In this document: one piece after another, positions 1 through 64,000 of the stretch
How the letters are laid out: every line of letters starts with the position of its first letter
Position numbering within the stretch: position 1 is the first letter of the stretch
Source: Simplicispira metamorpha
Lineage (GTDB): Bacteria; Pseudomonadota; Gammaproteobacteria; Burkholderiales; Burkholderiaceae_C
Length of the DNA: 64,000 bases
NCBI RefSeq assembly: GCF_004341365.1
Contig: NZ_SLXH01000007.1
Coordinates: 1 to 64,000 of the forward strand
Direction of reading: 5' to 3'
Made by a program: the position numbers and the translations under genes
The notes under the pieces: generated by a model
The model's database searches: none
Told to the model about the DNA's origin: nothing
What the model saw: only the letters and a program-made list of their open reading frames with translations

Positions 1-524
1 ACCTGCCCCACGGTCTGCCCCACGCGCCTGGCGGTATCCACTGCGCCGCGCGCCTCAATCTTTTTCAGCACGGCCAGCACATCACGCGGGCCAATATCTG
101 CCATGGGTTTGCGCCCAAGGGTCGGGAACACGTCACGGTGGAGCCAAGTGTGGGCGCGCTCGCTGGTGCCTTCGGTGCGCTGCGCCGCCGTCGCCTTGAG
201 CCATGCCAGCGCCACGGCCTCGAAGGTGTTTTCCGCCTGGGCAGCGCGGGCGGCTTTTTCTTCGCGCTTGGCGGTGCTGGGGTCGGTGCCCTGGGCCAAT
301 TGCTCCTTGGCGCGCTTGCGGGCTTCGCGGGCCTGGGCCAGCGACACCGCCGGATAGACACCAACGGCCAGCGTCTTTTGCTTGCCGTGCATTCGGTAGG
401 CCATGCGCCAGTATTTGCCCGCAGCCGTGACGTGCAGGTACAAGCCCCCACCGTCGCTGTGCTTATCGCCTGCCGGTTTGCCACTGTGCTTGGCGGTCTT
501 GGTGAAGGTGTCGGTCAGGGCCAC
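1..524 (-). CDS. Tyrosine-type integrase, DUF4102 N-terminal family (3' part outside window)
   Basis: Reading leftward from a GTG at 524 gives an open frame of about 174 residues that runs off the window. It starts MALTDTFTKTAKHSGKPAGD and continues with the DUF4102 pattern (GGGLYLHV, YWRMAYR, GKQKTLAVGVYP, LAQARKAREAKEQLAQGTDP), followed by the start of the SAM-like core-binding domain (FEAVALAWLK, FPTLGRKPMADIGPRDVL). The catalytic R-H-R-Y part lies beyond the window. An AAGGA six bases upstream supports the GTG start. Such P4-like integrases insert elements into tRNA 3' ends, and this gene sits directly after tRNA-Leu on the same strand, so it probably marks the end of a genomic island extending left. 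Whether the gene is intact cannot be seen. Confidence 0.85.
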   Translation of the reverse strand, partial: MALTDTFTKTAKHSGKPAGDKHSDGGGLYLHVTAAGKYWRMAYRMHGKQKTLAVGVYPAVSLAQAREARKRAKEQLAQGTDPSTAKREEKAARAAQAENTFEAVALAWLKATAAQRTEGTSERAHTWLHRDVFPTLGRKPMADIGPRDVLAVLKKIEARGAVDTARRVGQTVGQ

Positions 525-641
525 GGTGCATCCTTGGGTGGTTTGTTGGTATGTGGTTTGCCGGTATGCGCCTAATACCAACAGAACTACCAACAAAATG
601 TTGGGATGCCATGATGCCCCGTGACACGGCTTGGAGCAAAG

Positions 642-676
642 AAAAAGCCCCGTTGCCTATGGAGCAAGGGGCTTTT
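642..676 (-). terminator. Rho-independent terminator after tRNA-Leu
   Basis: An AAAAGCCCC/GGGGCTTTT stem with an inner TTGC/GCAA extension is followed on the minus strand by a T-rich tract. It lies 33 bases past the tRNA 3' end, between the tRNA and the integrase, so it should end the tRNA transcript before it enters the integrase gene. Confidence 0.75.
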
Positions 677-708
677 GATGTGGCCTGACATGGCCTGATA
701 CCGTCATA

Positions 709-793
709 TGGTGCCCGGGGCCGGAATCGAACCGGCACGCCTTGCGGCGGGGGATTTTGAGTCCCCTGCGTCTACCAATTTCACCACCCGGGC
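709..793 (-). tRNA. tRNA-Leu (anticodon CAA)
   Basis: The minus strand folds as a class II tRNA of 85 nt. The acceptor GCCCGGG pairs with CCCGGGC and is followed by A and an encoded CCA. The anticodon stem GGGGA/TCCCC carries the loop CTCAAAA, which places CAA at positions 34-36. A variable arm (CGCCGCAAGGCG) and the T-loop GGTTCGATTCC are present. The whole molecule closely resembles E. coli leuX. Its 3' end faces the integrase, the usual arrangement for a tRNA used as an attachment site. Confidence 0.95.
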
Positions 794-831
794 GGTATTT
801 GTGAAGTCACGAATTATGGCACAGTACGCGC

Positions 832-1734
832 ATGAAATATCCGACTATTGAAGATGCCATTGGCCGCACGCCTTTGGTGGCCTTGCAGCGTATCGGTGCG
901 CAGGACAACGCGGCGCGCAACAACGTGATTCTGGGCAAGCTCGAAGGCAACAACCCGGCGGGCTCGGTCAAAGACCGGCCTGCGCTGTCGATGATCCAGC
1001 GGGCCGAGGAGCGCGGCGATATCCGCCCCGGCGACACGCTGATCGAAGCCACATCGGGCAACACCGGCATTGCGCTGGCCATGGCCGCCGCCATCAAGGG
1101 CTACCGCATGGTGCTGGTCATGCCCGAGGATTTGTCCATCGAGCGCGCACAGACCATGAAAGCCTTTGGCGCCGAGCTGCTGCTCACGCCCAAAAGCGGC
1201 GGCATGGAATACGCGCGCGACCTGGCCGACAGCATGGTCAAGCAGGGCAAGGGCCGGGTGCTCGATCAGTTCGCCAACCCCGACAACCCGCGCATCCACT
1301 ATGAAACCACCGGCCCCGAGCTGTGGGAGCAAACCGGCGGGCGCATCACACACTTTGTCTCGGCCATGGGCACCACGGGCACCATCACCGGCGTATCGCG
1401 CTTTTTGAAGGAAAAAAACCCCAACGTGGTCGTGGTGGGCGCGCAGCCACAAGAGGGCTCGCGCATTCCGGGCATCCGCAAGTGGCCCGAGGCCTACATG
1501 CCCGCCATTTACGACCCGCGCGCCGTCGATGAGCTGGTGCTGGTCAGCCAGGACGATGCCGAAGAAATGTGCCGCCGCCTGGCGCGCGAGGAAGGCATTT
1601 TTGCGGGCATCTCGGCGGCAGGTGCCTGCTGGGTGGCGCAGCAAATCGCCGCGCGCGAGCACGACGCCACCATCGCCTTTGTGGTCTGCGACCGGGGTGA
1701 CCGCTACCTCTCTACCGGCGTATTTCCGGCCTGA
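832..1734 (+). CDS. cysM: Cysteine synthase B (O-acetylserine sulfhydrylase)
   Basis: This 300-aa protein matches the CysM type of PLP-dependent cysteine synthase, which makes cysteine from O-acetylserine and sulfide or thiosulfate in the cytoplasm. The PLP lysine is K47 in NPAGSVKDRP, and the phosphate/substrate loop TSGNTG is at residues 74-79. The glycine-rich FVSAMGTTGTITGV segment follows near residue 185. The length is close to the roughly 300 aa of E. coli CysM, and the C-terminus DRGDRYLSTGVF is characteristic. No clear Shine-Dalgarno is seen, but the start agrees with the family N-terminus (YPTIEDAIGRTPLV). It is the first core gene after the island boundary. Confidence 0.95.
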   Translation: MKYPTIEDAIGRTPLVALQRIGAQDNAARNNVILGKLEGNNPAGSVKDRPALSMIQRAEERGDIRPGDTLIEATSGNTGIALAMAAAIKGYRMVLVMPEDLSIERAQTMKAFGAELLLTPKSGGMEYARDLADSMVKQGKGRVLDQFANPDNPRIHYETTGPELWEQTGGRITHFVSAMGTTGTITGVSRFLKEKNPNVVVVGAQPQEGSRIPGIRKWPEAYMPAIYDPRAVDELVLVSQDDAEEMCRRLAREEGIFAGISAAGACWVAQQIAAREHDATIAFVVCDRGDRYLSTGVFPA

Positions 1735-1749
1735 TGCAAATGTGCAGTC

Positions 1750-1802
1750 CAAAGTGCCTCCAACCCTTACGGGGCGGACGCTGGCAGCTATCAAAATAAT
1801 CA
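1750..1802 (+). repeat. Dispersed palindromic repeat, copy 1
   Basis: Between cysM and the Nudix gene. It shows AAAGTGCCTCCAACCCTTAC, then GACGCTGGCAGCTATCAAAA, matching the family order left arm - spacer - GCGCTAGCAGCTATCAAAA. Confidence 0.8.
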
Positions 1803-1806
1803 TCCC

Positions 1807-2376
1807 ATGCAGTACGAAACACGCTTTTGCACGCACTGCGCTGCGCCGTTGGCGCGCATCGTGCAGACCGAGGATGGCGGCGAGGTCGAGCGCCTGCGCT
1901 GCGGCACCTGCGGCTGGACGCACTGGAACAACCCCACGCCGGTGCTGGCCGCCATCGTCGAGCTGGACGGCAAAGTGCTGCTGGCGCGCAACGCCGCCTG
2001 GCCGGGCAAGGCGTTCGGGCTGATCACCGGCTTCATGGAGGCGGGCGAGACGCCGCAAGAGGGCATCACGCGCGAGATTGCCGAAGAAACCAGCCTGCAA
2101 GTGAGCGCGTTGCAGCTCATCGGCGTGTACGACTTCCAGCGCATGAACCAGGTCATCATTGCCTACCACGCCGTAGCCCACGGCCAGGTGCGGCTCTCGC
2201 CCGAGCTGCTGGAGTACCGCCTGATCGAGCCCGCGCGCGTGCAGTACTGGCCCGCAGGCACCGGCTACGCGCTGGCCGAATGGCTGCGCGCACGCGGCCA
2301 CGAGCCGCAGTTTGTGGATTTTTTCCGGCGCGAGGCGGTGGATGCGGCCCCGCCCCTGCGCACCGGCACCGAATAA
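1807..2376 (+). CDS. Nudix hydrolase with N-terminal zinc ribbon (NudC-like)
   Basis: This 189-aa protein has a zinc ribbon (C8, C11, C32, C35) followed by a Nudix fold. The Nudix box begins at G75, with E81 and the REIAEET core at residues 89-95; the usual glycine near its end is serine (S96). Zinc-ribbon Nudix proteins hydrolyse nucleoside diphosphate derivatives such as NADH, but NudC-type enzymes are longer (about 260 aa), so the substrate is uncertain. The ATG at 1807 directly follows repeat copy 1, leaving little room for its own promoter. tusA follows 27 bases downstream, so the two are probably co-transcribed. Confidence 0.85.
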   Translation: MQYETRFCTHCAAPLARIVQTEDGGEVERLRCGTCGWTHWNNPTPVLAAIVELDGKVLLARNAAWPGKAFGLITGFMEAGETPQEGITREIAEETSLQVSALQLIGVYDFQRMNQVIIAYHAVAHGQVRLSPELLEYRLIEPARVQYWPAGTGYALAEWLRARGHEPQFVDFFRREAVDAAPPLRTGTE

Positions 2377-2403
2377 GTTGGCCACACCGGCCCAGGACAC
2401 ACC

Positions 2404-2631
2404 ATGGACATCAGCAAGGAAATCGACACACGCGGGCTCAACTGCCCGCTGCCCATCTTGAAGGCCAAAAAGGCCCTGGCCGATATGGCCAGCGGCCAGT
2501 TGCTCAAGGTGCTGGCCACCGACAGCGGCTCACTGCGCGACTTCCAGGCGTTTGCCAAGCAAACCGGCAACGAGCTGGTAGAGCAGCAAACCGTGGGCGA
2601 GGAATACATCCACGTGCTGCGCCGGCGCTGA
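2404..2631 (+). CDS. TusA-family sulfurtransferase
   Basis: A 75-aa protein of the SirA/TusA family. The motif DTRGLNCPLPILKAKKAL carries the active-site cysteine C14 in the CPxP signature, and the length is the usual 75-80 aa. Family members carry persulfide sulfur on this cysteine and pass it to tRNA thiolation, molybdenum cofactor or sulfur-oxidation enzymes; the partner cannot be told from sequence. It follows the Nudix gene on the same strand and converges with galU, whose stop lies 16 bases away with no obvious terminator between them. Confidence 0.9.
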   Translation: MDISKEIDTRGLNCPLPILKAKKALADMASGQLLKVLATDSGSLRDFQAFAKQTGNELVEQQTVGEEYIHVLRRR

Positions 2632-2647
2632 AGCGGGCGGGCGCAGC

Positions 2648-3544
2648 TTACAGCGCCAATCCCTTCAGGTACTCGCGGAAATGCGCGCCCACTTGCGGGT
2701 GCTGCAAGGCCAGCTCCACGGTGGCCTCCAGAAAGCCCTCTTTGCTGCCGCAGTCGTAGCGCTTGCCCGCGTACTGGAAGGCGTACACGGCCTCGTGCGC
2801 CATCAGGCGGGCGATGGCATCGGTGAGCTGAATCTCGCCGCCCGCGCCTTTGGGCTGGCTGCGGATTTCTTCAAAAATGGCGGGCGTCAGAATGTAGCGC
2901 CCAGCCACGCCCATGCGCGAGGGGGCTTTCTCGGGGGTGGGTTTTTCCACGATGTACTCCACGCGTATCAGCGGGCCGCCTGCGGGCTCACCCGCCACGA
3001 TGCCGTAGCGGTTGACCTGCTCCAGCGGCACTTCCTGCACCGCCAGCATCGATCGGCCCTGCTTGGCAAACGCGGCGGTCATCTGTGCCATCACGCCGGG
3101 GCTGCTGCTGCCATGGCCTCTTTCGCCCACCATCAAATCGTCGGCCAACAGCACGGCAAAGGGCTCGTTGCCCACCAGCGGCTCGGCGCACAGCACGGCG
3201 TGGCCCAGGCCCAGGCTGCGCGGCTGGCGCACAAAAGCGCAGTGCATGTCGCAGGGCATGAGCGAGCGCACCAGCGTCAGCAGCGCTTCTTTGCCCGCCG
3301 CCTCCAGCTCGGACTCCAGCTCGTAGGCCGTATCGAAATGGTCTTCGATGGCGCGCTTGCTGCGCCCGGTGACGAAGATCATGTGGCGGATGCCTGCGGC
3401 GTAGGCTTCTTCGACGGCGTACTGGATCAGCGGCTTGTCCACCACCGGCAGCATTTCTTTGGGCGATGCCTTGGTGGCGGGCAAAAAGCGCGTGCCCAGG
3501 CCAGCGACAGGAAAAACGGCTTTGCGAACGGGACTGGCGTGCAT
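2648..3544 (-). CDS. galU: UTP-glucose-1-phosphate uridylyltransferase
   Basis: A 298-aa nucleotidyltransferase making UDP-glucose from UTP and glucose-1-phosphate. The N-terminal motif [32 protein letters not shown], the LLADD metal site and VEKP are all present as in bacterial GalU. The start at 3544 is chosen because AGGAG lies six bases upstream; the frame is open a further 14 codons without a comparable ribosome site. UDP-glucose is also the substrate of the large glucan synthase at 34.8-43.1 kb, so this gene may feed that pathway, although the two are not linked in an operon. Confidence 0.95.
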
Positions 3545-3599
3545 GTTGTGCTCCTGAAAAGTGTGCTGCTCACGCACGTCCATCAAGGGTTTGGCATGG

Positions 3600-3650
3600 T
3601 TTTCATGCCGAAACCCTGGATGGATGAGCGCTGACAGCTATTATTTTTGA
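3600..3650 (+). repeat. Dispersed palindromic repeat, copy 2
   Basis: Between the galU start and the valS stop. GAGCGCTGACAGCTATTATT matches the right arm of the family; the left arm reads GAAACCCTGGATGGAT. Confidence 0.8.
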
Positions 3651-3662
3651 TGGTTGGAAATG

Positions 3663-6581
3663 TCAGCCCAGGCGCGCCAGCTGGCCGCGCAGGCGCTCCA
3701 GGGTGGCGCCAAAGTCGGCCACGCGCTTTTTCTCCTGGTCGATGACGGCGGCGGGGGCTTTGGCCACAAAGGCTTCGTTGTTCAGTTTGGCGCTGGCTTT
3801 GGTGATTTCGCCGTCGATGCGGGCGATTTCCTTGGCCAGGCGCACGCGCTCGGCGGCCACGTCCACTTCCATGTGCAGGCACAGGCGCGCCTCGCCCACC
3901 ACGGCCACGGGCGCGGCCTGGGCGGCCTGGCTCCACGCGGCCTCGTCGTCAAACACCTTCACCTCACTGAGCTTGGCCAGCGCTTGCAGCACGGGTGCGG
4001 CGCTGCGCAAAAAGGCGCTGTCGCCCACGGTGAACATCGGCAGGCGCGCGGCGGGCGAGACGCTCATCTCGCCGCGCAGCGTACGGCAGGCGTCCACCAG
4101 CGATTTCAGGCGCGCGACGTGGGCCATGGCGGCCTCGTCGATTTTCTCGGGCCGGGCCTCGGGGTAAGCGGCAATGCTGACCGATTCGCCAGCCAGTCCG
4201 GCCACGGGCGCCACCTTTTGCCACAGTTCTTCGGTGATGAACGGGATGATGGGGTGGGCCAGGCGCAGGATGGCTTCGAGCGTGCGGATCAGCGTGCGGC
4301 GCGTGGCGCGGGCTTGCGCTTCGGTGCCGGTCTGGATTTGCACCTTGGCGATTTCCAGGTACCAGTCGCAGAACTCGTTCCAGACGAAGTCGTAAAGGGT
4401 GTTGGCCACGTTGTCCAGGCGGTACTCGGCAAAGCCCTTGGCCACGTCAGCAGACACCTTTTGCAGTTGCGAGGTGATCCAGCGGTCGCACTGGCTGAAG
4501 TCCAGGTAATCGCCACCAGGCGTGCAGGCGGCGGCGTCGTGCGCGGCCAGGCCGCAATCGTGGCCTTCGCAGTTCATCAGCACGAAGCGGGAGGCGTTCC
4601 AGAGCTTGTTGCAGAAGTTGCGGTAGCCATCGCAGCGCTTGCTGTCAAAGTTGATGCTGCGGCCCAAACTGGCCAGCGCCGCGAAGGTAAAGCGCAGCGC
4701 ATCGGCGCCATAGGCCGGGATGCCATCGGGAAACTCTTTTTGCGTGTCTTTGCGCACTTTGGGCGCCGTCTCGGGGCGGCGCAGGCCCTGGGTGCGCTTG
4801 TCCAGCAGGGGTTCGAGCGAGATGCCGTCGATCAAGTCCACCGGGTCGAGCACGTTGCCCTCGGACTTGCTCATCTTCTTGCCCTGCGCGTCCAGCACCA
4901 GGCCGTGGATGTACACATGCTTGAACGGCACGCGGCCCGTGAAGTGCGTGGTCATCATGATCATCCGGGCCACCCAGAAGAAGATGATGTCGTAGCCCGT
5001 GACCAGCACGGTGCTGGGCAGGTAGAGGTCGTAGTCGCTCAGGCCGTCGGTGCCGGGGGCGGCGCTCTGCGCGGCTTCGGGCCAGCCCATGGTGGAAAAC
5101 GGCACCAGGGCGGAGGAATACCAGGTATCGAGCACGTCCTCATCGCGGCGCAGCGTTTTGCCGGGCGCCTGGGCCTGGGCCTCGGCCTCGTTCTTGGCGA
5201 CGTACACGTTGCCCTCGTTGTCGTACCAGGCGGGAATCTGGTGGCCCCACCACAGCTGGCGCGAGATGCACCAGTCCTGGATGTTGTTCATCCACTGGTG
5301 GTAGGTGTTGATCCAGTTCTCGGGCACAAACTTCACAGCGCCCGAATCGACCGCATCAATGGCTTTTTGCGCGATGGACTTGCCCGTGGCGTCGCCCTCG
5401 CCCACTTTGCGCATGGCGACAAACCATTGGTCGGTGAGCATGGGCTCGATCACCTGGCCGGTGCGGGTGCAAATGGGCACCATGAGCTTGTGCTTTTTCA
5501 CTTCGACCAGCAGGCCCAGTGCCTCCAAATCGGCCACCACGGCCTTGCGGGCCACGAAGCGGTCCATGCCCCGGTATTTTTCGGGGGCGTTGTCGTTGAC
5601 GGTGGCTTGCAGCGTCAGCACGCACACCATGGGCAGCTGGTGGCGCTGGCCCACGGCGTAGTCGTTCTGGTCGTGCGCGGGCGTGACCTTGACCACGCCG
5701 GTGCCAAATTCTTTGTCTACGTAGTCGTCGGCAATCACCGGGATTTGGCGGTCGCACAGCGGCAAGTTCACCATCTGGCCGATCAGGTGGGCGTAGCGCT
5801 CGTCCTCGGGGTGAACCATCACGGCCACGTCGCCCAGCATGGTTTCGGGGCGGGTGGTGGCCACCACCAGCTGGCCCTCACCACTGCTCAGCGGGTAGGC
5901 GATGTGCCACAGCGAGCCGTCTTTTTCTTCGCTCTCCACTTCCAGGTCGGATACAGCCGATTGCAGCTTGGGATCCCAGTTGACCAGGCGCTTGCCCCGG
6001 TAGATCAGGCCCTGCTCATACAGCTTGACGAAGGTGTCGGTCACGACCTTGGAGAGCTTGTCGTCCATGGTGAAGTATTCGCGGCTCCAGTCCACGCTGT
6101 CGCCCATGCGGCGCATTTGCGTGGTGATGGTGTTGCCCGATTGCTCTTTCCACTCCCAGACCTTGGAGACGAAGTTCTTGCGCGCCTCGGGGGGCGTGGG
6201 GCCCATGTCGTGGCGGCTGATGCCCTGCTCTTGCAACTGGCGCTCGACCACGATTTGCGTGGCAATGCCAGCGTGGTCGGTGCCCGGCACCCAGACGGTG
6301 TTGAAGCCGCGCATACGGTGGTAGCGCGTGAGGCTGTCCATGATGGTCTGGTTGAACGCATGGCCCATGTGCAGCGTGCCGGTCACGTTGGGCGGCGGCA
6401 GCTGGATGGCAAAGTCGTGGCCTTGTGCGTGTGCCTGGGCGCTGGCGGTGCCGGTGCCCCGCTCGCCTGCCCGGCCATAGCCGCGCTGCTCCCATTCGGG
6501 GCCCCAGTGGGCTTCGAGCGCGGCGGGCTCAAACGATTTGGACAGACTGGCAAGGCCGGGTTGGGAGAGGGTGTCGCTCAT
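3663..6581 (-). CDS. valS: Valyl-tRNA synthetase
   Basis: A 972-aa class Ia aminoacyl-tRNA synthetase, close to the usual size (951 aa in E. coli). The HIGH signature is HMGH at residues 71-74, preceded by [14 protein letters not shown] is at about residues 569-573. The CP1 editing insert lies between them ([11 protein letters not shown]), and the C-terminal coiled coil contains [13 protein letters not shown]. The ATG at 6581 was preferred to an upstream in-frame TTG four codons earlier because MSDTLSQ is a normal N-terminus; no strong Shine-Dalgarno is visible. The gene follows a terminator and is probably transcribed alone. Confidence 0.97.
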
Positions 6582-6595
6582 GGGATTTGGCAAAT

Positions 6596-6623
6596 GAAAA
6601 CGGCATCCTGCAAGGGATGCCGT
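6596..6623 (-). terminator. Rho-independent terminator upstream of valS
   Basis: ACGGCATCC/GGATGCCGT forms a nine-pair stem with a short loop, followed on the minus strand by TTTTCATTT. It lies after the VOC gene and just before valS, separating the two units. Confidence 0.7.
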
Positions 6624-6699
6624 CTGGTTGGCGGGTGACGGTATCAGGCGATTTTACCGGCCTGTCCGCGCGGCCCTCTGGGGCGCCAAGATTTGAAGC

Positions 6700-6762
6700 C
6701 AAATTGGCCTCCAGCGCTTGTGCGGTAAGCGCAAGCAGCTATCAAAAAAATAGCAATCAGGC
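6700..6762 (+). repeat. Dispersed palindromic repeat, copy 3
   Basis: AAGCGCAAGCAGCTATCAAA followed by AAAATAGCAATC, with left arm CCTCCAGCGCTTGTGC. Its end overlaps the stop region of the VOC gene at 6757. Confidence 0.85.
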
Positions 6763-7383
6763 GGCACCTGGCACAAACTCGGGGCGGTCGTTGGTCTCGG
6801 GCTTGAGCAGCGTGTCCACCTTGCCTTCGGCGCGCTCTTTGCGCCATTGCTCTTTGCGTGCCGTCCAGGCGTTCAGGCGCTCGTGGGCCACGGTGCTGTC
6901 TTTGGCCATTTGCTCGGCATCGGCCACTTGCGCGGCCAGCTCCAGGCGGATGCCGTTGGGGTCGAAGAAGTAAATGCTCTTGAAGATGTGGTGGTCGGTC
7001 ACGCCCAGCACTTCCACGCCGTGCGCTTCCAGGCGCGCCTTGGTGTTTTCCAGCTCTTGCACGGTGTTGACGCGGAAGGCCACGTGGTTGATCCACAGCG
7101 GCGTGTTGGGCGATGGCTCGGCCTTGACGTCGTCACCGATGTCAAAAAACGCGATGAACGAGCCGTCTTGCAGGCGGAAGAAGAAGTGCGTGTAGGGGCA
7201 GTATTCGCCCGTAGAGGGCACGTAGTCGCTCTGGATGATGTGGTAGAGCGGCAGGCCCAGAATGTCTTCGTAGAAGTGGCGGGTTTCTTCGGCATCACGC
7301 GCCTTGTAGGCGAAGTGGTGCAACTGCTGGACGGGGGCTGCGGGCGGCAGGCTGGCCAGATCGGGCTTGGCGGCAGTGGTCAT
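6757..7383 (-). CDS. VOC-superfamily (glyoxalase/extradiol dioxygenase-like) protein
   Basis: A 208-aa protein with a vicinal-oxygen-chelate fold: HHFAYKARDAEETRHFYEDI early, a central NHVAFRV, and a late FDPNGIRLEL that supplies the usual metal-ligand glutamate. The histidines near the start of the fold and at NHVAF are plausible further ligands. The C-terminal 50 residues are charged and outside the core domain. Such proteins include glyoxalases, dioxygenases and fosfomycin-resistance enzymes, and nothing here identifies the substrate. The start at 7383 has AGGAGA eight bases upstream. It stands alone, bracketed by terminators. Confidence 0.75.
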   Translation of the reverse strand: MTTAAKPDLASLPPAAPVQQLHHFAYKARDAEETRHFYEDILGLPLYHIIQSDYVPSTGEYCPYTHFFFRLQDGSFIAFFDIGDDVKAEPSPNTPLWINHVAFRVNTVQELENTKARLEAHGVEVLGVTDHHIFKSIYFFDPNGIRLELAAQVADAEQMAKDSTVAHERLNAWTARKEQWRKERAEGKVDTLLKPETNDRPEFVPGAA

Positions 7384-7461
7384 CAAAGTCTCCTGGTGGG
7401 ATGTTGGTTTCACTAAACGTAATCAGTTTACCTTAAAGAAATTTTTGCTGCCAGCGGGCAT

Positions 7462-7488
7462 AAAAAAAGCCAGCCCGGTGGGGCTGGC
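7462..7488 (-). terminator. Rho-independent terminator of the YceI operon
   Basis: GCCAGCCC pairs with GGGCTGGC around a GGTG loop, followed by seven T on the minus strand. It lies 27 bases past the stop of the downstream yceI copy. Confidence 0.85.
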
Positions 7489-7514
7489 TGGCGCGGGAAA
7501 GCGCGCAAAGGCGC

Positions 7515-8093
7515 TTATTGCTTGACGGCTTCGATCTGCACCACCAGGCGCACGTTCTTCGGGAAGCCCCAATCGACGCCGTAGTTCAGGCCGAAAGCGG
7601 TGCGGTCAATGGTGGCTTCAAAGTCGCCGCCGCACACTTCACGCTTGAGCATGGGGCTGTCGTAGCAGGCAAACTGGTTGGCCTTGAGCGTGACGGGCTG
7701 GGTCTTGCCCAACAGCGTCAGTTGGCCTTCCACGGACTTGACCTTGTCGCCCTCGAAGTGGAACTTGTCCGAGACAAACTTGGCCGTGGGGTGCTTGGCC
7801 ACGTCAAAAATGTCGGCGCTTTGCAGGTGCTTGTCGAAAGCGGCGGTGCCCGTGTTGACCGAGGCCACGTCAAAGGTGATGTCCACCTTGCCGCTCTTGC
7901 CCGCTTTGTCGAACTGCACAGTGCCTTCCTTCTTGTCAAAACGGCCCCGGTTCACGGAGGCGCCAAAGTGGCTGATCTCGAAGGTGGCAAAGGTGTGCGT
8001 GGGGTCGATGGCATAAGCGGCGGGGGCAGCTTGCACAGCGCTGGTAGCCAGGGTGGCGGCAATGGCGGCGAGGGCGAAAAGGGATTGGCGCAT
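7515..8093 (-). CDS. YceI-family periplasmic protein (copy with cysteine pair)
   Basis: A 192-aa secreted protein. The signal peptide is MRQSLFALAAIAATLATSAV followed by QAAPA. The YceI lipocalin-like domain starts YAIDPTHTFATFEISHFGAS and ends PKNVRLVVQIEAVKQ. Family members bind polyisoprenoids such as ubiquinone-8 in a barrel. AGGAG nine bases before 8093 fixes the start. It is last in a three-gene operon behind a second YceI gene and cytochrome b561, the yceJ-yceI pairing known from E. coli. Cysteines in ACYDSP and REVCGGD could form a disulfide. Confidence 0.9.
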   Translation of the reverse strand: MRQSLFALAAIAATLATSAVQAAPAAYAIDPTHTFATFEISHFGASVNRGRFDKKEGTVQFDKAGKSGKVDITFDVASVNTGTAAFDKHLQSADIFDVAKHPTAKFVSDKFHFEGDKVKSVEGQLTLLGKTQPVTLKANQFACYDSPMLKREVCGGDFEATIDRTAFGLNYGVDWGFPKNVRLVVQIEAVKQ

Positions 8094-8143
8094 CAAAAAA
8101 ACTCCTGAAACAAAGGGAATGGAAACCACAGAAATCGGAAAAA

Positions 8144-8719
8144 TCACAGCTTGCCCACGCCGGTCAGCGCGAGCTTGAATTGCACTTGCACATCGTCGGC
8201 CACCATGGAGGTGTCGGCCCACTCGTTCTCGCCAATCTTGTAGGCCAGGCGCTTGAGGGCCAGCGTGCCGCTGGCGGTGGTGGTGGCGCCGCTCTGGGTC
8301 AGCGTCACGGGCACGGTCACATCGCGGCTCTGGCCTTTGATGGTGAGCTTGCCCGCCACGTCAAACTTGCCGCCGCCCAGCGCCTTGATGCTGCTGGACT
8401 GGAAGGTGGCCTGCGGAAACTGGGGCACGTTGAACCAGGTGGGCTTGGGCAGCTCGGCATCGGTTTCACGCGAGCCCAGGGTGGCGCTGCCGGTGTCCAC
8501 CGTAAAGGCGATGCGGCTGGTGGCCAGCTTGGCCGGGTCAAAGGCGATTTGTGCGCCAAATTTTTTGAAGTGGCCTTCCAGCGGCACGCCCATTTGCTTG
8601 GCGGTGAACTGGATGCTGCTTTGGGCAGGCTGCAATGCTTGCTGGGCGTGGGCGGGCACAGCCACCAGCAGCGCCAGGCTGCTGAGCACAACGGCGGGAG
8701 CAAAAGAGAAGATGGTCAT
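8144..8719 (-). CDS. YceI-family periplasmic protein (second copy)
   Basis: A 191-aa YceI domain protein with its own signal peptide (FAPAVVLSSLALLVAVPAHA, predicted cleavage before QQALQ). Conserved elements are SSIQFTAKQMGVPLEGHFKK and TDAELPKPTWFNVPQFP. It differs strongly from the neighbouring copy and lacks its cysteines, so it is not a recent duplicate. The ATG at 8719 was preferred to a TTG four codons upstream. It lies 50 bases upstream of the next YceI gene and 54 bases downstream of cytochrome b561. Confidence 0.88.
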   Translation of the reverse strand: MTIFSFAPAVVLSSLALLVAVPAHAQQALQPAQSSIQFTAKQMGVPLEGHFKKFGAQIAFDPAKLATSRIAFTVDTGSATLGSRETDAELPKPTWFNVPQFPQATFQSSSIKALGGGKFDVAGKLTIKGQSRDVTVPVTLTQSGATTTASGTLALKRLAYKIGENEWADTSMVADDVQVQFKLALTGVGKL

Positions 8720-8773
8720 GGGCAAGGTCAACGCAGGTAAAGAGGGGGTCTGAGTACGGTGGCGGCAGTTGGT

Positions 8774-9358
8774 TCAGTGCGCGGTGCGCTTGCCCGCAGG
8801 CCACATGCGTGCCAGCAGGCCGTCGCGGTCGATGGCGTGGTGCTTGAGGGCCGCTGCAATGTGCAGTGCGGCCAGCGTGGCCAGGGCGTAGGCGCTGTAG
8901 GCGTGCCAAGGCTTGATGGCTTCGGCCAGCGCCTTGTCTGCTGCCACGAAGTCGGGCAGCGGCAGCACACCCAGAAAGACGATAGGAAAACCCGCTGCCG
9001 AGCTGTAGGCCCAGCCCGTCAGCGGCACGGCAAAGAACAGCACGTACAGCAGGTGGTGGGTGCCATGGTGGAGCGCTTTTTGCCAGCCGGGCATGCGCAC
9101 GGCCACAGCATGGGGCAAGGCGGGCGGGCGGTGCATCAGGCGCCACAGCAGCCGTGCCAGCGACAGCGCCAGAATCGCCACCCCCGCCCACTTGTGCCAG
9201 TTGTAGAGCTTGAGCCGCTGGGGCGAAAACGGCAGGCCGGTCATGTACAGGCCCACACCCAAAAGCGCCATCAGCGACAGCCCCAGCAGCCAGTGCAGGA
9301 CGATGGCGGTGGTGCTGTAGCGCGCCGTGGTGGATGGCGGGGTGGAAGTGGATGGCAT
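8774..9358 (-). CDS. Cytochrome b561 (CybB/YceJ family)
   Basis: A 194-aa four-helix membrane cytochrome. Hydrophobic segments lie near residues 15-38, 55-72, 100-122 and 150-168. Histidines fitting b-haem ligation are in VLHWLLGLSL, YNWHKWAGV, HHLLYVLFFAVPLTGWAYS and LHIAAALKHH. Cytochrome b561 oxidises quinol in the inner membrane. Together with the two periplasmic YceI proteins it suggests an envelope redox unit using quinone-like ligands. It is the first gene of the operon. Confidence 0.9.
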   Translation of the reverse strand: MPSTSTPPSTTARYSTTAIVLHWLLGLSLMALLGVGLYMTGLPFSPQRLKLYNWHKWAGVAILALSLARLLWRLMHRPPALPHAVAVRMPGWQKALHHGTHHLLYVLFFAVPLTGWAYSSAAGFPIVFLGVLPLPDFVAADKALAEAIKPWHAYSAYALATLAALHIAAALKHHAIDRDGLLARMWPAGKRTAH

Positions 9359-9562
9359 GGTGTGTGTGGTTCCAATGGCCAGCGCTCGGGACGCGGCAAA
9401 TATTCGTGGTTAGAGGCAGTGTAGAAAGCAGACGCTTCTTCCAGTTCCAATGGAATTGACGTTTTGCTTCAAAGAAATTGAATGCACTGCGGGCCGAAAA
9501 GTTCAAATTCCGTGCATGGCAGGTGTGCGCCCCTGCTGCCTGGGGGGGCGCTGGTGCAGGCG

Positions 9563-10840
9563 TCAGTCTGCGAGGGCGGCGCTTTTCCAGGCCTGTGCGG
9601 CGGCGTGGCTGTCGCCGCGCTGCTCGGCCAGTTCGGCCAGGCGTTGCCAGGCGCTGCGGCGCAGGCTGGCATCTTGCAATTGCTGGGTGGACTGGGTCAG
9701 CAACTGCTGGGCTTTGCCCCACAGCTGGCGTTGCAGGCAGGCCATGCCCGCCAGGTACTGCAAACGGGCATCGCGCGGGTTGGCCTGGGCGGCGGTTTCT
9801 ATGCGCGCCAACCAGGGGGCATCGAGCGCGTCCAGCCCGGCCTCCAGGGCGCGCACCAGCTTGAGGGCATGGGGCCCGGCCAGCGCGCCGGGGTTGTCCA
9901 CCATTTGCTGCCATGCGGGCAGCAGCCAGTGGCGCACCAGCGCGCGCTCGCCGCCCAGGCTGGCCAGGCGCTGCGCAGCGTGGACGGCCAGCTCGGGCAT
10001 GGCGCGCTCGCTGTTTTCCAGCGATTGCCAGACTTGCTGCAACTGCGCGGGGTCGTGCGCCCCGTCGATCAGCTCCATGGCCAGCCCGCGCACGATGCTT
10101 TGCGCGGCCGCCGCAGAAAACGCCCGGTGCTTGCCCAGCAGGCGGGCGGTGTCCAGGGCGTCTTGCGTCTGGTGGGCGTGGCGGCTGGCCTTGAGTTTGA
10201 TGCGCAGCGCCAGCGTACGCCGCGCGGCGCCCTGGGGCAGGCTGGCCAGCCATTGCAGCGCGGTGCGGGCATCGCGGTCTTCCAGCGCCCAGCGGGCGGC
10301 GCGCATTTGTATGCCTTCGCGCAGTTCCTGTTCGTGGGCGGTGCCGTGTTGGGGGGCGTGCTCCAGGGCGCGCTCCAGGTGGTGCTCGCGCTGGGTGCGG
10401 TCTTGCAGGGCCTGCGAGTCTTCGGCGGCCACCAGGTGGGCCAGGGCACGCAGCTGGCGGCCATGCGGCACGGCCTCGCCCGCCTGGGCCAGTGCGCCTT
10501 CCTGGGCCAGCGCGGCCAGGGCAGCTTTGCGCGAGCGCAGAAAGCGCCCGGCCATGAACTGGGCCACCGCGTCCATCAAGGCAGCGTGCATGGCGCGCTC
10601 TTTTTGTTGCAGACGCCAGCGGCGCGCTTCGTGTGGCAGCGCCAGCAGTGCGGCCAGGGCGCGCAGTGCGGCATAGAGCGTGACAAAGCCCAGTGCCAGC
10701 AGCAGCAGCACCATGTTGAGCGACAAATCCAGCCGGTAGGGCGGCCAGAACAGGGTGACGGTGCCCTGGTTGTTGCCCGCAAACAGGGCCGAAGCCACCG
10801 CGATGCCAAACAGGGCCAGGAGCCAGAGGGCTGCACGCAT
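9563..10840 (-). CDS. hemY: HemY-like tetratricopeptide membrane protein
   Basis: A 425-aa protein matching the HemY family linked to haem synthesis (not the oxidase of the same name). Two N-terminal hydrophobic helices (residues 2-22 and 40-65) precede a helical TPR-like domain with repeated alanine-rich helices to residue 425. GNNQGTVTLFWPPYRLDLSLN between the helices is typical of HemY. Its function is poorly known; it is thought to support late haem steps. It is last in hemC-hemD-hemX-hemY and follows hemX by 22 bases. Confidence 0.88.
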   Translation of the reverse strand: MRAALWLLALFGIAVASALFAGNNQGTVTLFWPPYRLDLSLNMVLLLLALGFVTLYAALRALAALLALPHEARRWRLQQKERAMHAALMDAVAQFMAGRFLRSRKAALAALAQEGALAQAGEAVPHGRQLRALAHLVAAEDSQALQDRTQREHHLERALEHAPQHGTAHEQELREGIQMRAARWALEDRDARTALQWLASLPQGAARRTLALRIKLKASRHAHQTQDALDTARLLGKHRAFSAAAAQSIVRGLAMELIDGAHDPAQLQQVWQSLENSERAMPELAVHAAQRLASLGGERALVRHWLLPAWQQMVDNPGALAGPHALKLVRALEAGLDALDAPWLARIETAAQANPRDARLQYLAGMACLQRQLWGKAQQLLTQSTQQLQDASLRRSAWQRLAELAEQRGDSHAAAQAWKSAALAD

Positions 10841-10862
10841 GGGGCAGATTTCCTTGCGCGCG

Positions 10863-11999
10863 TTAGCGCCCGGCCGCTGCCGTGGCCAGGGCAGAGAGGG
10901 TTTCGTCCAGGCGCGGCAGTTCAGCGGTTTTCAGGTGCGCCTGGGCTTGTTGCAGCACCGTGGCCGCGCTTTGGGTGCGCCGCGATGCCGGGTCGAAGTA
11001 TTTGTTGATGGCCGCACTGGCCGCAGCCAGATCAGCGCGGGCCGAATCAAACTGGCGCGCCAGCACGCCCAGGCGCGCATTGAGCAGCTTGAGCTTGAGG
11101 TTCTCGCGCAGAAAAAATGCCTGGTCGGGCGCCAGCAAAATGGCTTCGGGCTGGTCGATGCGGCTCACGCGCACCAGACCGCGCACTTCGTCGCGCACCA
11201 CCTCCCAGCTGCGTTGCAGGGCGGTTTGCCACCAAGCCTGCGCTGCCCCGGACGCAGCCTGTGCGGCATCGTGGGTGGCGTGGCGCGCTTGCAGGCGGCG
11301 CGTGGCGGCGGCCTGGGCCACGGCGTTTTGTACGGGCAGGTCGTCCACCTGGCGCACCAGATCGTCCAGGCGGGCCAGCAGCCCGGCGGTGTCGGTCACG
11401 CTGGCGCTGGTGATGCGTTGCAGGTCACGCTCCAGGGCACGCTGCAGCGGCGCCAGGCGGGGCTGGGCGGCACGCTCTATGCGTTGCTGGGCGCTTTTGA
11501 GGGTGGCCACCAGCGGCTCCAGGCTGCCGGTGAGCTGGGCTTGCTGCTGCGCTAGGCGCAGGGCCGATTCAATATCGACGACCAGATTTTCATCGCGCGA
11601 GCGCGACAGGCTTTGCATCAGTGCTTCAAGCTGGCTGCGCTGCAAGGCGACTTCGTTCAGGCGCGTTTCGGCCACGGTCACGCGCGTGGCGGTATCGCGT
11701 GCTTGTTCTTGGGCTTGCAAGGCGATGGTGCGCGCCTCAATGGCCTGCGTGCCCGCATCAGCGCTTTGCCGCGCCAGTTGTTCCTGGATGGTGCTGAGTT
11801 TTTGCCACAGCAGGGCGCTGCTGGCCAGGCCTGCCACGGCCACGGTGGCCAGGGCGGCCATGGTGTAGAGGACAACCTTGCTGGCCGGTGCAGTGCCGGG
11901 GGCGTCCGAGGGTGCGGGCGCCGCTGCCGACGCTGCCGCAGCAAACGCCGCCTCAGGGGGGGCGGCGGCGGGCAAGTCGGGGGAAGGCGCGGAGCTCAT
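10863..11999 (-). CDS. hemX: HemX-like protein (uroporphyrinogen-III C-methyltransferase homologue)
   Basis: A 378-aa protein with an Ala/Pro-rich cytoplasmic stretch (1-40), one transmembrane helix (about 43-66, VVLYTMAALATVAVAGLASS) and a long coiled coil (about 68-140), followed by the HemX domain (SRDENLVVDIESALRLAQQQ, FFLRENLKLKLLNARLGVLA, ASRRTQSAATVLQQ). The annotated methyltransferase activity is doubtful, since no SAM-binding motif is seen. Its ATG overlaps the hemD stop by four bases (ATGA), so the two are translationally coupled. Confidence 0.9.
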   Translation of the reverse strand: MSSAPSPDLPAAAPPEAAFAAAASAAAPAPSDAPGTAPASKVVLYTMAALATVAVAGLASSALLWQKLSTIQEQLARQSADAGTQAIEARTIALQAQEQARDTATRVTVAETRLNEVALQRSQLEALMQSLSRSRDENLVVDIESALRLAQQQAQLTGSLEPLVATLKSAQQRIERAAQPRLAPLQRALERDLQRITSASVTDTAGLLARLDDLVRQVDDLPVQNAVAQAAATRRLQARHATHDAAQAASGAAQAWWQTALQRSWEVVRDEVRGLVRVSRIDQPEAILLAPDQAFFLRENLKLKLLNARLGVLARQFDSARADLAAASAAINKYFDPASRRTQSAATVLQQAQAHLKTAELPRLDETLSALATAAAGR

Positions 12000-12802
12000 G
12001 GCGCCGATTCTATCGAGGCGGCAACGTCCTCCAGGGTGGGGCGGCATTCCTGCACGCTGCCAAATCCGGCGCTGCGCGCGGCCTGCGCGATGCGCGGGTG
12101 CGTGGCCAGGGCGCGGGCGGCCTGCCAGCTTTGCGCAGGCAAGGCGGCGCGCAAATGCGCAATGGCCTGCGAGCTGCTCAGCAGCCACAGCGTGCCGTCG
12201 CTGGCCGCTTGCTGTGCCAGGGCGTGCTGTGCGGGCGTCCATTGCGGTGCCGCGCGTGTGTAGGCAGCCACCCAGTCCACTGCGGCGCCTGCTGTGCGCA
12301 GTTGCTGCGCCAGCCAATCGCGGCCACTGCCTGCGGGGGCATCGCCCGCCTGGGCACCGCGCACGATGAGCACGCGCGCGCCGGGCGTGATCTGGCCCTG
12401 CACCTGCGCCCACAGGGCTTCGGAGTCAAACTGCACGGCATCGGCGGCGGGTTGGTCAATGCAGGCGGCATCCAGGCCCAGTGCTTGCAGCGTGCGGGCG
12501 GTGCCGGGGCCGGGCGCCCACACTCTTGTTTTGATAGCTGCTTGCGCGCACCCAGAAAGGGCCAGAGCCGTTTTTTGATCAAAGAAGTGCTGCGCCGCAT
12601 TGCCGCTGACCACCATGACGGCGTCATAGCGGGCGATGTGCTGGCGCGCGGTGTGCAGGGCTTGCTGCGCGGCGGCATCGGTGGGGGCGGCAATGGCGAT
12701 CAGCGGCAGGGCCTGGGCCCGCAGGCCGCGCGCTTGCAGCGCGGCCACCCAGGGCGCGGCCTCGCTCTCGGGGCGGGTGACGAGGGTGCGCGGCACCGGC
12801 AT
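11996..12802 (-). CDS. hemD: Uroporphyrinogen-III synthase, containing an in-frame dispersed repeat
   Basis: A 268-aa HemD, which closes hydroxymethylbilane to uroporphyrinogen III. Family marks are TLVTRPESEA, LPLIAIA, VSGNAAQHF, VWAPGPGTARTLQALGL and a late LLSSSQAIAHL. Residues of about 75-95, reading TALALSGCAQAAIKT, are encoded by a copy of the dispersed repeat lying between VSGNAAQHFF and the conserved GPGTA. The frame is kept, so the protein should still fold with a slightly altered loop. The start at 12802 is eight bases past the hemC stop. Confidence 0.92.
   Translation of the reverse strand: MPVPRTLVTRPESEAAPWVAALQARGLRAQALPLIAIAAPTDAAAQQALHTARQHIARYDAVMVVSGNAAQHFFDQKTALALSGCAQAAIKTRVWAPGPGTARTLQALGLDAACIDQPAADAVQFDSEALWAQVQGQITPGARVLIVRGAQAGDAPAGSGRDWLAQQLRTAGAAVDWVAAYTRAAPQWTPAQHALAQQAASDGTLWLLSSSQAIAHLRAALPAQSWQAARALATHPRIAQAARSAGFGSVQECRPTLEDVAASIESAP
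12520..12581 (-). repeat. Dispersed palindromic repeat, copy 4, inside hemD
   Basis: On the minus (coding) strand: CAAAAAACGGCTCTGGCCCT, a spacer, then GCGCGCAAGCAGCTATCAAA. The copy is translated in frame in hemD. Confidence 0.8.
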
Positions 12803-12810
12803 GGGCCGCG

Positions 12811-13767
12811 TCAGCCCGCGCTGGCGCTGTCGGCGGCGCCCGCCACGCCGATGGCACCGCCTGCGCGCAGTTGCGTCGCCACGGCCTGGCCCAGGGCGTT
12901 GGCCTGCTCCAGCGTCAGCACGGTGCCTGCGGCGTGGGCGCGCACCAAGGGGATACGGCCTTCGGGGTCGCCCCAGGCGGCGTCCAGGTGCAGTTGATCG
13001 CCCTCCAGACGCGCATGGGCAGCCAGCGGCATGGAGCAACTGCCGCCCATGCTGCGGCTGACGGCACGCTCGGCAGTGACGGTAAGCCAGGTGGGCCAGT
13101 GCGCCAGCGGCGCCAGTGCCTCAATCAGGTCGTAGCGGGCCGTGCGCACCTCAATGCCCAAAGCGCCCTGGCCCGCAGCGGGCAGCATCTCGGTGGGATC
13201 AAAAATGGTGCGGATGCGCGCATCCAGCCCCAGGCGTTTGAGCCCTGCCGCCGCCAGCACGATGGCGTCGTACTGGCCCTCATCGAGCTTGCGCAGGCGC
13301 GTATCCAGGTTGCCGCGCAGGGGCTCAATGCGCAGATCGGGGCGCAGCGCCTGCAACAGCACCTGGCGGCGCAGGCTGGAGGTGCCCACCACCGCGCCGT
13401 GGGGCAGCTCGGCCAGCGAAGCAAAGGTGGGCGAGACAAAGGCATCGCGCGGGTCTTCGCGCTCCATCACGCAGGCCAGGGCAAAGCCTTCGGGCAGCTC
13501 CATGGGCACATCTTTGAGCGAATGCACGGCCAGCTGGGCGCGGCCATCTTGCAGCGCGGTTTCCAGTTCTTTGACGAACAGGCCCTTGCCACCGACTTTG
13601 CTCAGGCTGCGGTCCAGAATCTGGTCGCCCAGCGTGGTCATGCCCAGCAGCGACACGGTGTGGCCGCGCGCGCGCAGCAGGGCTTGCACATGCTCGGCCT
13701 GCCACAGGGCCAGGCGGCTTTCGCGCGTGGCGATCACGAGGGGGGAGGGGTGCGGGTTCACGGGCAT
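12811..13767 (-). CDS. hemC: Hydroxymethylbilane synthase (porphobilinogen deaminase)
   Basis: A 318-aa HemC, joining four porphobilinogens. The catalytic aspartate is D86 in HSLKDVP, the cofactor-attaching cysteine is C244 in GGSCSMP, and TSSLRRQ and [10 protein letters not shown] are intact. The ATG at 13767 was preferred to a TTG five codons upstream because [20 protein letters not shown] fits the family N-terminus. It is the first gene of hemCDXY and is divergent from ppc; about 97 bases separate the two starts and must hold both promoters. Confidence 0.96.
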
Positions 13768-13864
13768 CGTCTCGGGTAGCAAAGGAAGCGGGGAATGCTA
13801 GCATCTTGCGCCGTCGCAGCCACCCTCCCCTCCCCCGCTGCTGCGATACCCCAGGAGACACTGC

Positions 13865-16678
13865 GTGAGCGTGAAAAAAATCGACAAAGACCTGCCCTTG
13901 ATCCAAGACATCCGCCTGTTGGGGCGCATTCTGGGAGACGTCATCCGCGAGCAAGAGGGCGTGGCCGCGTTCGACCTGATCGAGCAAGTGCGCCAGCTGT
14001 CTGTGGCCTTCCGGCGCGATGCCGACCACGAGGCCGAGCGCGCCCTGAAAAAACTCCTCAAAGGGCTGACGGCCGACCAGACGGTCAGCGTGATCCGCGC
14101 CTTCACCTATTTTTCGCACCTGGCCAACCTGGCCGAAGACCGCCACCACATCCGCCGCCGCACCATCCGCGAGCGCGCAGGCGACACCCAGGAAGGCAGC
14201 ATCGAAGTGGCCCTGGCCCGCCTGCGCTGGGCGGGAATAGCTCCCAAAACAATAGCAGACACACTGGCCAGCAGCTACGTGGCCCCCGTGCTCACAGCCC
14301 ACCCCACCGAGGTGCAGCGCAAAAGCATTCTGGATGCCGAACGCGACATCGCCCAGCTGCTGACCGTGCGCGACGATGTGATCGAACGCGCCCAGCTCTA
14401 CAACAGCGCCAAAGATGCCCTGACGCCGCGCGCCCTGGCCGCCAACGAAGCCCAGCTGCGCGCCCGCGTGGCCCAGCTGTGGCAAACGCGCCTGCTGCGC
14501 TACAGCAAGCTGACCGTGGCCGACGAGATCGAAAACGCCCTGAGCTACTACGAGGCGACCTTTTTGCGTGAGATTCCGCGCATTTACGCCGACCTGGAAC
14601 GCGATCTGGGCGTGCAGCAGGTACACAGCTTTTTGCGCATGGGCCAGTGGATTGGCGGCGACCGCGATGGCAACCCCAACGTGGGCGCCGACACGCTGGT
14701 GCAGGCACTGCGCCGCCAAAGCGAAGTGGCGCTGCGCCACTACCTGACCGAAGTGCATTTGCTGGGCGGTGATTTGTCGCTGTCGGCGCGCCTGGTGGGC
14801 GTATCGCCCGAGATGCAGGCCCTGGCCGCCAGCTCGCCCGACACCAACGAGCACCGGCTGGACGAGCCCTACCGCCGCGCGCTCACCGGCATTTACGCGC
14901 GCCTGGCGGCCACGCTGCAAGCGCTCAGCGGCGGCGAGGCTGCGCGCCACGCCGTGGCGCCACAAAACGCCTACGCCAACGCCGAAGAATTTTTGGCGCA
15001 GCTGCGCACCATCGACGCCTCATTGCAGGCCCACCACGGCGCCGCGCTGGCCACCGAGCGCCTGCACCCGCTGATCCGTGCGGTGGAGGTGTTCGGCTTT
15101 CACCTGGCCACCGTGGATTTGCGCCAAAGCTCCGACCAGCACGAGCGCGTGGTGGCAGAACTGCTGGCCGTGGCCCGCATCACCCCCGACTACGCCACGC
15201 TGGACGAGGCCGAGAAATGCGCCGTGCTCATGCGCCTGTTGCAAGACGCACGCCCCTTGCGCGTGATGGGCGCCGCCTATGGCGAGCACACCCAGAGTGA
15301 GCTGGCCATTTTTGAAACCGCTTTGCAGATGCGCCAGCGCTACGGCGCCCAGGCCATTCGCCACTACATCATCAGCCACACCGAAACCGTGAGCGACTTG
15401 CTCGAAGTGCTGCTGCTGCAAAAAGAGGTGGGCCTGGTGCGCGGCACTTTGGAGGACGTAGCCCCCCCGGCCCACGCCGACCTGATCGTGGTGCCGCTGT
15501 TCGAAACCATCGAAGACCTGCGCAACGCCGCGCCCATCATGCGCGCCTTCTATGCCCTGCCCGGCGTGGCCGCGCTGGTGCGCCGCAGCGGCGGCGAACA
15601 AGACATCATGCTGGGCTACTCCGACAGCAACAAGGACGGCGGCATCTTCACCAGCAACTGGGAGTTGTACCGCGCCGAGATCGCACTGGTGGCGCTGTTT
15701 GATGAACTCTCGCAGGGCGTCGGGGCCACGCCGATCCGGCTGCGCATGTTCCATGGCCGGGGCGGCACGGTGGGCCGGGGCGGCGGCCCCAGCTACCAGG
15801 CCATCCTGGCGCAGCCACCGGGCACGGTGCGCGGACAAATCCGCCTGACCGAGCAGGGCGAGGTGATTGCCTCTAAATACGCCAACCCCGAAATTGGCCG
15901 ACGCAACCTGGAAACGCTGGTCGCCGCCACGCTGGAGGCGACGCTGTTGCAGCCCACCAAGCCGGCCACGCCCGCATTTTTGTCGGCGGCAGCGCAGCTG
16001 TCGCAGGACAGCATGGCGGCCTACCGCGCGCTGGTCTATGAAACCCCCGGTTTCACCGACTATTTCTTCAACTCCACGCCGATCCGCGAGGTGGCCGAGC
16101 TGAACATCGGCTCGCGCCCGGCCTCGCGCAAGCCCAGCCAGAAGATTGAGGATTTGCGCGCCATCCCCTGGGGCTTCAGCTGGGGCCAGTGCCGCCTGAC
16201 GCTGCCGGGCTGGTACGGCTTTGGCGCCGCCGTCGAGGCGTTCTTGCATGCCCCCGGCAAAGACCCCAAGGCGCAATTGGCGCTGCTGCGCAAGATGTAC
16301 CGCCAGTGGCCGTTTTTCAACACCTTGCTGTCCAACATGGACATGGTGCTGGCCAAGAGCGATCTGGCGCTGGCCTCGCGCTACAGCGAGCTGGTGCAGG
16401 ACGCCGCGCTGCGCAAAAAAGTGTTTGGCGCCATCGAGGCCGAGTGGCACCGCACCACCGACGCCCTGGTGCGCATCACCGGCGACAAGCAGCGCCTGGC
16501 GCACAACACGGCGCTGGCACGCTCCATCAAACACCGCTTTCCGTACATCGACCCCCTGCACCATTTGCAGGTGGAGCTGGTGCGCCGCTGGCGCGCAGGC
16601 CAGGGCGACGAGCGGGTGCAGACGGGTATCCACATCTCCATCAACGGCATTGCCGCCGGGTTGCGCAACACGGGCTGA
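13865..16678 (+). CDS. ppc: Phosphoenolpyruvate carboxylase
   Basis: A 937-aa anaplerotic enzyme forming oxaloacetate from PEP and bicarbonate. Catalytic H146 is in [36 protein letters not shown], the glycine loop [14 protein letters not shown] (about 629-642) and the C-terminal RNTG are all conserved. The GTG start at 13865 has AGGAGA seven bases upstream. It is followed by a strong bidirectional terminator. Around residues 123-135 the codons are unusually AT-rich (ATA, ACA), with some resemblance to the dispersed repeat, but the protein there is normal. Confidence 0.97.
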
Positions 16679-16703
16679 GCCCCGCACGGCCCAGCGCGGG
16701 GCG

Positions 16704-16737
16704 TAAAAAAAAGGCCCTGCATCGCAGGGCCTTTTTT
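16704..16737. terminator. Bidirectional terminator between ppc and dctM
   Basis: AAGGCCCTGC/GCAGGGCCTT stem with an ATC loop, flanked by a run of A on one side and T on the other. It suits both the ppc transcript and the converging TRAP transcript. Confidence 0.9.
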
Positions 16738-16781
16738 GTGCAGTGCCGCCGCAGACAGGTTGTCTGGCGGCTACAGCAGCG

Positions 16782-18575
16782 TTACTTCTTCTCGGCGTTG
16801 ATGGCGTCCTGGGCGGCCTTGAGCGGGTCGTCCTCGGCGCTGGCGCCATCGGCCTCGGGCGCGGGGCTGGCCGGGTCTGCCCCGTCCTGGGGTTCGGGCG
16901 CCAATTCGTCTTGCGGCGGCTCGGAGGGCTGCATTTCGGCCTCCATTTGCAGGCGAATCTGGTCCATGTCGTACACCGCCGCCTTGTCCATGTTGCTCGA
17001 CACAATGCCGGGGAAGGCAATGATCAGGCCGACCATGACAATCTGGATCAGCACAAAGGGCACGGCGCCCCAGTAAATCTGCATGGTGGTGACGGGCTGC
17101 ACCAGCTTCTTGGTCACTTTGTCGGTGTAGGCCTGGGTGGGCGCCACGCTGCGCAGGAAGAACAGCGCAAAACCAAATGGCGGGTGCATGAACGAGGTTT
17201 GCATGTTCACGGCCAGCAGCACGCCAAACCAGATCAGGTCAATGCCCAGCTTGTCCGCCACCGGCGCCAGCAACGGTACCACGATGAACGACAGCTCAAA
17301 GAAGTCCAGGAAGAACGCCAGGAAGAAGATCATGATGTTCACCACGATCAAAAAGCCCGTTTGACCGCCAGGCAGGTTGCCCAGCAGGTGCTCGACCCAG
17401 CGCGGGCCGTCCAGCCCCTGGAACACCAGACCAAAAATGGTGGAGCCGATCAGGATGAACACCACAAAGCACGACAGCTTGGTGGTGGTGTTCAGGGCCT
17501 GTTTGAGCAGCGAGCCACTCAGGCGCCCGCGCAGCTTGGCCATGACGAAAGCCCCCAGCGCGCCCATGGCGCCGCCTTCGGTGGGCGTGGCCACACCCAT
17601 GAAAATAGTGCCCAGCACCAGGAAAATCAGCAGCAGGGGCGGAATCAGCACGAACGTGACGCGCTCGGCCATGCGCGAGAGCAGGCCCAGGCGCAAAACC
17701 TTGTTGATCACCGCCACCACAAACGCCAGCGTCACGCCTGCGCACATGGACACCACCACGGTTTCGTCCAGCGCCACCTGCTCTACGGCCTCGCCCTGCC
17801 ACCAGGAGTGCACGGCCACCATGTGCTTGGACAGGTACAAAGCCACTGCGGTACACAGCGCGGTCAGCACCAGCAAGGAGGGCAAGCCCGCCTTGCCGTT
17901 GTCTTCGCGGATGGTGCGTGCCTCGGGCGGCAGTGCTGGCACCCAGGTGGGTTTGAAAATGGCCAAGGCCATCACAAAGACGGCGTACAGACCTGTCAGC
18001 ATGAAACCGGGCAAGAAAGCGCCTTTGTACATATCGCCCACGCTGCGGCCCAGCTGGTCGGCCAGGATGATGAGCACCAGCGAGGGCGGAATGATCTGCG
18101 CCAGCGTGCCCGAGGCCGCAATCACGCCGGTGGCAATGCGCCGGTCATAGCCATAGCGCAGCATGATGGGCAGCGAGATCAGGCCCATCGAGATGACGGA
18201 GGCCGCCACCACGCCGGTGGTGGCCGCCAGCAAGGCGCCGACAAAAATCACGGCAAACGCCAGGCCGCCGCGAATGGGGCCAAACAGCTGACCGATGGTG
18301 TCGAGCAGGTCTTCGGCCATGCCGCTGCGCTCCAGGATCAGGCCCATGAGCGTGAAGAACGGGATGGCCAGCAGCGTTTCGTTCTGCATGATGCCGAACA
18401 CGCGCAGCGGCAGCGCCTGCATCAGCGCCTCGGGCAGCAGGCCCAGCTCAATGCCGATGAAGCCAAAGAACAGCCCGCAGGCGCCCAGGCTGAAGGCCAC
18501 CGGAAAGCCCAGCAGCAAAAAGACGATGAGGCCGCCGAACATGATCGGCGCGATGTTGTGGGTGAGAAATTCCAT
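16782..18575 (-). CDS. TRAP transporter large permease with acidic C-terminal tail
   Basis: A 597-aa DctM-type membrane protein of the TRAP family, which imports organic acids and similar solutes using ion gradients. It begins MEFLTHNIAPIMFGGLIVF, and conserved stretches include IPFFTLMGLILERSGMAEDL, GVVAASVISMG and GVATPTEGGAMGALGA. It is longer than the usual 430 aa, with extra hydrophobic segments and a C-terminal acidic tail (about 545-597, rich in E, D, P and A). The longer form resembles permeases annotated for mannitol/chloroaromatic compounds, but the solute is unknown. The small subunit lies 14 bases upstream; no binding protein is adjacent. Confidence 0.9.
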   Translation of the reverse strand: MEFLTHNIAPIMFGGLIVFLLLGFPVAFSLGACGLFFGFIGIELGLLPEALMQALPLRVFGIMQNETLLAIPFFTLMGLILERSGMAEDLLDTIGQLFGPIRGGLAFAVIFVGALLAATTGVVAASVISMGLISLPIMLRYGYDRRIATGVIAASGTLAQIIPPSLVLIILADQLGRSVGDMYKGAFLPGFMLTGLYAVFVMALAIFKPTWVPALPPEARTIREDNGKAGLPSLLVLTALCTAVALYLSKHMVAVHSWWQGEAVEQVALDETVVVSMCAGVTLAFVVAVINKVLRLGLLSRMAERVTFVLIPPLLLIFLVLGTIFMGVATPTEGGAMGALGAFVMAKLRGRLSGSLLKQALNTTTKLSCFVVFILIGSTIFGLVFQGLDGPRWVEHLLGNLPGGQTGFLIVVNIMIFFLAFFLDFFELSFIVVPLLAPVADKLGIDLIWFGVLLAVNMQTSFMHPPFGFALFFLRSVAPTQAYTDKVTKKLVQPVTTMQIYWGAVPFVLIQIVMVGLIIAFPGIVSSNMDKAAVYDMDQIRLQMEAEMQPSEPPQDELAPEPQDGADPASPAPEADGASAEDDPLKAAQDAINAEKK

Positions 18576-18589
18576 GGTGGGCTCGGTGC

Positions 18590-19192
18590 TCAGTGGGCGT
18601 TGCTTTTGGCGGCCTCGGCCAGGCGGCGGATGGATTCGGCCAGTTCTTCTTCGGCCGTTTTCTCGGTTTTCTTGGCGGTGGGGTCGTCAATCAGGCCCTG
18701 CAAAAAGGCCAGGCGCTTGATCAGCTCTGACCAGCCTTGCAGCAGCAAGAGCGTGAAGCCCAGTGGAATCATGGCGTACACCGGCCAGCGGATCAGGCCG
18801 CCCGCGTTGCTGGACATTTCGCCCGACTGGTAGCCCTGCACAAAGAATGGCACGCCGTACCACAGCACGGCCAGGCACACGGGCGTGAGAAAGAGCCCAA
18901 AGCCCAGGATGTCGATCCAGATTTGCGCGCGCTTGGACAAGCGGCTCGAGACCACGTCCACCTTGACGTGTTCGCCTTGCAGCAAGGTGTAGCCCGCCGC
19001 CAGCAAAAAGGCCGCTGCGAACAGATACCACTGCACTTCCAGAAACGCGTTGGAGCTGTAGTTGAAGACCTTGCGCACCACCGCATTGATGCCGCTGATG
19101 ACGGTGGAGGCCAGGATGAGCCAGAGGACATATTTGCCCACCTGGCTGTTGAGCCAGTCAATGGCCCGCGATAGTCTGAGTAAGGCTTGCAT
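18590..19192 (-). CDS. TRAP transporter small permease (DctQ)
   Basis: A 200-aa four-helix protein that pairs with the large permease: helices near 18-38, 50-68, 90-112 and 135-160, with QWYLFAAAFLLAAGYTLLQG and VKVDVVSSRLS typical of DctQ. A charged C-terminus follows (KKTEKTAEEELAESIRR). The start at 19192 has GGAGAG just upstream. No DctP gene lies upstream (19193-19405 holds only the repeat and the end of the regulator), so the binding protein must be elsewhere or missing. Confidence 0.88.
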   Translation of the reverse strand: MQALLRLSRAIDWLNSQVGKYVLWLILASTVISGINAVVRKVFNYSSNAFLEVQWYLFAAAFLLAAGYTLLQGEHVKVDVVSSRLSKRAQIWIDILGFGLFLTPVCLAVLWYGVPFFVQGYQSGEMSSNAGGLIRWPVYAMIPLGFTLLLLQGWSELIKRLAFLQGLIDDPTAKKTEKTAEEELAESIRRLAEAAKSNAH

Positions 19193-19371
19193 GTGCTCTC
19201 CGAGAAATCCAGCGATAACAAGATTGGGTGGCAAACGCCAAAGGCCCGCGGGGGTGCCACGGGCCTGGTGAGTAGTGCGCGATAGGTGTGCGCCACTGGG
19301 GCCAGAGTCTGACGCAAATCAAGCGCTGGCGTGACGGTGTTATCCCGCAAAGGGGGCGATTTTAAGGCTCA

Positions 19372-19423
19372 AAAAAAATAGCTGCTGGCGCTTGCTACAT
19401 ATGCCTTAGAGTGCTTTTTGACC
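19372..19423 (-). repeat. Dispersed palindromic repeat, copy 5, at the end of the tup regulator gene
   Basis: Minus strand: GTCAAAAAGCACTCTAAGGC, spacer, then AGCAAGCGCCAGCAGCTATT followed by a T run. It supplies the last codons and stop of the regulator, and its T-rich end could help termination. Confidence 0.8.
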
Positions 19424-20533
19424 CTTGTTTTCCGGCTTGCGCCGGGCAAACTTCCACCACGGCAGCACCCGGCTCATGGACAGCACTTCGCCGCAGTGCA
19501 GCGGCGCATAGCCCGCCATGCTGGCCATCTCCTGCTGCCAGGCACTGGTTTGCAGCAATGCACGCAAGGCCTGCATGGCGGGCTGCTCCAGCGCCGATTG
19601 CAGACAGGCCAGGTGGTAGCGCTCTTGCACCAGTGGCACAAAGTCCAGGCCGCGCATGCGCGCCGCCAGTTCAATGCCGACGCCCACATCGGCGCTGCCC
19701 GCCGCCACCGCCTGCGCCACCGCCCCGTGCGAGGGTTCGTGCTGCGCGTAGCCGGTGATGTCCTCGGGCACCAGGCCCGCCCGGGCCAGCAGGTCGTCCA
19801 GCAGCACACGGGTGCCCGAGCCCAGCGGGCGGTTGACAAACCGCGCCCCGCTGCGCGCCACATCGCCCAGCGAATGCAGCCCCAGCGGGTTGCCCGGCGC
19901 CACGATCAGCCCCTGCGTGCGCCGGGCAAAGCCAATGAGCTTGTGCAGGCCGGGCTGCAGCAGGGGGCGGTAGGTGCGCGCGGCCAGCGAGTCGGCGTCG
20001 GGCTGCTCCAGCGTGTGAAAACCCGCCAGCGTGCAGCGCCCCTCATTGAGGGCGCGGATGGCGTCCACGCTGCCGGTGAAGCGGATGTCCAGATGCACCG
20101 CATCGTCACTGCCCGGCGTGGCGGCCCAGGCGCGCAGCGCAGCCAGCGCATCGTCGTGGCTGGCGTAGAGGGTGAGCACATGGGCATTGGCATCAAAGGC
20201 CACGGCGAAGGCGCGCTCCAGATCGGCGCGCAGGGCTTCGATCTGCGGCGCCAGCCGCGCCTGGGCCTGGCGCTCGGCCCACAGCAGCTTGGTGCCAAAC
20301 GGACTGAGCTGCGCCGACTGGCCCTTGCCCCAGACGATGAGCTCGCCGCCGAGCTGGTCTTCCCAGCGCTTGAGCGAGCCCCAGACATGGCGGTACGACA
20401 GTTGCAGCGCGCGCGCCGCACCCGAAATGGAGCCCTCGCGGGCCACTGCCTGGAGCAGTTCAGGCAGGGGGTTGCGGGCCAGGGCGTCGCCCGCGTCGCG
20501 GCTGATGGTGTAGTGGAGCTGGATCCTATGCAC
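19406..20533 (-). CDS. ModE-like HTH regulator fused to a periplasmic-binding-type domain
   Basis: A 375-aa transcription factor. Residues 20-95 form a ModE/LysR-like winged helix (PLPELLQAVAREGSISGAAR, SYRHVWGSLKRWEDQLGGEL). Residues 115-350 resemble an oxyanion-binding periplasmic protein (RPLGSGTRVLLDDLLARAGL, GYAQHEPSHGAVAQAVAAGS, ADVGVGIELAA). The molybdate-binding MOP domain of classical ModE is absent. Being divergent from tupBCA with only 49 bases between starts, it probably senses tungstate or molybdate and controls that operon; this is inference. The start is a GTG with no clear Shine-Dalgarno. The final codons lie in repeat copy 5. Confidence 0.85.
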   Translation of the reverse strand: MHRIQLHYTISRDAGDALARNPLPELLQAVAREGSISGAARALQLSYRHVWGSLKRWEDQLGGELIVWGKGQSAQLSPFGTKLLWAERQAQARLAPQIEALRADLERAFAVAFDANAHVLTLYASHDDALAALRAWAATPGSDDAVHLDIRFTGSVDAIRALNEGRCTLAGFHTLEQPDADSLAARTYRPLLQPGLHKLIGFARRTQGLIVAPGNPLGLHSLGDVARSGARFVNRPLGSGTRVLLDDLLARAGLVPEDITGYAQHEPSHGAVAQAVAAGSADVGVGIELAARMRGLDFVPLVQERYHLACLQSALEQPAMQALRALLQTSAWQQEMASMAGYAPLHCGEVLSMSRVLPWWKFARRKPENKGQKAL

Positions 20534-20569
20534 GGAAAGTCATATCGCTGGACATTGTTGCGGTGCATA
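20527..20569. promoter_or_regulatory. Candidate operator between the regulator and tupB
   Basis: TATGCAC (20527-20533) and GTGCATA (20563-20569) form a perfect seven-base inverted repeat spaced by 29 bases in the divergent region. The left arm overlaps the regulator's GTG start. Such spacing suits looping or paired half-sites, but it could be chance. Confidence 0.35.
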
Positions 20570-20582
20570 CGATAGCCGACCC

Positions 20583-21320
20583 ATGTCCACCATCCTCGAT
20601 AGCGCTGCGACGGCGCTGCAATTGATCGCCTCTTCCGATACCGCCCTGTGGGCCATCGTGGGCCGCTCCCTCTCGGTCAGCGCTACGGCCTGCTTGCTGG
20701 CCTGTGGCGCCGGGCTGGTGCTGGGCGCGTGGCTAGGCGTGGCGCGTTTTGCCGGGCGCGGCGCGGTGCTGGCGCTGCTCAACACGCTGCTGGCGGTGCC
20801 CTCGGTGGTGGTCGGGCTGGGGGTGTATTTGCTGCTCTCGCGCGGGGGGCCGCTGGGCTCGTGGGGCTGGCTGTTCAGCTTCAAGGCCATGGTGCTGGCG
20901 CAGATGGTGCTGGTGCTGCCCGTGGTGATGGCACTGACGCGCCAGAGCATTGAAGACGCCGAGCGCGCCCACGGCGAGCAGTTGCGCTCTTTGGGCGCAG
21001 GCACCCTGGTGCGCGGCGTGCTGCTGGCCTGGGATGAGCGCTACGCGCTGCTGACGGTGCTGATCGCCGCCTTTGGCCGCGCCATCTCCGAGGTGGGCGC
21101 CGTGATGATCGTGGGCGGCAACATCGACGGCTTTACCCGCGTCATGACCACCGCCATCGCCCTGGAAACCAGCAAGGGCGACTTGCCCCTGGCCCTGGCG
21201 CTGGGCCTGATTTTGCTGGTGGTGGTGCTGGCGCTGAACGTGCTGATTGCCCTGCTGCGGCGCTGGCGCGAGCGCCGCGATGGCGCAGCCCTGGATGCCA
21301 CGCTGGGGGTGGCCGCATGA
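20583..21320 (+). CDS. tupB: Tungstate ABC transporter permease
   Basis: A 245-aa permease with about six hydrophobic segments. The family EAA-like loop reads EQLRSLGAGTLVRGVLLAWDE, followed by AFGRAISEVGAVMIVGGNI, which is characteristic of TupB/ModB-like oxyanion permeases. It is first of the tupB-tupC-tupA operon. The gene overlaps tupC by four bases. Tungstate rather than molybdate is inferred from the separate permease/ATPase layout and the TupA-type binding protein. Confidence 0.92.
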   Translation: MSTILDSAATALQLIASSDTALWAIVGRSLSVSATACLLACGAGLVLGAWLGVARFAGRGAVLALLNTLLAVPSVVVGLGVYLLLSRGGPLGSWGWLFSFKAMVLAQMVLVLPVVMALTRQSIEDAERAHGEQLRSLGAGTLVRGVLLAWDERYALLTVLIAAFGRAISEVGAVMIVGGNIDGFTRVMTTAIALETSKGDLPLALALGLILLVVVLALNVLIALLRRWRERRDGAALDATLGVAA

Positions 21321-22069
21321 GGGCCGACCTGCCCCCCCCCATGCACAGCCCGGCACCTGCCGTGGTGTGGAACTTGCAGGCCGTGGGCGTGCAATATGGC
21401 CGCGTGAGCGCGCTCTCTGGCGTGACGCTGCGCATTGCCCAAGGCGAGCGCGTGGCGCTGGTGGGCTCCAATGGCAGTGGCAAAAGCACCTTGCTGCGCG
21501 TGCTGCACGGGCTGGTTCCCGCCAGCAGTGGGCAGGTGCAGCAGGACGGCGCACTGCGCCAGGCCATGCTGTTTCAGCGCCCGCACATGCTGCGCACCAG
21601 CGTGCAAAACAACATCGTGCTGGGGCTGTGGCTGCGCGGCACCGCCTGGCGCGATGCCAAGGTGCAGGCACGTACGGCGTTGCAGCGCGTGGGCTTGCAG
21701 GCCGTGGCACAGCAAAACGCGCGCACGCTCTCGGGTGGCCAGCAGCAGCGCCTGGCCCTGGCCCGCGCCTGGGCCTTGCGGCCTGATGTGCTGCTGCTGG
21801 ACGAGCCCACCGCCAGCCTCGACCCCCACGCCAAGCGCGAGGTCGAGGCGCTGATGGCCGACTTTGCCGCCAGCCACGCCAGCGCTGGCCCCGCGCACCC
21901 AGTCACCACCGTGTTCAGCAGCCACAACCTGGGCCAGGTCAAGCGCCTGGCCAGTCGCGTGGTGTACCTGGAGCATGGCTGCGTGCTGGCCGATTTGCCG
22001 GTGCACGATTTTTTCAATGGCCCCTTGCCCCAGGCCGCCGCGTTGTTTGTTCAAGGAGAAAAAGTATGA
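21317..22069 (+). CDS. tupC: Tungstate ABC transporter ATPase, with C9 tract near its start
   Basis: A 250-aa ABC ATPase: Walker A GSNGSGKST, Q-loop LFQRPHML, signature LSGGQQQRLALARA, Walker B VLLLDEPTASLD and an H-loop in SSHNLGQ. A run of nine C (21332-21340) encodes three prolines at codons 6-8 and is followed immediately by an in-frame ATG at 21341. Slippage of the tract would abolish translation from 21317 but not from 21341. The gene overlaps both tupB and tupA by four bases, so the operon is translationally coupled. Confidence 0.93.
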   Translation: MRADLPPPMHSPAPAVVWNLQAVGVQYGRVSALSGVTLRIAQGERVALVGSNGSGKSTLLRVLHGLVPASSGQVQQDGALRQAMLFQRPHMLRTSVQNNIVLGLWLRGTAWRDAKVQARTALQRVGLQAVAQQNARTLSGGQQQRLALARAWALRPDVLLLDEPTASLDPHAKREVEALMADFAASHASAGPAHPVTTVFSSHNLGQVKRLASRVVYLEHGCVLADLPVHDFFNGPLPQAAALFVQGEKV

Positions 22070-22893
22070 AGAATTACCAGTGTTTTAAGCCGCTAGCCCT
22101 TACACAAAAAGCGCTTACAGCTATTGTATTGATAGCATCTAGCACCACCTGGGCGCAAAGCATCCACATGGCGTCCACCACGTCCACCGAGCAATCGGGC
22201 TTGTTCTCGCACCTGCTGCCCGCGTTCAAGGCGGCCAGCGGCATTGACGTCAAAGTGGTGGCAGTGGGCACCGGCCAGGCGCTGGACATGGCGCGCCGGG
22301 GCGATGCCGACGTGCTCTTCGTCCACGACCAGGTGGCCGAAGAAAAATTTGTGGCCGACGGCTGGGGCGTGCAGCGCTACCCCGTGATGTACAACGACTT
22401 CATCCTCATCGGCCCCAAGCAGGACCCGGCAGGCACGCGCGGCAAAGACATCGTGGCCGCCCTGCAAAAAATCGCCACCAGCAACACCGAATTCGTCTCG
22501 CGCGGCGACAAGAGCGGCACACACGCCGCCGAGCTGCGCTACTGGAAGCTCTCCAGCCCCGATGCGGCCAAGGGCAAGGGCTACAAGGAATGCGGCTGCG
22601 GCATGGGCCCGGCGCTGAACATCGCTGCCTCCAGCGGCGCCTACGTGCTGGCCGACCGGGGCACCTGGCTCAACTTCAAGAACCGCGCCGACCTGGCCGT
22701 GCTGGTCGAGGGCGACACGCGCCTGTTCAACCAGTACGGCGTGATGGTGGTCAACCCGGCCAAACACCCCCACGTCAAGGTGCAAGAAGCGCAGAAGTTC
22801 GTGGACTGGATCGTCTCGCCCGCCGGGCAGAAAACCATTGCCAGCTACCAGATCGGTGGCGAGCAGTTGTTCTTTCCGAACGCGGGCAAATAA
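22066..22893 (+). CDS. tupA: Tungstate-binding periplasmic protein; signal peptide built from the dispersed repeat
   Basis: A 275-aa binding protein. Mature sequence starts near SIHMASTTSTEQSGLFSHLL; the TTSTEQSGL loop and the later RGDKSGTH segment are hallmarks of TupA-type oxyanion binding. Residues 7-26 (KPLALTQKALTAIVLIASS), the hydrophobic core of the signal peptide, are encoded by a repeat copy at 22083-22142. Cleavage is predicted after TTWA. AAGGAG lies eight bases before the ATG. Two cysteines in KECGCGMG are unusual, but such pairs occur in the family. Confidence 0.92.
   Translation: MKNYQCFKPLALTQKALTAIVLIASSTTWAQSIHMASTTSTEQSGLFSHLLPAFKAASGIDVKVVAVGTGQALDMARRGDADVLFVHDQVAEEKFVADGWGVQRYPVMYNDFILIGPKQDPAGTRGKDIVAALQKIATSNTEFVSRGDKSGTHAAELRYWKLSSPDAAKGKGYKECGCGMGPALNIAASSGAYVLADRGTWLNFKNRADLAVLVEGDTRLFNQYGVMVVNPAKHPHVKVQEAQKFVDWIVSPAGQKTIASYQIGGEQLFFPNAGK
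22083..22142 (+). repeat. Dispersed palindromic repeat, copy 6, inside tupA
   Basis: AAGCCGCTAGCCCTTACACA followed by AAAGCGCTTACAGCTATTGT and ATTGATAGC. It is translated as the TupA signal peptide core. Confidence 0.85.
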
Positions 22894-22912
22894 CGGGCCA
22901 CGCCCTGGCCGC

Positions 22913-24637
22913 TCAGGGCCAGCGGTAGCCGCGCGCCGGGTGCAAGCTCCAACGGCCATCGCCGGGCAGCTCCAGCACCTGCTGGTGGTAGGCCAGCACG
23001 GTGGCGCGGTGGCTGATGCTGATGGGGGTGATCGACAAGCCCGCCAACTGGCTGTACAGGCGTTCTTCATTGGCGGCGTCCAGGGCGCTGGTGGATTCGT
23101 CCAGCAGCAGGTAGCGCGGCTTGGCCAGCAGGGCGCGGGCAAACGCCAGGCGCTGCTGCTCGCCCACCGACAGCACCTTGGCCCAGTCCAGCGTGGCACC
23201 CAGGCCACCAAAACGCGCGGCCAGCGTGGGCAAGTTGACCCGCTCCAGCCACTGGGCCAGCTCTTCATCTGAAATCTCGCGTTCGGTGTTCGGGTAGAGC
23301 AGTTGGCAGCGCAGGTCGCCCAGCGGCAGGTACGGCGTTTGCGGCAGAAACAGCATATCGGGCTCGGCGGGGCGCACGATGTCGCCGGTGCCGGTATTCC
23401 ACAGGCCCGCCAGCACCCGCAAGAGCGAGCTTTTGCCCGCGCCGCTGGGCCCGACGATGACCAGCCCGGCCCCCGGGTGCACGGTGAGCGTGACGTCTCG
23501 CGCCAGCAGGTGTTCGCGGTTGGGGGTGAACACGGTCAGCCCCACCAGGCTCAATTCAAAACCGTGCACGGTGCGGATGTGCGTGGCGGGCGGCTGCTCG
23601 GGCGCATCCAGCTCGGCCTGGGAATCCAGCGCCTGGGCAAACGCATGGAGCCGATCGACGCCAGCAGAAAAGCGGCTCAGGCCCTCAAAGTGCTCGACGA
23701 TCACCGTCAGCGCGCTCAAGATGGCGGCAAAGGCGCCAGCGGCCTGGATGGCACTGCCCACTTCGAGCGCGCCGCTGAGCACCTGGTTGGCAATGATCAC
23801 GCTGGGCAGCACGATGGTCAGAAAGCTGTGCGTGTACTGGAACAGGTTGAGCTTGAATTGCCAGCGCAGCACCTGCTGGTAGTTGGCGTACAGCGCGGCA
23901 AAAATACGCTGTAGCGCAGACATTTCGCGCATTTCGCCGTGGTGAAAGGCGATGGGCTCGGCGTGCTCACGCACGCGCACCAGGTTGAAACGGAAATCGG
24001 CCTCGCGCTGCAGCTGGCGGTAGTTCAACCCGATCAGTGGCCGGCCAAACACCGTGGCCGTGAACACCGTGCTGAACACGGCGTAGCCCAGCAAAAAATA
24101 CACCAGCCCTGGCGAGATGGCCCACAGCACGCTGGCAAACGCCATCAGCTGGATGACCGCCCCCAACACGATCATCGAAAAATACAGCGATTGCTGCGTG
24201 AAGCTGTTGATGTCTTCGGCAATGCGCTGATCGGGGTTGTCTATGCCGGCCATGGCGTTGAGCCGGTAATAGGCGCGCTGGTGGAAGTAGCGCTCCAGAA
24301 AGTGCTGCGTCAGCCAACGCCGCCAGCGCAGCCCCAGCGTGTCGCGCACGTAGTAGTACAGGGCGTAAATCGGTACGGCGGCCAGCAAAATCAGCGTGTA
24401 GCGCAGGATGGACGCCCAAAAGCGGTCGGCATCGCGCGCTGCCAGGGCCGAGGTGAATTCACCAGTCTCGTGGTTGAACCACACGTTGAAGGCCGTCTGC
24501 CCCAGCAGCAGCACTATCAGCAGCGCCAGCAAGCCACGCGAGCGCCAGCGCTCGGGCGACTGCCAGTAGGGCAGCGCTATCTGCACAAAGCGCCGCCACA
24601 GGCGGGTATTGAAACCGGTGGCAGCGTCGGCGGTCAT
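22913..24637 (-). CDS. ABC transporter, fused membrane and ATPase domains (YddA/SbmA type)
   Basis: A 574-aa half-transporter. An N-terminal membrane region of about six helices (residues 30-330, with YYVRDTLGLRWRRWLTQHFL and NPDQRIAEDINSF) matches the SbmA/BacA-like family. The ATPase has Walker A GPSGAGKSS, signature LSVGEQQRLAFARA, Walker B YLLLDESTSALD and the H-loop SISHRATV. Known members move peptides, vitamin B12-like or fatty acyl cargo; the substrate here is unknown. It starts 9 bases after the TRAP large permease stop, suggesting one transcript with that TRAP operon. Confidence 0.88.
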   Translation of the reverse strand: MTADAATGFNTRLWRRFVQIALPYWQSPERWRSRGLLALLIVLLLGQTAFNVWFNHETGEFTSALAARDADRFWASILRYTLILLAAVPIYALYYYVRDTLGLRWRRWLTQHFLERYFHQRAYYRLNAMAGIDNPDQRIAEDINSFTQQSLYFSMIVLGAVIQLMAFASVLWAISPGLVYFLLGYAVFSTVFTATVFGRPLIGLNYRQLQREADFRFNLVRVREHAEPIAFHHGEMREMSALQRIFAALYANYQQVLRWQFKLNLFQYTHSFLTIVLPSVIIANQVLSGALEVGSAIQAAGAFAAILSALTVIVEHFEGLSRFSAGVDRLHAFAQALDSQAELDAPEQPPATHIRTVHGFELSLVGLTVFTPNREHLLARDVTLTVHPGAGLVIVGPSGAGKSSLLRVLAGLWNTGTGDIVRPAEPDMLFLPQTPYLPLGDLRCQLLYPNTEREISDEELAQWLERVNLPTLAARFGGLGATLDWAKVLSVGEQQRLAFARALLAKPRYLLLDESTSALDAANEERLYSQLAGLSITPISISHRATVLAYHQQVLELPGDGRWSLHPARGYRWP

Positions 24638-24646
24638 GGCAGCTTT

Positions 24647-25930
24647 CTAAAAACCCAGCGTGTGCGGCAGCCAGGTGGAGATGGCGGGCACAAAGGTTAG
24701 CAGCGCCAGCACCACAAAGTGCGCCACCAAAAATGGCGGCAGTTCGCGCGTGAGGGCGGCCATCGACACCCGGGTGGACACCGCCGTCACAAACAGCAGG
24801 CCGCCCACAGGCGGAGTGATCATGCCCAGCGTCAGGTTGACGATCACCACCATGGCAAAGTGCGTCGGGTCAATGCCCAGCGCCGAGGCAATCGGCGCCA
24901 GGATGGGCACCAGAATCATCACGCCCGGCAGCGGCTCCATGAAGATGCCAAACACCAGCAGCAGCAGGTTCACCGCGATCAGAAAGGCCACGGGCGAGAG
25001 GTTCCAGCTGACGATGGTTTGCGACAGTTGCTGGGGCACGCCCTCCACTGTCAGCACCCAGGCAAAGGCTGCCGAGGTGGCCATGACCAGCAGCACCGAG
25101 GCCGTCAGCAGCGCCGAGCGGGAGATGATGTCGGGCAGCGCCTTCCACTCCAGCGTGCGGTACACCCACTTGCCGCATGCCAGCGCATAAAAGACCGCCA
25201 CCACCGACGCCTCGGTGGGTGTGAAGATGCCAAAACGGATGCCCACCAGAATCAGCACGATCAGCATCAGCGCCGGAATGGCCTTGACGCTGTTGACCAG
25301 CATCTCGCGCGCCGAGGGGCGCGGCTCGGTCGAGCGGTAGTCGCGCTTTTTGCAGACGCGCCAGTTGACGAAGGCCATGGCCAGGGCAATCAGCAGGCCC
25401 GGCACAAAACCGGCAATGAACAGCCCGCCCACCGACACCTGCTCGTCCTGCATGGCATAAATGATCATGCTGATGGACGGCGGAATGATGGGCCCGACGA
25501 TGGCGGTGCTGGAGGTCAGCGCGGCGGCATAGGCACGCGAGTAACCGGCCTTGTCCATCATCTTGACCATCATGGAGCCGGGGCCCGCAGCGTCGGCCAG
25601 CGCCGAACCCGAGATACCGGAGAACAGCGTCAGCGACAGCACGTTGGCATAGCCCAGGCCACCGCGCAGGTGACCCACAAATTGCGCCGCAAAGCGCAGC
25701 AGCACCGCCGTCAGGGCGCCGCCCGACATCAGCTCAGCCGCCAGGATGAAGAACGGCACAGCCATCAGCGGAAAGCTGTCGATGCCGGTAAACATCTCCT
25801 TGAAAACCACCAGCTGCGGGTAGCGCCCGCCCACAAAAACCGCCAGCGCCGCCGACATGGCCAGCGCAAACGCCACAGGAAAACCCAGCGCCATCAGCAC
25901 GATGGCGGCAATGAAAAGAGTCAGTGTCAT
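24647..25930 (-). CDS. TRAP transporter large permease (DctM)
   Basis: A 427-aa protein of standard DctM length with about 12 hydrophobic segments. Conserved stretches are MAVPFFILAAELMSGGALT, GSALADAAGPGSMMVKMM, FTPTEASVVAVFYAL, GVMILVPILAPIASALGIDP and GMITPPVGGLLFV. It is in one operon with the small permease 21 bases upstream and the binding protein beyond. This is a different TRAP lineage from the 597-aa permease at 16.8 kb. Confidence 0.93.
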   Translation of the reverse strand: MTLTLFIAAIVLMALGFPVAFALAMSAALAVFVGGRYPQLVVFKEMFTGIDSFPLMAVPFFILAAELMSGGALTAVLLRFAAQFVGHLRGGLGYANVLSLTLFSGISGSALADAAGPGSMMVKMMDKAGYSRAYAAALTSSTAIVGPIIPPSISMIIYAMQDEQVSVGGLFIAGFVPGLLIALAMAFVNWRVCKKRDYRSTEPRPSAREMLVNSVKAIPALMLIVLILVGIRFGIFTPTEASVVAVFYALACGKWVYRTLEWKALPDIISRSALLTASVLLVMATSAAFAWVLTVEGVPQQLSQTIVSWNLSPVAFLIAVNLLLLVFGIFMEPLPGVMILVPILAPIASALGIDPTHFAMVVIVNLTLGMITPPVGGLLFVTAVSTRVSMAALTRELPPFLVAHFVVLALLTFVPAISTWLPHTLGF

Positions 25931-25951
25931 GGTGTGGTACTGCCTGCGGTG

Positions 25952-26467
25952 TCAGAGCGATGCCGCTGCCTGGGCATCCATCTCGGGCGACTCGGCAAAG
26001 CGGCCCTCCAGGATGTAGCTGCGCACAACGAATAAAAGGTGGACGAACATCAGCATGAAGCCCGCTGGCATGGCGGCATAAATCCAGGCCATGGGGATGT
26101 CGGTGGCGGCGGTGGTTTGAAAGCGCGTGGCCCAGACGTAGAGGATGGAAAAGTACGTCATCACCAGGCAAAACACCGCGATGCCTGCGGCCACTATGGC
26201 GCGCACCACCCGCGCCCCCCGGGTGCCCAGCGCGCCGTGCAGGTTGTCGATGGCCACATGGCCACCAAAGCGCAGCACCATGCCAGCGCCCAGAAAAGTG
26301 ACCCAGACCATCAGGTGGCGCGCCACCTCTTCGGCCCAGACGATGGAGTCGCCCGTGGTGTAGCGCAGCACCACGTTGGCAAAAACGATGCAGGACATGG
26401 CCAGCAGCAACAGGATCAGCATCCAGCGGTTGGCGGCCACCAGAATGCGCTCGACGCGGTTCAACAT
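25952..26467 (-). CDS. TRAP transporter small permease (DctQ)
   Basis: A 171-aa four-helix protein: helices near 15-35, 50-70, 90-112 and 130-150. SIVWAEEVARHLMVWVTFLG and GGHVAIDNL are typical of DctQ. The start at 26467 is taken from the conserved N-terminus MLNRVERIL; the frame stays open further upstream, but without homologous sequence. A hairpin between it and the binding-protein gene probably lowers expression of the permeases relative to DctP. Confidence 0.88.
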   Translation of the reverse strand: MLNRVERILVAANRWMLILLLLAMSCIVFANVVLRYTTGDSIVWAEEVARHLMVWVTFLGAGMVLRFGGHVAIDNLHGALGTRGARVVRAIVAAGIAVFCLVMTYFSILYVWATRFQTTAATDIPMAWIYAAMPAGFMLMFVHLLFVVRSYILEGRFAESPEMDAQAAASL

Positions 26468-26516
26468 AAATGGGGCAGGCGCCGTACAGGCGCCACAGTC
26501 AAAAGGCCAAAAGGAA

Positions 26517-26536
26517 CGCCCGGACAGTGCCGGGCG
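26517..26536 (-). terminator. Hairpin between DctP and the TRAP permeases (attenuator-like)
   Basis: CGCCCGG/CCGGGCG stem with a six-base loop and no T run. Placed in the 94-base gap of the operon, it is likely to protect or attenuate the transcript rather than fully terminate it. Confidence 0.4.
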
Positions 26537-26561
26537 GTGCGTGCCAGTGCAGCGAGGGTGC

Positions 26562-27551
26562 TTACTTGGTTTGCGTGATCTGGTCCAGGGTCTTCTGGCC
26601 AAACTTGGTGGCGTACTGCTTGTAGGCTGGGGCAATTGCGGCCTGGAATACGGCCTTGTCCACGTTGGTGACGACCTGCACGCCATGGGACTTGATCTCG
26701 TCCACGGCTTTTTTCTCCACCGCATCAACGAACTGGCGCGAAGCCAGTGCGCCTGCTTTGGCGCCCTGGATGAACGCGGTTTTTTGCGCATCGGTCAGGC
26801 TGCCAAAGAAGGCGGGCGAGACGATCAGCGCCATGGGCGCATAGACGTGCGATGTCAGCGTGAGGTGCTTTTGCACCTGCCACAGCTTGGCCGAGACAAA
26901 CACCGACACGGGGTTTTCCTGGCCATCGATCGTGCCTTGTTGCAGCGCACCGATCACTTCGGGCCACGACATGGGCGTGGGCGACGCGCCCAGGGTGCGG
27001 AAGGCCGTGATGTGGACGGGGTTCTCGGTCACGCGGATTTTCAGGCCCTTGAGGTCGTCGGGCTTGGTCACGGCGCGCTTGTTGTTGCTCAGGTGGCGAA
27101 AGCCTTGCTCACCCCAGGCCAGCGCAATCAGGCCACGGGTTTTGAACTTGGTCAGCAAGTCCTGGCCGAACTGGCCATCGAGCACGTTGCGGGCGTGCTG
27201 CGTGTCGCGGAACAGGAAAGGGATGTCCACCACGCCCACGTCAGGCACAAAGTTGCTCAGTGCGCCGGTCGAGACAATCACGGCCTCCACGGTGCCCAGT
27301 TGCAGGCCCTCGATCAGCTCGCGCTCGCCGCCCAGCGCGCTGGAAGGAAACTGCTTGAACTTGAAGGCGTTGTTGGTGGCTTTTTCGACCGAGTCGGCCC
27401 AGGCCTGTGCGCCAGCACCATAGTGCGAGTTGACGGCCAGTGCGTAGCCGATCTTGACCTCGCGCGGTTGCTGCGCGAGGGCGGCACCGGTCGATGCGAC
27501 CAGCACGGCGGTGATGCAGCTGGCAACGAAGGTGCGGCGGAAAGTGGTCAT
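26562..27551 (-). CDS. TRAP transporter solute-binding protein (DctP)
   Basis: A 329-aa periplasmic protein. The signal peptide (1-26) ends ALAQQ, then EVKIGYALAVNSHYGAGAQA. The DctP arginine motif is in LKGLKIRVTENPVH, and EVIGALQQGTIDGQENPV matches the conserved ligand region. The start at 27551 has AAGGA seven bases upstream. It is first in an operon with both permeases and the ABC exporter. The arginine implies a carboxylate ligand, but the compound cannot be identified. Confidence 0.92.
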   Translation of the reverse strand: MTTFRRTFVASCITAVLVASTGAALAQQPREVKIGYALAVNSHYGAGAQAWADSVEKATNNAFKFKQFPSSALGGERELIEGLQLGTVEAVIVSTGALSNFVPDVGVVDIPFLFRDTQHARNVLDGQFGQDLLTKFKTRGLIALAWGEQGFRHLSNNKRAVTKPDDLKGLKIRVTENPVHITAFRTLGASPTPMSWPEVIGALQQGTIDGQENPVSVFVSAKLWQVQKHLTLTSHVYAPMALIVSPAFFGSLTDAQKTAFIQGAKAGALASRQFVDAVEKKAVDEIKSHGVQVVTNVDKAVFQAAIAPAYKQYATKFGQKTLDQITQTK

Positions 27552-27665
27552 GGGGTCGTCCTTGGGTAAAAGCGGCAATGCTGAAAAAAGAGGCGCCATT
27601 GTAAGTAGCGGTAGCCGGTGTGCGAGGGAGCAGGCGCGCGTGTTGCCGCGCCGCTGGCAACGGTT

Positions 27666-30020
27666 TCAGGGCGTGATCTGGATCTGGTCGAAATACACCG
27701 TGCGCCCGTTGGCGTGGTTGAGCTGGATGTTGATGCGTTTGAACAGCGCCGGTTGGCCCAGTTGCTCTCCGGAGAGCACCACGTTCGTCCATTGCTGGGC
27801 GGGCAGTGTCACCCGGGTGCCGGGGGCAGCGCTGGCCGCACCGTCTTGCGCCTGCACGCTGACGCGCAGCTCGGTGGCCTGGGCGGCATACGCCCAAAAA
27901 TCCAGGCGGGTGGCTGGCGTGGCCGCCATGCCGCTGGCATGGCGCAGCGACAGCCCACCCCACGGTTTGAAGTCCACACGGGCCGCATAACGCCCGACCT
28001 TGACGGTGGCAGTGTGGGCAAAGTCCGGCTGTGCGCCCCACGACCAGTCTTCCCAGTCGCTGGCCAAGGCATCGTCATACAGCACCAGGCCGGGGCCCGC
28101 ACTGGGCGGTGGTTGCTGCGCGGCCACTACCGGCAGTGTGCTGCGCGCCAGCAACTGGACGTAGGCCGCCTGGGTGTAGATGGCCGGCTCGGTCAGCTCC
28201 CAGGAATTTTCGGGCCAGCCCGTGTTCCAGTCTTTGTAGGCTTTTTGCAGCGGCTGGTTGTTGATGCCCGCCACGGTGCCGGTGTAGCTGCGGTGGGGGC
28301 CACCGCTGACGTAACCCGGCGGCGGGCCGCTGGGCGAGGTCTGGGCGTTGTCCCAGACCGTGCCGTGGTCGAACCAGGTGTGGTAAATCTCTTGCAACGA
28401 CTTTTCTGCGCCCGCGCCCGACATGTTGGACAACATCACCAGGCCCAGCGGGTTGGCACCGTGCAGCCAGTGCAGGTGCTGGTGGGCAATGGCACGGTAC
28501 TGCGCCGCGTTGTCGCTGTGGATACCAAAACCGGGAAAGTCCAGGTTCAGATTGCCCACGTTGGCGCGCACAGCGTTGTGCCCCCAGTGGTACTGGGCAT
28601 CAGGCACGTGGGCGCGGTAGAGGTCGGTGCCAGCCTGGTCGTCCTGGACAGACATGACGCTGTTCTGGCCCGCCTTCTGGGCGCGGATTGCCTGGGCCAC
28701 GCTGTCGCTGACACCGCCCATGCTGGCATAGCGCAGCAGCGCCACCTGCACGGGTTGGTTGTAAGGCCCCCACCAGGTGCTGCTGGTCGGGGCAATGCGG
28801 GTGTACTGGCTCTCCACAAAATCCCGGTAGGTGGATTTGCCCGTGGCTTCATAGAGGTAAATGGCGGCCAGCAGCGCGCTCTGGCGCTGTCCGGCAGCGT
28901 CCACATCGGCGTCGCCGGCTTTGATGTCGCCATCATCACAGGCGGTTTCGAAGGCCGAAAAATCGGCCGTGGTGTGCTGGGCACGCGCCCAGGCAGCCTC
29001 GGCGCGGGCGGTCAGGGCACTGCCATAGGCCCGTTGCGATGGCACGCTTTGGTACACCACCCCGGCAGCGGCAAACATGGCACTGCCCGCCAGCGTGGCG
29101 CTGGTGCATTCCGGCAGGTAGTAGCGCGCACGGGTGTCGGCACTGGGGGGCGAGGTGCCGTTGTGGTTGTCGGTGCCCACCTTGAGCAGCAACCCGTGGG
29201 TGCCGGTGGCGTCCTGCATGCGCTGGAGAAAATCCAGCTCCCAGCGCACTTCATCGAGCAGGTCGCTGACGCCATTGCCCGATTCAGGAATGCCGAAGTC
29301 GTCCCCAAACGCCTGCGGATGAAAGCGGTAGGCGTCCAGCAGTTGCAGCACGGCGCTTTGTGCCAGCGTGGTGTATTTGTTGGTGTCGCCCGCGTCCATC
29401 CAGCCGCCATGCAGGTCGCGGGCCGTGGCCGCGTCGTTTTTGGCCCAGCGGCTGCGGGCAAAGCGATCCTGGCCTGCACCGTCGTAGCTGCTGGCGTCTG
29501 TCCAGCGGGGATCGGCGTAGGGTGGCACCTTGGCGTGGCCCAGGCGCTGGTAAAAATAGGTGCGCATGGCGTGGCGCAGCACCGGGGCATATACCTGCTC
29601 GCTGATCTCGAAGCGCCCGGAACCCACCCGCTGAACCGGGTCGTAGAGGTAGTACGACCCACTGGCCTGCAACCCGGAAAAATCGAAGCTCCAGCCCCGG
29701 TCGCCCGACTGGGCGTGGGTGGCGCCGCCGTTCCAGAGCTGCACGGGGCCGCTGAACACCACCACATCATCTGCCCAGCGGCGCACCTGGTACGGCGCTG
29801 TGCCCGTGCCCGGCGGCAGGCGCTGGCTGGCATTGGCCCCCGCCTGCGGGTCTGCAATCACGGCCACTTTGCGCATGCCCGGCAGATAGCCGAACTGGTC
29901 CAGCTTGATGAAGGGCGAGAGCGTGACGGGCGCCGCCAGCGCTGCCCCCGAGAGAGCACACCAGCACGCTGCCAGGGTCAGTGAGGAGCCAAGGGCAGCG
30001 GGCATCTGGAAAGTGGGCAT
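27666..30020 (-). CDS. Secreted glycoside hydrolase family 9 (endoglucanase-like) with C-terminal carbohydrate-binding-like module
   Basis: A 784-aa secreted enzyme. The signal peptide is about residues 1-30. Residues 31-140 form the immunoglobulin-like cellulase N-domain (IKLDQFGYLPGMRKVAVIA). Residues 145-630 are the GH9 barrel: nucleophile-activating aspartates in GGWMDAGDTNKY (DAGD at 209-212), HWLHGANPLGLVML, and the acid E611 in WELTEPAIY. Residues 655-784 look like a beta-sandwich binding module (GLVLYDDALASDWEDWSWG onward). GH9 enzymes cut beta-1,4-glucans, so action on cellulose or similar polymers is likely but unproven. It follows the DnaJ-linked operon by 18 bases on the same strand, which is unusual company for a cellulase. 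Confidence 0.88.
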   Translation of the reverse strand: MPTFQMPAALGSSLTLAACWCALSGAALAAPVTLSPFIKLDQFGYLPGMRKVAVIADPQAGANASQRLPPGTGTAPYQVRRWADDVVVFSGPVQLWNGGATHAQSGDRGWSFDFSGLQASGSYYLYDPVQRVGSGRFEISEQVYAPVLRHAMRTYFYQRLGHAKVPPYADPRWTDASSYDGAGQDRFARSRWAKNDAATARDLHGGWMDAGDTNKYTTLAQSAVLQLLDAYRFHPQAFGDDFGIPESGNGVSDLLDEVRWELDFLQRMQDATGTHGLLLKVGTDNHNGTSPPSADTRARYYLPECTSATLAGSAMFAAAGVVYQSVPSQRAYGSALTARAEAAWARAQHTTADFSAFETACDDGDIKAGDADVDAAGQRQSALLAAIYLYEATGKSTYRDFVESQYTRIAPTSSTWWGPYNQPVQVALLRYASMGGVSDSVAQAIRAQKAGQNSVMSVQDDQAGTDLYRAHVPDAQYHWGHNAVRANVGNLNLDFPGFGIHSDNAAQYRAIAHQHLHWLHGANPLGLVMLSNMSGAGAEKSLQEIYHTWFDHGTVWDNAQTSPSGPPPGYVSGGPHRSYTGTVAGINNQPLQKAYKDWNTGWPENSWELTEPAIYTQAAYVQLLARSTLPVVAAQQPPPSAGPGLVLYDDALASDWEDWSWGAQPDFAHTATVKVGRYAARVDFKPWGGLSLRHASGMAATPATRLDFWAYAAQATELRVSVQAQDGAASAAPGTRVTLPAQQWTNVVLSGEQLGQPALFKRINIQLNHANGRTVYFDQIQITP

Positions 30021-30038
30021 ATCAAGGTACTCCGGCTG

Positions 30039-31328
30039 TCAACCCAGCACATGGCACTCCCGGCGCAGCAGGGCCAGGGCTTCCTGGCGCTGGCCGTAGT
30101 GGTCGCCGCACAGTGTCTGGCGCGACTCCTGCACAAAGTGTTGCCACAGGGTGCAGTAGGCCTCTTGGTGGGCAGCGGGCGCGTGCTGGCGGATGAAGGC
30201 TGTGGCCTGCTCAGGGTGCAGGCCGCGCTGCTGGATGGAGCGCAGCAAGGCCAGCACGGCCTTCTCGGTCAGCACGGTTTTGTCGGCAGGCACATAGCGC
30301 TTGGGCGCGCCCACCGCCAGGTACAAAAACAGCGTGAGCAGGGCGTGCTCATCGCGCTGGCCCTGGGTGACGCGCTGCCAAGTCTTGCTGCCGCTGCCCG
30401 GGGGCGTTGCAGTGCTGTGACCGTGGTGTTCCGCGTCATCCAGGCTGTGGTGGTAGTGGTCGATTTCGGCCAGCGGGTCTTCCAGCCAGAAGTAGTGGCC
30501 GCTGAAGGCCGGGGTGCGCAGCAGGGCGTGCAGATTCTGGCTGGCATCGCGCAGGCGCGGCAGGTCGGCCAGTACGCTGGCGCGCACGGGCGCTACGGCA
30601 TCGCGCAGTCCGGCGGGGAATTGCGCGGGCAAGGGCAGCGCCAGCGCCCCGGTGTGGGTGCGCAGCTTGCCCACCAAGGCGTCAAACGCCACCGTATCAG
30701 GCCACTCCTGCGCCTTGGGCGCCAGGCTGTGCAGCAGCAGGGCGGTGCGGATGACGGCCTCGGCATCGGTGCCTGCTTCTTCCAGGTCGTCGGCGCCCAG
30801 ACCGAAGCGCTCGGCCAGCCACAGCGCGGCCTCGATGGTGTGCTGCACGGGCAAACGCTGGGCCAGTTCGGCACGGTACTCCGCGTGGCTTTTGAGCGAC
30901 CACTTGGCCAGCTGCGGTATGTGCTCGTCCGTGAAGCCCTCGCGCTCGTGCATGCCGAAGTGGCTGTTTTGCGGCATGGCGATGAGCTTTTTCAACAGCT
31001 CCGAGCCGCCCTTGGAGCGCGACAGCAGGCTGTGGTCGCGCAGTGCCTGCGCCGCTGCGGCCAGGTCGCCGCCCGTGGTCTCTTGCAGGTACAGGCTGAC
31101 CAGATTGACGATGCGATCGCGGGCTTTTTCGAGTTCGGGGCGCAGGTGCTCGCTGCCAAAGTAGCGGGCAATCTGCACCATGCCCTTGGGTGCCTCGGTA
31201 TTGATGGCGCGCAGCTTGTCGGCGCCGATGATGCCGTGCTGGACGCCATAGGCCAGGGCTTTCTCAAACAGCGGTCGCGCGTCGTGCAGCGACAGCGCCG
31301 TGGCAGAAACCAAAGAGGGTGTGGACAT
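30039..31328 (-). CDS. Unrecognised 429-aa protein, last of the DnaJ-linked operon
   Basis: I do not recognise this protein. It has no signal peptide or membrane segment and is mostly helical. Visible stretches include PLFEKALAYGVQHGIIGADK near the start, HFGMHEREGFTDEHI in the middle, and HHSLDDAEHHGHS, a His/Asp-rich loop near residue 300 that could bind metal. The C-terminus carries RQHAPAAHQEAYCTLWQHFV. The start at 31328 gives MSTPSLVSATALSLHDARPL. It is 11 bases after the preceding gene, so co-transcribed and probably working with the other two unknowns. Confidence 0.7.
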   Translation of the reverse strand: MSTPSLVSATALSLHDARPLFEKALAYGVQHGIIGADKLRAINTEAPKGMVQIARYFGSEHLRPELEKARDRIVNLVSLYLQETTGGDLAAAAQALRDHSLLSRSKGGSELLKKLIAMPQNSHFGMHEREGFTDEHIPQLAKWSLKSHAEYRAELAQRLPVQHTIEAALWLAERFGLGADDLEEAGTDAEAVIRTALLLHSLAPKAQEWPDTVAFDALVGKLRTHTGALALPLPAQFPAGLRDAVAPVRASVLADLPRLRDASQNLHALLRTPAFSGHYFWLEDPLAEIDHYHHSLDDAEHHGHSTATPPGSGSKTWQRVTQGQRDEHALLTLFLYLAVGAPKRYVPADKTVLTEKAVLALLRSIQQRGLHPEQATAFIRQHAPAAHQEAYCTLWQHFVQESRQTLCGDHYGQRQEALALLRRECHVLG

Positions 31329-31339
31329 GGCGGCGCCCC

Positions 31340-32083
31340 TCAAATGGCCGATTCCTCGTCCGAATCGCGGGCGGCCGGTGTGGCCTTGCCGCGGTCGGTG
31401 TCGCTGGTCTCGACCTTGCCGTCATCTTCGGGCAGATCTTCTTCGTCCAGCCCCAGGTCATGGGCGCGGGCCTTGGCACGCAGCACCAGCAGCATTTCAA
31501 TGAACAGGTCGCGGCATTCGTAGCGCAGCAGCCAGGCCAGCTCCATCCAGTCGCTGTCGGCCACTTCTTCCTGCGTGATGTGTGCTCGCACGTGAGCCGA
31601 GGCGCGCAGCTCCTCGTCGCTGAGCATGGCGCCATCGTCCTCGAAGGTGTCAAAGTGGCCGGTGCGGGCAAAGGCCTCGATGCGGCTCCATTTTTCGGCA
31701 AAGTAGTTGGCCAGGGCTTCGCTGCCGCCTTCGATGTTGCCAATGGCCTCCAGAAACTCCAGCGGCTGGGCATCGCTGCGGAAGATGATGGCGTTGACCA
31801 TGCCGCGCAGGTGGCTGTGGGTGAGGTCTTTGTACTGTTTCTCCAGCACCAGGGCACGGGCAAACTGCTCGGGCGTGACCAGCAGGTTGACCACCGAGTT
31901 TTTCGAGTCGTCGTACTCGCGGATGACGGCCAGGATGTCTTTGGGCGGCAGCTGCTCCAGCACTTCCATCAGGGCGTGGTCGCCTTCGGTGTCGGCCAGC
32001 TCGGCCAGCGCGTATTCGGCGCCCACGATGTCGCCAGCGGCAATCAGGCTTTGGGTTTTGGTGATGAGGGCAAGGTGGCTCAT
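31340..32083 (-). CDS. Unrecognised 247-aa acidic protein in the DnaJ-linked operon
   Basis: No known family was recognised. The protein is cytoplasmic and acidic. Residues 1-200 are helical, with repeated short patterns such as LAELADTEGDHALMEVLEQL and AEKWSRIEAFARTGHFDTF; the tail (about 205-247) is rich in Asp/Glu (LGLDEEDLPEDDGKVETSD). The helical pairs suggest a repeat fold that binds other proteins, but this is inference. The ATG at 32083 is chosen over one ten codons upstream because MSHLALITKTQSLIAAGD begins the regular helices. It is separated by 13 bases from the upstream gene. Confidence 0.7.
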   Translation of the reverse strand: MSHLALITKTQSLIAAGDIVGAEYALAELADTEGDHALMEVLEQLPPKDILAVIREYDDSKNSVVNLLVTPEQFARALVLEKQYKDLTHSHLRGMVNAIIFRSDAQPLEFLEAIGNIEGGSEALANYFAEKWSRIEAFARTGHFDTFEDDGAMLSDEELRASAHVRAHITQEEVADSDWMELAWLLRYECRDLFIEMLLVLRAKARAHDLGLDEEDLPEDDGKVETSDTDRGKATPAARDSDEESAI

Positions 32084-32096
32084 GGGGCAGGTCTCT

Positions 32097-32654
32097 TTAG
32101 TCTTTGCGGTCAAAGCCTTGGTCGGCCAGCCAGTCGGCGCCCGCCTCTTCGCGGGTGTGGTCGTTTTGCGGGCCGGTGTCGTCGTCGGCGCTCAGCGGGG
32201 TGGCGTCGTCATCGCCATCTTCTTCAGGGGCATCGTCGGTTTCAGCGTGGTGCGCCTGGGCCATGCGCGGGTGGTGTTGCAGATATTCCAGGCCCGCGGC
32301 TACTGCCATGAAGCGGTTGCCGCCAGGCTCGCGCAGCACCACTTCAGCCAGGCTGTGCGCCCAGGGCTCCAGGGTGACGGCGCCACTGAGCGCAGCCCAG
32401 TCGGGGAAGGCATTGGGCTGCAAGCCCACCAGCTTGTCCAGCGCGGCAGGCGTGGTGAAACGAAAGCCCTGGTGGAACACCACAGCCACCATTTCGGGGC
32501 TCAGCTCGATCATCTGCGCCAGAAAACCGATTTCCTTGCGCTTGTCGGCCAGGCGTTTGCGCAGCACGTTTTTGCCCTCGGAGTCTTGGGTCAGGTCATC
32601 GAGTTCGGCCTGGTAAGCCGAGCGCAGGTTGCGGAAAAAAGGGGACAGGTTCAT
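32097..32654 (-). CDS. Unrecognised 185-aa protein with acidic tail in the DnaJ-linked operon
   Basis: Not recognised. The first 125 residues look globular (MNLSPFFRNLRSAYQAELDD, LRKRLADKRKEIGFLAQMIE, FTTPAALDKLVGLQPNAF), and the last 50 are strongly acidic (DDAPEEDGDDDATPLSADDD). Its ATG overlaps the stop of the DnaJ-domain gene, so translation is coupled to it. Two of the three unknown proteins in this operon share an acidic tail, a pattern seen in assembly or client-handling factors; a function is not claimed. Confidence 0.72.
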   Translation of the reverse strand: MNLSPFFRNLRSAYQAELDDLTQDSEGKNVLRKRLADKRKEIGFLAQMIELSPEMVAVVFHQGFRFTTPAALDKLVGLQPNAFPDWAALSGAVTLEPWAHSLAEVVLREPGGNRFMAVAAGLEYLQHHPRMAQAHHAETDDAPEEDGDDDATPLSADDDTGPQNDHTREEAGADWLADQGFDRKD

Positions 32655-32932
32655 GGCGGAAGAATGTTTTTGAAATAGGACTGCCAGATTTGCTGCGCTG
32701 TCTCCAGCGGATCGTCCAGCAGGTTGCGGCGGCGGTTGTCGTCGTAGGCCTGGCGCTGTACGGGGTCGGACAGCACCTCGTAGGCTTGCTGCGCGGCCCG
32801 AAAGCGCTCGGCGGCGTCGGCAGCGTCGTTTTTGTCGGGGTGGTGCAGCGAGGCCTTCTGGCGGAAGGCTTTTTTGATGTCTGCCAGCGACGCATCGCTG
32901 CCCAGACCGAGGGCGGCGTAGTGGTCTGTCAT
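32651..32932 (-). CDS. Short DnaJ (J-domain) protein
   Basis: A 93-aa protein that is essentially one J domain: YAALGLGSDASLADIKKAFR, then the HPD motif in HHPDKND (about residues 31-37), RFRAAQQAYEVLSDPVQRQA and a short C-terminal helix ending YFKNILPP. J domains stimulate DnaK/Hsp70 ATPase through HPD. No Gly/Phe or zinc-finger regions are present, so it should be a dedicated co-chaperone for a specific client, most plausibly one of the three co-encoded unknown proteins. It is the first gene of the operon, with repeat copy 7 in front of it. Confidence 0.92.
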   Translation of the reverse strand: MTDHYAALGLGSDASLADIKKAFRQKASLHHPDKNDAADAAERFRAAQQAYEVLSDPVQRQAYDDNRRRNLLDDPLETAQQIWQSYFKNILPP

Positions 32933-32947
32933 GGGATGGTGGAGTAT

Positions 32948-32997
32948 AAAAATGATAGCTTGCAGCGCTTTTGCAGCGGGCGCTGGAGCCCGAATTA
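32948..32997 (-). repeat. Dispersed palindromic repeat, copy 7, upstream of the DnaJ operon
   Basis: Minus strand: GGGCTCCAGCGCCCGCTGCA, then AAAAGCGCTGCAAGCTATCA. It occupies the gap between the Crp-like stop and the J-domain start, where the promoter would be expected. Confidence 0.75.
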
Positions 32998-33775
32998 TCC
33001 CGATATTTCGCGGTGGGGTGCAGCGCCCGTGTAGCGCCATGGAATTGGGTTGGCTGCGTGCGCTGGGTCGGGCCCGAGCAGGCGGTCGTACTCGCGCTTG
33101 ACCACGCCATAGCACTCGCAGGTGCGCAGTTCCAGCCCGGGGCGATCGAGCACCGTGATGTGGCCGCGCCGGTAGTGGATGAGCCCGGCCTTTTGCAGGC
33201 GCCCGGCCGCCTCGGTCACGCCTTCGCGGCGCACGCCCAGCATGTTGGCAATCAGCTCTTGCGTCATCACCAGCTCGTTGCTGGGCAGCCTGTCCAGGCT
33301 CAGCAGCAACCAGCGGCACAGCTGCTGGTCCAGGGAGTGGTGGCGGTTGCACACGGCCGTTTGCGACATCTGCGTGATCAGCGCCTGGGTGTAGCGCAGC
33401 AGCAGGTGCATGGCGGGGCCAGCGCGGTTGAACTCTTGCATCATCACTGGCGCGGGCAACCGGTAGCCCTCGCCAGCGCTTTGCACCACCGCACGGTTGG
33501 GGGTGGAATCGCCCCCCATGAACAACGAGATGCCGACGATGCCCTCATAGCCAACCACGGCGATTTCTGTGGAAGCGCCGTTCTCCATCACATAGAGCAA
33601 AGAGACGATGGACGTGGTGGGAAAGTACACATGGCGCAGCTTGGCCCCCGATTCGTACAGCACGGTTTCCAAGGGCATGGGGATGCGCTCCAACTGCGCC
33701 AGCCAGCGTTTCCAAATAGGGGGGGGGCAATGCCGCCAGCAGGCGATTGGTGCGCGGGTCAGAGGGAGGGGCCAT
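32995..33775 (-). pseudogene. Crp/Fnr-family regulator, out of frame at a C9 tract
   Basis: The start ATG at 33775 (GGAG seven bases upstream) reads MAPPSDPRTNRLLAALP and enters nine C (33719-33727 on the plus strand as G), after which the protein homologous to Crp/Fnr continues in another frame (PPIWKRWLAQLERIPMPLET). With eight C the frames join to give 259 aa: a cyclic-nucleotide-binding-like sensor (VLYESGAKLRHVYFPTTSIV) and a C-terminal winged helix (LVMTQELIANMLGVRREGVT). The cAMP contact residues of CRP are not evident, so the ligand is unknown. All else is intact, which suggests a phase-variable switch or a sequencing error rather than decay. It is divergent from the glucan synthase operon. 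Confidence 0.8.
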
Positions 33776-33993
33776 GCGAGTCTCCGGTGCAGTCGGCCCT
33801 GTGGAACCACGGGGACGGTGACCGTCGTCTGTGGCGAATCACCGCAATGAGTATAGGTGTGGCCTGCGCCGTTGTGTGCTGGCAATGTGACCTGGCGTAC
33901 AGACGGCCCGGGGCTGGGCACCTATCTTGCTGCGGTGGGGGGCCGTTGTCTCGGCTCGCCAATTCGTCGGTTTTGTATCCCGGAGAGGTTGCT

Positions 33994-34446
33994 ATGTACA
34001 CACTGTTTGAACACCCAAAACCCTGTCGGCGCGTGCCTGTGCCACAGGACGCCATCCTGGCCGGGAAAGCACCGGTTTATATGCCGCCCGCTGCCTTGGC
34101 GCAGTCTGCCTGGGCCCGCCCGGGGGTGGGCTATGCGCCTGCCCCAGTGCGTGTGCGGTGGGCCGATGGACTGGCCCGGGGTCGCCATGCGCAACTGGTC
34201 GCGGCATTGCAACCGCCAGCACAGTTCCAGGTGGCAGGCACCGCGCTGGCGCAAGTACCGGAGGCGATGGAGTCCGTACCGGCTGCGCCACCGGGTGCGC
34301 TGGACAGGCAGTGCATGGCAGCACTGGGCATCGTCTTTGAGGCAGGGATGTACGCCTATGGCGCTTTTCACTGTGACAGTCTGGCCGATGCAATTACCTA
34401 CGCTTACCTGCACCGCCACACCCCGAACGCGAGTGCTTCATGGTGA
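33994..34446 (+). CDS. Unrecognised 150-aa protein upstream of the glucan synthase
   Basis: An open frame with a good ribosome site (GGAGAGG eight bases before the ATG). I recognise no family. The N-terminus MYTLFEHPKPCRRVPVPQDA is polar, the middle is Ala/Pro-rich (PAQFQVAGTALAQVPEAMES), and the C-terminal 40 residues look more ordered (AALGIVFEAGMYAYGAFHCD then SLADAITYAYLHRH). There is no signal peptide. Position, strand and spacing put it first in a unit with the 68-aa gene and the glucan synthase. Confidence 0.6.
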   Translation: MYTLFEHPKPCRRVPVPQDAILAGKAPVYMPPAALAQSAWARPGVGYAPAPVRVRWADGLARGRHAQLVAALQPPAQFQVAGTALAQVPEAMESVPAAPPGALDRQCMAALGIVFEAGMYAYGAFHCDSLADAITYAYLHRHTPNASASW

Positions 34447-34591
34447 GCACAGGCACGGGCCTACGGTTGGTTACTGCCCGTACAGGCGTTCACCGACCCG
34501 GCACCTTGTCCGACAGGCGCCACAAGCAGCTGCTCCTAGCATCAAAGCAGTGCGCAATCCTGCCACCTTTGCCACAGCCCAAGGAGTTGCC

Positions 34592-34798
34592 ATGTCCATC
34601 CAGTCGCCGCCATCTTTGTCTGTAGTCAGTCCGGCGCAGTTGCCCGAGCACCTGCGCCAGTGTGTGCAGTCCGGAGGACTGCGGCACCGCATAGGGTGCG
34701 TTGCCGAAGTGCTCCACGGATTTTGGGGCCAACGGTTTGTCACCAGCATGGTGCTGGTAACCGTGCTGGGCTGGGTCAGCGCGGGGTGGCCGCTTTGA
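34592..34798 (+). CDS. Unrecognised 68-aa protein with C-terminal membrane segment
   Basis: A short gene with AAGGAG seven bases before its ATG. The protein is MSIQSPPSLSVVSPAQLPEH followed by an amphipathic stretch, and it ends in a hydrophobic helix (about residues 49-68, RFVTSMVLVTVLGWVSAGWP). It resembles a tail-anchored small membrane protein. Only 13 bases separate it from the GTG of the glucan synthase, so the two are probably translated from one message and may interact at the membrane. Confidence 0.6.
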   Translation: MSIQSPPSLSVVSPAQLPEHLRQCVQSGGLRHRIGCVAEVLHGFWGQRFVTSMVLVTVLGWVSAGWPL

Positions 34799-34811
34799 GC
34801 GCCATGCCAGC

Positions 34812-37800
34812 GTGAAAAAATCGCCCCAGCTGCGCTGGGTGCCCTCTGTGGGTTCCGAGGCGCTGGCCCTTCTGGAGCCTGCGCGCGGCGCTGTGGAGAC
34901 GCCCATCCGGGCAGAGATCTTCGGCGCCACGCGCTTTGCCCAGCACGGGCGCAGCCTGGGGCAGGCGCACCCGGCCCGGGTCAATGCCCGTGCAGCGCCG
35001 TTTTTTCCACGCTTGCAAGACAACATCCGCGTTCTGCGCGAGGCGCACGCCTACATCGCCTTGCAGGAAAGTGCGGGCCACCATGTCAGCCCGGCAGGCG
35101 ATTGGCTGATGGACAACTTCAGCGTCGTGATGGCGCAGGTCAAAGAAATCCACGACGGTTTGCCCCGGCGCTACTTTCGCGATTTGCCAGTGCTGGTAGA
35201 GGCGCACCTGGAAGGATTGCCGCGCGTGTACGGCGTGGCGTGGGCGTTTGTGGCCCACACCGATAGCGCCTTTGACGCGTCTTTGCTGGCCCATTTCCTG
35301 AACGCATACCAGGAGACGCGCGAACTCACCCTGGGCGAGCTGTGGGCCTTGCCCACCACCTTGCGCGTGGTGCTGATTGAAAACCTGCGCCGCCTGTCCG
35401 AGCGCCTGGCCACGGCCCAGGCTGCTTATGCGTGGGCCAATCAGTGGTGCGACGGGCTGTGTGCCAGCAGCCGCTCTCCCATCACCGATGTGCAGGCCGT
35501 GATGGAGGTGATGCGTTTGCGGGGCGTGGGCCGCATTTTTGCGTTGCAGATCCTTCAACGGCTGCGCACCGATACCGGCACGCCTGCACCCGGTGTGTCC
35601 GACAGCACACTGGACGCAGTGCGCCAGGCAGTTGCAGCGCTGTGCCCCGAGCCCGCCAGCGCGCAGGTGCAACAGCAGGCCGAACAGGCCGCCGATGACC
35701 TGAGCGTGCGCAATGCCATCACCTCGCTGCGCCGTTTGGCCGACACCGACTGGCGTCAGCTGATTGCGGGCACCAGCGTGCTGGTGCGCCGCATGGGCGC
35801 CTCGCCCCTGTTCCAGGCGGAGCGCGAGGACACCCAAGATGCAAGCCTGCACGCCATCGAGCGCCTGGCCCGGCGCAGCGGCCACAGCGAACTGGCAGTG
35901 GCCGATGCCCTGCTGGCGCTGATGCAATCTCCCCCCGCACCGCCGCCCCTTGCGACAGAAGCGCCAGCGCAGCCTGTGGCCGCATCGCCCCAGGAAGCGC
36001 CCGGGTATTGGCTCCAGGGCCCCGGGGCACCGGCACTGCACCGGGCACTGGGGTTGGGGCGTGCAATGCAGTGGCCCTGGCGGGTGCAATGGCAGCCTTG
36101 GGCCCTGTCGGCGTATATGGGCACGGTGGTTCTGGGCAGTCTGGGTTTGACGGCCTGGTTTCTGGCGCAGCAGTCTGGCTTGCAGGGTTCGGAGGGCATG
36201 TGGCTGGCGTGGGCCTTGCTGGCTTTTTGGCCCGCCAGCGAAGCGGTGATGGCCGTGGTCAACCGCCTGATCAGCGAGTCGCTGCCACCACAACGCCTGC
36301 CCCGTCTGGCGCTGGCAGAGGGCATCCCTTTAGAGCATCGCGTGCTGGTGGTCATCCCCTGCATGCTGGGCGATGGCGCTGGTGTGCAGGCGCTGGTGCG
36401 CCAGCTGGAACTGCACTACCTGGCCAACCGGGAGCCGCAGGCGCAGTTTGCCTTGCTCAGTGATTTTGCCGACGCCAGTACGCCGCACACCCCGGGCGAT
36501 GCGGCGCTGCTGCAAACCGCGCAAGCGGCCCTGGAGGCCCTGGAGCTGCGCCACAGCGCTGCCCCGCTGGCGCTGGGGCGGCGGTTTTTGCTGCTGCACC
36601 GCGAACGCCGCTGGTCGGACAGCGAGCAATGCTGGATGGGCTGGGAGCGCAAGCGTGGCAAGCTGGAGCAATTGGTGCAGGTGCTGGCCGCCGATACGGC
36701 CTGGCCGTTCATGGATTTGGGGGCGTGCTCGCGCCTGACACGGACAACGCCTTACGTGGTCACGCTCGACAGCGACACCGGCCTGCCCCCTGGTGCCTTG
36801 CGCGCCTTGGTGGGGGTGGCCGCGCACCCGCTCAACCAGCCGCGCGTTGATACGGCCCGGCGCCGCGTGGTGGCGGGCCACGGCATCTTGCAGCCGCGCC
36901 TGACCACACCGCTGCCTGCACCGCAGGCCGCAACCCCTTTTCACTGGCTGTTTGCCGGGCAATGCGGTGTAGACCCGTACAGCGCCGCCACATCCGAGGT
37001 GTACCAGGATGTGTTTGGCGAGGGCACTTTTTCTGGCAAAGGCCTGCTGCACGTGGCCGCAGTCCACGCAGTGCTGTCGGGCAGATTGCCGACGGGCCAG
37101 ATCCTCAGCCACGACTTGCTGGAAGGTTCGGTGGCGCGCTGCGGTGGTGTCAGCGACATCACCCTGATGGAGGATGCGCCGCTGCACGCCGACGTGGCCT
37201 CCTCGCGCGTACACCGCTGGACGCGCGGCGACTGGCAGCTCTGGCCGGTGCTGCTGCAATGGCGCCGCTTTGGCCTGCGCACCATCCACGGCTGGAAGAT
37301 GCTGGACAACCTGCGCCGCTCCCTGGTGGCGCCGATGTCGGTGCTGTTGTTGTGGGCCAGTCTGGCCAGTGGGGCGGTATCGCCCTGGGGGGCACTGGCT
37401 TTGGTGGCCGCTGCTTTTGCCGCCGGCCCCCTGCTGGGCGCCGTGGCCGGGCTGGCGCCGTCCCATGACGACGTGGCACTGGGGCGGTTTTTCAGGCTGG
37501 CCCTGGCCGATGTGGCCCGGGCTCTGGGCAGCGCGTGCTGGAACCTGGCCACCTTGTTGCAACAGGGCCTGCTGTTGGCCCACGCCATCGCCACGGCCCT
37601 GTGGCGCACCACCATCAGCCGCCGGGGGTTGCTGCGCTGGACCACCGCCGCCAGTGCGCAGGCCAGCGTGCAGCACACATTGCAGGGACTGGCGCGGCGG
37701 CACGCCCCCGTGGCCCTGGCTGCACTGGCGCTCTGGAGCGGGCTGTGGTGGGTTGGCACGCCATGGCCACTGCTGGCCACAGCGGTGTGCCTGCTGTGGG

Positions 37801-40800
37801 CGGGCGCTGCGCTGTGGATATGGGCGGGCAGTCGGCCCTGGAAAACAGCCTGCACCAGTGCGCCCAGCGTGGCAGACCGTGCCTATTTGCAGGGCGTGGC
37901 GCGCGACACCTGGCGCCTGTTCGAGCGCCACGTGGGCGCACCAAGCCACCACCTGCCACCCGACAACGTGCAGACCGTGCCGCACATGATGGTGGCGCAG
38001 CGCACATCGCCCACCAACATCGGCCTGTACCTGCTGTCGGTGGCCTGCGCGCGGCACTTCGGGTGGATCAGCACGGCTGAGTTGCTGCAACGCTGCGAGG
38101 CCACCCTGGCCACCCTGGCCACCTTGCAGCGCCACCGGGGGCATTTTCTGAACTGGTATGACACCGCCACCCTGGCGCCTTTGCCACCGGCCTACGTCTC
38201 CAGCGTGGACAGCGGCAACCTGTGTGGCCACCTGCTGGCGCTGGCGGGCGCTTGCACCGAAGCAGCCGACGCAGGCCCCCCCACCTGCGACGCCGCACAG
38301 GCGCAGCGCCTGCATTTATTGGCTGTGCAGTGCCGCCGACTCGCCGAGGCGCCCGAGTTCGGCTTCCTCTACGACCCATGCAGGCGGCTGTTGCACATCG
38401 GCTACCAGGTGGACGAGCAGCAATTGGACAAGGGCTTTTACGACCTGCTGGCCTCCGAGTCCCGCCTGGCCAGCCTGTGGGCCATTGCCAAGGGCGATGT
38501 GCCAGTCGCCCACTGGATTGCGCTGGGGCGTCCGTTCTATGCGGCGGGCCGCCAGGCGGGCCTGCGCTCCTGGTCGGGCTCCATGTTCGAGTACCTGATG
38601 CCTGCGCTGGTGCTCGATGAACCCGCTGGCAGCGCGCTGGCCAGCGCTGCCCATGCCGCCATACACGCGCAGCAGCGCTTTGGCCACGAGCGTTGTGTGC
38701 CCTGGGGGCTGTCTGAATCGGCCTACGCCGCCACCGACCACACTTTGGCCTACCAATACGCACCCCAGGGCGTAGCGCGCCTGGCGCTGCGGCGCACTCC
38801 CCCCGACGAACTGGTGGTGGCGCCCTACGCCACCCTTCTGGCCGCCATGTTTGCGCCGGGTGCCGCCGTGGCCAACCTGCGTCGGCTGGAGCAATTGCAA
38901 GCGCGTGCCGATATGGGCTTCATTGAAGCGCTGGACTTCACCCCCGAGCGCCAGACCGCAGGCAGCGCCTGCACCCCCGTCCATGCCTTCATGTCGCACC
39001 ACCAGGGCATGGCCCTGGTGGCGCTGGCGAACGTGCTGCTCGATGGAGCGCCTCGGCGCTGGACGATGGCGGATGCACGCTGGGAAGCGGTGGCGCCACT
39101 GCTGCAAGAGCGCGTACCACGCGAAGTCTCCAGACTGCCAGCGCCGGAGCCCATACCGCACTGCATCCGCCAACCGGCCTTGGCGCCTGCGCCTGCGGTG
39201 CGCGACATCGTGCCCGGCCAGAGCGCCTTGCAGCCCACGCTGCTCATGTCCAATGGCCGCTACAGCGTGGCGCTGCGGGCCAACGGCGCGGGCTGGAGCC
39301 GCTTTGCCGGGGCTGACGTCTCCCGCTGGCGCGACGATGCGCTGCGCGATGCGTATGGCACTTTCTTCTACCTGCGCCGCCACACCGCCAGTGGCCGTGC
39401 TGCCCCCGTGTCCCTGACGCAGCATCCCGCGCCCGATGCGCAGGCGCATTACCAGGCGTCGTTCCACAGCGACCACGCCTGCCTGAGCGCCCGCTGGAGC
39501 GATCTGCACACCTGCTGCACCGTCTGGGTCAGCCCCGAAGACGACATCGAGCTGCGCCGCGTGGAGCTGCACAACACCTCGGCGCAAACGATGACCGTCG
39601 ATGTGGTGTCGATGTGGGAGGTGTCTCTTCTGGGCAGCCGTACCGATGAGGCCCACCCGGCGTTCGCCAACCTGTTTGTCAGCGCAGACTGGGATGGCGC
39701 CGACCAGGCGCTGTACTTGGTGCGCAAACCCCATGTGGATGGCCAGGACGCTGTGCACGCCGTGCATTTCATTGCCCATACCAACCAGCCGCTGGTGCGG
39801 GTGCGGGCACAAGCCGACCGGGCCGCCTGGCTGGGGCGCAACCGCGATGCCGCCCACCCCCGGGCGCACCACGGAGCGGCGCAGCCGGGCGCAGCGCAGG
39901 CGCACACAGGGCTCGATCCGGTGGCATCGCTGTACATACAGATCACGGTGCCCGCCCACGCCAGCGTTCAGACCACGTTTGCCACCGCCGCCGCAACCCA
40001 ACGGGCGGCGCTGGAAACGCTGGTCGACCGCTACCGCCAGCCCTCGGTCATCGAGCGCTCCACGCTGATGTCGGCCACCTTTGCCCAGGCACGGCAGCGC
40101 GACTGGGCCCTGCCCGGCGAAGAGCGCCAGGCCCTGCAAACCCTGAGCACCGTGCTGGCCCTGCTGCATTCCCGCCCCGAAGCGCCCACTGGCACGGCCA
40201 CCTGCGAGCTGTCATGCGACCGGCGCACCCTGTGGCGCTTTGGCCTCTCAGGCGAGCGGCCCCTGATCGTGGTCGATATCGCGGCCCTGCACGGTGTGCG
40301 GCTGGTTCACGCCCTGACCCAGGGGCTGCGGCTGTGGACGTGGGGTGCGCTGGCGTGCGACGTGGTCATCCTCAATGCCGAGCCCTGGTCTTACCTGATG
40401 CCCGTGCAAATGCAATTGCTGGCGCAGCGCGATAGCTACACCGCCGACGTGGCGGCGGCAGTGCCAGCGCGCACCTGCGGCTTGCAGGTGCTGCACCTGG
40501 GTGATCTGGCGCCGCTGGAGCAGGCCACGTTGCGCCGGTTGGCGCGCGTACGCTTGAGCGCCGACGGCAGGCCCCTGTCGCACCATGTGGCAGAACTGGT
40601 GCAGTGGCACGACGCCAGCCTGGCCGAACGCACGGGCAAGAGCGGCGCTGGCCTGGCGCCGTGGGTGGATGCTGTGGCCGAACAGCCCCCCGAGGGCCAG
40701 TTCGACAGCGCCAGTGGCAGCTTTCGCTTCTCGGTATCGGCCACGCGGCGCCCCTCCCGGCCTTGGATCAACGTGCTGGCCAACCCCGACTTTGGCGCGC

Positions 40801-43124
40801 ACATCTCCGAGGCGGGTGCGGGCTACAGCTGGGCGGGCAACAGCCGCCTGCAACAGCTCACCGCCTGGTCCAACGACCCCGTGGCCGATCCCGGCGGCGA
40901 GAACTTTTATGTGCAAGACCTGCACACCCACGAGGTCTGGAACCTGGGCGCTGGCGCAGGCTGCGCCGAGACCGAGTACGGCGTTGAGCATGGTCGCGGC
41001 ACCACCACCATTCGCCACCGGCGCGGGGGCGTGGAGATCAGCGCCACCTGGTGTGTGGATGCGGTGCAGTCGCTCAAGCAGGTGCGCATCGTGCTGTGCA
41101 ACCTGGGGCCACGGGTGGTGCATTTGCGCACCATCGGCACGCTGGAGTGGCTGCTGGGCGCGCAGCGCACCGACCGCCAATCGGTGGACACAGCGATGCA
41201 GCGCCTGCCCGGCAGCGCCAGCGCACCCACCGACGTGCTGCTGGCCACCCAATGCGATGCCCACGGTGGCTGGGGCGGCAGCACCGCCTTTCTGGTTTTG
41301 CACAGCGACGGCCCCGCTGGCGCCCGGCTGCGCGACTGGACATGCGACCGGCGCGAGCTGTTTGATGCGCGCGGCCAGCGCGTTTTTCCTGACCGCCTGG
41401 GGGCACGCGCTGGCCCGGGGCTGGACCCCTGCGCAGCGGCCAGCACCTCGACCACGCTACAGCCGGGCCAGATCCACGGCTGCGTCTTTGTGCTGGGGCA
41501 CGCCCCCACCCGGGCGGGCGCGCTGGCGCTGGCCGGTGTGTGCCTGGAGCAAGGTGTTCTGGCGCGCGAGGCAATGGTGCGCCAGCGCTGGGCGGCGCTG
41601 CTGGACGCCGTGGTCGTGGACACGCCCGACCCGCTGTTCAATGCCCTGACCAACCACTGGCTGCTGTACCAGACGGTGGCGTGCCGGCTGTGGGCGCGGG
41701 CGGGCTTTTACCAGGCGGGTGGTGCCTTCGGGTTCCGCGACCAGCTCCAGGACGCCATGGCCCTGGCCGTGACGGCGCCCCAGCTGCTGCGCCAGCAACT
41801 GCGGCTGGCCGCCTCGCGCCAGTTTGTGGAAGGCGATGTGCAGCACTGGTGGCACCCGCCCGGCGGTGCCGGGGTGCGCACCCGTTGCAGCGACGATTTG
41901 CTCTGGCTCCCCTACGCTGCCGCGCACTACGTGCAAGTCAGTGGCGACGCTGCGCTGCTGGAAGAATCCGTGCCTTTTCTGGACGGCCCACCCCTGCCCG
42001 CTGGCGCCCAGGATGCCTACTACGAACCCCAGGTCAGCGCGCACGAGGCCAGCGTGTACGAGCACTGCGCCCGCGCCATCGACCACAGCCTGGCCGTGGG
42101 CCTGCACGGCCTGCCACTGATGGGCAGCGGCGACTGGAACGACGGCATGAACCATGTGGGCGACCAGGGGCGGGGCGAGTCGGTCTGGCTGGGCTGGTTC
42201 CTGTGCCGCCTGGTGGAAGACTTTTCTCCCCTGGCGCAGGCGCGCGGCGACAACCAGCGCGTGGCCCGCTGGCACAGCGCCGCCCAGGGCTGGCGCGCCG
42301 CGCTGCAAGGCCCGGCATGGGACGGGCAATGGTTCAAGCGCGCTTTTTTCGACGATGGCACGGCCCTGGGCACCCACAGCGCCCTGGAGTGCCGCATCGA
42401 CCTGATCGCGCAGGCCTGGAGCGTGCTCTCGGGCGTCGCCCCGCCCGAGCGCCAGCAAATGGCCATGGCCTCGGTGGCGCGCTGGCTGGTGGATGATGCC
42501 CACGGCCTCAACCGCCTGCTGGAGCCGCCGCTGCAGCAGTCCGTGCCCCATGCGGGCTACATCCAGGCCTACCCGCCCGGCGTGCGCGAGAACGGCGGCC
42601 AGTACGCGCACGCAGGGGTCTGGAAGCTGATGGCCCAGGCCCAGTTGGGCGATGCCGACGGGGCCTTTCGCACCTTTGCGCAGCTCAGTCCGGCACACCG
42701 CTGGGCCGATCCCCAGCAAAGCCCGGCCTACGGGCTGGAGCCTTATGTGATGGCCGCTGACGTCTATACCCACGCGCCTTACGTGGGGCGCGGCGGCTGG
42801 AGCTGGTACACCGGTGCGGCGGCGTGGATGCACCGCGCCGCCATCGAATCCATTTGCGGCCTGCGCGTGCGCGCAGGCAGCGTCTGCATCGTGCCGGGCC
42901 TGCCATCGCACTGGCCGATGGCCACACTGACGCTGCGCCGCAACGGGCGCACCCACCGCTTCATCGTTTGCAATGCCCAGGCCACGACCGAGCTGGAGCA
43001 GGCCCTGGCGCAAGGCGCCCAGCGGCTGCAGGCGGGCCAGTGGCTGGTGTTGCCAGAGGCCGGTGACGCCAGCTCCCATGTGGTGCTGCAAGCGCCCCCC
43101 CATAACCCGCCAGCCAGCGCTTGA
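34812..43124 (+). CDS. ndvB: Cyclic beta-1,2-glucan synthase (NdvB/Cgs type)
   Basis: A 2770-aa multidomain enzyme, close in length to rhizobial NdvB and Brucella Cgs (about 2830-2870 aa). In order: N-terminal region (1-400; AEIFGATRFAQHGRSLGQ), membrane helices (about 420-480), GT84 transferase (about 500-930; LDSDTGLPPG near 652 and RWTRGDWQLWP near 800), more helices (about 840-1010), glycoamylase-like domain (about 1090-1480; SGSMFEYLMPALVLDEP), then tandem GH94 phosphorylase-like regions ending with GSGDWNDGMNHVG (near 2438). It makes cyclic glucans from UDP-glucose for the periplasm, relevant to osmotic adaptation and host interaction. The start is GTG at 34812 with only a weak ribosome site. 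Such giant synthases are best known in alphaproteobacteria, so presence here is notable. Confidence 0.93.
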   Translation: MKKSPQLRWVPSVGSEALALLEPARGAVETPIRAEIFGATRFAQHGRSLGQAHPARVNARAAPFFPRLQDNIRVLREAHAYIALQESAGHHVSPAGDWLMDNFSVVMAQVKEIHDGLPRRYFRDLPVLVEAHLEGLPRVYGVAWAFVAHTDSAFDASLLAHFLNAYQETRELTLGELWALPTTLRVVLIENLRRLSERLATAQAAYAWANQWCDGLCASSRSPITDVQAVMEVMRLRGVGRIFALQILQRLRTDTGTPAPGVSDSTLDAVRQAVAALCPEPASAQVQQQAEQAADDLSVRNAITSLRRLADTDWRQLIAGTSVLVRRMGASPLFQAEREDTQDASLHAIERLARRSGHSELAVADALLALMQSPPAPPPLATEAPAQPVAASPQEAPGYWLQGPGAPALHRALGLGRAMQWPWRVQWQPWALSAYMGTVVLGSLGLTAWFLAQQSGLQGSEGMWLAWALLAFWPASEAVMAVVNRLISESLPPQRLPRLALAEGIPLEHRVLVVIPCMLGDGAGVQALVRQLELHYLANREPQAQFALLSDFADASTPHTPGDAALLQTAQAALEALELRHSAAPLALGRRFLLLHRERRWSDSEQCWMGWERKRGKLEQLVQVLAADTAWPFMDLGACSRLTRTTPYVVTLDSDTGLPPGALRALVGVAAHPLNQPRVDTARRRVVAGHGILQPRLTTPLPAPQAATPFHWLFAGQCGVDPYSAATSEVYQDVFGEGTFSGKGLLHVAAVHAVLSGRLPTGQILSHDLLEGSVARCGGVSDITLMEDAPLHADVASSRVHRWTRGDWQLWPVLLQWRRFGLRTIHGWKMLDNLRRSLVAPMSVLLLWASLASGAVSPWGALALVAAAFAAGPLLGAVAGLAPSHDDVALGRFFRLALADVARALGSACWNLATLLQQGLLLAHAIATALWRTTISRRGLLRWTTAASAQASVQHTLQGLARRHAPVALAALALWSGLWWVGTPWPLLATAVCLLWAGAALWIWAGSRPWKTACTSAPSVADRAYLQGVARDTWRLFERHVGAPSHHLPPDNVQTVPHMMVAQRTSPTNIGLYLLSVACARHFGWISTAELLQRCEATLATLATLQRHRGHFLNWYDTATLAPLPPAYVSSVDSGNLCGHLLALAGACTEAADAGPPTCDAAQAQRLHLLAVQCRRLAEAPEFGFLYDPCRRLLHIGYQVDEQQLDKGFYDLLASESRLASLWAIAKGDVPVAHWIALGRPFYAAGRQAGLRSWSGSMFEYLMPALVLDEPAGSALASAAHAAIHAQQRFGHERCVPWGLSESAYAATDHTLAYQYAPQGVARLALRRTPPDELVVAPYATLLAAMFAPGAAVANLRRLEQLQARADMGFIEALDFTPERQTAGSACTPVHAFMSHHQGMALVALANVLLDGAPRRWTMADARWEAVAPLLQERVPREVSRLPAPEPIPHCIRQPALAPAPAVRDIVPGQSALQPTLLMSNGRYSVALRANGAGWSRFAGADVSRWRDDALRDAYGTFFYLRRHTASGRAAPVSLTQHPAPDAQAHYQASFHSDHACLSARWSDLHTCCTVWVSPEDDIELRRVELHNTSAQTMTVDVVSMWEVSLLGSRTDEAHPAFANLFVSADWDGADQALYLVRKPHVDGQDAVHAVHFIAHTNQPLVRVRAQADRAAWLGRNRDAAHPRAHHGAAQPGAAQAHTGLDPVASLYIQITVPAHASVQTTFATAAATQRAALETLVDRYRQPSVIERSTLMSATFAQARQRDWALPGEERQALQTLSTVLALLHSRPEAPTGTATCELSCDRRTLWRFGLSGERPLIVVDIAALHGVRLVHALTQGLRLWTWGALACDVVILNAEPWSYLMPVQMQLLAQRDSYTADVAAAVPARTCGLQVLHLGDLAPLEQATLRRLARVRLSADGRPLSHHVAELVQWHDASLAERTGKSGAGLAPWVDAVAEQPPEGQFDSASGSFRFSVSATRRPSRPWINVLANPDFGAHISEAGAGYSWAGNSRLQQLTAWSNDPVADPGGENFYVQDLHTHEVWNLGAGAGCAETEYGVEHGRGTTTIRHRRGGVEISATWCVDAVQSLKQVRIVLCNLGPRVVHLRTIGTLEWLLGAQRTDRQSVDTAMQRLPGSASAPTDVLLATQCDAHGGWGGSTAFLVLHSDGPAGARLRDWTCDRRELFDARGQRVFPDRLGARAGPGLDPCAAASTSTTLQPGQIHGCVFVLGHAPTRAGALALAGVCLEQGVLAREAMVRQRWAALLDAVVVDTPDPLFNALTNHWLLYQTVACRLWARAGFYQAGGAFGFRDQLQDAMALAVTAPQLLRQQLRLAASRQFVEGDVQHWWHPPGGAGVRTRCSDDLLWLPYAAAHYVQVSGDAALLEESVPFLDGPPLPAGAQDAYYEPQVSAHEASVYEHCARAIDHSLAVGLHGLPLMGSGDWNDGMNHVGDQGRGESVWLGWFLCRLVEDFSPLAQARGDNQRVARWHSAAQGWRAALQGPAWDGQWFKRAFFDDGTALGTHSALECRIDLIAQAWSVLSGVAPPERQQMAMASVARWLVDDAHGLNRLLEPPLQQSVPHAGYIQAYPPGVRENGGQYAHAGVWKLMAQAQLGDADGAFRTFAQLSPAHRWADPQQSPAYGLEPYVMAADVYTHAPYVGRGGWSWYTGAAAWMHRAAIESICGLRVRAGSVCIVPGLPSHWPMATLTLRRNGRTHRFIVCNAQATTELEQALAQGAQRLQAGQWLVLPEAGDASSHVVLQAPPHNPPASA

Positions 43125-43153
43125 GAGGGCCTGCGCAAGCGGGCCTTGGCGCA

Positions 43154-43215
43154 GATAATTGCTATTGATTTGGTAGCTGATTGCGCAATACCAGCAAGCA
43201 CTGGAGGCATATTTG
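43154..43215 (-). repeat. Dispersed palindromic repeat, copy 8
   Basis: Minus strand: ATGCCTCCAGTGCTTGCTGG, then TTGCGCAATCAGCTACCAAA and TCAATAGCAATT. It lies between the converging ndvB and KaiC-like genes. Confidence 0.8.
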
Positions 43216-43234
43216 ACGCATAAAAAATATGCCT
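43205..43234. terminator. AT-rich hairpin between ndvB and the KaiC-like gene
   Basis: AGGCATATTT/AAATATGCCT, a perfect ten-pair stem with a ten-base loop, at the edge of repeat copy 8. It is probably a bidirectional transcript end, though it lacks a long T run. Confidence 0.45.
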
Positions 43235-43275
43235 GCTGCGGTGCTTCCGCCGGGGCCGTGGCCCGGTGGTGCATC

Positions 43276-44724
43276 TCAGCGGCGCGAGGGCTGGCCGCCC
43301 AGCAGCCCTTCTCGGTCGGGCACCAGGGCGCCGATTTGCAGGCCCTGCGCGTCGATGTGGAACAGGTGCAGGGCGTTGGAGTGGCTGCTCTGGCGCACCT
43401 TGACCACGGCCATCACGCGCTGCAAACGGCTGTCGAGTTCGACATAGCGCTGCACGATGATGGCGTCGGTCAGAAAGGCGGCGCCATACGGGCTGAAGCG
43501 CAGGTCGTTGTAGCGGTCTTCCAGCTCCGAGGTCATCAGCACCGTGACACCGGTGCTGGCCAGCGCGGCCATCATGCGCGACAGCGCCCCCCGAAAATCG
43601 TCGCGGAACGTGGGTGCCAGCGCCAGCTCAAAACCAGAGAGCGAATCGATCACCACCCGGCTGGCGCGCAGGTGGTGGATTTCGGTGATGAGCAGCTGCG
43701 CGATTTCGTCCACCGACAACATATCCACCCGGGTGTCCACCACGCCCACCTGGCCGCTATCGATCAGCGCTGTCAGCACCGTGTCGCGCCAGCGGTGGGG
43801 GCGTTGCTCAAAAGCGGCGATGACGCCGGTTTCGCCCTGGCGCACACCTTCGGCCAGGAAGGCCGAGGCCAGAATGCTTTTGCCCGAGCCCGACGGCCCC
43901 GCCACCAGCAGCGAGTAGCCCCGGGGCAGGCCACCGCCCATCATGGCGTCCAGACCGGGGACGCCCATGGTCACCCGGTCGCTGCGCGCCTGCGCAGGAA
44001 GGGGCGGGCTGGGGTTTTGGTGCGGCGACGGGGCAAACACCTGCACGCCCGTGCTGTTGATGCGAAACGTGTGCAGGCCCGGCAGGGTGGCCTGGCCGCG
44101 CATTTTCATGATTTCCATCTTGCGCACCACCGAGTTGCCCTGCACGCACTGGCGCAGCCAGATCAGCCCGTCGGCCACGGTAAAGACCGGGTTGGACTCT
44201 GATTCACTGAAGTATTCACCGATCAGGAACGTCGTGGCCTGGCAGCTGCCCATCAGCACGCCCAGTTTCTGGACGAAATGCTGCGTGCCCATGGGTGCGG
44301 GCTCGCCATGCGGCGGCGTCTGAACCACGGAGTGAAACGAGTCCACGAAAACCAGCGCCGGTTCGTGGGCCTGCACTTCGGCCACGATGTGATCGAGCAC
44401 CCGGTTCAGATCACCGCCTGCGGCCTCCTCGGCCAGGCTGACAAAGCGGATGGAGCGGTTGAGCTGGTCCAGGTCGAAAAAGTCAAACTGCTGCTGGTAG
44501 CGCAGCATCTTCAGCGGCGGCTCGCCCAGCACCGTGAAGTACAGGGCGCGGCGTTCGGGGGTGGCCATGGCAAACATCATCTGGTGCGCCAGCGTGGTTT
44601 TGCCGCAGCCCGGCGGGCCCGCAATGAGGTTGAAAGACAGCTCAGGCAGGCCCCCGCCCAGCACCGCGTTCAGTCCGGCCACCCCGGTATCGAGGCACGG
44701 CAGGCGGTTGGTGCCGGTGCTCAT
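43276..44724 (-). CDS. Two-domain KaiC-like RecA ATPase
   Basis: A 482-aa protein of two RecA-like domains as in KaiC. The first has Walker A AGPPGCGKTT (about 35-44), the second AGPSGSGKSI (about 275-284), each followed by Walker B-like VFVDSFHSV and VVIDSLSGFE. GVPGLDAMMGGGLPRGYSLL marks the start of the second domain. Non-cyanobacterial KaiC homologues act in signalling or stress without KaiA/KaiB, neither of which is seen here. The carboxy-terminal autophosphorylation tail of KaiC is not evident. The ATG at 44724 gives MSTGTNRLPCLDTGVAGLNA. It converges on ndvB. Confidence 0.88.
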   Translation of the reverse strand: MSTGTNRLPCLDTGVAGLNAVLGGGLPELSFNLIAGPPGCGKTTLAHQMMFAMATPERRALYFTVLGEPPLKMLRYQQQFDFFDLDQLNRSIRFVSLAEEAAGGDLNRVLDHIVAEVQAHEPALVFVDSFHSVVQTPPHGEPAPMGTQHFVQKLGVLMGSCQATTFLIGEYFSESESNPVFTVADGLIWLRQCVQGNSVVRKMEIMKMRGQATLPGLHTFRINSTGVQVFAPSPHQNPSPPLPAQARSDRVTMGVPGLDAMMGGGLPRGYSLLVAGPSGSGKSILASAFLAEGVRQGETGVIAAFEQRPHRWRDTVLTALIDSGQVGVVDTRVDMLSVDEIAQLLITEIHHLRASRVVIDSLSGFELALAPTFRDDFRGALSRMMAALASTGVTVLMTSELEDRYNDLRFSPYGAAFLTDAIIVQRYVELDSRLQRVMAVVKVRQSSHSNALHLFHIDAQGLQIGALVPDREGLLGGQPSRR

Positions 44725-44874
44725 GGCAGCCGCCTGTGTCCGGTGGGCAGTGCGGCGTGGCGTGGTGGGTACATGGCAGGGGCTCCAAAAGACCAGAAGG
44801 CGCCCACAGTGCGCTGTTTGCCGCGCCCGGTCTGTGCGATGGCCCACACAGGCACCGCCAGAGCGCGCGGCGCG

Positions 44875-45258
44875 TCAGTCGAGCCCGAACTGCGAGCGCA
44901 AAGCGGCCCCAAACGCCGCGCCGCCACTGAGCGAGAGGCTCACCGTGTAGCGCTCGGGCGGCTGCGCGGTGCTGTGCGCATGGAGCTGGCCCGCCGATCC
45001 CTCGCAGGGCTCGTAGTGCAGGTGCAGCGCGCAGTCACCTTCTTGCAGGGTTTGCAGGTCGTAATCCCAATCGCCGCCTTCTTCGATGGGGCCGCGCTGG
45101 CCCCCAAAGCGCTGGTGCGCCCAGTCCAGCACCAGCAGCAGCTCGGCGCGCAGGGCGCTCCAGTGCGCGGGCGTGACCGAGGCCAGCGCATCCCAGGTGC
45201 CGGTGCCTTCGCCGTCTTCGCTGTAGTCAAAATCGAGGTAACGCAGGTCATGTCGCAT
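44875..45258 (-). CDS. Unrecognised 127-aa cytoplasmic protein
   Basis: No family is recognised. The sequence MRHDLRYLDFDYSEDGEGTG is acidic at the start. An alternating pattern (DWDYDLQTLQEGDCALHLHY, YTVSLSLSGG) suggests a mixed alpha/beta fold. There is no signal peptide or membrane segment. It lies head to head with the lone ABC ATPase (about 100 bases between starts), so the two may share a control region, though no functional link is known. Confidence 0.7.
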   Translation of the reverse strand: MRHDLRYLDFDYSEDGEGTGTWDALASVTPAHWSALRAELLLVLDWAHQRFGGQRGPIEEGGDWDYDLQTLQEGDCALHLHYEPCEGSAGQLHAHSTAQPPERYTVSLSLSGGAAFGAALRSQFGLD

Positions 45259-45360
45259 AGGGCTGGTCAGCAAAGGTGGATGGCGGGGCGCGCATTGTCC
45301 GGCAAAGCCCCTGCGCTGGTGCCGGGGCATGATTTTTTCAACACCACACAAGGAGTTTTC

Positions 45361-45990
45361 ATGGACAACGCAGCGCCGCTGTTGCGGGCAGAGGGCTTGT
45401 GCTTTGGCTATCCGCAGCACACGGTTTTTCAGGACTGGTCGGTGGATGTGGGCGCGGGCGCCACGCTGGTGCTGGGCGGCGAGGGCAGCGGCAAAACCAC
45501 GCTGCTGCGCCTGCTGGCCGGGGCGGTGGCTGCCGATGCGGGCACGCTGGTGCTGGCGGGGGTGTCTTGGGCACAGGCCCCGCAGGCCTACCAGCGCCAG
45601 GTGTTTTGGCAAGACCCGCGCTCGGATGCGCTCGATGCCCTGGCACCACAGACCTGGTTCGAGACCCTGCGCCCCCAGTACAGCGGCTGGAGCGATGCCG
45701 CCCTGGCCGCGCACATCGAGGGCTTTGCGCTGGCGCCGCACCTGGGCAAGGCGCTGCACCAGTTGTCGGTGGGCAGCAAACGCAAGGTGCTGATGGCGGC
45801 GGCGCTGGCCTCGGGCGCGCCGCTGACGCTGCTGGACGAGCCCGTCGCCGGGCTGGATCGCCCCTCGGTGCGGTACCTGCAACACGCCCTGGGCGACGCC
45901 GCCCGCCAGCCGGGTCGCGCCCTGGTGGTAGCGCACTACGAGGTGCTGGAAGCCGTGCCGTGGGACGAGGTGATTGCATTGCCCGGTTGA
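45361..45990 (+). CDS. Solitary ABC transporter ATPase
   Basis: A 209-aa ABC ATPase. Walker A is GGEGSGKTT, the signature is a divergent LSVGSKRKVLMAAAL (normally LSGGQ), Walker B is LTLLDEPVAGLD, and the H-loop is VVAHYEVLEA. AAGGAG lies eight bases before the ATG. No permease is encoded nearby, so the partner must be elsewhere, or it may be a regulatory ABC protein. The atypical signature, without LSGGQ, is close to that of small CcmA-like or bacitracin-type exporter ATPases. Confidence 0.85.
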   Translation: MDNAAPLLRAEGLCFGYPQHTVFQDWSVDVGAGATLVLGGEGSGKTTLLRLLAGAVAADAGTLVLAGVSWAQAPQAYQRQVFWQDPRSDALDALAPQTWFETLRPQYSGWSDAALAAHIEGFALAPHLGKALHQLSVGSKRKVLMAAALASGAPLTLLDEPVAGLDRPSVRYLQHALGDAARQPGRALVVAHYEVLEAVPWDEVIALPG

Positions 45991-46041
45991 CCGACCGGCC
46001 CTTCCCACTGGCCGGTTGTCAGCGGGCCGCAGCGTGGGGCG

Positions 46042-46857
46042 CTACATGGCCTTGAAGCGGTGGGCATACAGGCGGCTGACCGCCAGGCTCTCGGGTCTGC
46101 CCCGCAGATGGACGTGCAGCCGGCCCGCTTCGTCGCGCGATACCGTGGTGATGGCGTTGGCACGCACCAGGGTGCCGCGGTGTATCTGCCAGAACGCTTG
46201 CGCGTCGAGCTGCGCCGCAAGCTCTTTGAGCGGGGTGCGGATCAGGTACTCGCGCTCGGCGGTGAGCACCCGCACGTACTTGTCTGCCGCCTCGAAGTAC
46301 AGCACGTCCTGCACGGCCACCAAATGAATGTGTGCGCCGCTGCTGGCCTGCACCATGGTCAGCGGCACCGCTGCGGCGCTAGCGCGCGCAGGGGCCTGGG
46401 CCGTGGCCGCCAGCAACTGGCGCAGCTGCGCCATGGTTGCTTCCAAATCAATAGCTGCTGGCGCACGGCTGGCAAGGGCTGATTGCAGTTTTTGTACAGT
46501 TTTTTGCAACCGCTGCGGCTGCACAGGCTTGAGCAGGTAGTCCATGGCCTGCGCCTCGAATGCCTGCACGGCGTACTGGTCGTAGGCCGTCACGAACACC
46601 AGGGCCGGAAAAGGCGCTTCTGCGCAGGGCCAGGCATCGGCCAGCTCGGCGGCGGCATCCAGCCCGCTCTGGCCGGGCATGCGGATGTCGAAGAACAGCA
46701 CCTCGGGGCGCAGCGCCAGCGCCTGGCGCACGGCAGACAGGCCATCGCCCACCGTGGCCACAATGTCCAGCGCGGGCCATGCCTGGCCCAGGGCGTGGCG
46801 CAGCGCGTCGGCCAGCAAGGGTTCGTCTTCGGCGATCAGGGCGCGGGGCGGGGTCAT
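46042..46857 (-). CDS. LytTR-family response regulator with repeat-derived linker
   Basis: A 271-aa AlgR-like regulator. Receiver domain (1-120): acidic pair E10-D11, phosphoryl site D57 in FFDIRMPG, and the lysine in LLKPVQP. LytTR DNA-binding domain (about 165-271): VAVQDVLYFEAADKYVRVLT, FWQIHRGTLVRANAI. The linker residues 120-141 (LQSALASRAPAAIDLEATM) are encoded by repeat copy 9, so the insertion lengthened the hinge without breaking the frame. Its ATG overlaps the kinase stop by four bases. The target genes are unknown. Confidence 0.92.
   Translation of the reverse strand: MTPPRALIAEDEPLLADALRHALGQAWPALDIVATVGDGLSAVRQALALRPEVLFFDIRMPGQSGLDAAAELADAWPCAEAPFPALVFVTAYDQYAVQAFEAQAMDYLLKPVQPQRLQKTVQKLQSALASRAPAAIDLEATMAQLRQLLAATAQAPARASAAAVPLTMVQASSGAHIHLVAVQDVLYFEAADKYVRVLTAEREYLIRTPLKELAAQLDAQAFWQIHRGTLVRANAITTVSRDEAGRLHVHLRGRPESLAVSRLYAHRFKAM
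46437..46503 (-). repeat. Dispersed palindromic repeat, copy 9, inside the response regulator gene
   Basis: Minus strand: CAATCAGCCCTTGCCAGCCG followed by TGCGCCAGCAGCTATTGATT. It is translated as the linker between the receiver and LytTR domains. Confidence 0.8.
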
Positions 46858-47906
46858 GCGGGTGGGCCAGATTTCAAAGGAAAAGTGACTCTGGCGCTTA
46901 CGCCACCTGCGCTAGCAGCTATCAATTCAAGAGCACTCTGGGCGCCGTACAGTGTGGCCAGCCGCTCGCGCACCTGGGTCAGGCCAAAGCCGTGGGCGGT
47001 GCCCGGGGCGCCTGCGCTCAGGCCCACTCCGGTGTCGTCCACCTGCAACTGCAAACACGGGCCTGTGGCGCCGGAAACGGTACGGGCCTGCACGGCGATA
47101 TGGCCACCTGCCAACTGCGGCTCCAGCCCATGGCGGATGGCGTTTTCCAGCAGCGGCTGCAACAACAAGGCAGGCACGGGCACCGTGCGCAGGGCATCGG
47201 GCAAGTCAAGCTGATAGGTCAGGCGCGGGCCCATGCGCACGGCCATGAGTTCGAGGTAGTCGCGCAGGCGGTCGAATTCCTCGGCCAGCGGGTGCAGCAC
47301 GGCGCGCGAGGCGCCCAGCGTGGCGCGCAGGTAGGCGATCAGGTGGTCCAGCATGGTGTGGGCGCGTGCCGGATCGGTGGACACCAGCACCCGCAAGGTG
47401 GCCAGGGTGTTGAACAGCATGTGGGGTTCGAGCTGCGCTTGCAGCAGTTGCAGGCGTGCCTCAGCGGCATCACGCTGGGTCTGGGCCATGCGTGCTTGCA
47501 GGTGGCGGGCACGGCCTTGGCTGTAGAAGAAGAATGAAACGCCCCCGCCCGCTGCGATGGTGATGGCCAGGGGCCACACCGTGCCCTGCTGGTGCGGCAG
47601 GTACTGGGCACTGCCGCTGTAGGCCTTGCCGATGAGCGAGCCCAGCACATACCCCGCGCTGATACCTCCCGCGACAAGCAGCAGCCCGCGCCAGCCAGGG
47701 GGCCAGGCCGCGTGGCTGGCGCGCGTGAGCCAGGCGCGGCCCAGATCAATTACCAGCCAGGACACCAGGCCAATGCCCAGCGAGTACGCCAGTTGCACAT
47801 CCCAGGCACCCTGGCCAGAGACAGTCAGTGCCAGGGCGATGGCGCAGCACAGCAAGGCAGAAACAAGGCCGTGGCGCAGAAAAGGAGCGGTGTCGAAGTG
47901 CTGCAT
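46854..47906 (-). CDS. LytS-type sensor histidine kinase, C9 tract in its leader and repeat at its 3' end
   Basis: A 350-aa membrane kinase: hydrophobic helices (about 12-30, 40-56, 72-92, 108-128), then the His-kinase domain with phospho-accepting histidine in QLEPHMLFNTLATL and the ATPase part (LLLQPLLENAIRHGLEP, VDDTGVGL, GFGLTQVRERL). This is the PF06580-type partner of LytTR regulators. Residues 321-341 (AQSALELIAASAGGVSARV) come from repeat copy 10. A run of nine C (47917-47925) sits 11 bases upstream of the ATG at 47906, where a Shine-Dalgarno should be; none is visible. The stimulus is unknown. Confidence 0.9.
   Translation of the reverse strand: MQHFDTAPFLRHGLVSALLCCAIALALTVSGQGAWDVQLAYSLGIGLVSWLVIDLGRAWLTRASHAAWPPGWRGLLLVAGGISAGYVLGSLIGKAYSGSAQYLPHQQGTVWPLAITIAAGGGVSFFFYSQGRARHLQARMAQTQRDAAEARLQLLQAQLEPHMLFNTLATLRVLVSTDPARAHTMLDHLIAYLRATLGASRAVLHPLAEEFDRLRDYLELMAVRMGPRLTYQLDLPDALRTVPVPALLLQPLLENAIRHGLEPQLAGGHIAVQARTVSGATGPCLQLQVDDTGVGLSAGAPGTAHGFGLTQVRERLATLYGAQSALELIAASAGGVSARVTFPLKSGPPA
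46882..46940 (+). repeat. Dispersed palindromic repeat, copy 10, inside the kinase gene
   Basis: Plus strand: AGTGACTCTGGCGCTTACGC then CTGCGCTAGCAGCTATCAAT. It lies antisense to the gene and encodes residues 321-341. Confidence 0.8.
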
Positions 47907-47946
47907 ACCGGTGTGCGGGGGGGGGAAGTGCCATTGTGCGGCAGGG

Positions 47947-48495
47947 TCAGCACGGCGCAGACGCCTGCCGGGCCAGTTGCCACAGGCGAGCAGCGCGCGC
48001 CGCCAACAGGCCATTGAACACGCCGTAGAGCGTGGCCACCTGCAGCGTGAAGGTGCTGTCATGGGCCAGTGGGGGTTGCAGGGCCAGCTCCACACCCACG
48101 ACGTACTTGGTGAAGAAGATGCCCAGAATCAACCCCAGCGGCACACTGCTGCCGGGCAAGTGAAAGCGGCCTTCAGCCGTGTCGTAGTGCGTACTGGCGG
48201 GTGGTTGGGGCCGCCAGAGCAGGCTGGTGGTGGCCATCGCCAGTGCAGCCAGCAGCCAGGCAGCCACCGCGCCAACACCGTAGCGGCCGCTGAAGGCCCA
48301 AGCCAGGCCGTAGGCAGAAAACAAGGCCATGGCCACGGGCATCCACAAAACACGGCGCAGCCCCGCACGGCGCGGCAGCATCTGGCCCAGGCCCAGCCAC
48401 AACAGGGACACCAGCAGGCCCCAAACCCAAAGCGGTGTGCGACGGACGATGGACAACAGCACGTGCGGCTGGTGCAGGGCGATATCGAGCAGCAT
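47947..48495 (-). CDS. Unrecognised 182-aa membrane protein
   Basis: A protein with about five hydrophobic segments (near 15-40, 45-65, 75-95, 118-138, 150-170) and little else. A GIFFTKYVVGVELALQPPLA segment near residue 125 is the most distinctive. The start at 48495 has AGGAGT eight bases upstream. It is 40 bases upstream of the kinase gene on the same strand, so the two could be co-expressed, perhaps as a sensory partner; this is inference. Confidence 0.7.
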   Translation of the reverse strand: MLLDIALHQPHVLLSIVRRTPLWVWGLLVSLLWLGLGQMLPRRAGLRRVLWMPVAMALFSAYGLAWAFSGRYGVGAVAAWLLAALAMATTSLLWRPQPPASTHYDTAEGRFHLPGSSVPLGLILGIFFTKYVVGVELALQPPLAHDSTFTLQVATLYGVFNGLLAARAARLWQLARQASAPC

Positions 48496-48692
48496 GGTGG
48501 ACTCCTGGTGGGGGCAGACAAGCAGGCAGCGCCTGAACAGCGCCCACTGTGCCCGGGCAGGACGGCAGTGGCGATGGCTGTGCGACGCAATGCCGTGCTG
48601 TGGCGCGAAATGCCGCAGTGGCGGTGTGACCGGAGGTGGGCGGGCGGATAATCCGCGCTTTTATTTGCCGCAGCCAACGGGGAAAGACGCGC

Positions 48693-49517
48693 GTGGACAT
48701 TGTTTTGCTGGTCAAGGCCGCCATCATGGGCGTGGTCGAGGGACTGACCGAGTTTTTGCCCATCTCATCCACCGGGCACCTGATTTTGGCGGGGGCTTTG
48801 CTGGGCATGGACGACGCCAAGGCCAAGGTGTTTGACATTGCCATCCAGACCGGCGCCATCTTTGCCGTCATCCTGGTGTATTGGCAAAAGATCCGCGCCA
48901 CGCTGATCGAGTTGCCCCACCAGCGCCAGGCCCAGCGCTTTGCACTGAATGTGGTCATCGGCTTTTTGCCCGCCGTGGTGCTGGCGCTGATTTTTGGCAA
49001 GCTCATCAAGGCGCATCTGTTCACCCCGGAGGTGGTGGCCAGCACCTTCATCCTGGGCGGCTTGGTCATCTTGTGGGCCGAGCGGCGCCCGCCCACGGCC
49101 ACGCGCGTGTATTCGGTCGATGACATGACCGCGCTGGATGCGCTCAAAGTGGGCCTGGTGCAGTGCCTGGCCATGGTGCCTGGCACCAGCCGCAGCGGCG
49201 CCACCATCATCGGCGGCATGCTGCTGGGCCTGTCGCGCAAGGCGGCGACCGATTTTTCGTTCTTCCTGGCCATCCCGACGCTGATTGGCGCCGGGGTGTA
49301 CAGCCTCTACAAAGAGCGGGCGCTGTTGTCACTGGCCGATCTGCCCATGTTTGCCGTGGGGCTGGTGTTCTCGTTCCTGAGCGCCTGGGTGTGCGTGCGC
49401 TGGCTGCTGCGCTACATCAGCTCGCACAGTTTTGTGCCTTTTGCCTGGTACCGCATCGTCTTTGGCGTGGTGGTGCTGTGGACGGCCTGGAGTGGCACCA
49501 TTGCATGGTCGGGTTAA
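48693..49517 (+). CDS. uppP: Undecaprenyl-diphosphatase (UppP/BacA)
   Basis: A 274-aa integral membrane enzyme recycling the cell-wall lipid carrier. The two signature motifs are [19 protein letters not shown] near the N-terminus and [20 protein letters not shown] around 175-195. The start GTG at 48693 ([20 protein letters not shown]) has GGGGAAAG about eight bases upstream; an in-frame start 19 codons earlier lacks one. Length is normal for the family. It also confers bacitracin resistance in E. coli. Confidence 0.96.
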
Positions 49518-49527
49518 TAATCAGCGC

Positions 49528-50385
49528 ATGAAATCTTCCACACATACGCTCTTTCGCGCAGGGCTGGGCACCCTGGGTTTGGCACTGTCTGCCACGGTCT
49601 GCTCTCAGGAGGCCACTGGCGCGGTTGCACCTGCTGCGGCGCAGCCATCGCCAGGCTTTAGCTGGGTGCTGGGGGGCACGCTGGAAAACAGCGCCAGCTA
49701 CAGCGGCGGCAGCGACCGCAGCACCGGCCTGCGCCCGGTGATCGGGCTGGCGGTGGGGCGCTACACGCTCAGCACCGGCGGCGGCGGTGCCCTGCTGGAC
49801 CGCGACCTCGACGCCCGCGACGCCTCGGGCCTGAGCACGCGCCTGTTCCAGGGCGGCAACCTGCGCCTGACCGGCTCGCTGCGCATTGACGGCGGGCGCA
49901 AAAACAGCGAAGAGCCCTTGCTGCGCGGCCTGCCCGATGTGCGCCGCACCCTGCGCGTGCGTTTGGGCCTGGTCTATGACGTCAACAGCCAGTTCTCGCT
50001 GCGCAGCTCCTGGAGCCAGGATGTGCTGGGGCGCCAGGGCGGTGCCACACTCAACAACACCGCACGCTACGAGTTCACCCTGGCGCCAGGCACCGAGCTG
50101 GCGTTGGTGGCGGGCGCACACCTGGCCAATACCACCTACCTGCGCAGCTACTTCGGTGTGCCCGGCTCGGCAGCGGGCGTGACCACGGCGCTGCCGCAGT
50201 TTGCGCCCAGCGGCGGCATGCACAGCACCGAGGTCGGCCTGGATCTGCGCCACAACCTGCACCACCACTGGGTGCTGCTGGGCGGTGTGCGCTACTCGCA
50301 ACTGCGCGGTGATGCCCGCCGCAGCCCGCTGGCCATCAAGCCCGACAACTACAGCGTATCCATCGGACTGGCCTACCGGCGCTGA
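49528..50385 (+). CDS. MipA/OmpV-like outer membrane protein
   Basis: A 285-aa secreted protein with a signal peptide (about 1-28). The mature part has the alternating beta-strand pattern of a barrel: FSWVLGGTLENSASYSGGSD, RPVIGLAVGRYTLST, RTLRVRLGLVYDVNSQFSLR, and a final VSIGLAYRR typical of an outer membrane signal for BamA. The sequence fits the MipA/OmpV scaffolding family, though the ligand or role in cell-wall assembly is unknown. It directly follows uppP (10 bases). Confidence 0.82.
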   Translation: MKSSTHTLFRAGLGTLGLALSATVCSQEATGAVAPAAAQPSPGFSWVLGGTLENSASYSGGSDRSTGLRPVIGLAVGRYTLSTGGGGALLDRDLDARDASGLSTRLFQGGNLRLTGSLRIDGGRKNSEEPLLRGLPDVRRTLRVRLGLVYDVNSQFSLRSSWSQDVLGRQGGATLNNTARYEFTLAPGTELALVAGAHLANTTYLRSYFGVPGSAAGVTTALPQFAPSGGMHSTEVGLDLRHNLHHHWVLLGGVRYSQLRGDARRSPLAIKPDNYSVSIGLAYRR

Positions 50386-50424
50386 CGTAGCAGCACAGGG
50401 GCAGCAGGCCAACAAGCGTTCCTG

Positions 50425-50452
50425 AATCAGTAGCTGCTTGCGCACACTCCGG
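50425..50452 (-). repeat. Degenerate half-copy of the dispersed repeat
   Basis: AGTAGCTGCTTGCGCACACT on the plus strand matches the right arm (AGCTGCTTGCGC) of other copies; the left arm is missing. Confidence 0.45.
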
Positions 50453-50627
50453 GGCCGCTCACTGCGGCCCTGCTGCCCTGTGTCTGAGTGCAAAATGCTC
50501 ATGCGCCCATCCACGCATTCCCCCCCAATCACCTCGTTTGCCACCCACACCTCGGGCGGATCCCCTGGGCCTTGAGACTTTCGCTCACTGTGCTCGCGTC
50601 GGTCTGTTCAACCCAAGAACGCCCTCC

Positions 50628-52160
50628 ATGAAGCTCAGCCTCAAACTTCCCTTGGCCTTTACCGTGTCGCTGCTACTGCTGTTGGCAGCGGCGCTGTTTG
50701 GTATCAGCCGCTTGAACCAGGCGCTCAACACATATCAAACCTCCGTGGCGCAGAGCTTCGAGCATGAGCGATTGGCATCCAGCATGCTCAATGACTTCAA
50801 AGTGCAGGTACAGGAGTGGAAGAACGTGCTTCTGCGCGGCAAAGACCCAGCACAGCTCATGCGCTACTGGACAGCATTTGAGGTGCAGGAAAAGTCCATC
50901 AGCGACCAGGCGCAGAAGCTGCTGGCCACCTTGCCTGCCGGCGAGGGCCGTGAGCGTGTGTCCCAGTTTGTCCAGGCACACGAACGCATGGGGGCCGCCT
51001 ACCGTACGGGTTTTGAGGCCTTCAAGGCGGCCGACCACGACCCGCAGGTGGGCGACAAGGCCGTCGCCGGCATGGACCGCGAACCCTCACAGCTGATTGA
51101 CCAGGCCGGAGAGCTGATTGCCACCGCCAGCAGCGAAGTGGCAGCGCGCGCGGCCGCCACGGCGCAACGCGCTACCACCATCAGCCTGGTGGTGATGCTG
51201 GTGGTGTGTGCGCTTGGCATGGGCGGCGCAGTGGCTTTCAGCCGCACCGTGGTGCAGCCGCTGAACCACGCCGTGCGCGTGTCACAGGCGGTGGCCAGTG
51301 GCGACCTCACGGTCGCTACCGAAGTGCGCGGCAAGGACGAAATCGCACAGTTGCTCAACGCCCTGTACGCCATGCAGATGAGCCTGTCGCGCGTGGTGAG
51401 CAATGTGCGCAACAACGCCCACAGCGTGGCCGCCGCCAGCAACGACATTGCCCATGGCAACAACGATCTCTCAGCACGCACCGAGCAGCAGGCCAGCGCG
51501 CTGGAAGAAACCTCGGCCTCAATGGAGGAGCTGAGTTCCACCGTGCAGGCCAACGCCGAAAACGCCCGCCAGGCCAACCAGCTGGCGGTAAATGCGTCCG
51601 CAGTGGCAGTGCAAGGCGGCAGCGTGGTGGCCGAGGTGGTAACAACCATGAAAGGCATCAACGACAGCAGCAAGAAGATTGCCGACATCATCAGCGTGAT
51701 TGACGGCATTGCCTTCCAGACCAACATCCTGGCGCTCAATGCCGCCGTCGAAGCAGCCCGCGCTGGCGAACAAGGCCGTGGCTTTGCCGTGGTGGCCAGC
51801 GAGGTGCGCAGCCTGGCCGGGCGCAGCGCCGAGGCAGCCAAAGAGATCAAAGCGCTGATCCACGCAAGTGTGGAACGGGTGGAGCAGGGCACCACGCTGG
51901 TAGACAAGGCAGGCACCACCATGACCGAGGTGGTGACCTCCATCCGCCGCGTCACCGATATCGTGGGCCAGATCAGCGCAGCCAGCAGCGAGCAAAGCCT
52001 GGGCGTCTCGCAAGTGGGCGAGGCCATCACCGAGATGGACCAGGCCACCCAGCAAAACGCAGCGCTGGTAGAACAAAGCGCTGCGGCCGCCGAGGGCCTG
52101 AAGGCACAGGCAGGGCAACTGGTACAGGCGGTAGCGGTATTTCGCCTGGCAGCGTCTTGA
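50628..52160 (+). CDS. Methyl-accepting chemotaxis protein
   Basis: A 510-aa receptor. The first transmembrane helix is at about 8-26 and the second at about 186-208. The periplasmic part between them (about 30-185) looks helical, four-helix-bundle type. HAMP ([20 protein letters not shown]) and the cytoplasmic signalling domain follow; the highly conserved hairpin is [32 protein letters not shown], around 365-395. Methylation helices are on both sides. No CheR/CheB-binding pentapeptide ends the protein. The start at 50628 is [11 protein letters not shown]; the frame is open 30 codons further but without homology. The ligand is unknown. Confidence 0.94.
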
Positions 52161-52214
52161 ACCAAGACCAGGCGCAAACCCTGTGGCGTGCGCCCCAAGC
52201 GGCAGCAGATCTTT

Positions 52215-52345
52215 TTAGAGCGTGTTATGAACTTCTGTGCAAGTCATTGATTTTATTGAAGAATTCCACGATTTCCACTTTTGAAAAAACGTGCGTAAGT
52301 GCTTATCACAAAAGAGAATTTTTCAAAGTTCATAACACGCTCTAA
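52215..52345. mobile_element. 131-bp MITE-like element
   Basis: Perfect 20-base terminal inverted repeats (TTAGAGCGTGTTATGAACTT at 52215-52234 and its complement at 52326-52345) enclose an AT-rich core unlike the surrounding GC-rich DNA. TTA/TAA ends or a TA target may reflect duplication. There is no transposase gene inside, so it would depend on a related full element elsewhere. Confidence 0.7.
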
Positions 52346-52361
52346 CCAAAAAGGCCTCTGA

Positions 52362-52412
52362 CGCTCACCGATACAGCGCAAACAGCTATCCAATCAATAG
52401 CAAACCATCTGC
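52362..52412 (+). repeat. Dispersed palindromic repeat, copy 11
   Basis: CTCTGACGCTCACCGATACA then GCGCAAACAGCTATCCAATC and AATAGCA, just past the ribH stop. Confidence 0.75.
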
Positions 52413-52414
52413 TC

Positions 52415-52954
52415 CTACTGGCCTGGCGCCGTGGCCGGTGCAGCCGCCATGGTGGGCGAAGCCAGCGCCCGCAGGTACGCCATCGTCTGCAAGCAAGCCT
52501 GCGCCACTTCCGTGCCCTTTTTCACGAAATGCTCACGGAAAAACCTCACATGCTCTTCATGGTCGTGAAAGTCTCGTGGTGTGAGCACAGCGGACATCAC
52601 GGGCACCTCGGTATCGAGCTGCACGCGCATCAGGCCATCGATGACAGCGGCAGTGACAAACTCGTGGCGGTAGATACCGCCGTTGACCACCAGCGCGCAG
52701 GCCACGATGGCGTCGTAGCGCCCACTGCGCGCCAGTTTGCGTGCCAAGAGCGGTATCTCGAACGCACCGGGCACATCGAACAGCGCTATCTGTGCCGGCG
52801 ACAAGCCGTTGCGCTTGAACTCGGCCAGTGCCGCATCACGTGCCTGATGCACGATGTCCGGATGCCAGCTGGCGCTGATGATGGCCACACGGGCGCCACG
52901 GTGAACCGCCACGGGGGCAGCGGCAAGAACGGGGGAAGGGGACAACTGATTCAT
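52415..52954 (-). CDS. ribH: 6,7-dimethyl-8-ribityllumazine synthase
   Basis: A 179-aa lumazine synthase, the penultimate riboflavin enzyme. ARVAIISASWHPDIVHQARD matches the active-site strand, FDVPGAFEIPLLARKL the conserved core, and GGIYRHEFVTAAVIDGLMRV with VMSAVLTP the substrate region. The sequence resembles the RibH2-type enzymes of Brucella and Rhizobiales more than E. coli RibE. It is transcribed as a single gene behind an FMN riboswitch, with no other rib gene nearby, so flavin-responsive supply of this step alone is implied. Confidence 0.94.
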   Translation of the reverse strand: MNQLSPSPVLAAAPVAVHRGARVAIISASWHPDIVHQARDAALAEFKRNGLSPAQIALFDVPGAFEIPLLARKLARSGRYDAIVACALVVNGGIYRHEFVTAAVIDGLMRVQLDTEVPVMSAVLTPRDFHDHEEHVRFFREHFVKKGTEVAQACLQTMAYLRALASPTMAAAPATAPGQ

Positions 52955-53080
52955 GGGGTCTCCAAAGACAGGTGGGCCAGAATCAGGGCGCGCGCGAACA
53001 CAGCGCCCGGCACGATGGCGCGGCCCCCAGGCGCACAAGCACCCGCCAGCCGGCGCCCGCCAGGGAGCCATGGATTTCGC

Positions 53081-53241
53081 GATCTCTTTCATCCGGACTG
53101 TGACCGTCGGCTCTGGCATCGCACCAGATCTGCTGACCCTGCGGAACCAGTCAAAAACTGCCCCGCAGGCGCTCGCGGGCTCCTGCGGGCTTTTCAGACC
53201 ACAGATACCGCCGGTGGGGAATTTCGCCCCGCCCTGAGAAC
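53081..53241 (-). promoter_or_regulatory. FMN riboswitch (RFN element) controlling ribH
   Basis: The minus strand has the RFN conserved order: GTTCTCAGGGCGGGGCGAAA, CCCCACCGGCGGTA, a variable hairpin with AGCCCGCGAGCG, CAGCAGATCTGGTG, CCAGAGCCGACGGTCA and AGTCCGGATGAAAGAGA. The RNA folds around FMN and lowers expression when flavin is ample. It ends about 125 bases before ribH, leaving space for an expression platform that I did not resolve. Confidence 0.95.
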
Positions 53242-53317
53242 GCTGCCGGGCCCGGATGAACTCCGGGCCCGGCGCACGGATTCTAGGGCCACGCCCTGCG
53301 GCCTGTGTCCATGCCCC

Positions 53318-53797
53318 TCAGCGCAGCCGCTCAAACCCGCCCTCGGCCCAGGCCGTGGCGCTGTCCATGGTCAGCTTGAAGGTGGGCGGCACGCTCACGC
53401 GCGCCAGTTCTTCGCCCAGGTCATCGTGCGCGCTCAGCGTGGCGGTGGCGCCCTCTTCGTCGGGCACGATGGCCAGCGCCACGCGCAAGCGCTGGCCCTG
53501 CGCGGTGGTGATGGTGACGTTCTTGTTCAGTTGTGCGTGCAATTGCTGCTCGTGGCGGCGGATCACCTCGCTGGCGGTCTTGACCAGCGTATTGAAGGCC
53601 GACACGTCCAGCGGCTTCGGGTTCTTCTTGTCGCGCCCCATCGTCCAGGGGCCGACCAATGCGGGTTCGGCCTGGCCATGCAGTGTCATGGCAACGGCCC
53701 AGCCATCGTCGTCTTCGTTCTTGATCACGCGCGCTGTCCAGCGCCCATCGCTCCACAAGCGGGCCTCTTGTGTGGTGCCCGTGGTGTCGTCGGTCAT
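53318..53797 (-). CDS. Unrecognised 159-aa cytoplasmic protein
   Basis: No family recognised. The protein is small and charged: TQEARLWSDGRWTARVIKNE, DDDGWAVAMTLHGQAEPALV, and a central helix SAFNTLVKTASEVIRRHEQQ. The pattern suggests an alpha/beta fold with a beta sheet over helices. An ATG two codons upstream (53803) is also possible; 53797 has GGGG at eight bases. It is divergent from cheV and convergent with nothing functionally related. Confidence 0.65.
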   Translation of the reverse strand: MTDDTTGTTQEARLWSDGRWTARVIKNEDDDGWAVAMTLHGQAEPALVGPWTMGRDKKNPKPLDVSAFNTLVKTASEVIRRHEQQLHAQLNKNVTITTAQGQRLRVALAIVPDEEGATATLSAHDDLGEELARVSVPPTFKLTMDSATAWAEGGFERLR

Positions 53798-53988
53798 GGC
53801 CATCACCCCAAAAGGCCGCAAGCTTAGGGCAAACACGGGGTATCACAACGGCTGGAGCGCGCGGTTTTACACCGATTTGCAACGCCTTTTCAGCCAAAAT
53901 ATTCCTTTTGGCGGCACCTCTGTCTACGAGAGAGCGCCAGAACCTAGAATTTGCCCGCGCGAGCCTTCTTCGCGTGAAGGATATACAC

Positions 53989-54948
53989 ATGAAATCTGTA
54001 CAGCACGAGATTGACGAGCGTACCAACCTCACCAGCTCCAACAAGTTCGAGTTGCTGCTTTTTCGCCTGGGAACCGACAGCGCCCTGGGCCAGTCCGAGC
54101 TGTTCGGCATCAACGTGTTCAAAATCCGCGAGATTGTGGCCATGCCCAGCATCACGCCCATTGCGGGCGGTTCGGCGCATTCGCTGGGGGTGGTGAACCT
54201 GCGTGGCCAGGTCATTCCGGTGCTCGACTTGCCCGCCATCGTCGGCTGCAAGCCCCAGACCGGGCTGAACATCATGCTGGTGACCGAGTTTGCCCGCACC
54301 ACGCAGGCGTTTGCCGTGGAATCGGTCGAAGACATCGTGCGACTGGACTGGAACCAGGTGCTGTCCGCCGAAAGCAGTGGCTCTGCGGGCAAACTGGTCA
54401 CCAGCATCGCCCGCCTGGATGGCAACACCGACGGCACCCGGCTGGCGCAGGTGCTGGACGTGGAGGCGATCTTGCAGATGGTCACGCCCGTCGTGCAAAG
54501 CCAGGCCGAAGCACAGCGCCCGCGCAGCAAGCTCAACCTGCGCCCCGGTGCCATCATCCTGGCGGCAGACGATTCTTTCGTGGCCCGCTCGTTGATCGAG
54601 CGCGAGCTGCAAGCGCTGCAAGCGCCCTATGAAATGCTGAAGACGGGCAAAGAGGCCTGGGATCGGCTGCAAGTGCTGACCCAACAGGCCAAAGACGAAG
54701 GCAAGTCGATTCTGGACAAAGTGGGCCTGGTGCTGACCGACCTGGAAATGCCCGAAATGGACGGCTTTACCCTGACGCGCAACATCAAGCAGGACGCCAA
54801 CCTCAAAGAGCTGCCCGTGGTGATCCACTCTTCGCTGTCGGGCTCGGCCAACGAAGACCATGTGCGCGGCGTGGGCGCCGATGGCTATGTGGCCAAGTTT
54901 GTCGCAGAAGACCTGGCCGCCACCTTGAGCAAGGTACTGCCACACTGA
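53989..54948 (+). CDS. cheV: CheV-type chemotaxis coupling protein
   Basis: A 319-aa protein with an N-terminal CheW-like domain (about 15-165; ELLLFRLGTDS, LFGINVFKIREIVAMPSIT, VVNLRGQVIPVLDLPAIV) and a C-terminal receiver domain with the phospho-acceptor D251 in VLTDLEMPEMDGF and conserved acidic residues in ILAADDSFVAR. CheV couples receptors to CheA, and its receiver tunes adaptation. GAAGGA seven bases upstream supports the start. It lies near the chemoreceptor at 50.6 kb but is separately transcribed. Confidence 0.92.
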   Translation: MKSVQHEIDERTNLTSSNKFELLLFRLGTDSALGQSELFGINVFKIREIVAMPSITPIAGGSAHSLGVVNLRGQVIPVLDLPAIVGCKPQTGLNIMLVTEFARTTQAFAVESVEDIVRLDWNQVLSAESSGSAGKLVTSIARLDGNTDGTRLAQVLDVEAILQMVTPVVQSQAEAQRPRSKLNLRPGAIILAADDSFVARSLIERELQALQAPYEMLKTGKEAWDRLQVLTQQAKDEGKSILDKVGLVLTDLEMPEMDGFTLTRNIKQDANLKELPVVIHSSLSGSANEDHVRGVGADGYVAKFVAEDLAATLSKVLPH

Positions 54949-54981
54949 TCCACCCTGGCGCCAGGATGCGCCGCGAATTGA

Positions 54982-55040
54982 ACATCAAAAAGGCTGCTAG
55001 CGCCCGCACACAGGGCGCTAGCAGCTATTTTTTTAATAGC
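54982..55040 (+). repeat. Dispersed palindromic repeat, copy 12, forming a terminator
   Basis: Left arm CATCAAAAAGGCTGCTAGCG, right arm GGGCGCTAGCAGCTATTTTT and then AATAGCAATTTT. It is the most symmetrical copy. Confidence 0.9.
54993..55032. terminator. Probable rho-independent terminator built from repeat copy 12
   Basis: GCTGCTAGCGCCC/GGGCGCTAGCAGC, a perfect 13-pair stem with a seven-base loop, followed by TATTTTTTT. It lies between the converging cheV and acyl-CoA synthetase genes. Confidence 0.8.
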
Positions 55041-55059
55041 AATTTTGCCCTGCACCGGC

Positions 55060-56787
55060 TTATGCGGTGGGGGCGGCCACCAGTTTCAGCTCGGCGATCA
55101 TCTGCTCGCGCATGACAAACTTTTGCACCTTGCCGGTGATGGTCATGGGCATGTCCTGCACCAGGCGGATGTAGCGCGGCACTTTGTAGTGGGCAATCTG
55201 GTCGCGGCAGAAGTCGCGTATCTCGTCCTCGGTGCAGGTCTGGCCGGGCTTGGGCACGATCCAGGCGCAGATTTCTTCGCCGTATTTGGCATCGGGCACG
55301 CCAAACACCTGCACCGACTGCACCTTGGGGTGGCGGAACAAAAACTCTTCGATTTCGCGCGGGTAGACGTTTTCGCCGCCACGAATGAGCATGTCCTTGG
55401 CGCGCCCCACGATGTTGCAGTAGCCCTCGGCGTCGATGGTGGCCAGGTCGCCGGTGTGCATCCAGCCCCCCTGCACGGCCTCGCGGGTGCGGGCCTCGTC
55501 GCCCCAGTAGCCCTGCATCACCGAGTAGCCGCGCACCAGCAGCTCGCCCTTCTCGCCCACAGGCACCACGTTGCCATCGGCATCCACCACCTTGGCCTCC
55601 AGCATGGGCTGGATGCGGCCCACAGTGGAGACGCGCCGCTCCAGGGGGTCGGTGGTGGAACTCTGGAAGGAGACAGGCGAGGTTTCGGTCATGCCGTAGG
55701 CGATGGTGATCTCGGACAGGTGCATCTCGGCAATCACGCGCTTCATGGTCTCGATGGGGCACGGCGAGCCAGCCATGATGCCGGTGCGCAGGCGCGACAA
55801 ATCAAACTCGGCAAAGCGCGGGTGGTCGAGTTCAGCGATGAACATGGTGGGCACGCCGTGCAGCGCGGTGCAGCGCTCTTCGCTCACGGCCTGCAAGGTG
55901 GCCACGGGCTCGAAGGATTCGCCCGGAAACACCATGGTGGCGCCCGTGGACACGCAGGCCAGCACCGCCAGTACCATGCCAAAGCAGTGGTACAGCGGCA
56001 CGGGAATGCACAGGCTGTCGTTCTCGGTGAAATTCATCGCCTCGGCGATGAAGCGCGCGTTGTTCACCACGTTGTGGTGCGTGAGCGTGGCGCCCTTGGG
56101 GTTGCCGGTGGTGCCGCTGGTGAACTGGATGTTGATGGCGTCATGGCACGACAGGCCTGCGCCCAGAGCGTCCAGCGCTGGCGCATCGACGCTGGCACGG
56201 CCCTGCGCCAGCACGCCGGTGTAGTTGAGCATGCCGGGCGTGTGTTCGTCGCCCAGGCGGATCACCATCTCCAGCGAAGGCAGGCGCGCCGATTGCAGCG
56301 CTCCCGGCGCGCAGCGGGCCAGCTCGGGCGCCAGGCGTTGCAGCATCTCCAGGTATTTGGAACTTTTGAGCTGCTCGGCGGTGACGATGGCCCGGCAGCC
56401 CGAAAGATTGAGCGCGTATTCCAGCTCGGCCACGCGGTAGGCCGGGTTGATGTTGACCAGCACCAGCCCGGCGCGCGCCGTGGCAAATTGCGTCACCAGC
56501 CACTCGGCGCGGTTGGGCGACCAGATGCCTACGCGGTCACCCACGCGCAGGCCCAGGGCAATAAAGCCCGCCGCCAGCGCATCGACCTCGGCCTGGAACT
56601 CTTGCCAGCTCCAGCGCACGCCCTGCTCGCGAAAGACCACGGCAGGCCGATCAGCAAAACGCTGCACCGTCGCTTGCAGAAACTGGCCGATAGGCAGGGA
56701 CGAGAGCGTGGCGTCCTGGCGCCCCTTGACCTGTGACAGGCCAGCCAGCGGCGCAATATTCCAGTCGGGGGCAGTGGATGCGGTCAT
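55060..56787 (-). CDS. AMP-binding acyl-CoA synthetase
   Basis: A 575-aa adenylate-forming enzyme. The AMP-binding P-loop is [20 protein letters not shown], with [11 protein letters not shown], the hinge [20 protein letters not shown] and the C-terminal catalytic lysine in [18 protein letters not shown]. It activates a carboxylic acid to acyl-AMP, then to acyl-CoA. Chain length cannot be told; the sequence resembles medium- to long-chain fatty-acid synthetases. AGGAGA eight bases before 56787 fixes the start. No beta-oxidation genes are adjacent. Confidence 0.92.
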
Positions 56788-57038
56788 TTTTGAAGTCTCC
56801 TGGGTCGCGCGCGTGCGCAAAAAAGAATATTGTGCAGACATCACACACACCAAAATAGCCAAAATGGTTGCAAAACCACTCCCGTAAAGTTGCGTAAAAC
56901 ACTGGCAAAACAGCCTCTGCGGGTAAACCTCAGGCGGGTGCGCCGCGTCAAAGACCATGTGGCACATCCATCCCGGCCTTGTTTTTCGACAGGCCCTTGC
57001 AGGCGCACTCCAGCCATTGGGTGCGCAGGAAGACTCTT

Positions 57039-57572
57039 ATGACAACCACCTCTCTTGTCCGTTTGCTAGCCGCCAGCGCCGTGGGCGTATTGCTGGGGGG
57101 CTGCGTTGCAGTTCCTGCGGATCCGTACTACGACGCGGCGCCCGCCTACCCCACCTATCCCGGCACCTACCCCCAAACGTACCCCAACGCCTACCCGGTC
57201 TATCCCGTGCCGCACCCCGGCTACGACGCGCGCGCCGCAGAGCGTGAGCGCTGGGAACAAAACCGCGACCGCCAGGCATGGCGTGAGCGGGAGCAGCGCC
57301 AGGAACGCGAGCGCGCCCTGCAAGAGCGCCGTGACCAGCAAGAGCGCGAGGCCCGCCAAAAACGCGAGCAGCGCGATGAACAGGCCCGGCGCGAACGCGA
57401 CCAGCGCAACCACCAGGCCAACGAGCGGCGCGACGAACTGCGCCGCCAGCAAACCGAGCGCGAACGTCGCGCCCAGGAAGGACGCACCCCCAGCGGCGAG
57501 CGACGCACCGATTACGACCGCTACAACCCCAGCAATGGCCGCTGGATGCCCCGCCAGGAAGACATGCCCTGA
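57039..57572 (+). CDS. Lipoprotein with charged coiled-coil domain
   Basis: A 177-aa secreted lipoprotein. The lipobox LLGGC places the lipidated cysteine at C22. A Tyr/Pro-rich segment (about 29-62, YPTYPGTYPQTYPNAYPVYP) is followed by about 90 residues of almost only Arg, Glu and Gln (AERERWEQNRDRQAWRERE and so on), a single-helix or coiled-coil rod that could span the periplasm. No known domain is seen; the C-terminus RYNPSNGRWMPRQEDMP is polar. AGGAAGA seven bases before the ATG fixes the start. The DUF4124 gene follows 24 bases later. Confidence 0.78.
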   Translation: MTTTSLVRLLAASAVGVLLGGCVAVPADPYYDAAPAYPTYPGTYPQTYPNAYPVYPVPHPGYDARAAERERWEQNRDRQAWREREQRQERERALQERRDQQEREARQKREQRDEQARRERDQRNHQANERRDELRRQQTERERRAQEGRTPSGERRTDYDRYNPSNGRWMPRQEDMP

Positions 57573-57596
57573 CAAACCCACGCACGGGCCACAGTG

Positions 57597-58337
57597 ATGC
57601 CAACGCTTACACCGTTTGCCGCCCTGCGCGCTGACCTGCTGCGCCCGAGGGCCTGGGTCTTGGTAGCGGCCAGCGCGTTGTGCCTGGGCGCACAAGCGCA
57701 GGTGGTGCGCTGCACCGACGCGCGCACCGGCCAAGTCACCTACACCGACGGCGCCTGCACGCCTGGCGCCGCCGCGCGTGAAGTAGAGCCGCGCAAAAGT
57801 TCTGAAGACATCCTGCAAGAGCGCCAGCAAGCAGCCCAGGCGCTGGAGCAAAAACAGCAGCGCCTGCAAACCGAAGCACTGGCCGCCCAGCGCGACGCCG
57901 CCCGCGAGGCCCAGCGCCAATACGACAACGCGCAAAGTGGGGCTGCCGGGCGCCCTGCCCCGCAGGATTACGCCCGCTCAGCGGCCTGCGCGCAATCGCG
58001 CCGCAACCTGGACGTGGTGGCCAGCTCCAACACCCTGACCCCGCCAGAGCGCCGGGCGCGTCTGGACGCAGCCCAGCGGCAAATGGATCTCGATTGCCTC
58101 GGCCCCGAGGGCTACGCCGCCGTCGAGCGTGCGCGCGCCGCCCAGCCACGCACAGTAGTGGTGCAGCCGCCACCACACTACCCGCAGCAGCGCCCGCCAC
58201 CGCCACCCCGGTTGACGCACTGCACCGAATTTCGCTGCACCGACACCCAGGGCCGCAGCTACCCGCGCGCCGGGCCGGGTCGCCTGCCAGGGCCGCAGGG
58301 CACCTGCCGCTCTGCGGGCGGCCAGGCGCCCTGCTGA
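57597..58337 (+). CDS. DUF4124-domain periplasmic protein
   Basis: A 246-aa secreted protein. The signal peptide (about 1-34) ends LGAQAQ. The DUF4124 domain is VVRCTDARTGQVTYTDGACT with its paired cysteines, followed by a charged helical region (SEDILQERQQAAQALEQKQQ), conserved cysteines around 130-170 (SAACAQSRRNLDV, DLDCLGPEGYAAV) and a Pro-rich C-terminus with a CTEFRCTD motif. DUF4124 is a small disulfide domain of unknown function common in beta- and gammaproteobacteria. Confidence 0.75.
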   Translation: MPTLTPFAALRADLLRPRAWVLVAASALCLGAQAQVVRCTDARTGQVTYTDGACTPGAAAREVEPRKSSEDILQERQQAAQALEQKQQRLQTEALAAQRDAAREAQRQYDNAQSGAAGRPAPQDYARSAACAQSRRNLDVVASSNTLTPPERRARLDAAQRQMDLDCLGPEGYAAVERARAAQPRTVVVQPPPHYPQQRPPPPPRLTHCTEFRCTDTQGRSYPRAGPGRLPGPQGTCRSAGGQAPC

Positions 58338-58360
58338 CAAACCGCCAGCGCACCGCCAGG

Positions 58361-59347
58361 TCAGCAGCGCAGGCCCTCTGCGACGTGGGGGTAGCGCAGG
58401 CGCAGGCGCAGTTCGCGGTGCAGGCGGGTGTTGTCCAGGCGGCGCGATTCGGACATGAAGCTCAGCAGCATGGCAGGCAACTGTGTTGAAGCGGCGCTGC
58501 GCGGCAGGCGCGGTGGGCGCGGCAGGCCGTACAGGTCGGCGGCCAGGTCAAAGTAGTCGCCCATCTTCAATACGGTGTCATCGCTGGCGTGGTAAATGCG
58601 CTGAGCGGCGCCGCGCCACAGCGCCAGTGCGCAGGCGCGCGCCAGATCGTCGGCGTGGATGTGGTTGGTGAACACATCGTCGGGCGCGGTCAGCACAGGG
58701 GTGCCTTTGCGCAGGCGCGCTTCGGGCGTGCCGCCAACGCGGTCGGGGGCGTAAATGCCGGGCACACGCAGGATGCTGGCGCGCACCCCGGCGCGCCCCA
58801 GCTGGCGCACGCTGCGCTCGGCGTCCACCCGGCGCTGGGCGCGGGGCGTAGCCGGTGCCACCGGGCGGGCCTCGGTCACCCAGGCCCCGCTGCAATCGCC
58901 GTACACGCCGCTGGTCGAGGCGTACACCAGCGCCTGCGGCAGGCTGCGCCGACGCAGACTGCGCACCAAGCGCGTGGTGCGCGGGTCGTGCCGCTGCGCA
59001 GGGCCTGCGCCATCGCCCGGGGGCGGCGCCAGGTGCAGCACGCGTGTGGCCAGGCCAGCCAGGCGGCGCAGCGTGGCGCTGTCGTCCAGGTTGCCTTGCA
59101 AGGGGGTGATGCCCGCAGCGCGCAGCAGCGCCACACGATCGGGGCTGGAGGTCAGTGCCAGCACGCGCACGCGCGGCGCATGGGATACAGCGGTGGCAGC
59201 AATGCCTGTTCGAGTGCCCCCACCGGCGCCTTGCAACACCCGCGCCACGCGCAGGCCCACATCGCCACAGCCCACGATGAGCACGCGCTGGCGGCGAAAA
59301 CGCGCTGGCAGCGCGCCCAGGAAGTTGGAGAGAAATACGGTACGCAT
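58361..59347 (-). CDS. NAD(P)-dependent epimerase/dehydratase-like protein
   Basis: A 328-aa extended short-chain dehydrogenase-like protein. The Rossmann motif is VLIVGCGDVGLRVARVL. YASTSGVYGDCSGAWV contains the TS..Y catalytic pattern, with a possible Lys substitution by nearby residues; VPGIYAPDR and VFTNHIHADDLARAC match nucleotide-sugar epimerases. The substrate is unknown. The N-terminus may start at MRTVFLSNF or later near RRQRVLIVG; the ATG at 59347 is the first plausible one. It is divergent from the reductase gene. Confidence 0.82.
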   Translation of the reverse strand: MRTVFLSNFLGALPARFRRQRVLIVGCGDVGLRVARVLQGAGGGTRTGIAATAVSHAPRVRVLALTSSPDRVALLRAAGITPLQGNLDDSATLRRLAGLATRVLHLAPPPGDGAGPAQRHDPRTTRLVRSLRRRSLPQALVYASTSGVYGDCSGAWVTEARPVAPATPRAQRRVDAERSVRQLGRAGVRASILRVPGIYAPDRVGGTPEARLRKGTPVLTAPDDVFTNHIHADDLARACALALWRGAAQRIYHASDDTVLKMGDYFDLAADLYGLPRPPRLPRSAASTQLPAMLLSFMSESRRLDNTRLHRELRLRLRYPHVAEGLRC

Positions 59348-59509
59348 GGTGTTGATCAAGTCTGGGTAGTGCCAATACGGCGAGCAGGACGGGTGCGATG
59401 CGGGCAAGACGGCCCCAGGGGGTTTTCCGGCGCATCAGCCAACCATCAGGTGCAGCGGGCAAAATCGCCCCCGTTCACTGTGTTTGATACCCCCAAGGAT
59501 ACCCAGAGC

Positions 59510-60577
59510 ATGACCACTGCTGCGCCCTCCACCACCCCCTTCCAGATCACCGTTCAGCCCAGCGGGCGCACTTTTTCTGCCAATGCGGGCGAGTCGCTGC
59601 TGGCCGCCGCCATCCGCGCGGGCGTGGGCCTGCCCTATGGCTGCAAAGACGGCGCCTGCGGCTCGTGCAAATGCCAGAAGCTCGAAGGCGAGGTGGTACA
59701 CGGCCCGCACCAGGCCAAGGCCCTGAGCGAGGCCGAGGCGCAGGCTGGCTGGGTGCTGACCTGCTGCGGCGTGGCGCAGAGCAACGTGGTGCTGGAGTCG
59801 CGCCAGGTCACTGACGAAAGCGCTTTTCCGATCAAGAAAATGCCGGTGCGCGTGGCCGCGCTGGAGAAAAAATCGCCCGACGTGATGCAGGTGCGCCTGC
59901 AACTGCCCGCCAACGACACCTTCCGCTACCACGCGGGCCAGTACATCGAATTCATCCTGCGCGATGGTGCGCGCCGCGCCTACTCCATGGCCAACGCGCC
60001 GCACACCCAGGCGCAAAACCCGGGGGTGGAGCTGCACATCCGCCACATGCCCGGCGGGCGCTTCACCGACCACGTGTTTGGCGCCCTGAAGGAAAAAGAC
60101 ATCCTGCGCATCGAAGGCCCCTACGGCAGCTTTTTCCTGCGTGAAGACGTGGACAAACCGTTGATCCTGCTGGCCTCGGGCACCGGGTTTGCGCCGCTCA
60201 AGGCACTGATCGAGCACTTGCAGTTTCTGGGCAGTACGCGCGCGGCCACGCTGTACTGGGGCGGCCGCCGCCCGCAAGACCTGTACCTGGACAGCTGGGT
60301 GCGCGAGCGCCTGGCCGACATGCCGCACCTGCGCTACGTGCCCGTGGTGTCCGACGCCCTGCCCGAAGACGGCTGGAGCGGGCGCACCGGCTTTGTCCAC
60401 CAGGCCGTGCTGGACGACTTTGCCGATCTGTCGGGCCACCAGGTCTATGCCTGTGGCGCGCCCATCGTGGTCGAGTCAGCCCGCGCGGCCTACACCGCCC
60501 AGCGCGGCCTGCCGCCCGAAGAGTTCTTTGCCGACGCCTTCACCTCCGAGGCCGACAAACACGGCGCCAGCGCCTGA
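59510..60577 (+). CDS. 2Fe-2S/FAD oxidoreductase (CDP-6-deoxyglucoseen reductase-like)
   Basis: A 355-aa electron-transfer protein. An N-terminal plant-type 2Fe-2S domain has C45, C50, C53 and C85 (LPYGCKDGACGSCKCQKLEG, VLTCC). Then an FAD-binding domain with RRAYSMANAP and an NAD-binding domain with LASGTGFAPLKALIEHL and VYACGAPIVVE. It resembles reductases of oxygenases and 3,6-dideoxysugar enzymes; the true acceptor is unknown. AAGGAT ten bases upstream supports the ATG. Repeat copy 13 follows it. Confidence 0.9.
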   Translation: MTTAAPSTTPFQITVQPSGRTFSANAGESLLAAAIRAGVGLPYGCKDGACGSCKCQKLEGEVVHGPHQAKALSEAEAQAGWVLTCCGVAQSNVVLESRQVTDESAFPIKKMPVRVAALEKKSPDVMQVRLQLPANDTFRYHAGQYIEFILRDGARRAYSMANAPHTQAQNPGVELHIRHMPGGRFTDHVFGALKEKDILRIEGPYGSFFLREDVDKPLILLASGTGFAPLKALIEHLQFLGSTRAATLYWGGRRPQDLYLDSWVRERLADMPHLRYVPVVSDALPEDGWSGRTGFVHQAVLDDFADLSGHQVYACGAPIVVESARAAYTAQRGLPPEEFFADAFTSEADKHGASA

Positions 60578-60611
60578 ACGCTAACGCTGCACCGCGCCCA
60601 TGCGGCAATCA

Positions 60612-60668
60612 CAATTGATAGCTGCTAGCGCTTATCCTGCAAGGCTTGGAAGCACTTTTGATGCTTGA
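60612..60668 (-). repeat. Dispersed palindromic repeat, copy 13
   Basis: Plus strand TTGATAGCTGCTAGCGCTTA, then TGCAAGGCTTGGAAGCACTT and TTGATGC. It is one of the best matches to the family consensus. Confidence 0.9.
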
Positions 60669-60672
60669 AAAT

Positions 60673-60712
60673 GGGCCTGTGCAGCGGCACGGACAGCCGC
60701 ACAGGCCCCAGG
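60673..60712 (-). terminator. Terminator of the MbnP/MbnH operon
   Basis: GGGCCTGTGC/GCACAGGCCC ten-pair stem with a short inner GGC/GCC pair, followed on the minus strand by ATTTTC. It lies just past the stop of the beta-barrel gene. Confidence 0.65.
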
Positions 60713-60725
60713 GGCCGACCCCGGC

Positions 60726-61982
60726 TCAGGGGGCGAGCTGGGTGTCAAACTGCCACAGCGCCCGCAGCATGGCATAGCGCACGCGCTGGCCTGCCACCGA
60801 CTCGCGGCCCAGCTCCAGCCGCACGTCCAGCCCCGGGCGCGGGGTGTAGCCCAGCATCCAGACGGTGCGCTGTGCGGGCTGGTAGCGGTTCAGGCGCAAC
60901 TCGCTGGCCAGCAAGGCAGCGCCGGGCCCGCTCAAGGCGTGGCGCGCTTGCAGGCGCTCCACGCGCAGCCCGGCCTCCAGCTGCGGGTGGAACTGCCAGA
61001 CGCCCTCCAGCCAGCCGCCGCGCTGGGTGCTGTGGTAGCGGGCGCTGCCGTTGCCCGATGCCACATCGCCCCGGTCGCGGCGCAGCCAGCCTGCGGCAGA
61101 CACCGTCAGCGGCCAGTCGGGGCTTTGCCAGCGTGCGCTGGCTGCGGCCAGGTCGCTGTGGCCGTCAAAGCAGGCCACCTGGCCCCGGGTGCTGGCGTCG
61201 CAGACGGGCGCGGCGTGGCTGTGGCCCGCGCCAAAGCTGCTGGTGCGCGTGCCGCGCCCGCGCGGGGCAAAGCGGGCGGCCACGGCGTCGATGGCCACAT
61301 CGCCCACCTGGGTGCCCACGTGCAGGGCGGGCACGGCGCTGCCCTGGCGCGCACCCGGAAACACCTGGCCGCGCCAGAGCCCAGCGTCCAGCGCGACGGG
61401 GCGCCCGGCCACCTCGCCGCGCCAGCCCAGTTGCACGCCGTCATCGATCCAGCTGCCGTTGAGCGTGGCGCGCTGGGCCAGCGGCACCTGCGAGAAGCGG
61501 TCGAAATGGCCCGCCGTTTCCAGCACCGCGCCCAGCGCGGGCCGCTGGCGCCCGGCGCTCAGCAGCCAGGTGGCGTCGCCCTGCGGCTGGCGTGCCTGCA
61601 ACCAGAAGGCTTCGGTGTGGGGGCGATCGCTGTCGTGCTTGCCCACGGCGGCATAAGCGGCCCACTGCGGATGAAAGCGCCAGCCCACGTCCAGCACGCC
61701 ATGCTCCAGCCCCCAGCGGCGCCGGTCCACGCCCTCGTCGCCTTGCAGCACAAAGCCTTCCAGGCGCGCTGAGGGCAGCACCGCATCGGCGCGCAGGTAG
61801 GTGACGGCAGCGGCCACGCCCGCGCGCAGGCCCACCTCGTCGGGCACGGGTTCAGTGGCTGTGCCGTGCGCACCCGCCCACAGCGGCAGGCAGGCCGCCA
61901 GCAGCGCGGCGCCACGGCGCCAGTGCGCTGCTTCAGCGACGCGGCCAGGGGTCGGAATGGCGGGGGTTCTGGAGAAAGTCAT
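60726..61982 (-). CDS. Putative outer membrane beta-barrel protein of the MbnP/MbnH operon
   Basis: A 418-aa secreted protein with an unusually long N-terminus before the hydrophobic signal core (RRGAALLAACLPLWAGAHG). The rest has alternating-strand character with many paired Gly/Trp/Tyr: LDVGWRFHPQWAAYAAVGKH, RATLNGSWIDDGVQLGWRGE, WMLGYTPRPGLDVRLELG, ending RYAMLRALWQFDTQLAP. A CDASTRGQVACFDGHSD loop could be a metal or disulfide site. No family was recognised. The start overlaps the MbnH stop by 50 bases, implying coupling. It may transport or anchor copper-related cargo; this is inference from position. Confidence 0.6.
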   Translation of the reverse strand: MTFSRTPAIPTPGRVAEAAHWRRGAALLAACLPLWAGAHGTATEPVPDEVGLRAGVAAAVTYLRADAVLPSARLEGFVLQGDEGVDRRRWGLEHGVLDVGWRFHPQWAAYAAVGKHDSDRPHTEAFWLQARQPQGDATWLLSAGRQRPALGAVLETAGHFDRFSQVPLAQRATLNGSWIDDGVQLGWRGEVAGRPVALDAGLWRGQVFPGARQGSAVPALHVGTQVGDVAIDAVAARFAPRGRGTRTSSFGAGHSHAAPVCDASTRGQVACFDGHSDLAAASARWQSPDWPLTVSAAGWLRRDRGDVASGNGSARYHSTQRGGWLEGVWQFHPQLEAGLRVERLQARHALSGPGAALLASELRLNRYQPAQRTVWMLGYTPRPGLDVRLELGRESVAGQRVRYAMLRALWQFDTQLAP

Positions 61983-63126
61983 GGTCGGTCAGGGTTTTGA
62001 GGAAGGCGACGAGGTCGCTCTTGTCCTGGGCGTTGAGGTCGATCAGGCTGATCAGCTCACTTTTGTGCGGGTTCAGGCGGCCATCGCCCGCGTAGGGGCC
62101 GCTGGCTATGCGGCGGCCCCCATCGGCGTAAAAGTCCAGCACCGCCTCCAGCGTGGCCACCGAGCCGTCGTGCATGTAGGGCGCCGTCACCTCCACGTTG
62201 CGCAGGCTGGGCGCACGAAAAGCACCCATGTCCTTGACCAGCGCGGTCAGCTCGAACACGCCCCGGTTGTGCTCGGGGAAGGCCCCCGTGCCGCCCAGGT
62301 TGTACAGGCCGGTGTTGTGGAACGGTGTCTCCACCACGCGGCTGGCCGCATGCACGATCTGGTCGTTGAAGTTGAAGCTGCCATGGCAGTGAAAGCACTC
62401 GGCCTTCTCGCCAAAGAACAGCGCCATGCCGCGCGTTTCAGGCACCGTGAGCTGCGCCTTTCCCTGCAAATACTGGTCGTAGCGGCTATGACCCGACAGC
62501 AGCGTGCGCTGGAAGCTGGCAATGGCCTGGATGACCTGGCCCCAGCCCATGGGCTGGGCAGCCTCGGGAAAGGCGGCCGCAAATTTGGCCGCATACACCG
62601 GCTCAGCGTGCAGGCGTGCCAGCACCTCGGCGCGGTTGTGGTCGTTCACGCCCATTTCCACGGGGTCGTCGCCAAACAGCGGCACCTCCATCTGCTTTTC
62701 CAGGGTGACCAGCGAGGGGTTGGCCCAGGTCAGCGTGGCGTGGTAGGCCACGTTGGCCAGCCCCTGCGCGCCGCGCGGGTGCGCCATGCCGGTGGAGCCA
62801 ATGGCCGTGCCCAGGCCGTCGGTGAAGGCTTTGTCCTGGTGGTGGCAACTGGCACACGACTGCGTGCCGTTGCCCGACAGGCGCCGGTCATAAAACAGGT
62901 GGCGCCCCAGATCGACCTTGGCCTCGCTCATCGGGTTGGACTCGGGCACCTTGGGCACGGGAAAATGGGCTGGCAGCTCCCAGCGCCATTGGCCCGCACC
63001 GGGCGCCTGCACGGTGTCGTTCACCGACACCCCGCCACCGCCGCACCCGGCCAGCACGGCAGCCCCCACGAGGAGGCTGCCGCAGGCCCGGCGCAGCACA
63101 GTGGGTATGCACTGCGCTGTGGTCAT
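61933..63126 (-). CDS. MbnH-like di-haem cytochrome c peroxidase-family lipoprotein
   Basis: A 397-aa protein with a lipobox (VLAGC, C28) and two c-haem sites, CASCH at 91-95 and CFHCH at 244-248. TLTWANPSLVTLEKQMEVPL and YMHDGSVATLEAVLDFYADG are typical of the MauG/MbnH branch. The next gene upstream is an MbnP-like protein. In the known pair, MbnH oxidises a tryptophan of MbnP to kynurenine, creating a copper site; the same is inferred here. Its start overlaps the MbnP stop (ATGA). Confidence 0.88.
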   Translation of the reverse strand: MTTAQCIPTVLRRACGSLLVGAAVLAGCGGGGVSVNDTVQAPGAGQWRWELPAHFPVPKVPESNPMSEAKVDLGRHLFYDRRLSGNGTQSCASCHHQDKAFTDGLGTAIGSTGMAHPRGAQGLANVAYHATLTWANPSLVTLEKQMEVPLFGDDPVEMGVNDHNRAEVLARLHAEPVYAAKFAAAFPEAAQPMGWGQVIQAIASFQRTLLSGHSRYDQYLQGKAQLTVPETRGMALFFGEKAECFHCHGSFNFNDQIVHAASRVVETPFHNTGLYNLGGTGAFPEHNRGVFELTALVKDMGAFRAPSLRNVEVTAPYMHDGSVATLEAVLDFYADGGRRIASGPYAGDGRLNPHKSELISLIDLNAQDKSDLVAFLKTLTDHDFLQNPRHSDPWPRR

Positions 63127-64000
63127 CGGGCCACCGGACGGAAGACGGTTTGCGCTGCGCCACCCGCAATGGGCAGGCCCGTGCCGGTGCCATCGGCCTT
63201 CCAGTCAATGGCCAGGGCCTGGAAGACACCGGCACATTCCGGATCGGTGCCGCCAGACATGCAGCCCGCAGCGCCCGCCTGGTTGCGGGTGATGTCGTTA
63301 CCCGCCAGCAGCGCCTTCAGGTCCACAGCGATTTTTTGCTGGGCCGGGTCAAACGCTGGCAGCGTGATGGCCATGCGGTTGGGGGTTTTGCATTGCACCG
63401 TCTCGCCGGTAGCGGGGTTGCCCGTGCAGCCGGTCGAACCCAGGTGAACGGTAAAGGTCTTGGCCGTCCAGGTGCCTGGGGCAGCGGCGGGGTCGGTGAC
63501 CTCGATCTTGGAGAACTTGCGCCCGGCCTGCCACGACCAGGCCATGGCGCCCACATCCAGCGGCGGTTTGGCGGTGTTCACGTCGGAATACAGCGTGTGG
63601 TTGAGCGCAAAGGGCACGCCCATGGTCATCTTCACACCGACGTAGTTGCCCGCAGGCACGCTGCCGCGCACCAACGCGTTGGTGGCGGCCGTTCCCACGC
63701 TGCAAGCGCCCGTGCCGTTTTCCAGGTCGATCAGGGTGACGCGGTGCTCGCCCGCCGTCAGATTCCAGTCGTCATTGGCGGCCAGCGTCAGCGGCACAGC
63801 GCTGCCGTCGGCGCGCAGCAAGGCGACTTCGGAGATATAGAAGCGCAAGTCCCTGATCTGTGCATCCACCGCGCCACTGCCCAGGCCAGGCACCACGCTG
63901 CCGCACTGCACGGGCGTGTTGCCCGCCACAGCCATGAATTCGAGGGCCACGCTCTGCGGCGCGCCGGGCACGGGGTCGTCACCACCGCCACCGCCGCAGG
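63123..64000 (-). CDS. MbnP-like copper-binding lipoprotein (5' part outside window)
   Basis: At least 292 residues of a lipoprotein whose mature N-terminus is CGGGGGDDPVPGAPQ at the window edge; the signal peptide lies outside. SVALEFMAVAGNTPVQCGSV, RDLRFYISEVALLRADG, MTMGVPFALNHTLYSD and the tryptophan segment MAWSWQAGRKFSKIEV match the MbnP (four-Cys metallo-mystery pair) family. Cysteines occur in VQCGS, GACSVG, TGCTGN, VQCKT, AGCMSG and PECAG. It is partnered with the MbnH-like peroxidase and is probably a periplasmic copper carrier. The promoter and any metal-responsive site are outside the window. Confidence 0.88.
   Translation of the reverse strand, partial: CGGGGGDDPVPGAPQSVALEFMAVAGNTPVQCGSVVPGLGSGAVDAQIRDLRFYISEVALLRADGSAVPLTLAANDDWNLTAGEHRVTLIDLENGTGACSVGTAATNALVRGSVPAGNYVGVKMTMGVPFALNHTLYSDVNTAKPPLDVGAMAWSWQAGRKFSKIEVTDPAAAPGTWTAKTFTVHLGSTGCTGNPATGETVQCKTPNRMAITLPAFDPAQQKIAVDLKALLAGNDITRNQAGAAGCMSGGTDPECAGVFQALAIDWKADGTGTGLPIAGGAAQTVFRPVAR

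Follow-up and report, generated by a model that had tools for sequence, protein, structure and literature searches.

A long repeated DNA motif of Simplicispira metamorpha and its relatives is kept as nucleotide sequence inside genes

Results

Motif copies in the window and in the genome

The window (the whole 64-kb stretch of DNA that was analysed) carries hemD, encoding uroporphyrinogen-III synthase (11999-12802, minus strand; PF02602, 2.8e-25, the NCBIfam HemD models scoring below their cut-offs), tupA, encoding a tungstate-binding protein (22066-22893, plus strand; NF041772, 8.6e-72, at 241.7 bits under the cut-off of 400), and an operon encoding a LytTR response regulator (46042-46857, minus strand; PF00072 and PF04397, receiver at residues 7-121 and LytTR domain at 176-270) and a histidine kinase (46854-47906, minus strand, start chosen by us; PF06580 and PF02518). 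Each of these genes contains a copy of one repeat. The repeat was described by a weight matrix spanning -12 to +55 around the core TGATAGCTGCTNGCGC and trained on 91 intergenic copies, so that the coding copies were not in the training set. It is about 68 bp long, and its information (70.7 bits) is spread along the whole length. With this matrix, 13 copies were found in the window, scoring 22.8-91.8 bits; no copy at 5 bits or more was found in three shuffled windows or in the reversed window.

The preliminary description had reported copies translated in frame in these four genes, and this was borne out, as they score 45-66 bits compared to none at 5 bits in shuffled sequence. The hemD copy (12520-12587, plus strand, 65.6 bits) is antisense to the gene, covers approximately residues 72-94 in the frame A-x-A-A-I-K and has the same codons in orthologues. 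The tupA copy (22071-22138, 48.7 bits; approximately residues 2-25, frame A-L-T-A-I) lies over the signal peptide; it is real and in frame as described, but its strand is better read as minus, antisense to the gene. The copy in the regulator gene (46437-46504, plus strand, 45.1 bits) is antisense as well and falls in the linker, at about residues 118-141. The kinase copy (46869-46936, minus strand, 57.6 bits; approximately residues 324-346, frame L-I-A-A-S-A) is sense and lies near the 3' end of the gene. It had been stated that all four copies occupy loops, linkers or signal peptides. The places are mostly tolerant ones, but the statement is not exact, because the kinase copy lies within the HATPase_c match (residues 248-345).

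The other copies are intergenic with respect to the called genes: 1738-1805 (minus strand, 53.1 bits), a weak copy at 3588-3655 (minus strand, 22.8 bits), the best copy of the window at 6689-6756 (minus strand, 91.8 bits), 43159-43226 (plus strand, 56.1 bits), 52336-52403 (minus strand, 50.8 bits), 54975-55042 (minus strand, 57.6 bits) and 60604-60671 (plus strand, 59.1 bits), together with copies at 19364-19431 (plus strand, 47.0 bits) and 32941-33008 (plus strand, 42.7 bits), whose cores are intergenic. By eye, the copy at 54975-55042 looks like a near-perfect hairpin with a run of T's.

In the 3.78 Mb genome the core is present in 342 copies at one mismatch or less (184 and 158 on the two strands), and a search with the reversed core as a control gave 0 copies. 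The G + C content of the motif is 46% on average (range 36-65%). Exact cores, listed for contigs C1-C13 with those of contig C14 excluded, are somewhat evenly spaced (CV 0.80 across 81 intervals). A partial literature search found no published name for the motif.

Frame and orientation of copies in and between genes

Within genes lie 21 of 112 sampled copies, the remaining 91 being outside genes, in DNA that is 86% coding according to our own simple gene finder. At 25 bits or more the figure is 27 of 139, which is an undercount because the start that the gene finder assigns to tupA is too far downstream for that copy to be included. Further coding copies were found in proA, purL, murD, argF and other genes; two of the 21 (L159 and L212) lie in small frames that match no family with confidence. 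The in-gene copies are mostly antisense to the gene (16/21) and prefer one frame (11/21), while the frame containing a stop is not used (0/21). Intergenic copies were located in co-directional (49), convergent (33) and divergent (8) gaps; since the DNA for these counts was chosen around copies, the background gaps do not form a sample independent of them. Between co-directional genes the copies have no orientation bias (26 versus 23).

It is very unlikely that the repeat acts at the RNA level, as a terminator or mRNA hairpin. Some copies do resemble a hairpin followed by T's, for instance the one at 54975-55042, and many copies are in convergent gaps. However, most coding copies are antisense, the orientation between co-directional genes is balanced, and distant columns do not covary: of 44 column dependences, the strongest 40 all link near columns and include no stem-like distant pair. 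At gathering thresholds, no Rfam family matched the repeat.

Comparison with orthologues lacking the motif

The preliminary description suggested that the element can spread into coding DNA and then be domesticated as protein sequence. Among hemD orthologues without the motif, three of six are of equal length and the other three are shorter by 3-5 residues. For the kinase, seven of nine are of equal length, one is longer and one does not cover the position; for the LytTR regulator (n = 19), seven are equal, eight longer and four shorter. Because lengths are often equal or vary both ways, a clean insertion is not shown in these three genes, and the first ProA copy also lacks a clean length step relative to orthologues. 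In tupA a copy of at least 30 bits is present at 3 of 21 loci (own locus included) and one of at least 15 bits at 6 of 21, but the gene is uninformative on insertion because signal peptides vary and the matches are cut there. Distant or partial loci were left out of the tupA alignment (L112-L119, 8 of 29) and the kinase alignment (L055-L060, 6 of 30).

Two genes that lie outside the window behave differently. All 8 dapE orthologues without the motif are shorter, by 3-9 residues, which is partial as a clean insertion. In moeA, 15 of 16 such orthologues are shorter by 15-27 residues, and an in-frame loop of approximately 25 residues contains the whole motif and resembles an insertion. The insertion part of the earlier proposal is supported by the in-frame residues gained in moeA and dapE, and is not supported for hemD, the kinase or the LytTR regulator.

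Codon choice under the motif

Domestication as protein is hard to reconcile with the synonymous sites, which match the DNA motif against the codon use of the genes. On the right half of the motif, which was held out, the base of the motif is found at 326 of 398 synonymous third positions, where 112 would be expected from the codon use of the same genes, and matches are above expectation in 6 of 6 genes. In the test without a hold-out, 747 of 869 synonymous third bases in six genes match, with 259 expected; the held-out test is the fairer of the two, since carriers in the other were chosen by motif score. The z-scores ignore the kinship of the sequences. By eye, dapE carriers have Asn as AAT in 18 of 21, the next Leu as TTA or TTG in 20 of 21 and Lys as AAA in 21 of 21, whereas in the orthologues without the motif (n = 8) AAT is found in 2 and TTA in 1. 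Genome G004 has no dapE motif, yet AAT TTA is retained there. Codon identity between carriers at the same residue is clearly higher within the motif for hemD alone, where 3 of 191 windows reach the same level; the corresponding numbers are 34 of 247 for the kinase, 52 of 225 for LytTR, 108 of 329 for moeA and 78 of 344 for dapE. Inside genes the motif is kept as nucleotide sequence and codon choice is bent to preserve it, which suggests that the DNA itself is recognised by a putative factor.

The probability that these are ordinary conserved protein segments resembling the repeat by chance is negligible. Many orthologues have identical residues at these positions, which goes part of the way to the counter-evidence named in the preliminary description, but they do so because they carry the motif too. 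The coding copies reach 45-66 bits with a null below 5, the same DNA is found mainly outside genes, and codon choice tracks the DNA motif, as the held-out test demonstrates. Motif scores and codon tests together rule out this candidate.

Distribution among relatives

As far as searched, the motif is restricted to one betaproteobacterial family (Acidovorax, Comamonas, Simplicispira and others). In the sampled genomes copy number is high in some genera, and outside the family it is at background, with at most 5 copies per genome. Within the genus it varies 2.5-fold (342 versus 135). Motif positions are common to several genera, and a hemD copy of at least 25 bits is in place at 54 of 80 loci of relatives. 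The flanks of these 54 loci contain 69 other motifs, those of the 26 loci without the copy 1 in total; presence and absence within loci are thus joint. Motifs were also found on some contigs of a viral collection, on plasmids and on one integron. An attC site was considered for the plasmid matches and rejected: the single match inspected sits between two GTTRRRY-like sites and on neither.

A DNA-binding protein that organises the chromosome or is linked to replication, with selection acting on each of its binding sites, would account for maintenance at the nucleotide level, for occurrence on both strands within one family, for the somewhat even spacing and for the joint presence and absence. 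We nevertheless regard this reading as unlikely, since some 70 bits are more than a single protein with a few hundred sites would require and copy number differs 2.5-fold within the genus.

Discussion

A REP-like or MITE-like repeat that is moved by a RAYT (Y1) transposase, inserts in frame and is then tolerated would be in line with the preliminary description. The moeA loop and its shorter motif-free orthologues speak for this, and intragenic REPs that encode 20-30 residues as dimers or groups are a precedent (PMC3733652, in part). Y1_Tnp was found in 21 of 24 motif-rich versus 15 of 24 motif-free genomes. Among the RAYT loci returned, 22 come from motif-rich genomes, the own genome among them, and 7 of these have a motif of at least 20 bits beside the RAYT stop; the 11 loci from motif-free genomes have no motif at all. 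However, a clean length step is absent in hemD, the kinase, LytTR and the first ProA copy, and codon override in many species is unexpected of a dead insertion. Nor do the copies have lineage structure or stem covariation: no close pairs were found, the best pair identity outside the core being 0.75, within the shuffled range. Pairwise identities do spread more widely than in column shuffles (sd 0.087; the shuffles average 0.066, and 0 of 200 reach the observed value), which counts against a recognition motif. Overall, we consider a mobile repeat rather improbable. RAYT as a necessary partner was rejected, as three motif-rich genomes have no Y1_Tnp match (G002, G144 and G244, with 135, 44 and 65 copies, respectively).

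REP/RAYT systems are comparable in having many short repeats, mostly intergenic and some translated (PMC3733652, in part), and RAYT genes are present in most motif-rich genomes. They differ from the motif, whose consensus has no GTAG or CGTC tag at either end and which lacks pairing covariation and copying lineages, is often superimposed rather than inserted, and abounds in the three genomes without a RAYT match. The Beta-proteobacterial repeat element (BRE) is likewise a repeat of Betaproteobacteria, including Comamonadaceae, with some copies wholly within coding sequences, and Bordetella BREs are 75-91 bp long (one partial, 50 bp), have 63.7-78.9% G + C and are sometimes in tandem (PMC3110155, in part). 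With a G + C content of about 69% and a length of 75-91 bp for the BRE, as opposed to a mean of 46% and about 68 bp for the motif, the two are set apart by description. Rickettsia palindromic elements (RPE) are repeats translated in frame in many unrelated proteins, and are described as insertions. The motif is also translated in frame inside unrelated proteins, but several copies lack a clean length step and motif positions are common across genera. RPE are named in the same source as the intragenic REPs (PMC3733652, in part).

The uptake sequences of Neisseriaceae (DUS) and Pasteurellaceae (USS) resemble the motif in having hundreds of copies or more, restricted to a family, inside and between genes and on both strands. 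In genes their reverse complement is the commoner form (PMC2346458, in part); one frame contains a stop in most DUS dialects, and permissive regions of genes often hold copies (PMC3630211, in part). The motif is similar in its presence in genes (21/112), its favoured reverse complement (16/21) and its avoidance of the stop frame (0/21). It differs in size, uptake sequences being approximately 10-12 bp and the motif about 68 bp, with about 70 bits.

On balance we lean towards the repeat being a degenerate, family-restricted DNA-recognition motif that is maintained as DNA and is possibly uptake-sequence-like. Hundreds of sites per genome would be held at the nucleotide level, mostly outside genes and often 3' of them, with roughly one site in five within genes. 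There the motif would be overlaid on tolerant codons via substitution, with in-frame gains in some genes, and the host protein would tolerate any peptide that the open frames yield. A sequence-specific DNA-binding process presumably preserves the motif. The likeliest single mechanism, carrying about half of the weight of this reading, would be a drive in which DNA bearing the motif is preferentially taken up and recombined, as with uptake sequences; the remaining weight goes to recognition by a process as yet unnamed. Several points count against a recognition motif. About 70 bits are more than the marking of a few hundred sites requires and would fit a copied element, and moeA appears to have gained its loop, with the entire motif in it, by insertion. 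The motifs on viral-collection contigs, plasmids and an integron, the AAT TTA retained in G004 and the codon identity clearly raised in hemD alone likewise count against it.

By analogy with DUS and USS, we tentatively raise the possibility that Comamonadaceae-type bacteria independently evolved a third DNA uptake sequence system, for which the motif would be the unusually long recognition sequence. In that case the motif would be pushed into coding DNA by biased uptake, which would remodel codons and add loops to core enzymes, and loss of the receptor in a lineage would lead to loss of the motif everywhere. A partial literature search found no uptake receptor for this family. ComEC was rejected as a discriminator because the family occurs throughout the genomes tested (25 of 25 that are motif-rich, 24 of 24 that are motif-free). 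In genome G028 (49 copies) the ComEC match is split over three frames; this is a single-contig assembly and the split may be a sequencing error, so it carries no argument.

Across several genera the repeat dictates which codons core enzymes use and, in places, adds residues to them, as tested in hemD, dapE and moeA. In this family, peptides such as AQAAIK, LIAASA and ASSYQ can reflect the underlying DNA instead of a feature of the protein, which is a warning for annotation. Genomes of the same genus with and without the motif offer a natural contrast. As a chromosome-organising site, the motif would be unusual for its length. Were it an uptake signal, recognition of self-DNA by competent bacteria would extend beyond the two families in which, to our knowledge, it is established.

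Definition of the motif

The core TGATAGCTGCTNGCGC had 342 matches with at most one mismatch in the genome of S. metamorpha (3.78 Mb in 68 contigs), 184 on one strand and 158 on the other; the reversed core, used as a control, had none. When 37 copies were aligned on the core, a fixed spacing was seen from about -12 to +55 around it. A weight matrix (information content 70.7 bits) was trained on 91 intergenic copies, with coding copies left out. In the window this matrix detected 13 copies of 22.8–91.8 bits; the window shuffled three times or reversed gave no copies at 5 bits. The copies in hemD, tupA, the LytTR regulator gene and its histidine kinase gene, proposed in the preliminary description, are real: all four are among the 13 matches, although the training excluded coding copies. 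The tupA copy reads on the minus strand. Among the papers listed by the literature searches, none was seen to name the motif; the nearest printed repeat, the Beta-proteobacterial repeat element (BRE, PMC3110155), is set apart by its GC content and length.

Outside the core, no close pairs of copies were found (best identity 0.75, inside the shuffled range), and the spread of pairwise identity was larger than in shuffles. The strongest column dependences join near columns, and none among them connects the arms of a stem. The 90 placed intergenic copies were in co-directional (49), convergent (33) and divergent (8) gaps, and those between co-directional genes were oriented 26 versus 23. This placement favours a site that acts at the DNA level, lies near gene ends and avoids promoters, and it speaks against an RNA element.

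Of 200 genomes of the same family, a minority are rich in the motif; in the remainder of the order sample it stays at background level. In a viral collection, 31 of 44 stretches with the exact TTT-core (L383–L426), which may be host flanks or phage DNA, hold the motif at 25 bits or more. A copy of 49.1 bits was also present in the class 1 integron NZ_KY913898.1 (L427:1189–1256), between aac(6')-Ib4 and blaOXA-10, partly overlapping a small frame annotated DUF1010. By BLAST, 1758 plasmid records matched in part; most were enterobacterial, and DUF1010 was present in many of the 25 matches listed. This copy may mark the origin of the DUF1010 cassette in the motif-bearing bacterial family.

Other features of the window are a tRNA (712–793, minus strand) and an FMN riboswitch (53077–53245, minus strand), both from Rfam, and a very long open frame of 2770 aa (34812–43124, plus strand), coding according to a simple gene finder; its opposite strand also has long frames.

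Copies within genes

In a sample of 112 copies (first-listed-copy loci, 60 further fetched stretches and the window), with genes called by a home-made codon-based gene finder, 21 cores were within genes and 91 outside. Since the sampled DNA is 86% coding, copies strongly favour non-coding DNA, with a genic share of about one fifth. The matrix at 25 bits placed 27 of 139 copies within genes. The tupA copy is absent from this count because the gene finder starts tupA too late. Host genes include gph, thiL, rsmB, an RsmB/F-like gene, moeA, nadE, pgeF/yfiH, dapE, murD, purL, fmt, proA, argF and those of an M61 peptidase and an S-formylglutathione hydrolase, the last with its copy at the N-terminus, before the family match; two copies were in small frames that could not be placed confidently in a family. 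Antisense to the host gene, the A-x-A-A-I-K frame was used by 11 of the 21 coding copies, A-S-S-Y-Q by four and the third frame by one; in sense, L-I-A-A-S-A was used by four and D-S-C by one. The stop frame was never used. Two copies were found in proA (L210:1506 and 2367; 56.5 and 61.4 bits) and, 105 bp apart, in a DASH cryptochrome gene; this spacing recurs in an intergenic pair of contig C13 (L173:930–2354 and L199).

Within the motif, the third-position GC of carriers was 0.28–0.38, versus 0.83–0.89 outside. Synonymous third bases matched the motif at 747 of 869 sites, where 259 were expected from the codon use of the same genes. Because these carriers had been selected by motif score, the test was repeated with carriers called on the left half and the right half alone tested: 326 of 398 matched (112 expected), with an excess in all six genes, tupA having 10 sites only. 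The z-scores are inflated by the relatedness of the sequences, and codon identity at the same residue was clearly raised in hemD alone. The conserved N-L-W-x-K of dapE reads AAT TTA/TTG TGG xxx AAA in most carriers and begins AAC CTG in five of eight orthologues without the motif; dapE of genome G004 lacks the motif and retains AAT TTA. The motif in genes is maintained as nucleotide sequence.

Insertion or overlay

Six proteins were searched in 60 relatives each, 21–30 loci per protein were aligned, and lengths were compared over the motif region, loci below 15 bits counting as without motif. The proposed in-frame insertion is only partly supported. Without the motif, dapE was shorter by 3–9 residues in all eight covering loci and moeA by 15–27 residues in 15 of 16, the remaining one having a long loop from which the motif is absent. 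However, three of six hemD loci without motif had the same length (three were shorter by 3–5 residues), as did seven of nine kinase loci (one longer by 6, one not covering), and LytTR varied both ways (7 of 19 the same, eight longer, four shorter). The tupA lengths are uninformative, as signal peptides vary and matches are cut there. The moeA loop carried the motif in 14 of 30 loci, comprising all 12 aligned same-genus loci and two of other genera (G029, G035). The lack of a close moeA match makes several further genomes of the genus uninformative. Against known structures, ProA aligned without gaps across its first copy (Burkholderia), with a longer segment at the second, and MoeA has a long loop (E. 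coli). MurD showed two-residue gaps near the motif, ArgF about three extra residues and DapE about eight. Therefore, in-frame gain can accompany the motif, and several genes carry it on homologous codons.

Conservation of position

In a scan of species genomes with HemD, the best 80 of 483 relatives were kept (among them Acidovorax, Comamonas, Simplicispira, Diaphorobacter, Ramlibacter and Rhodoferax; two loci share one contig). Among these 80, the hemD copy scored at least 25 bits in 54 loci and 10–25 bits in four. The flanks held 69 other motifs across these 54 loci and one across the 26 without a 25-bit copy; the reversed control gave 0. A diverged dialect of the motif could escape detection, since the matrix derives from one genome. 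At the hemD loci, motif copies are retained or disappear jointly, not one by one. The motif is real, in-frame, old and positionally conserved.

Possible mechanism

We infer that a sequence-specific process acts on the motif. A repeat moved by the Y1 transposase RAYT is possible: RAYT was present in 21 of 24 motif-rich versus 15 of 24 motif-free genomes, and the RAYT stop had an adjacent motif in 7 of 22 versus 0 of 11 loci, respectively. However, three motif-rich genomes are without any RAYT. In several genera, a motif copy immediately downstream (3') of the RAYT gene abuts a conserved TATGTCCCCAATTAA-like sequence (L152, L223, L229, L230, L233, L239, L241), which also occurs there without it. 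A chromosome-organising site is possible too.

The DNA uptake protein ComEC was present in all 49 genomes tested. The comEC genes of S. metamorpha and G035 have their own sense copy (38.8 and 54.2 bits; L429 around 1862, L430 around 2286), apparently in corresponding places. Compared with uptake sequences the motif is unusually long, which counts against a drive of this kind. A putative drive like that of an uptake sequence would account for the in-place origin and codon override, the antisense and frame preference, and the even strand use and joint loss.
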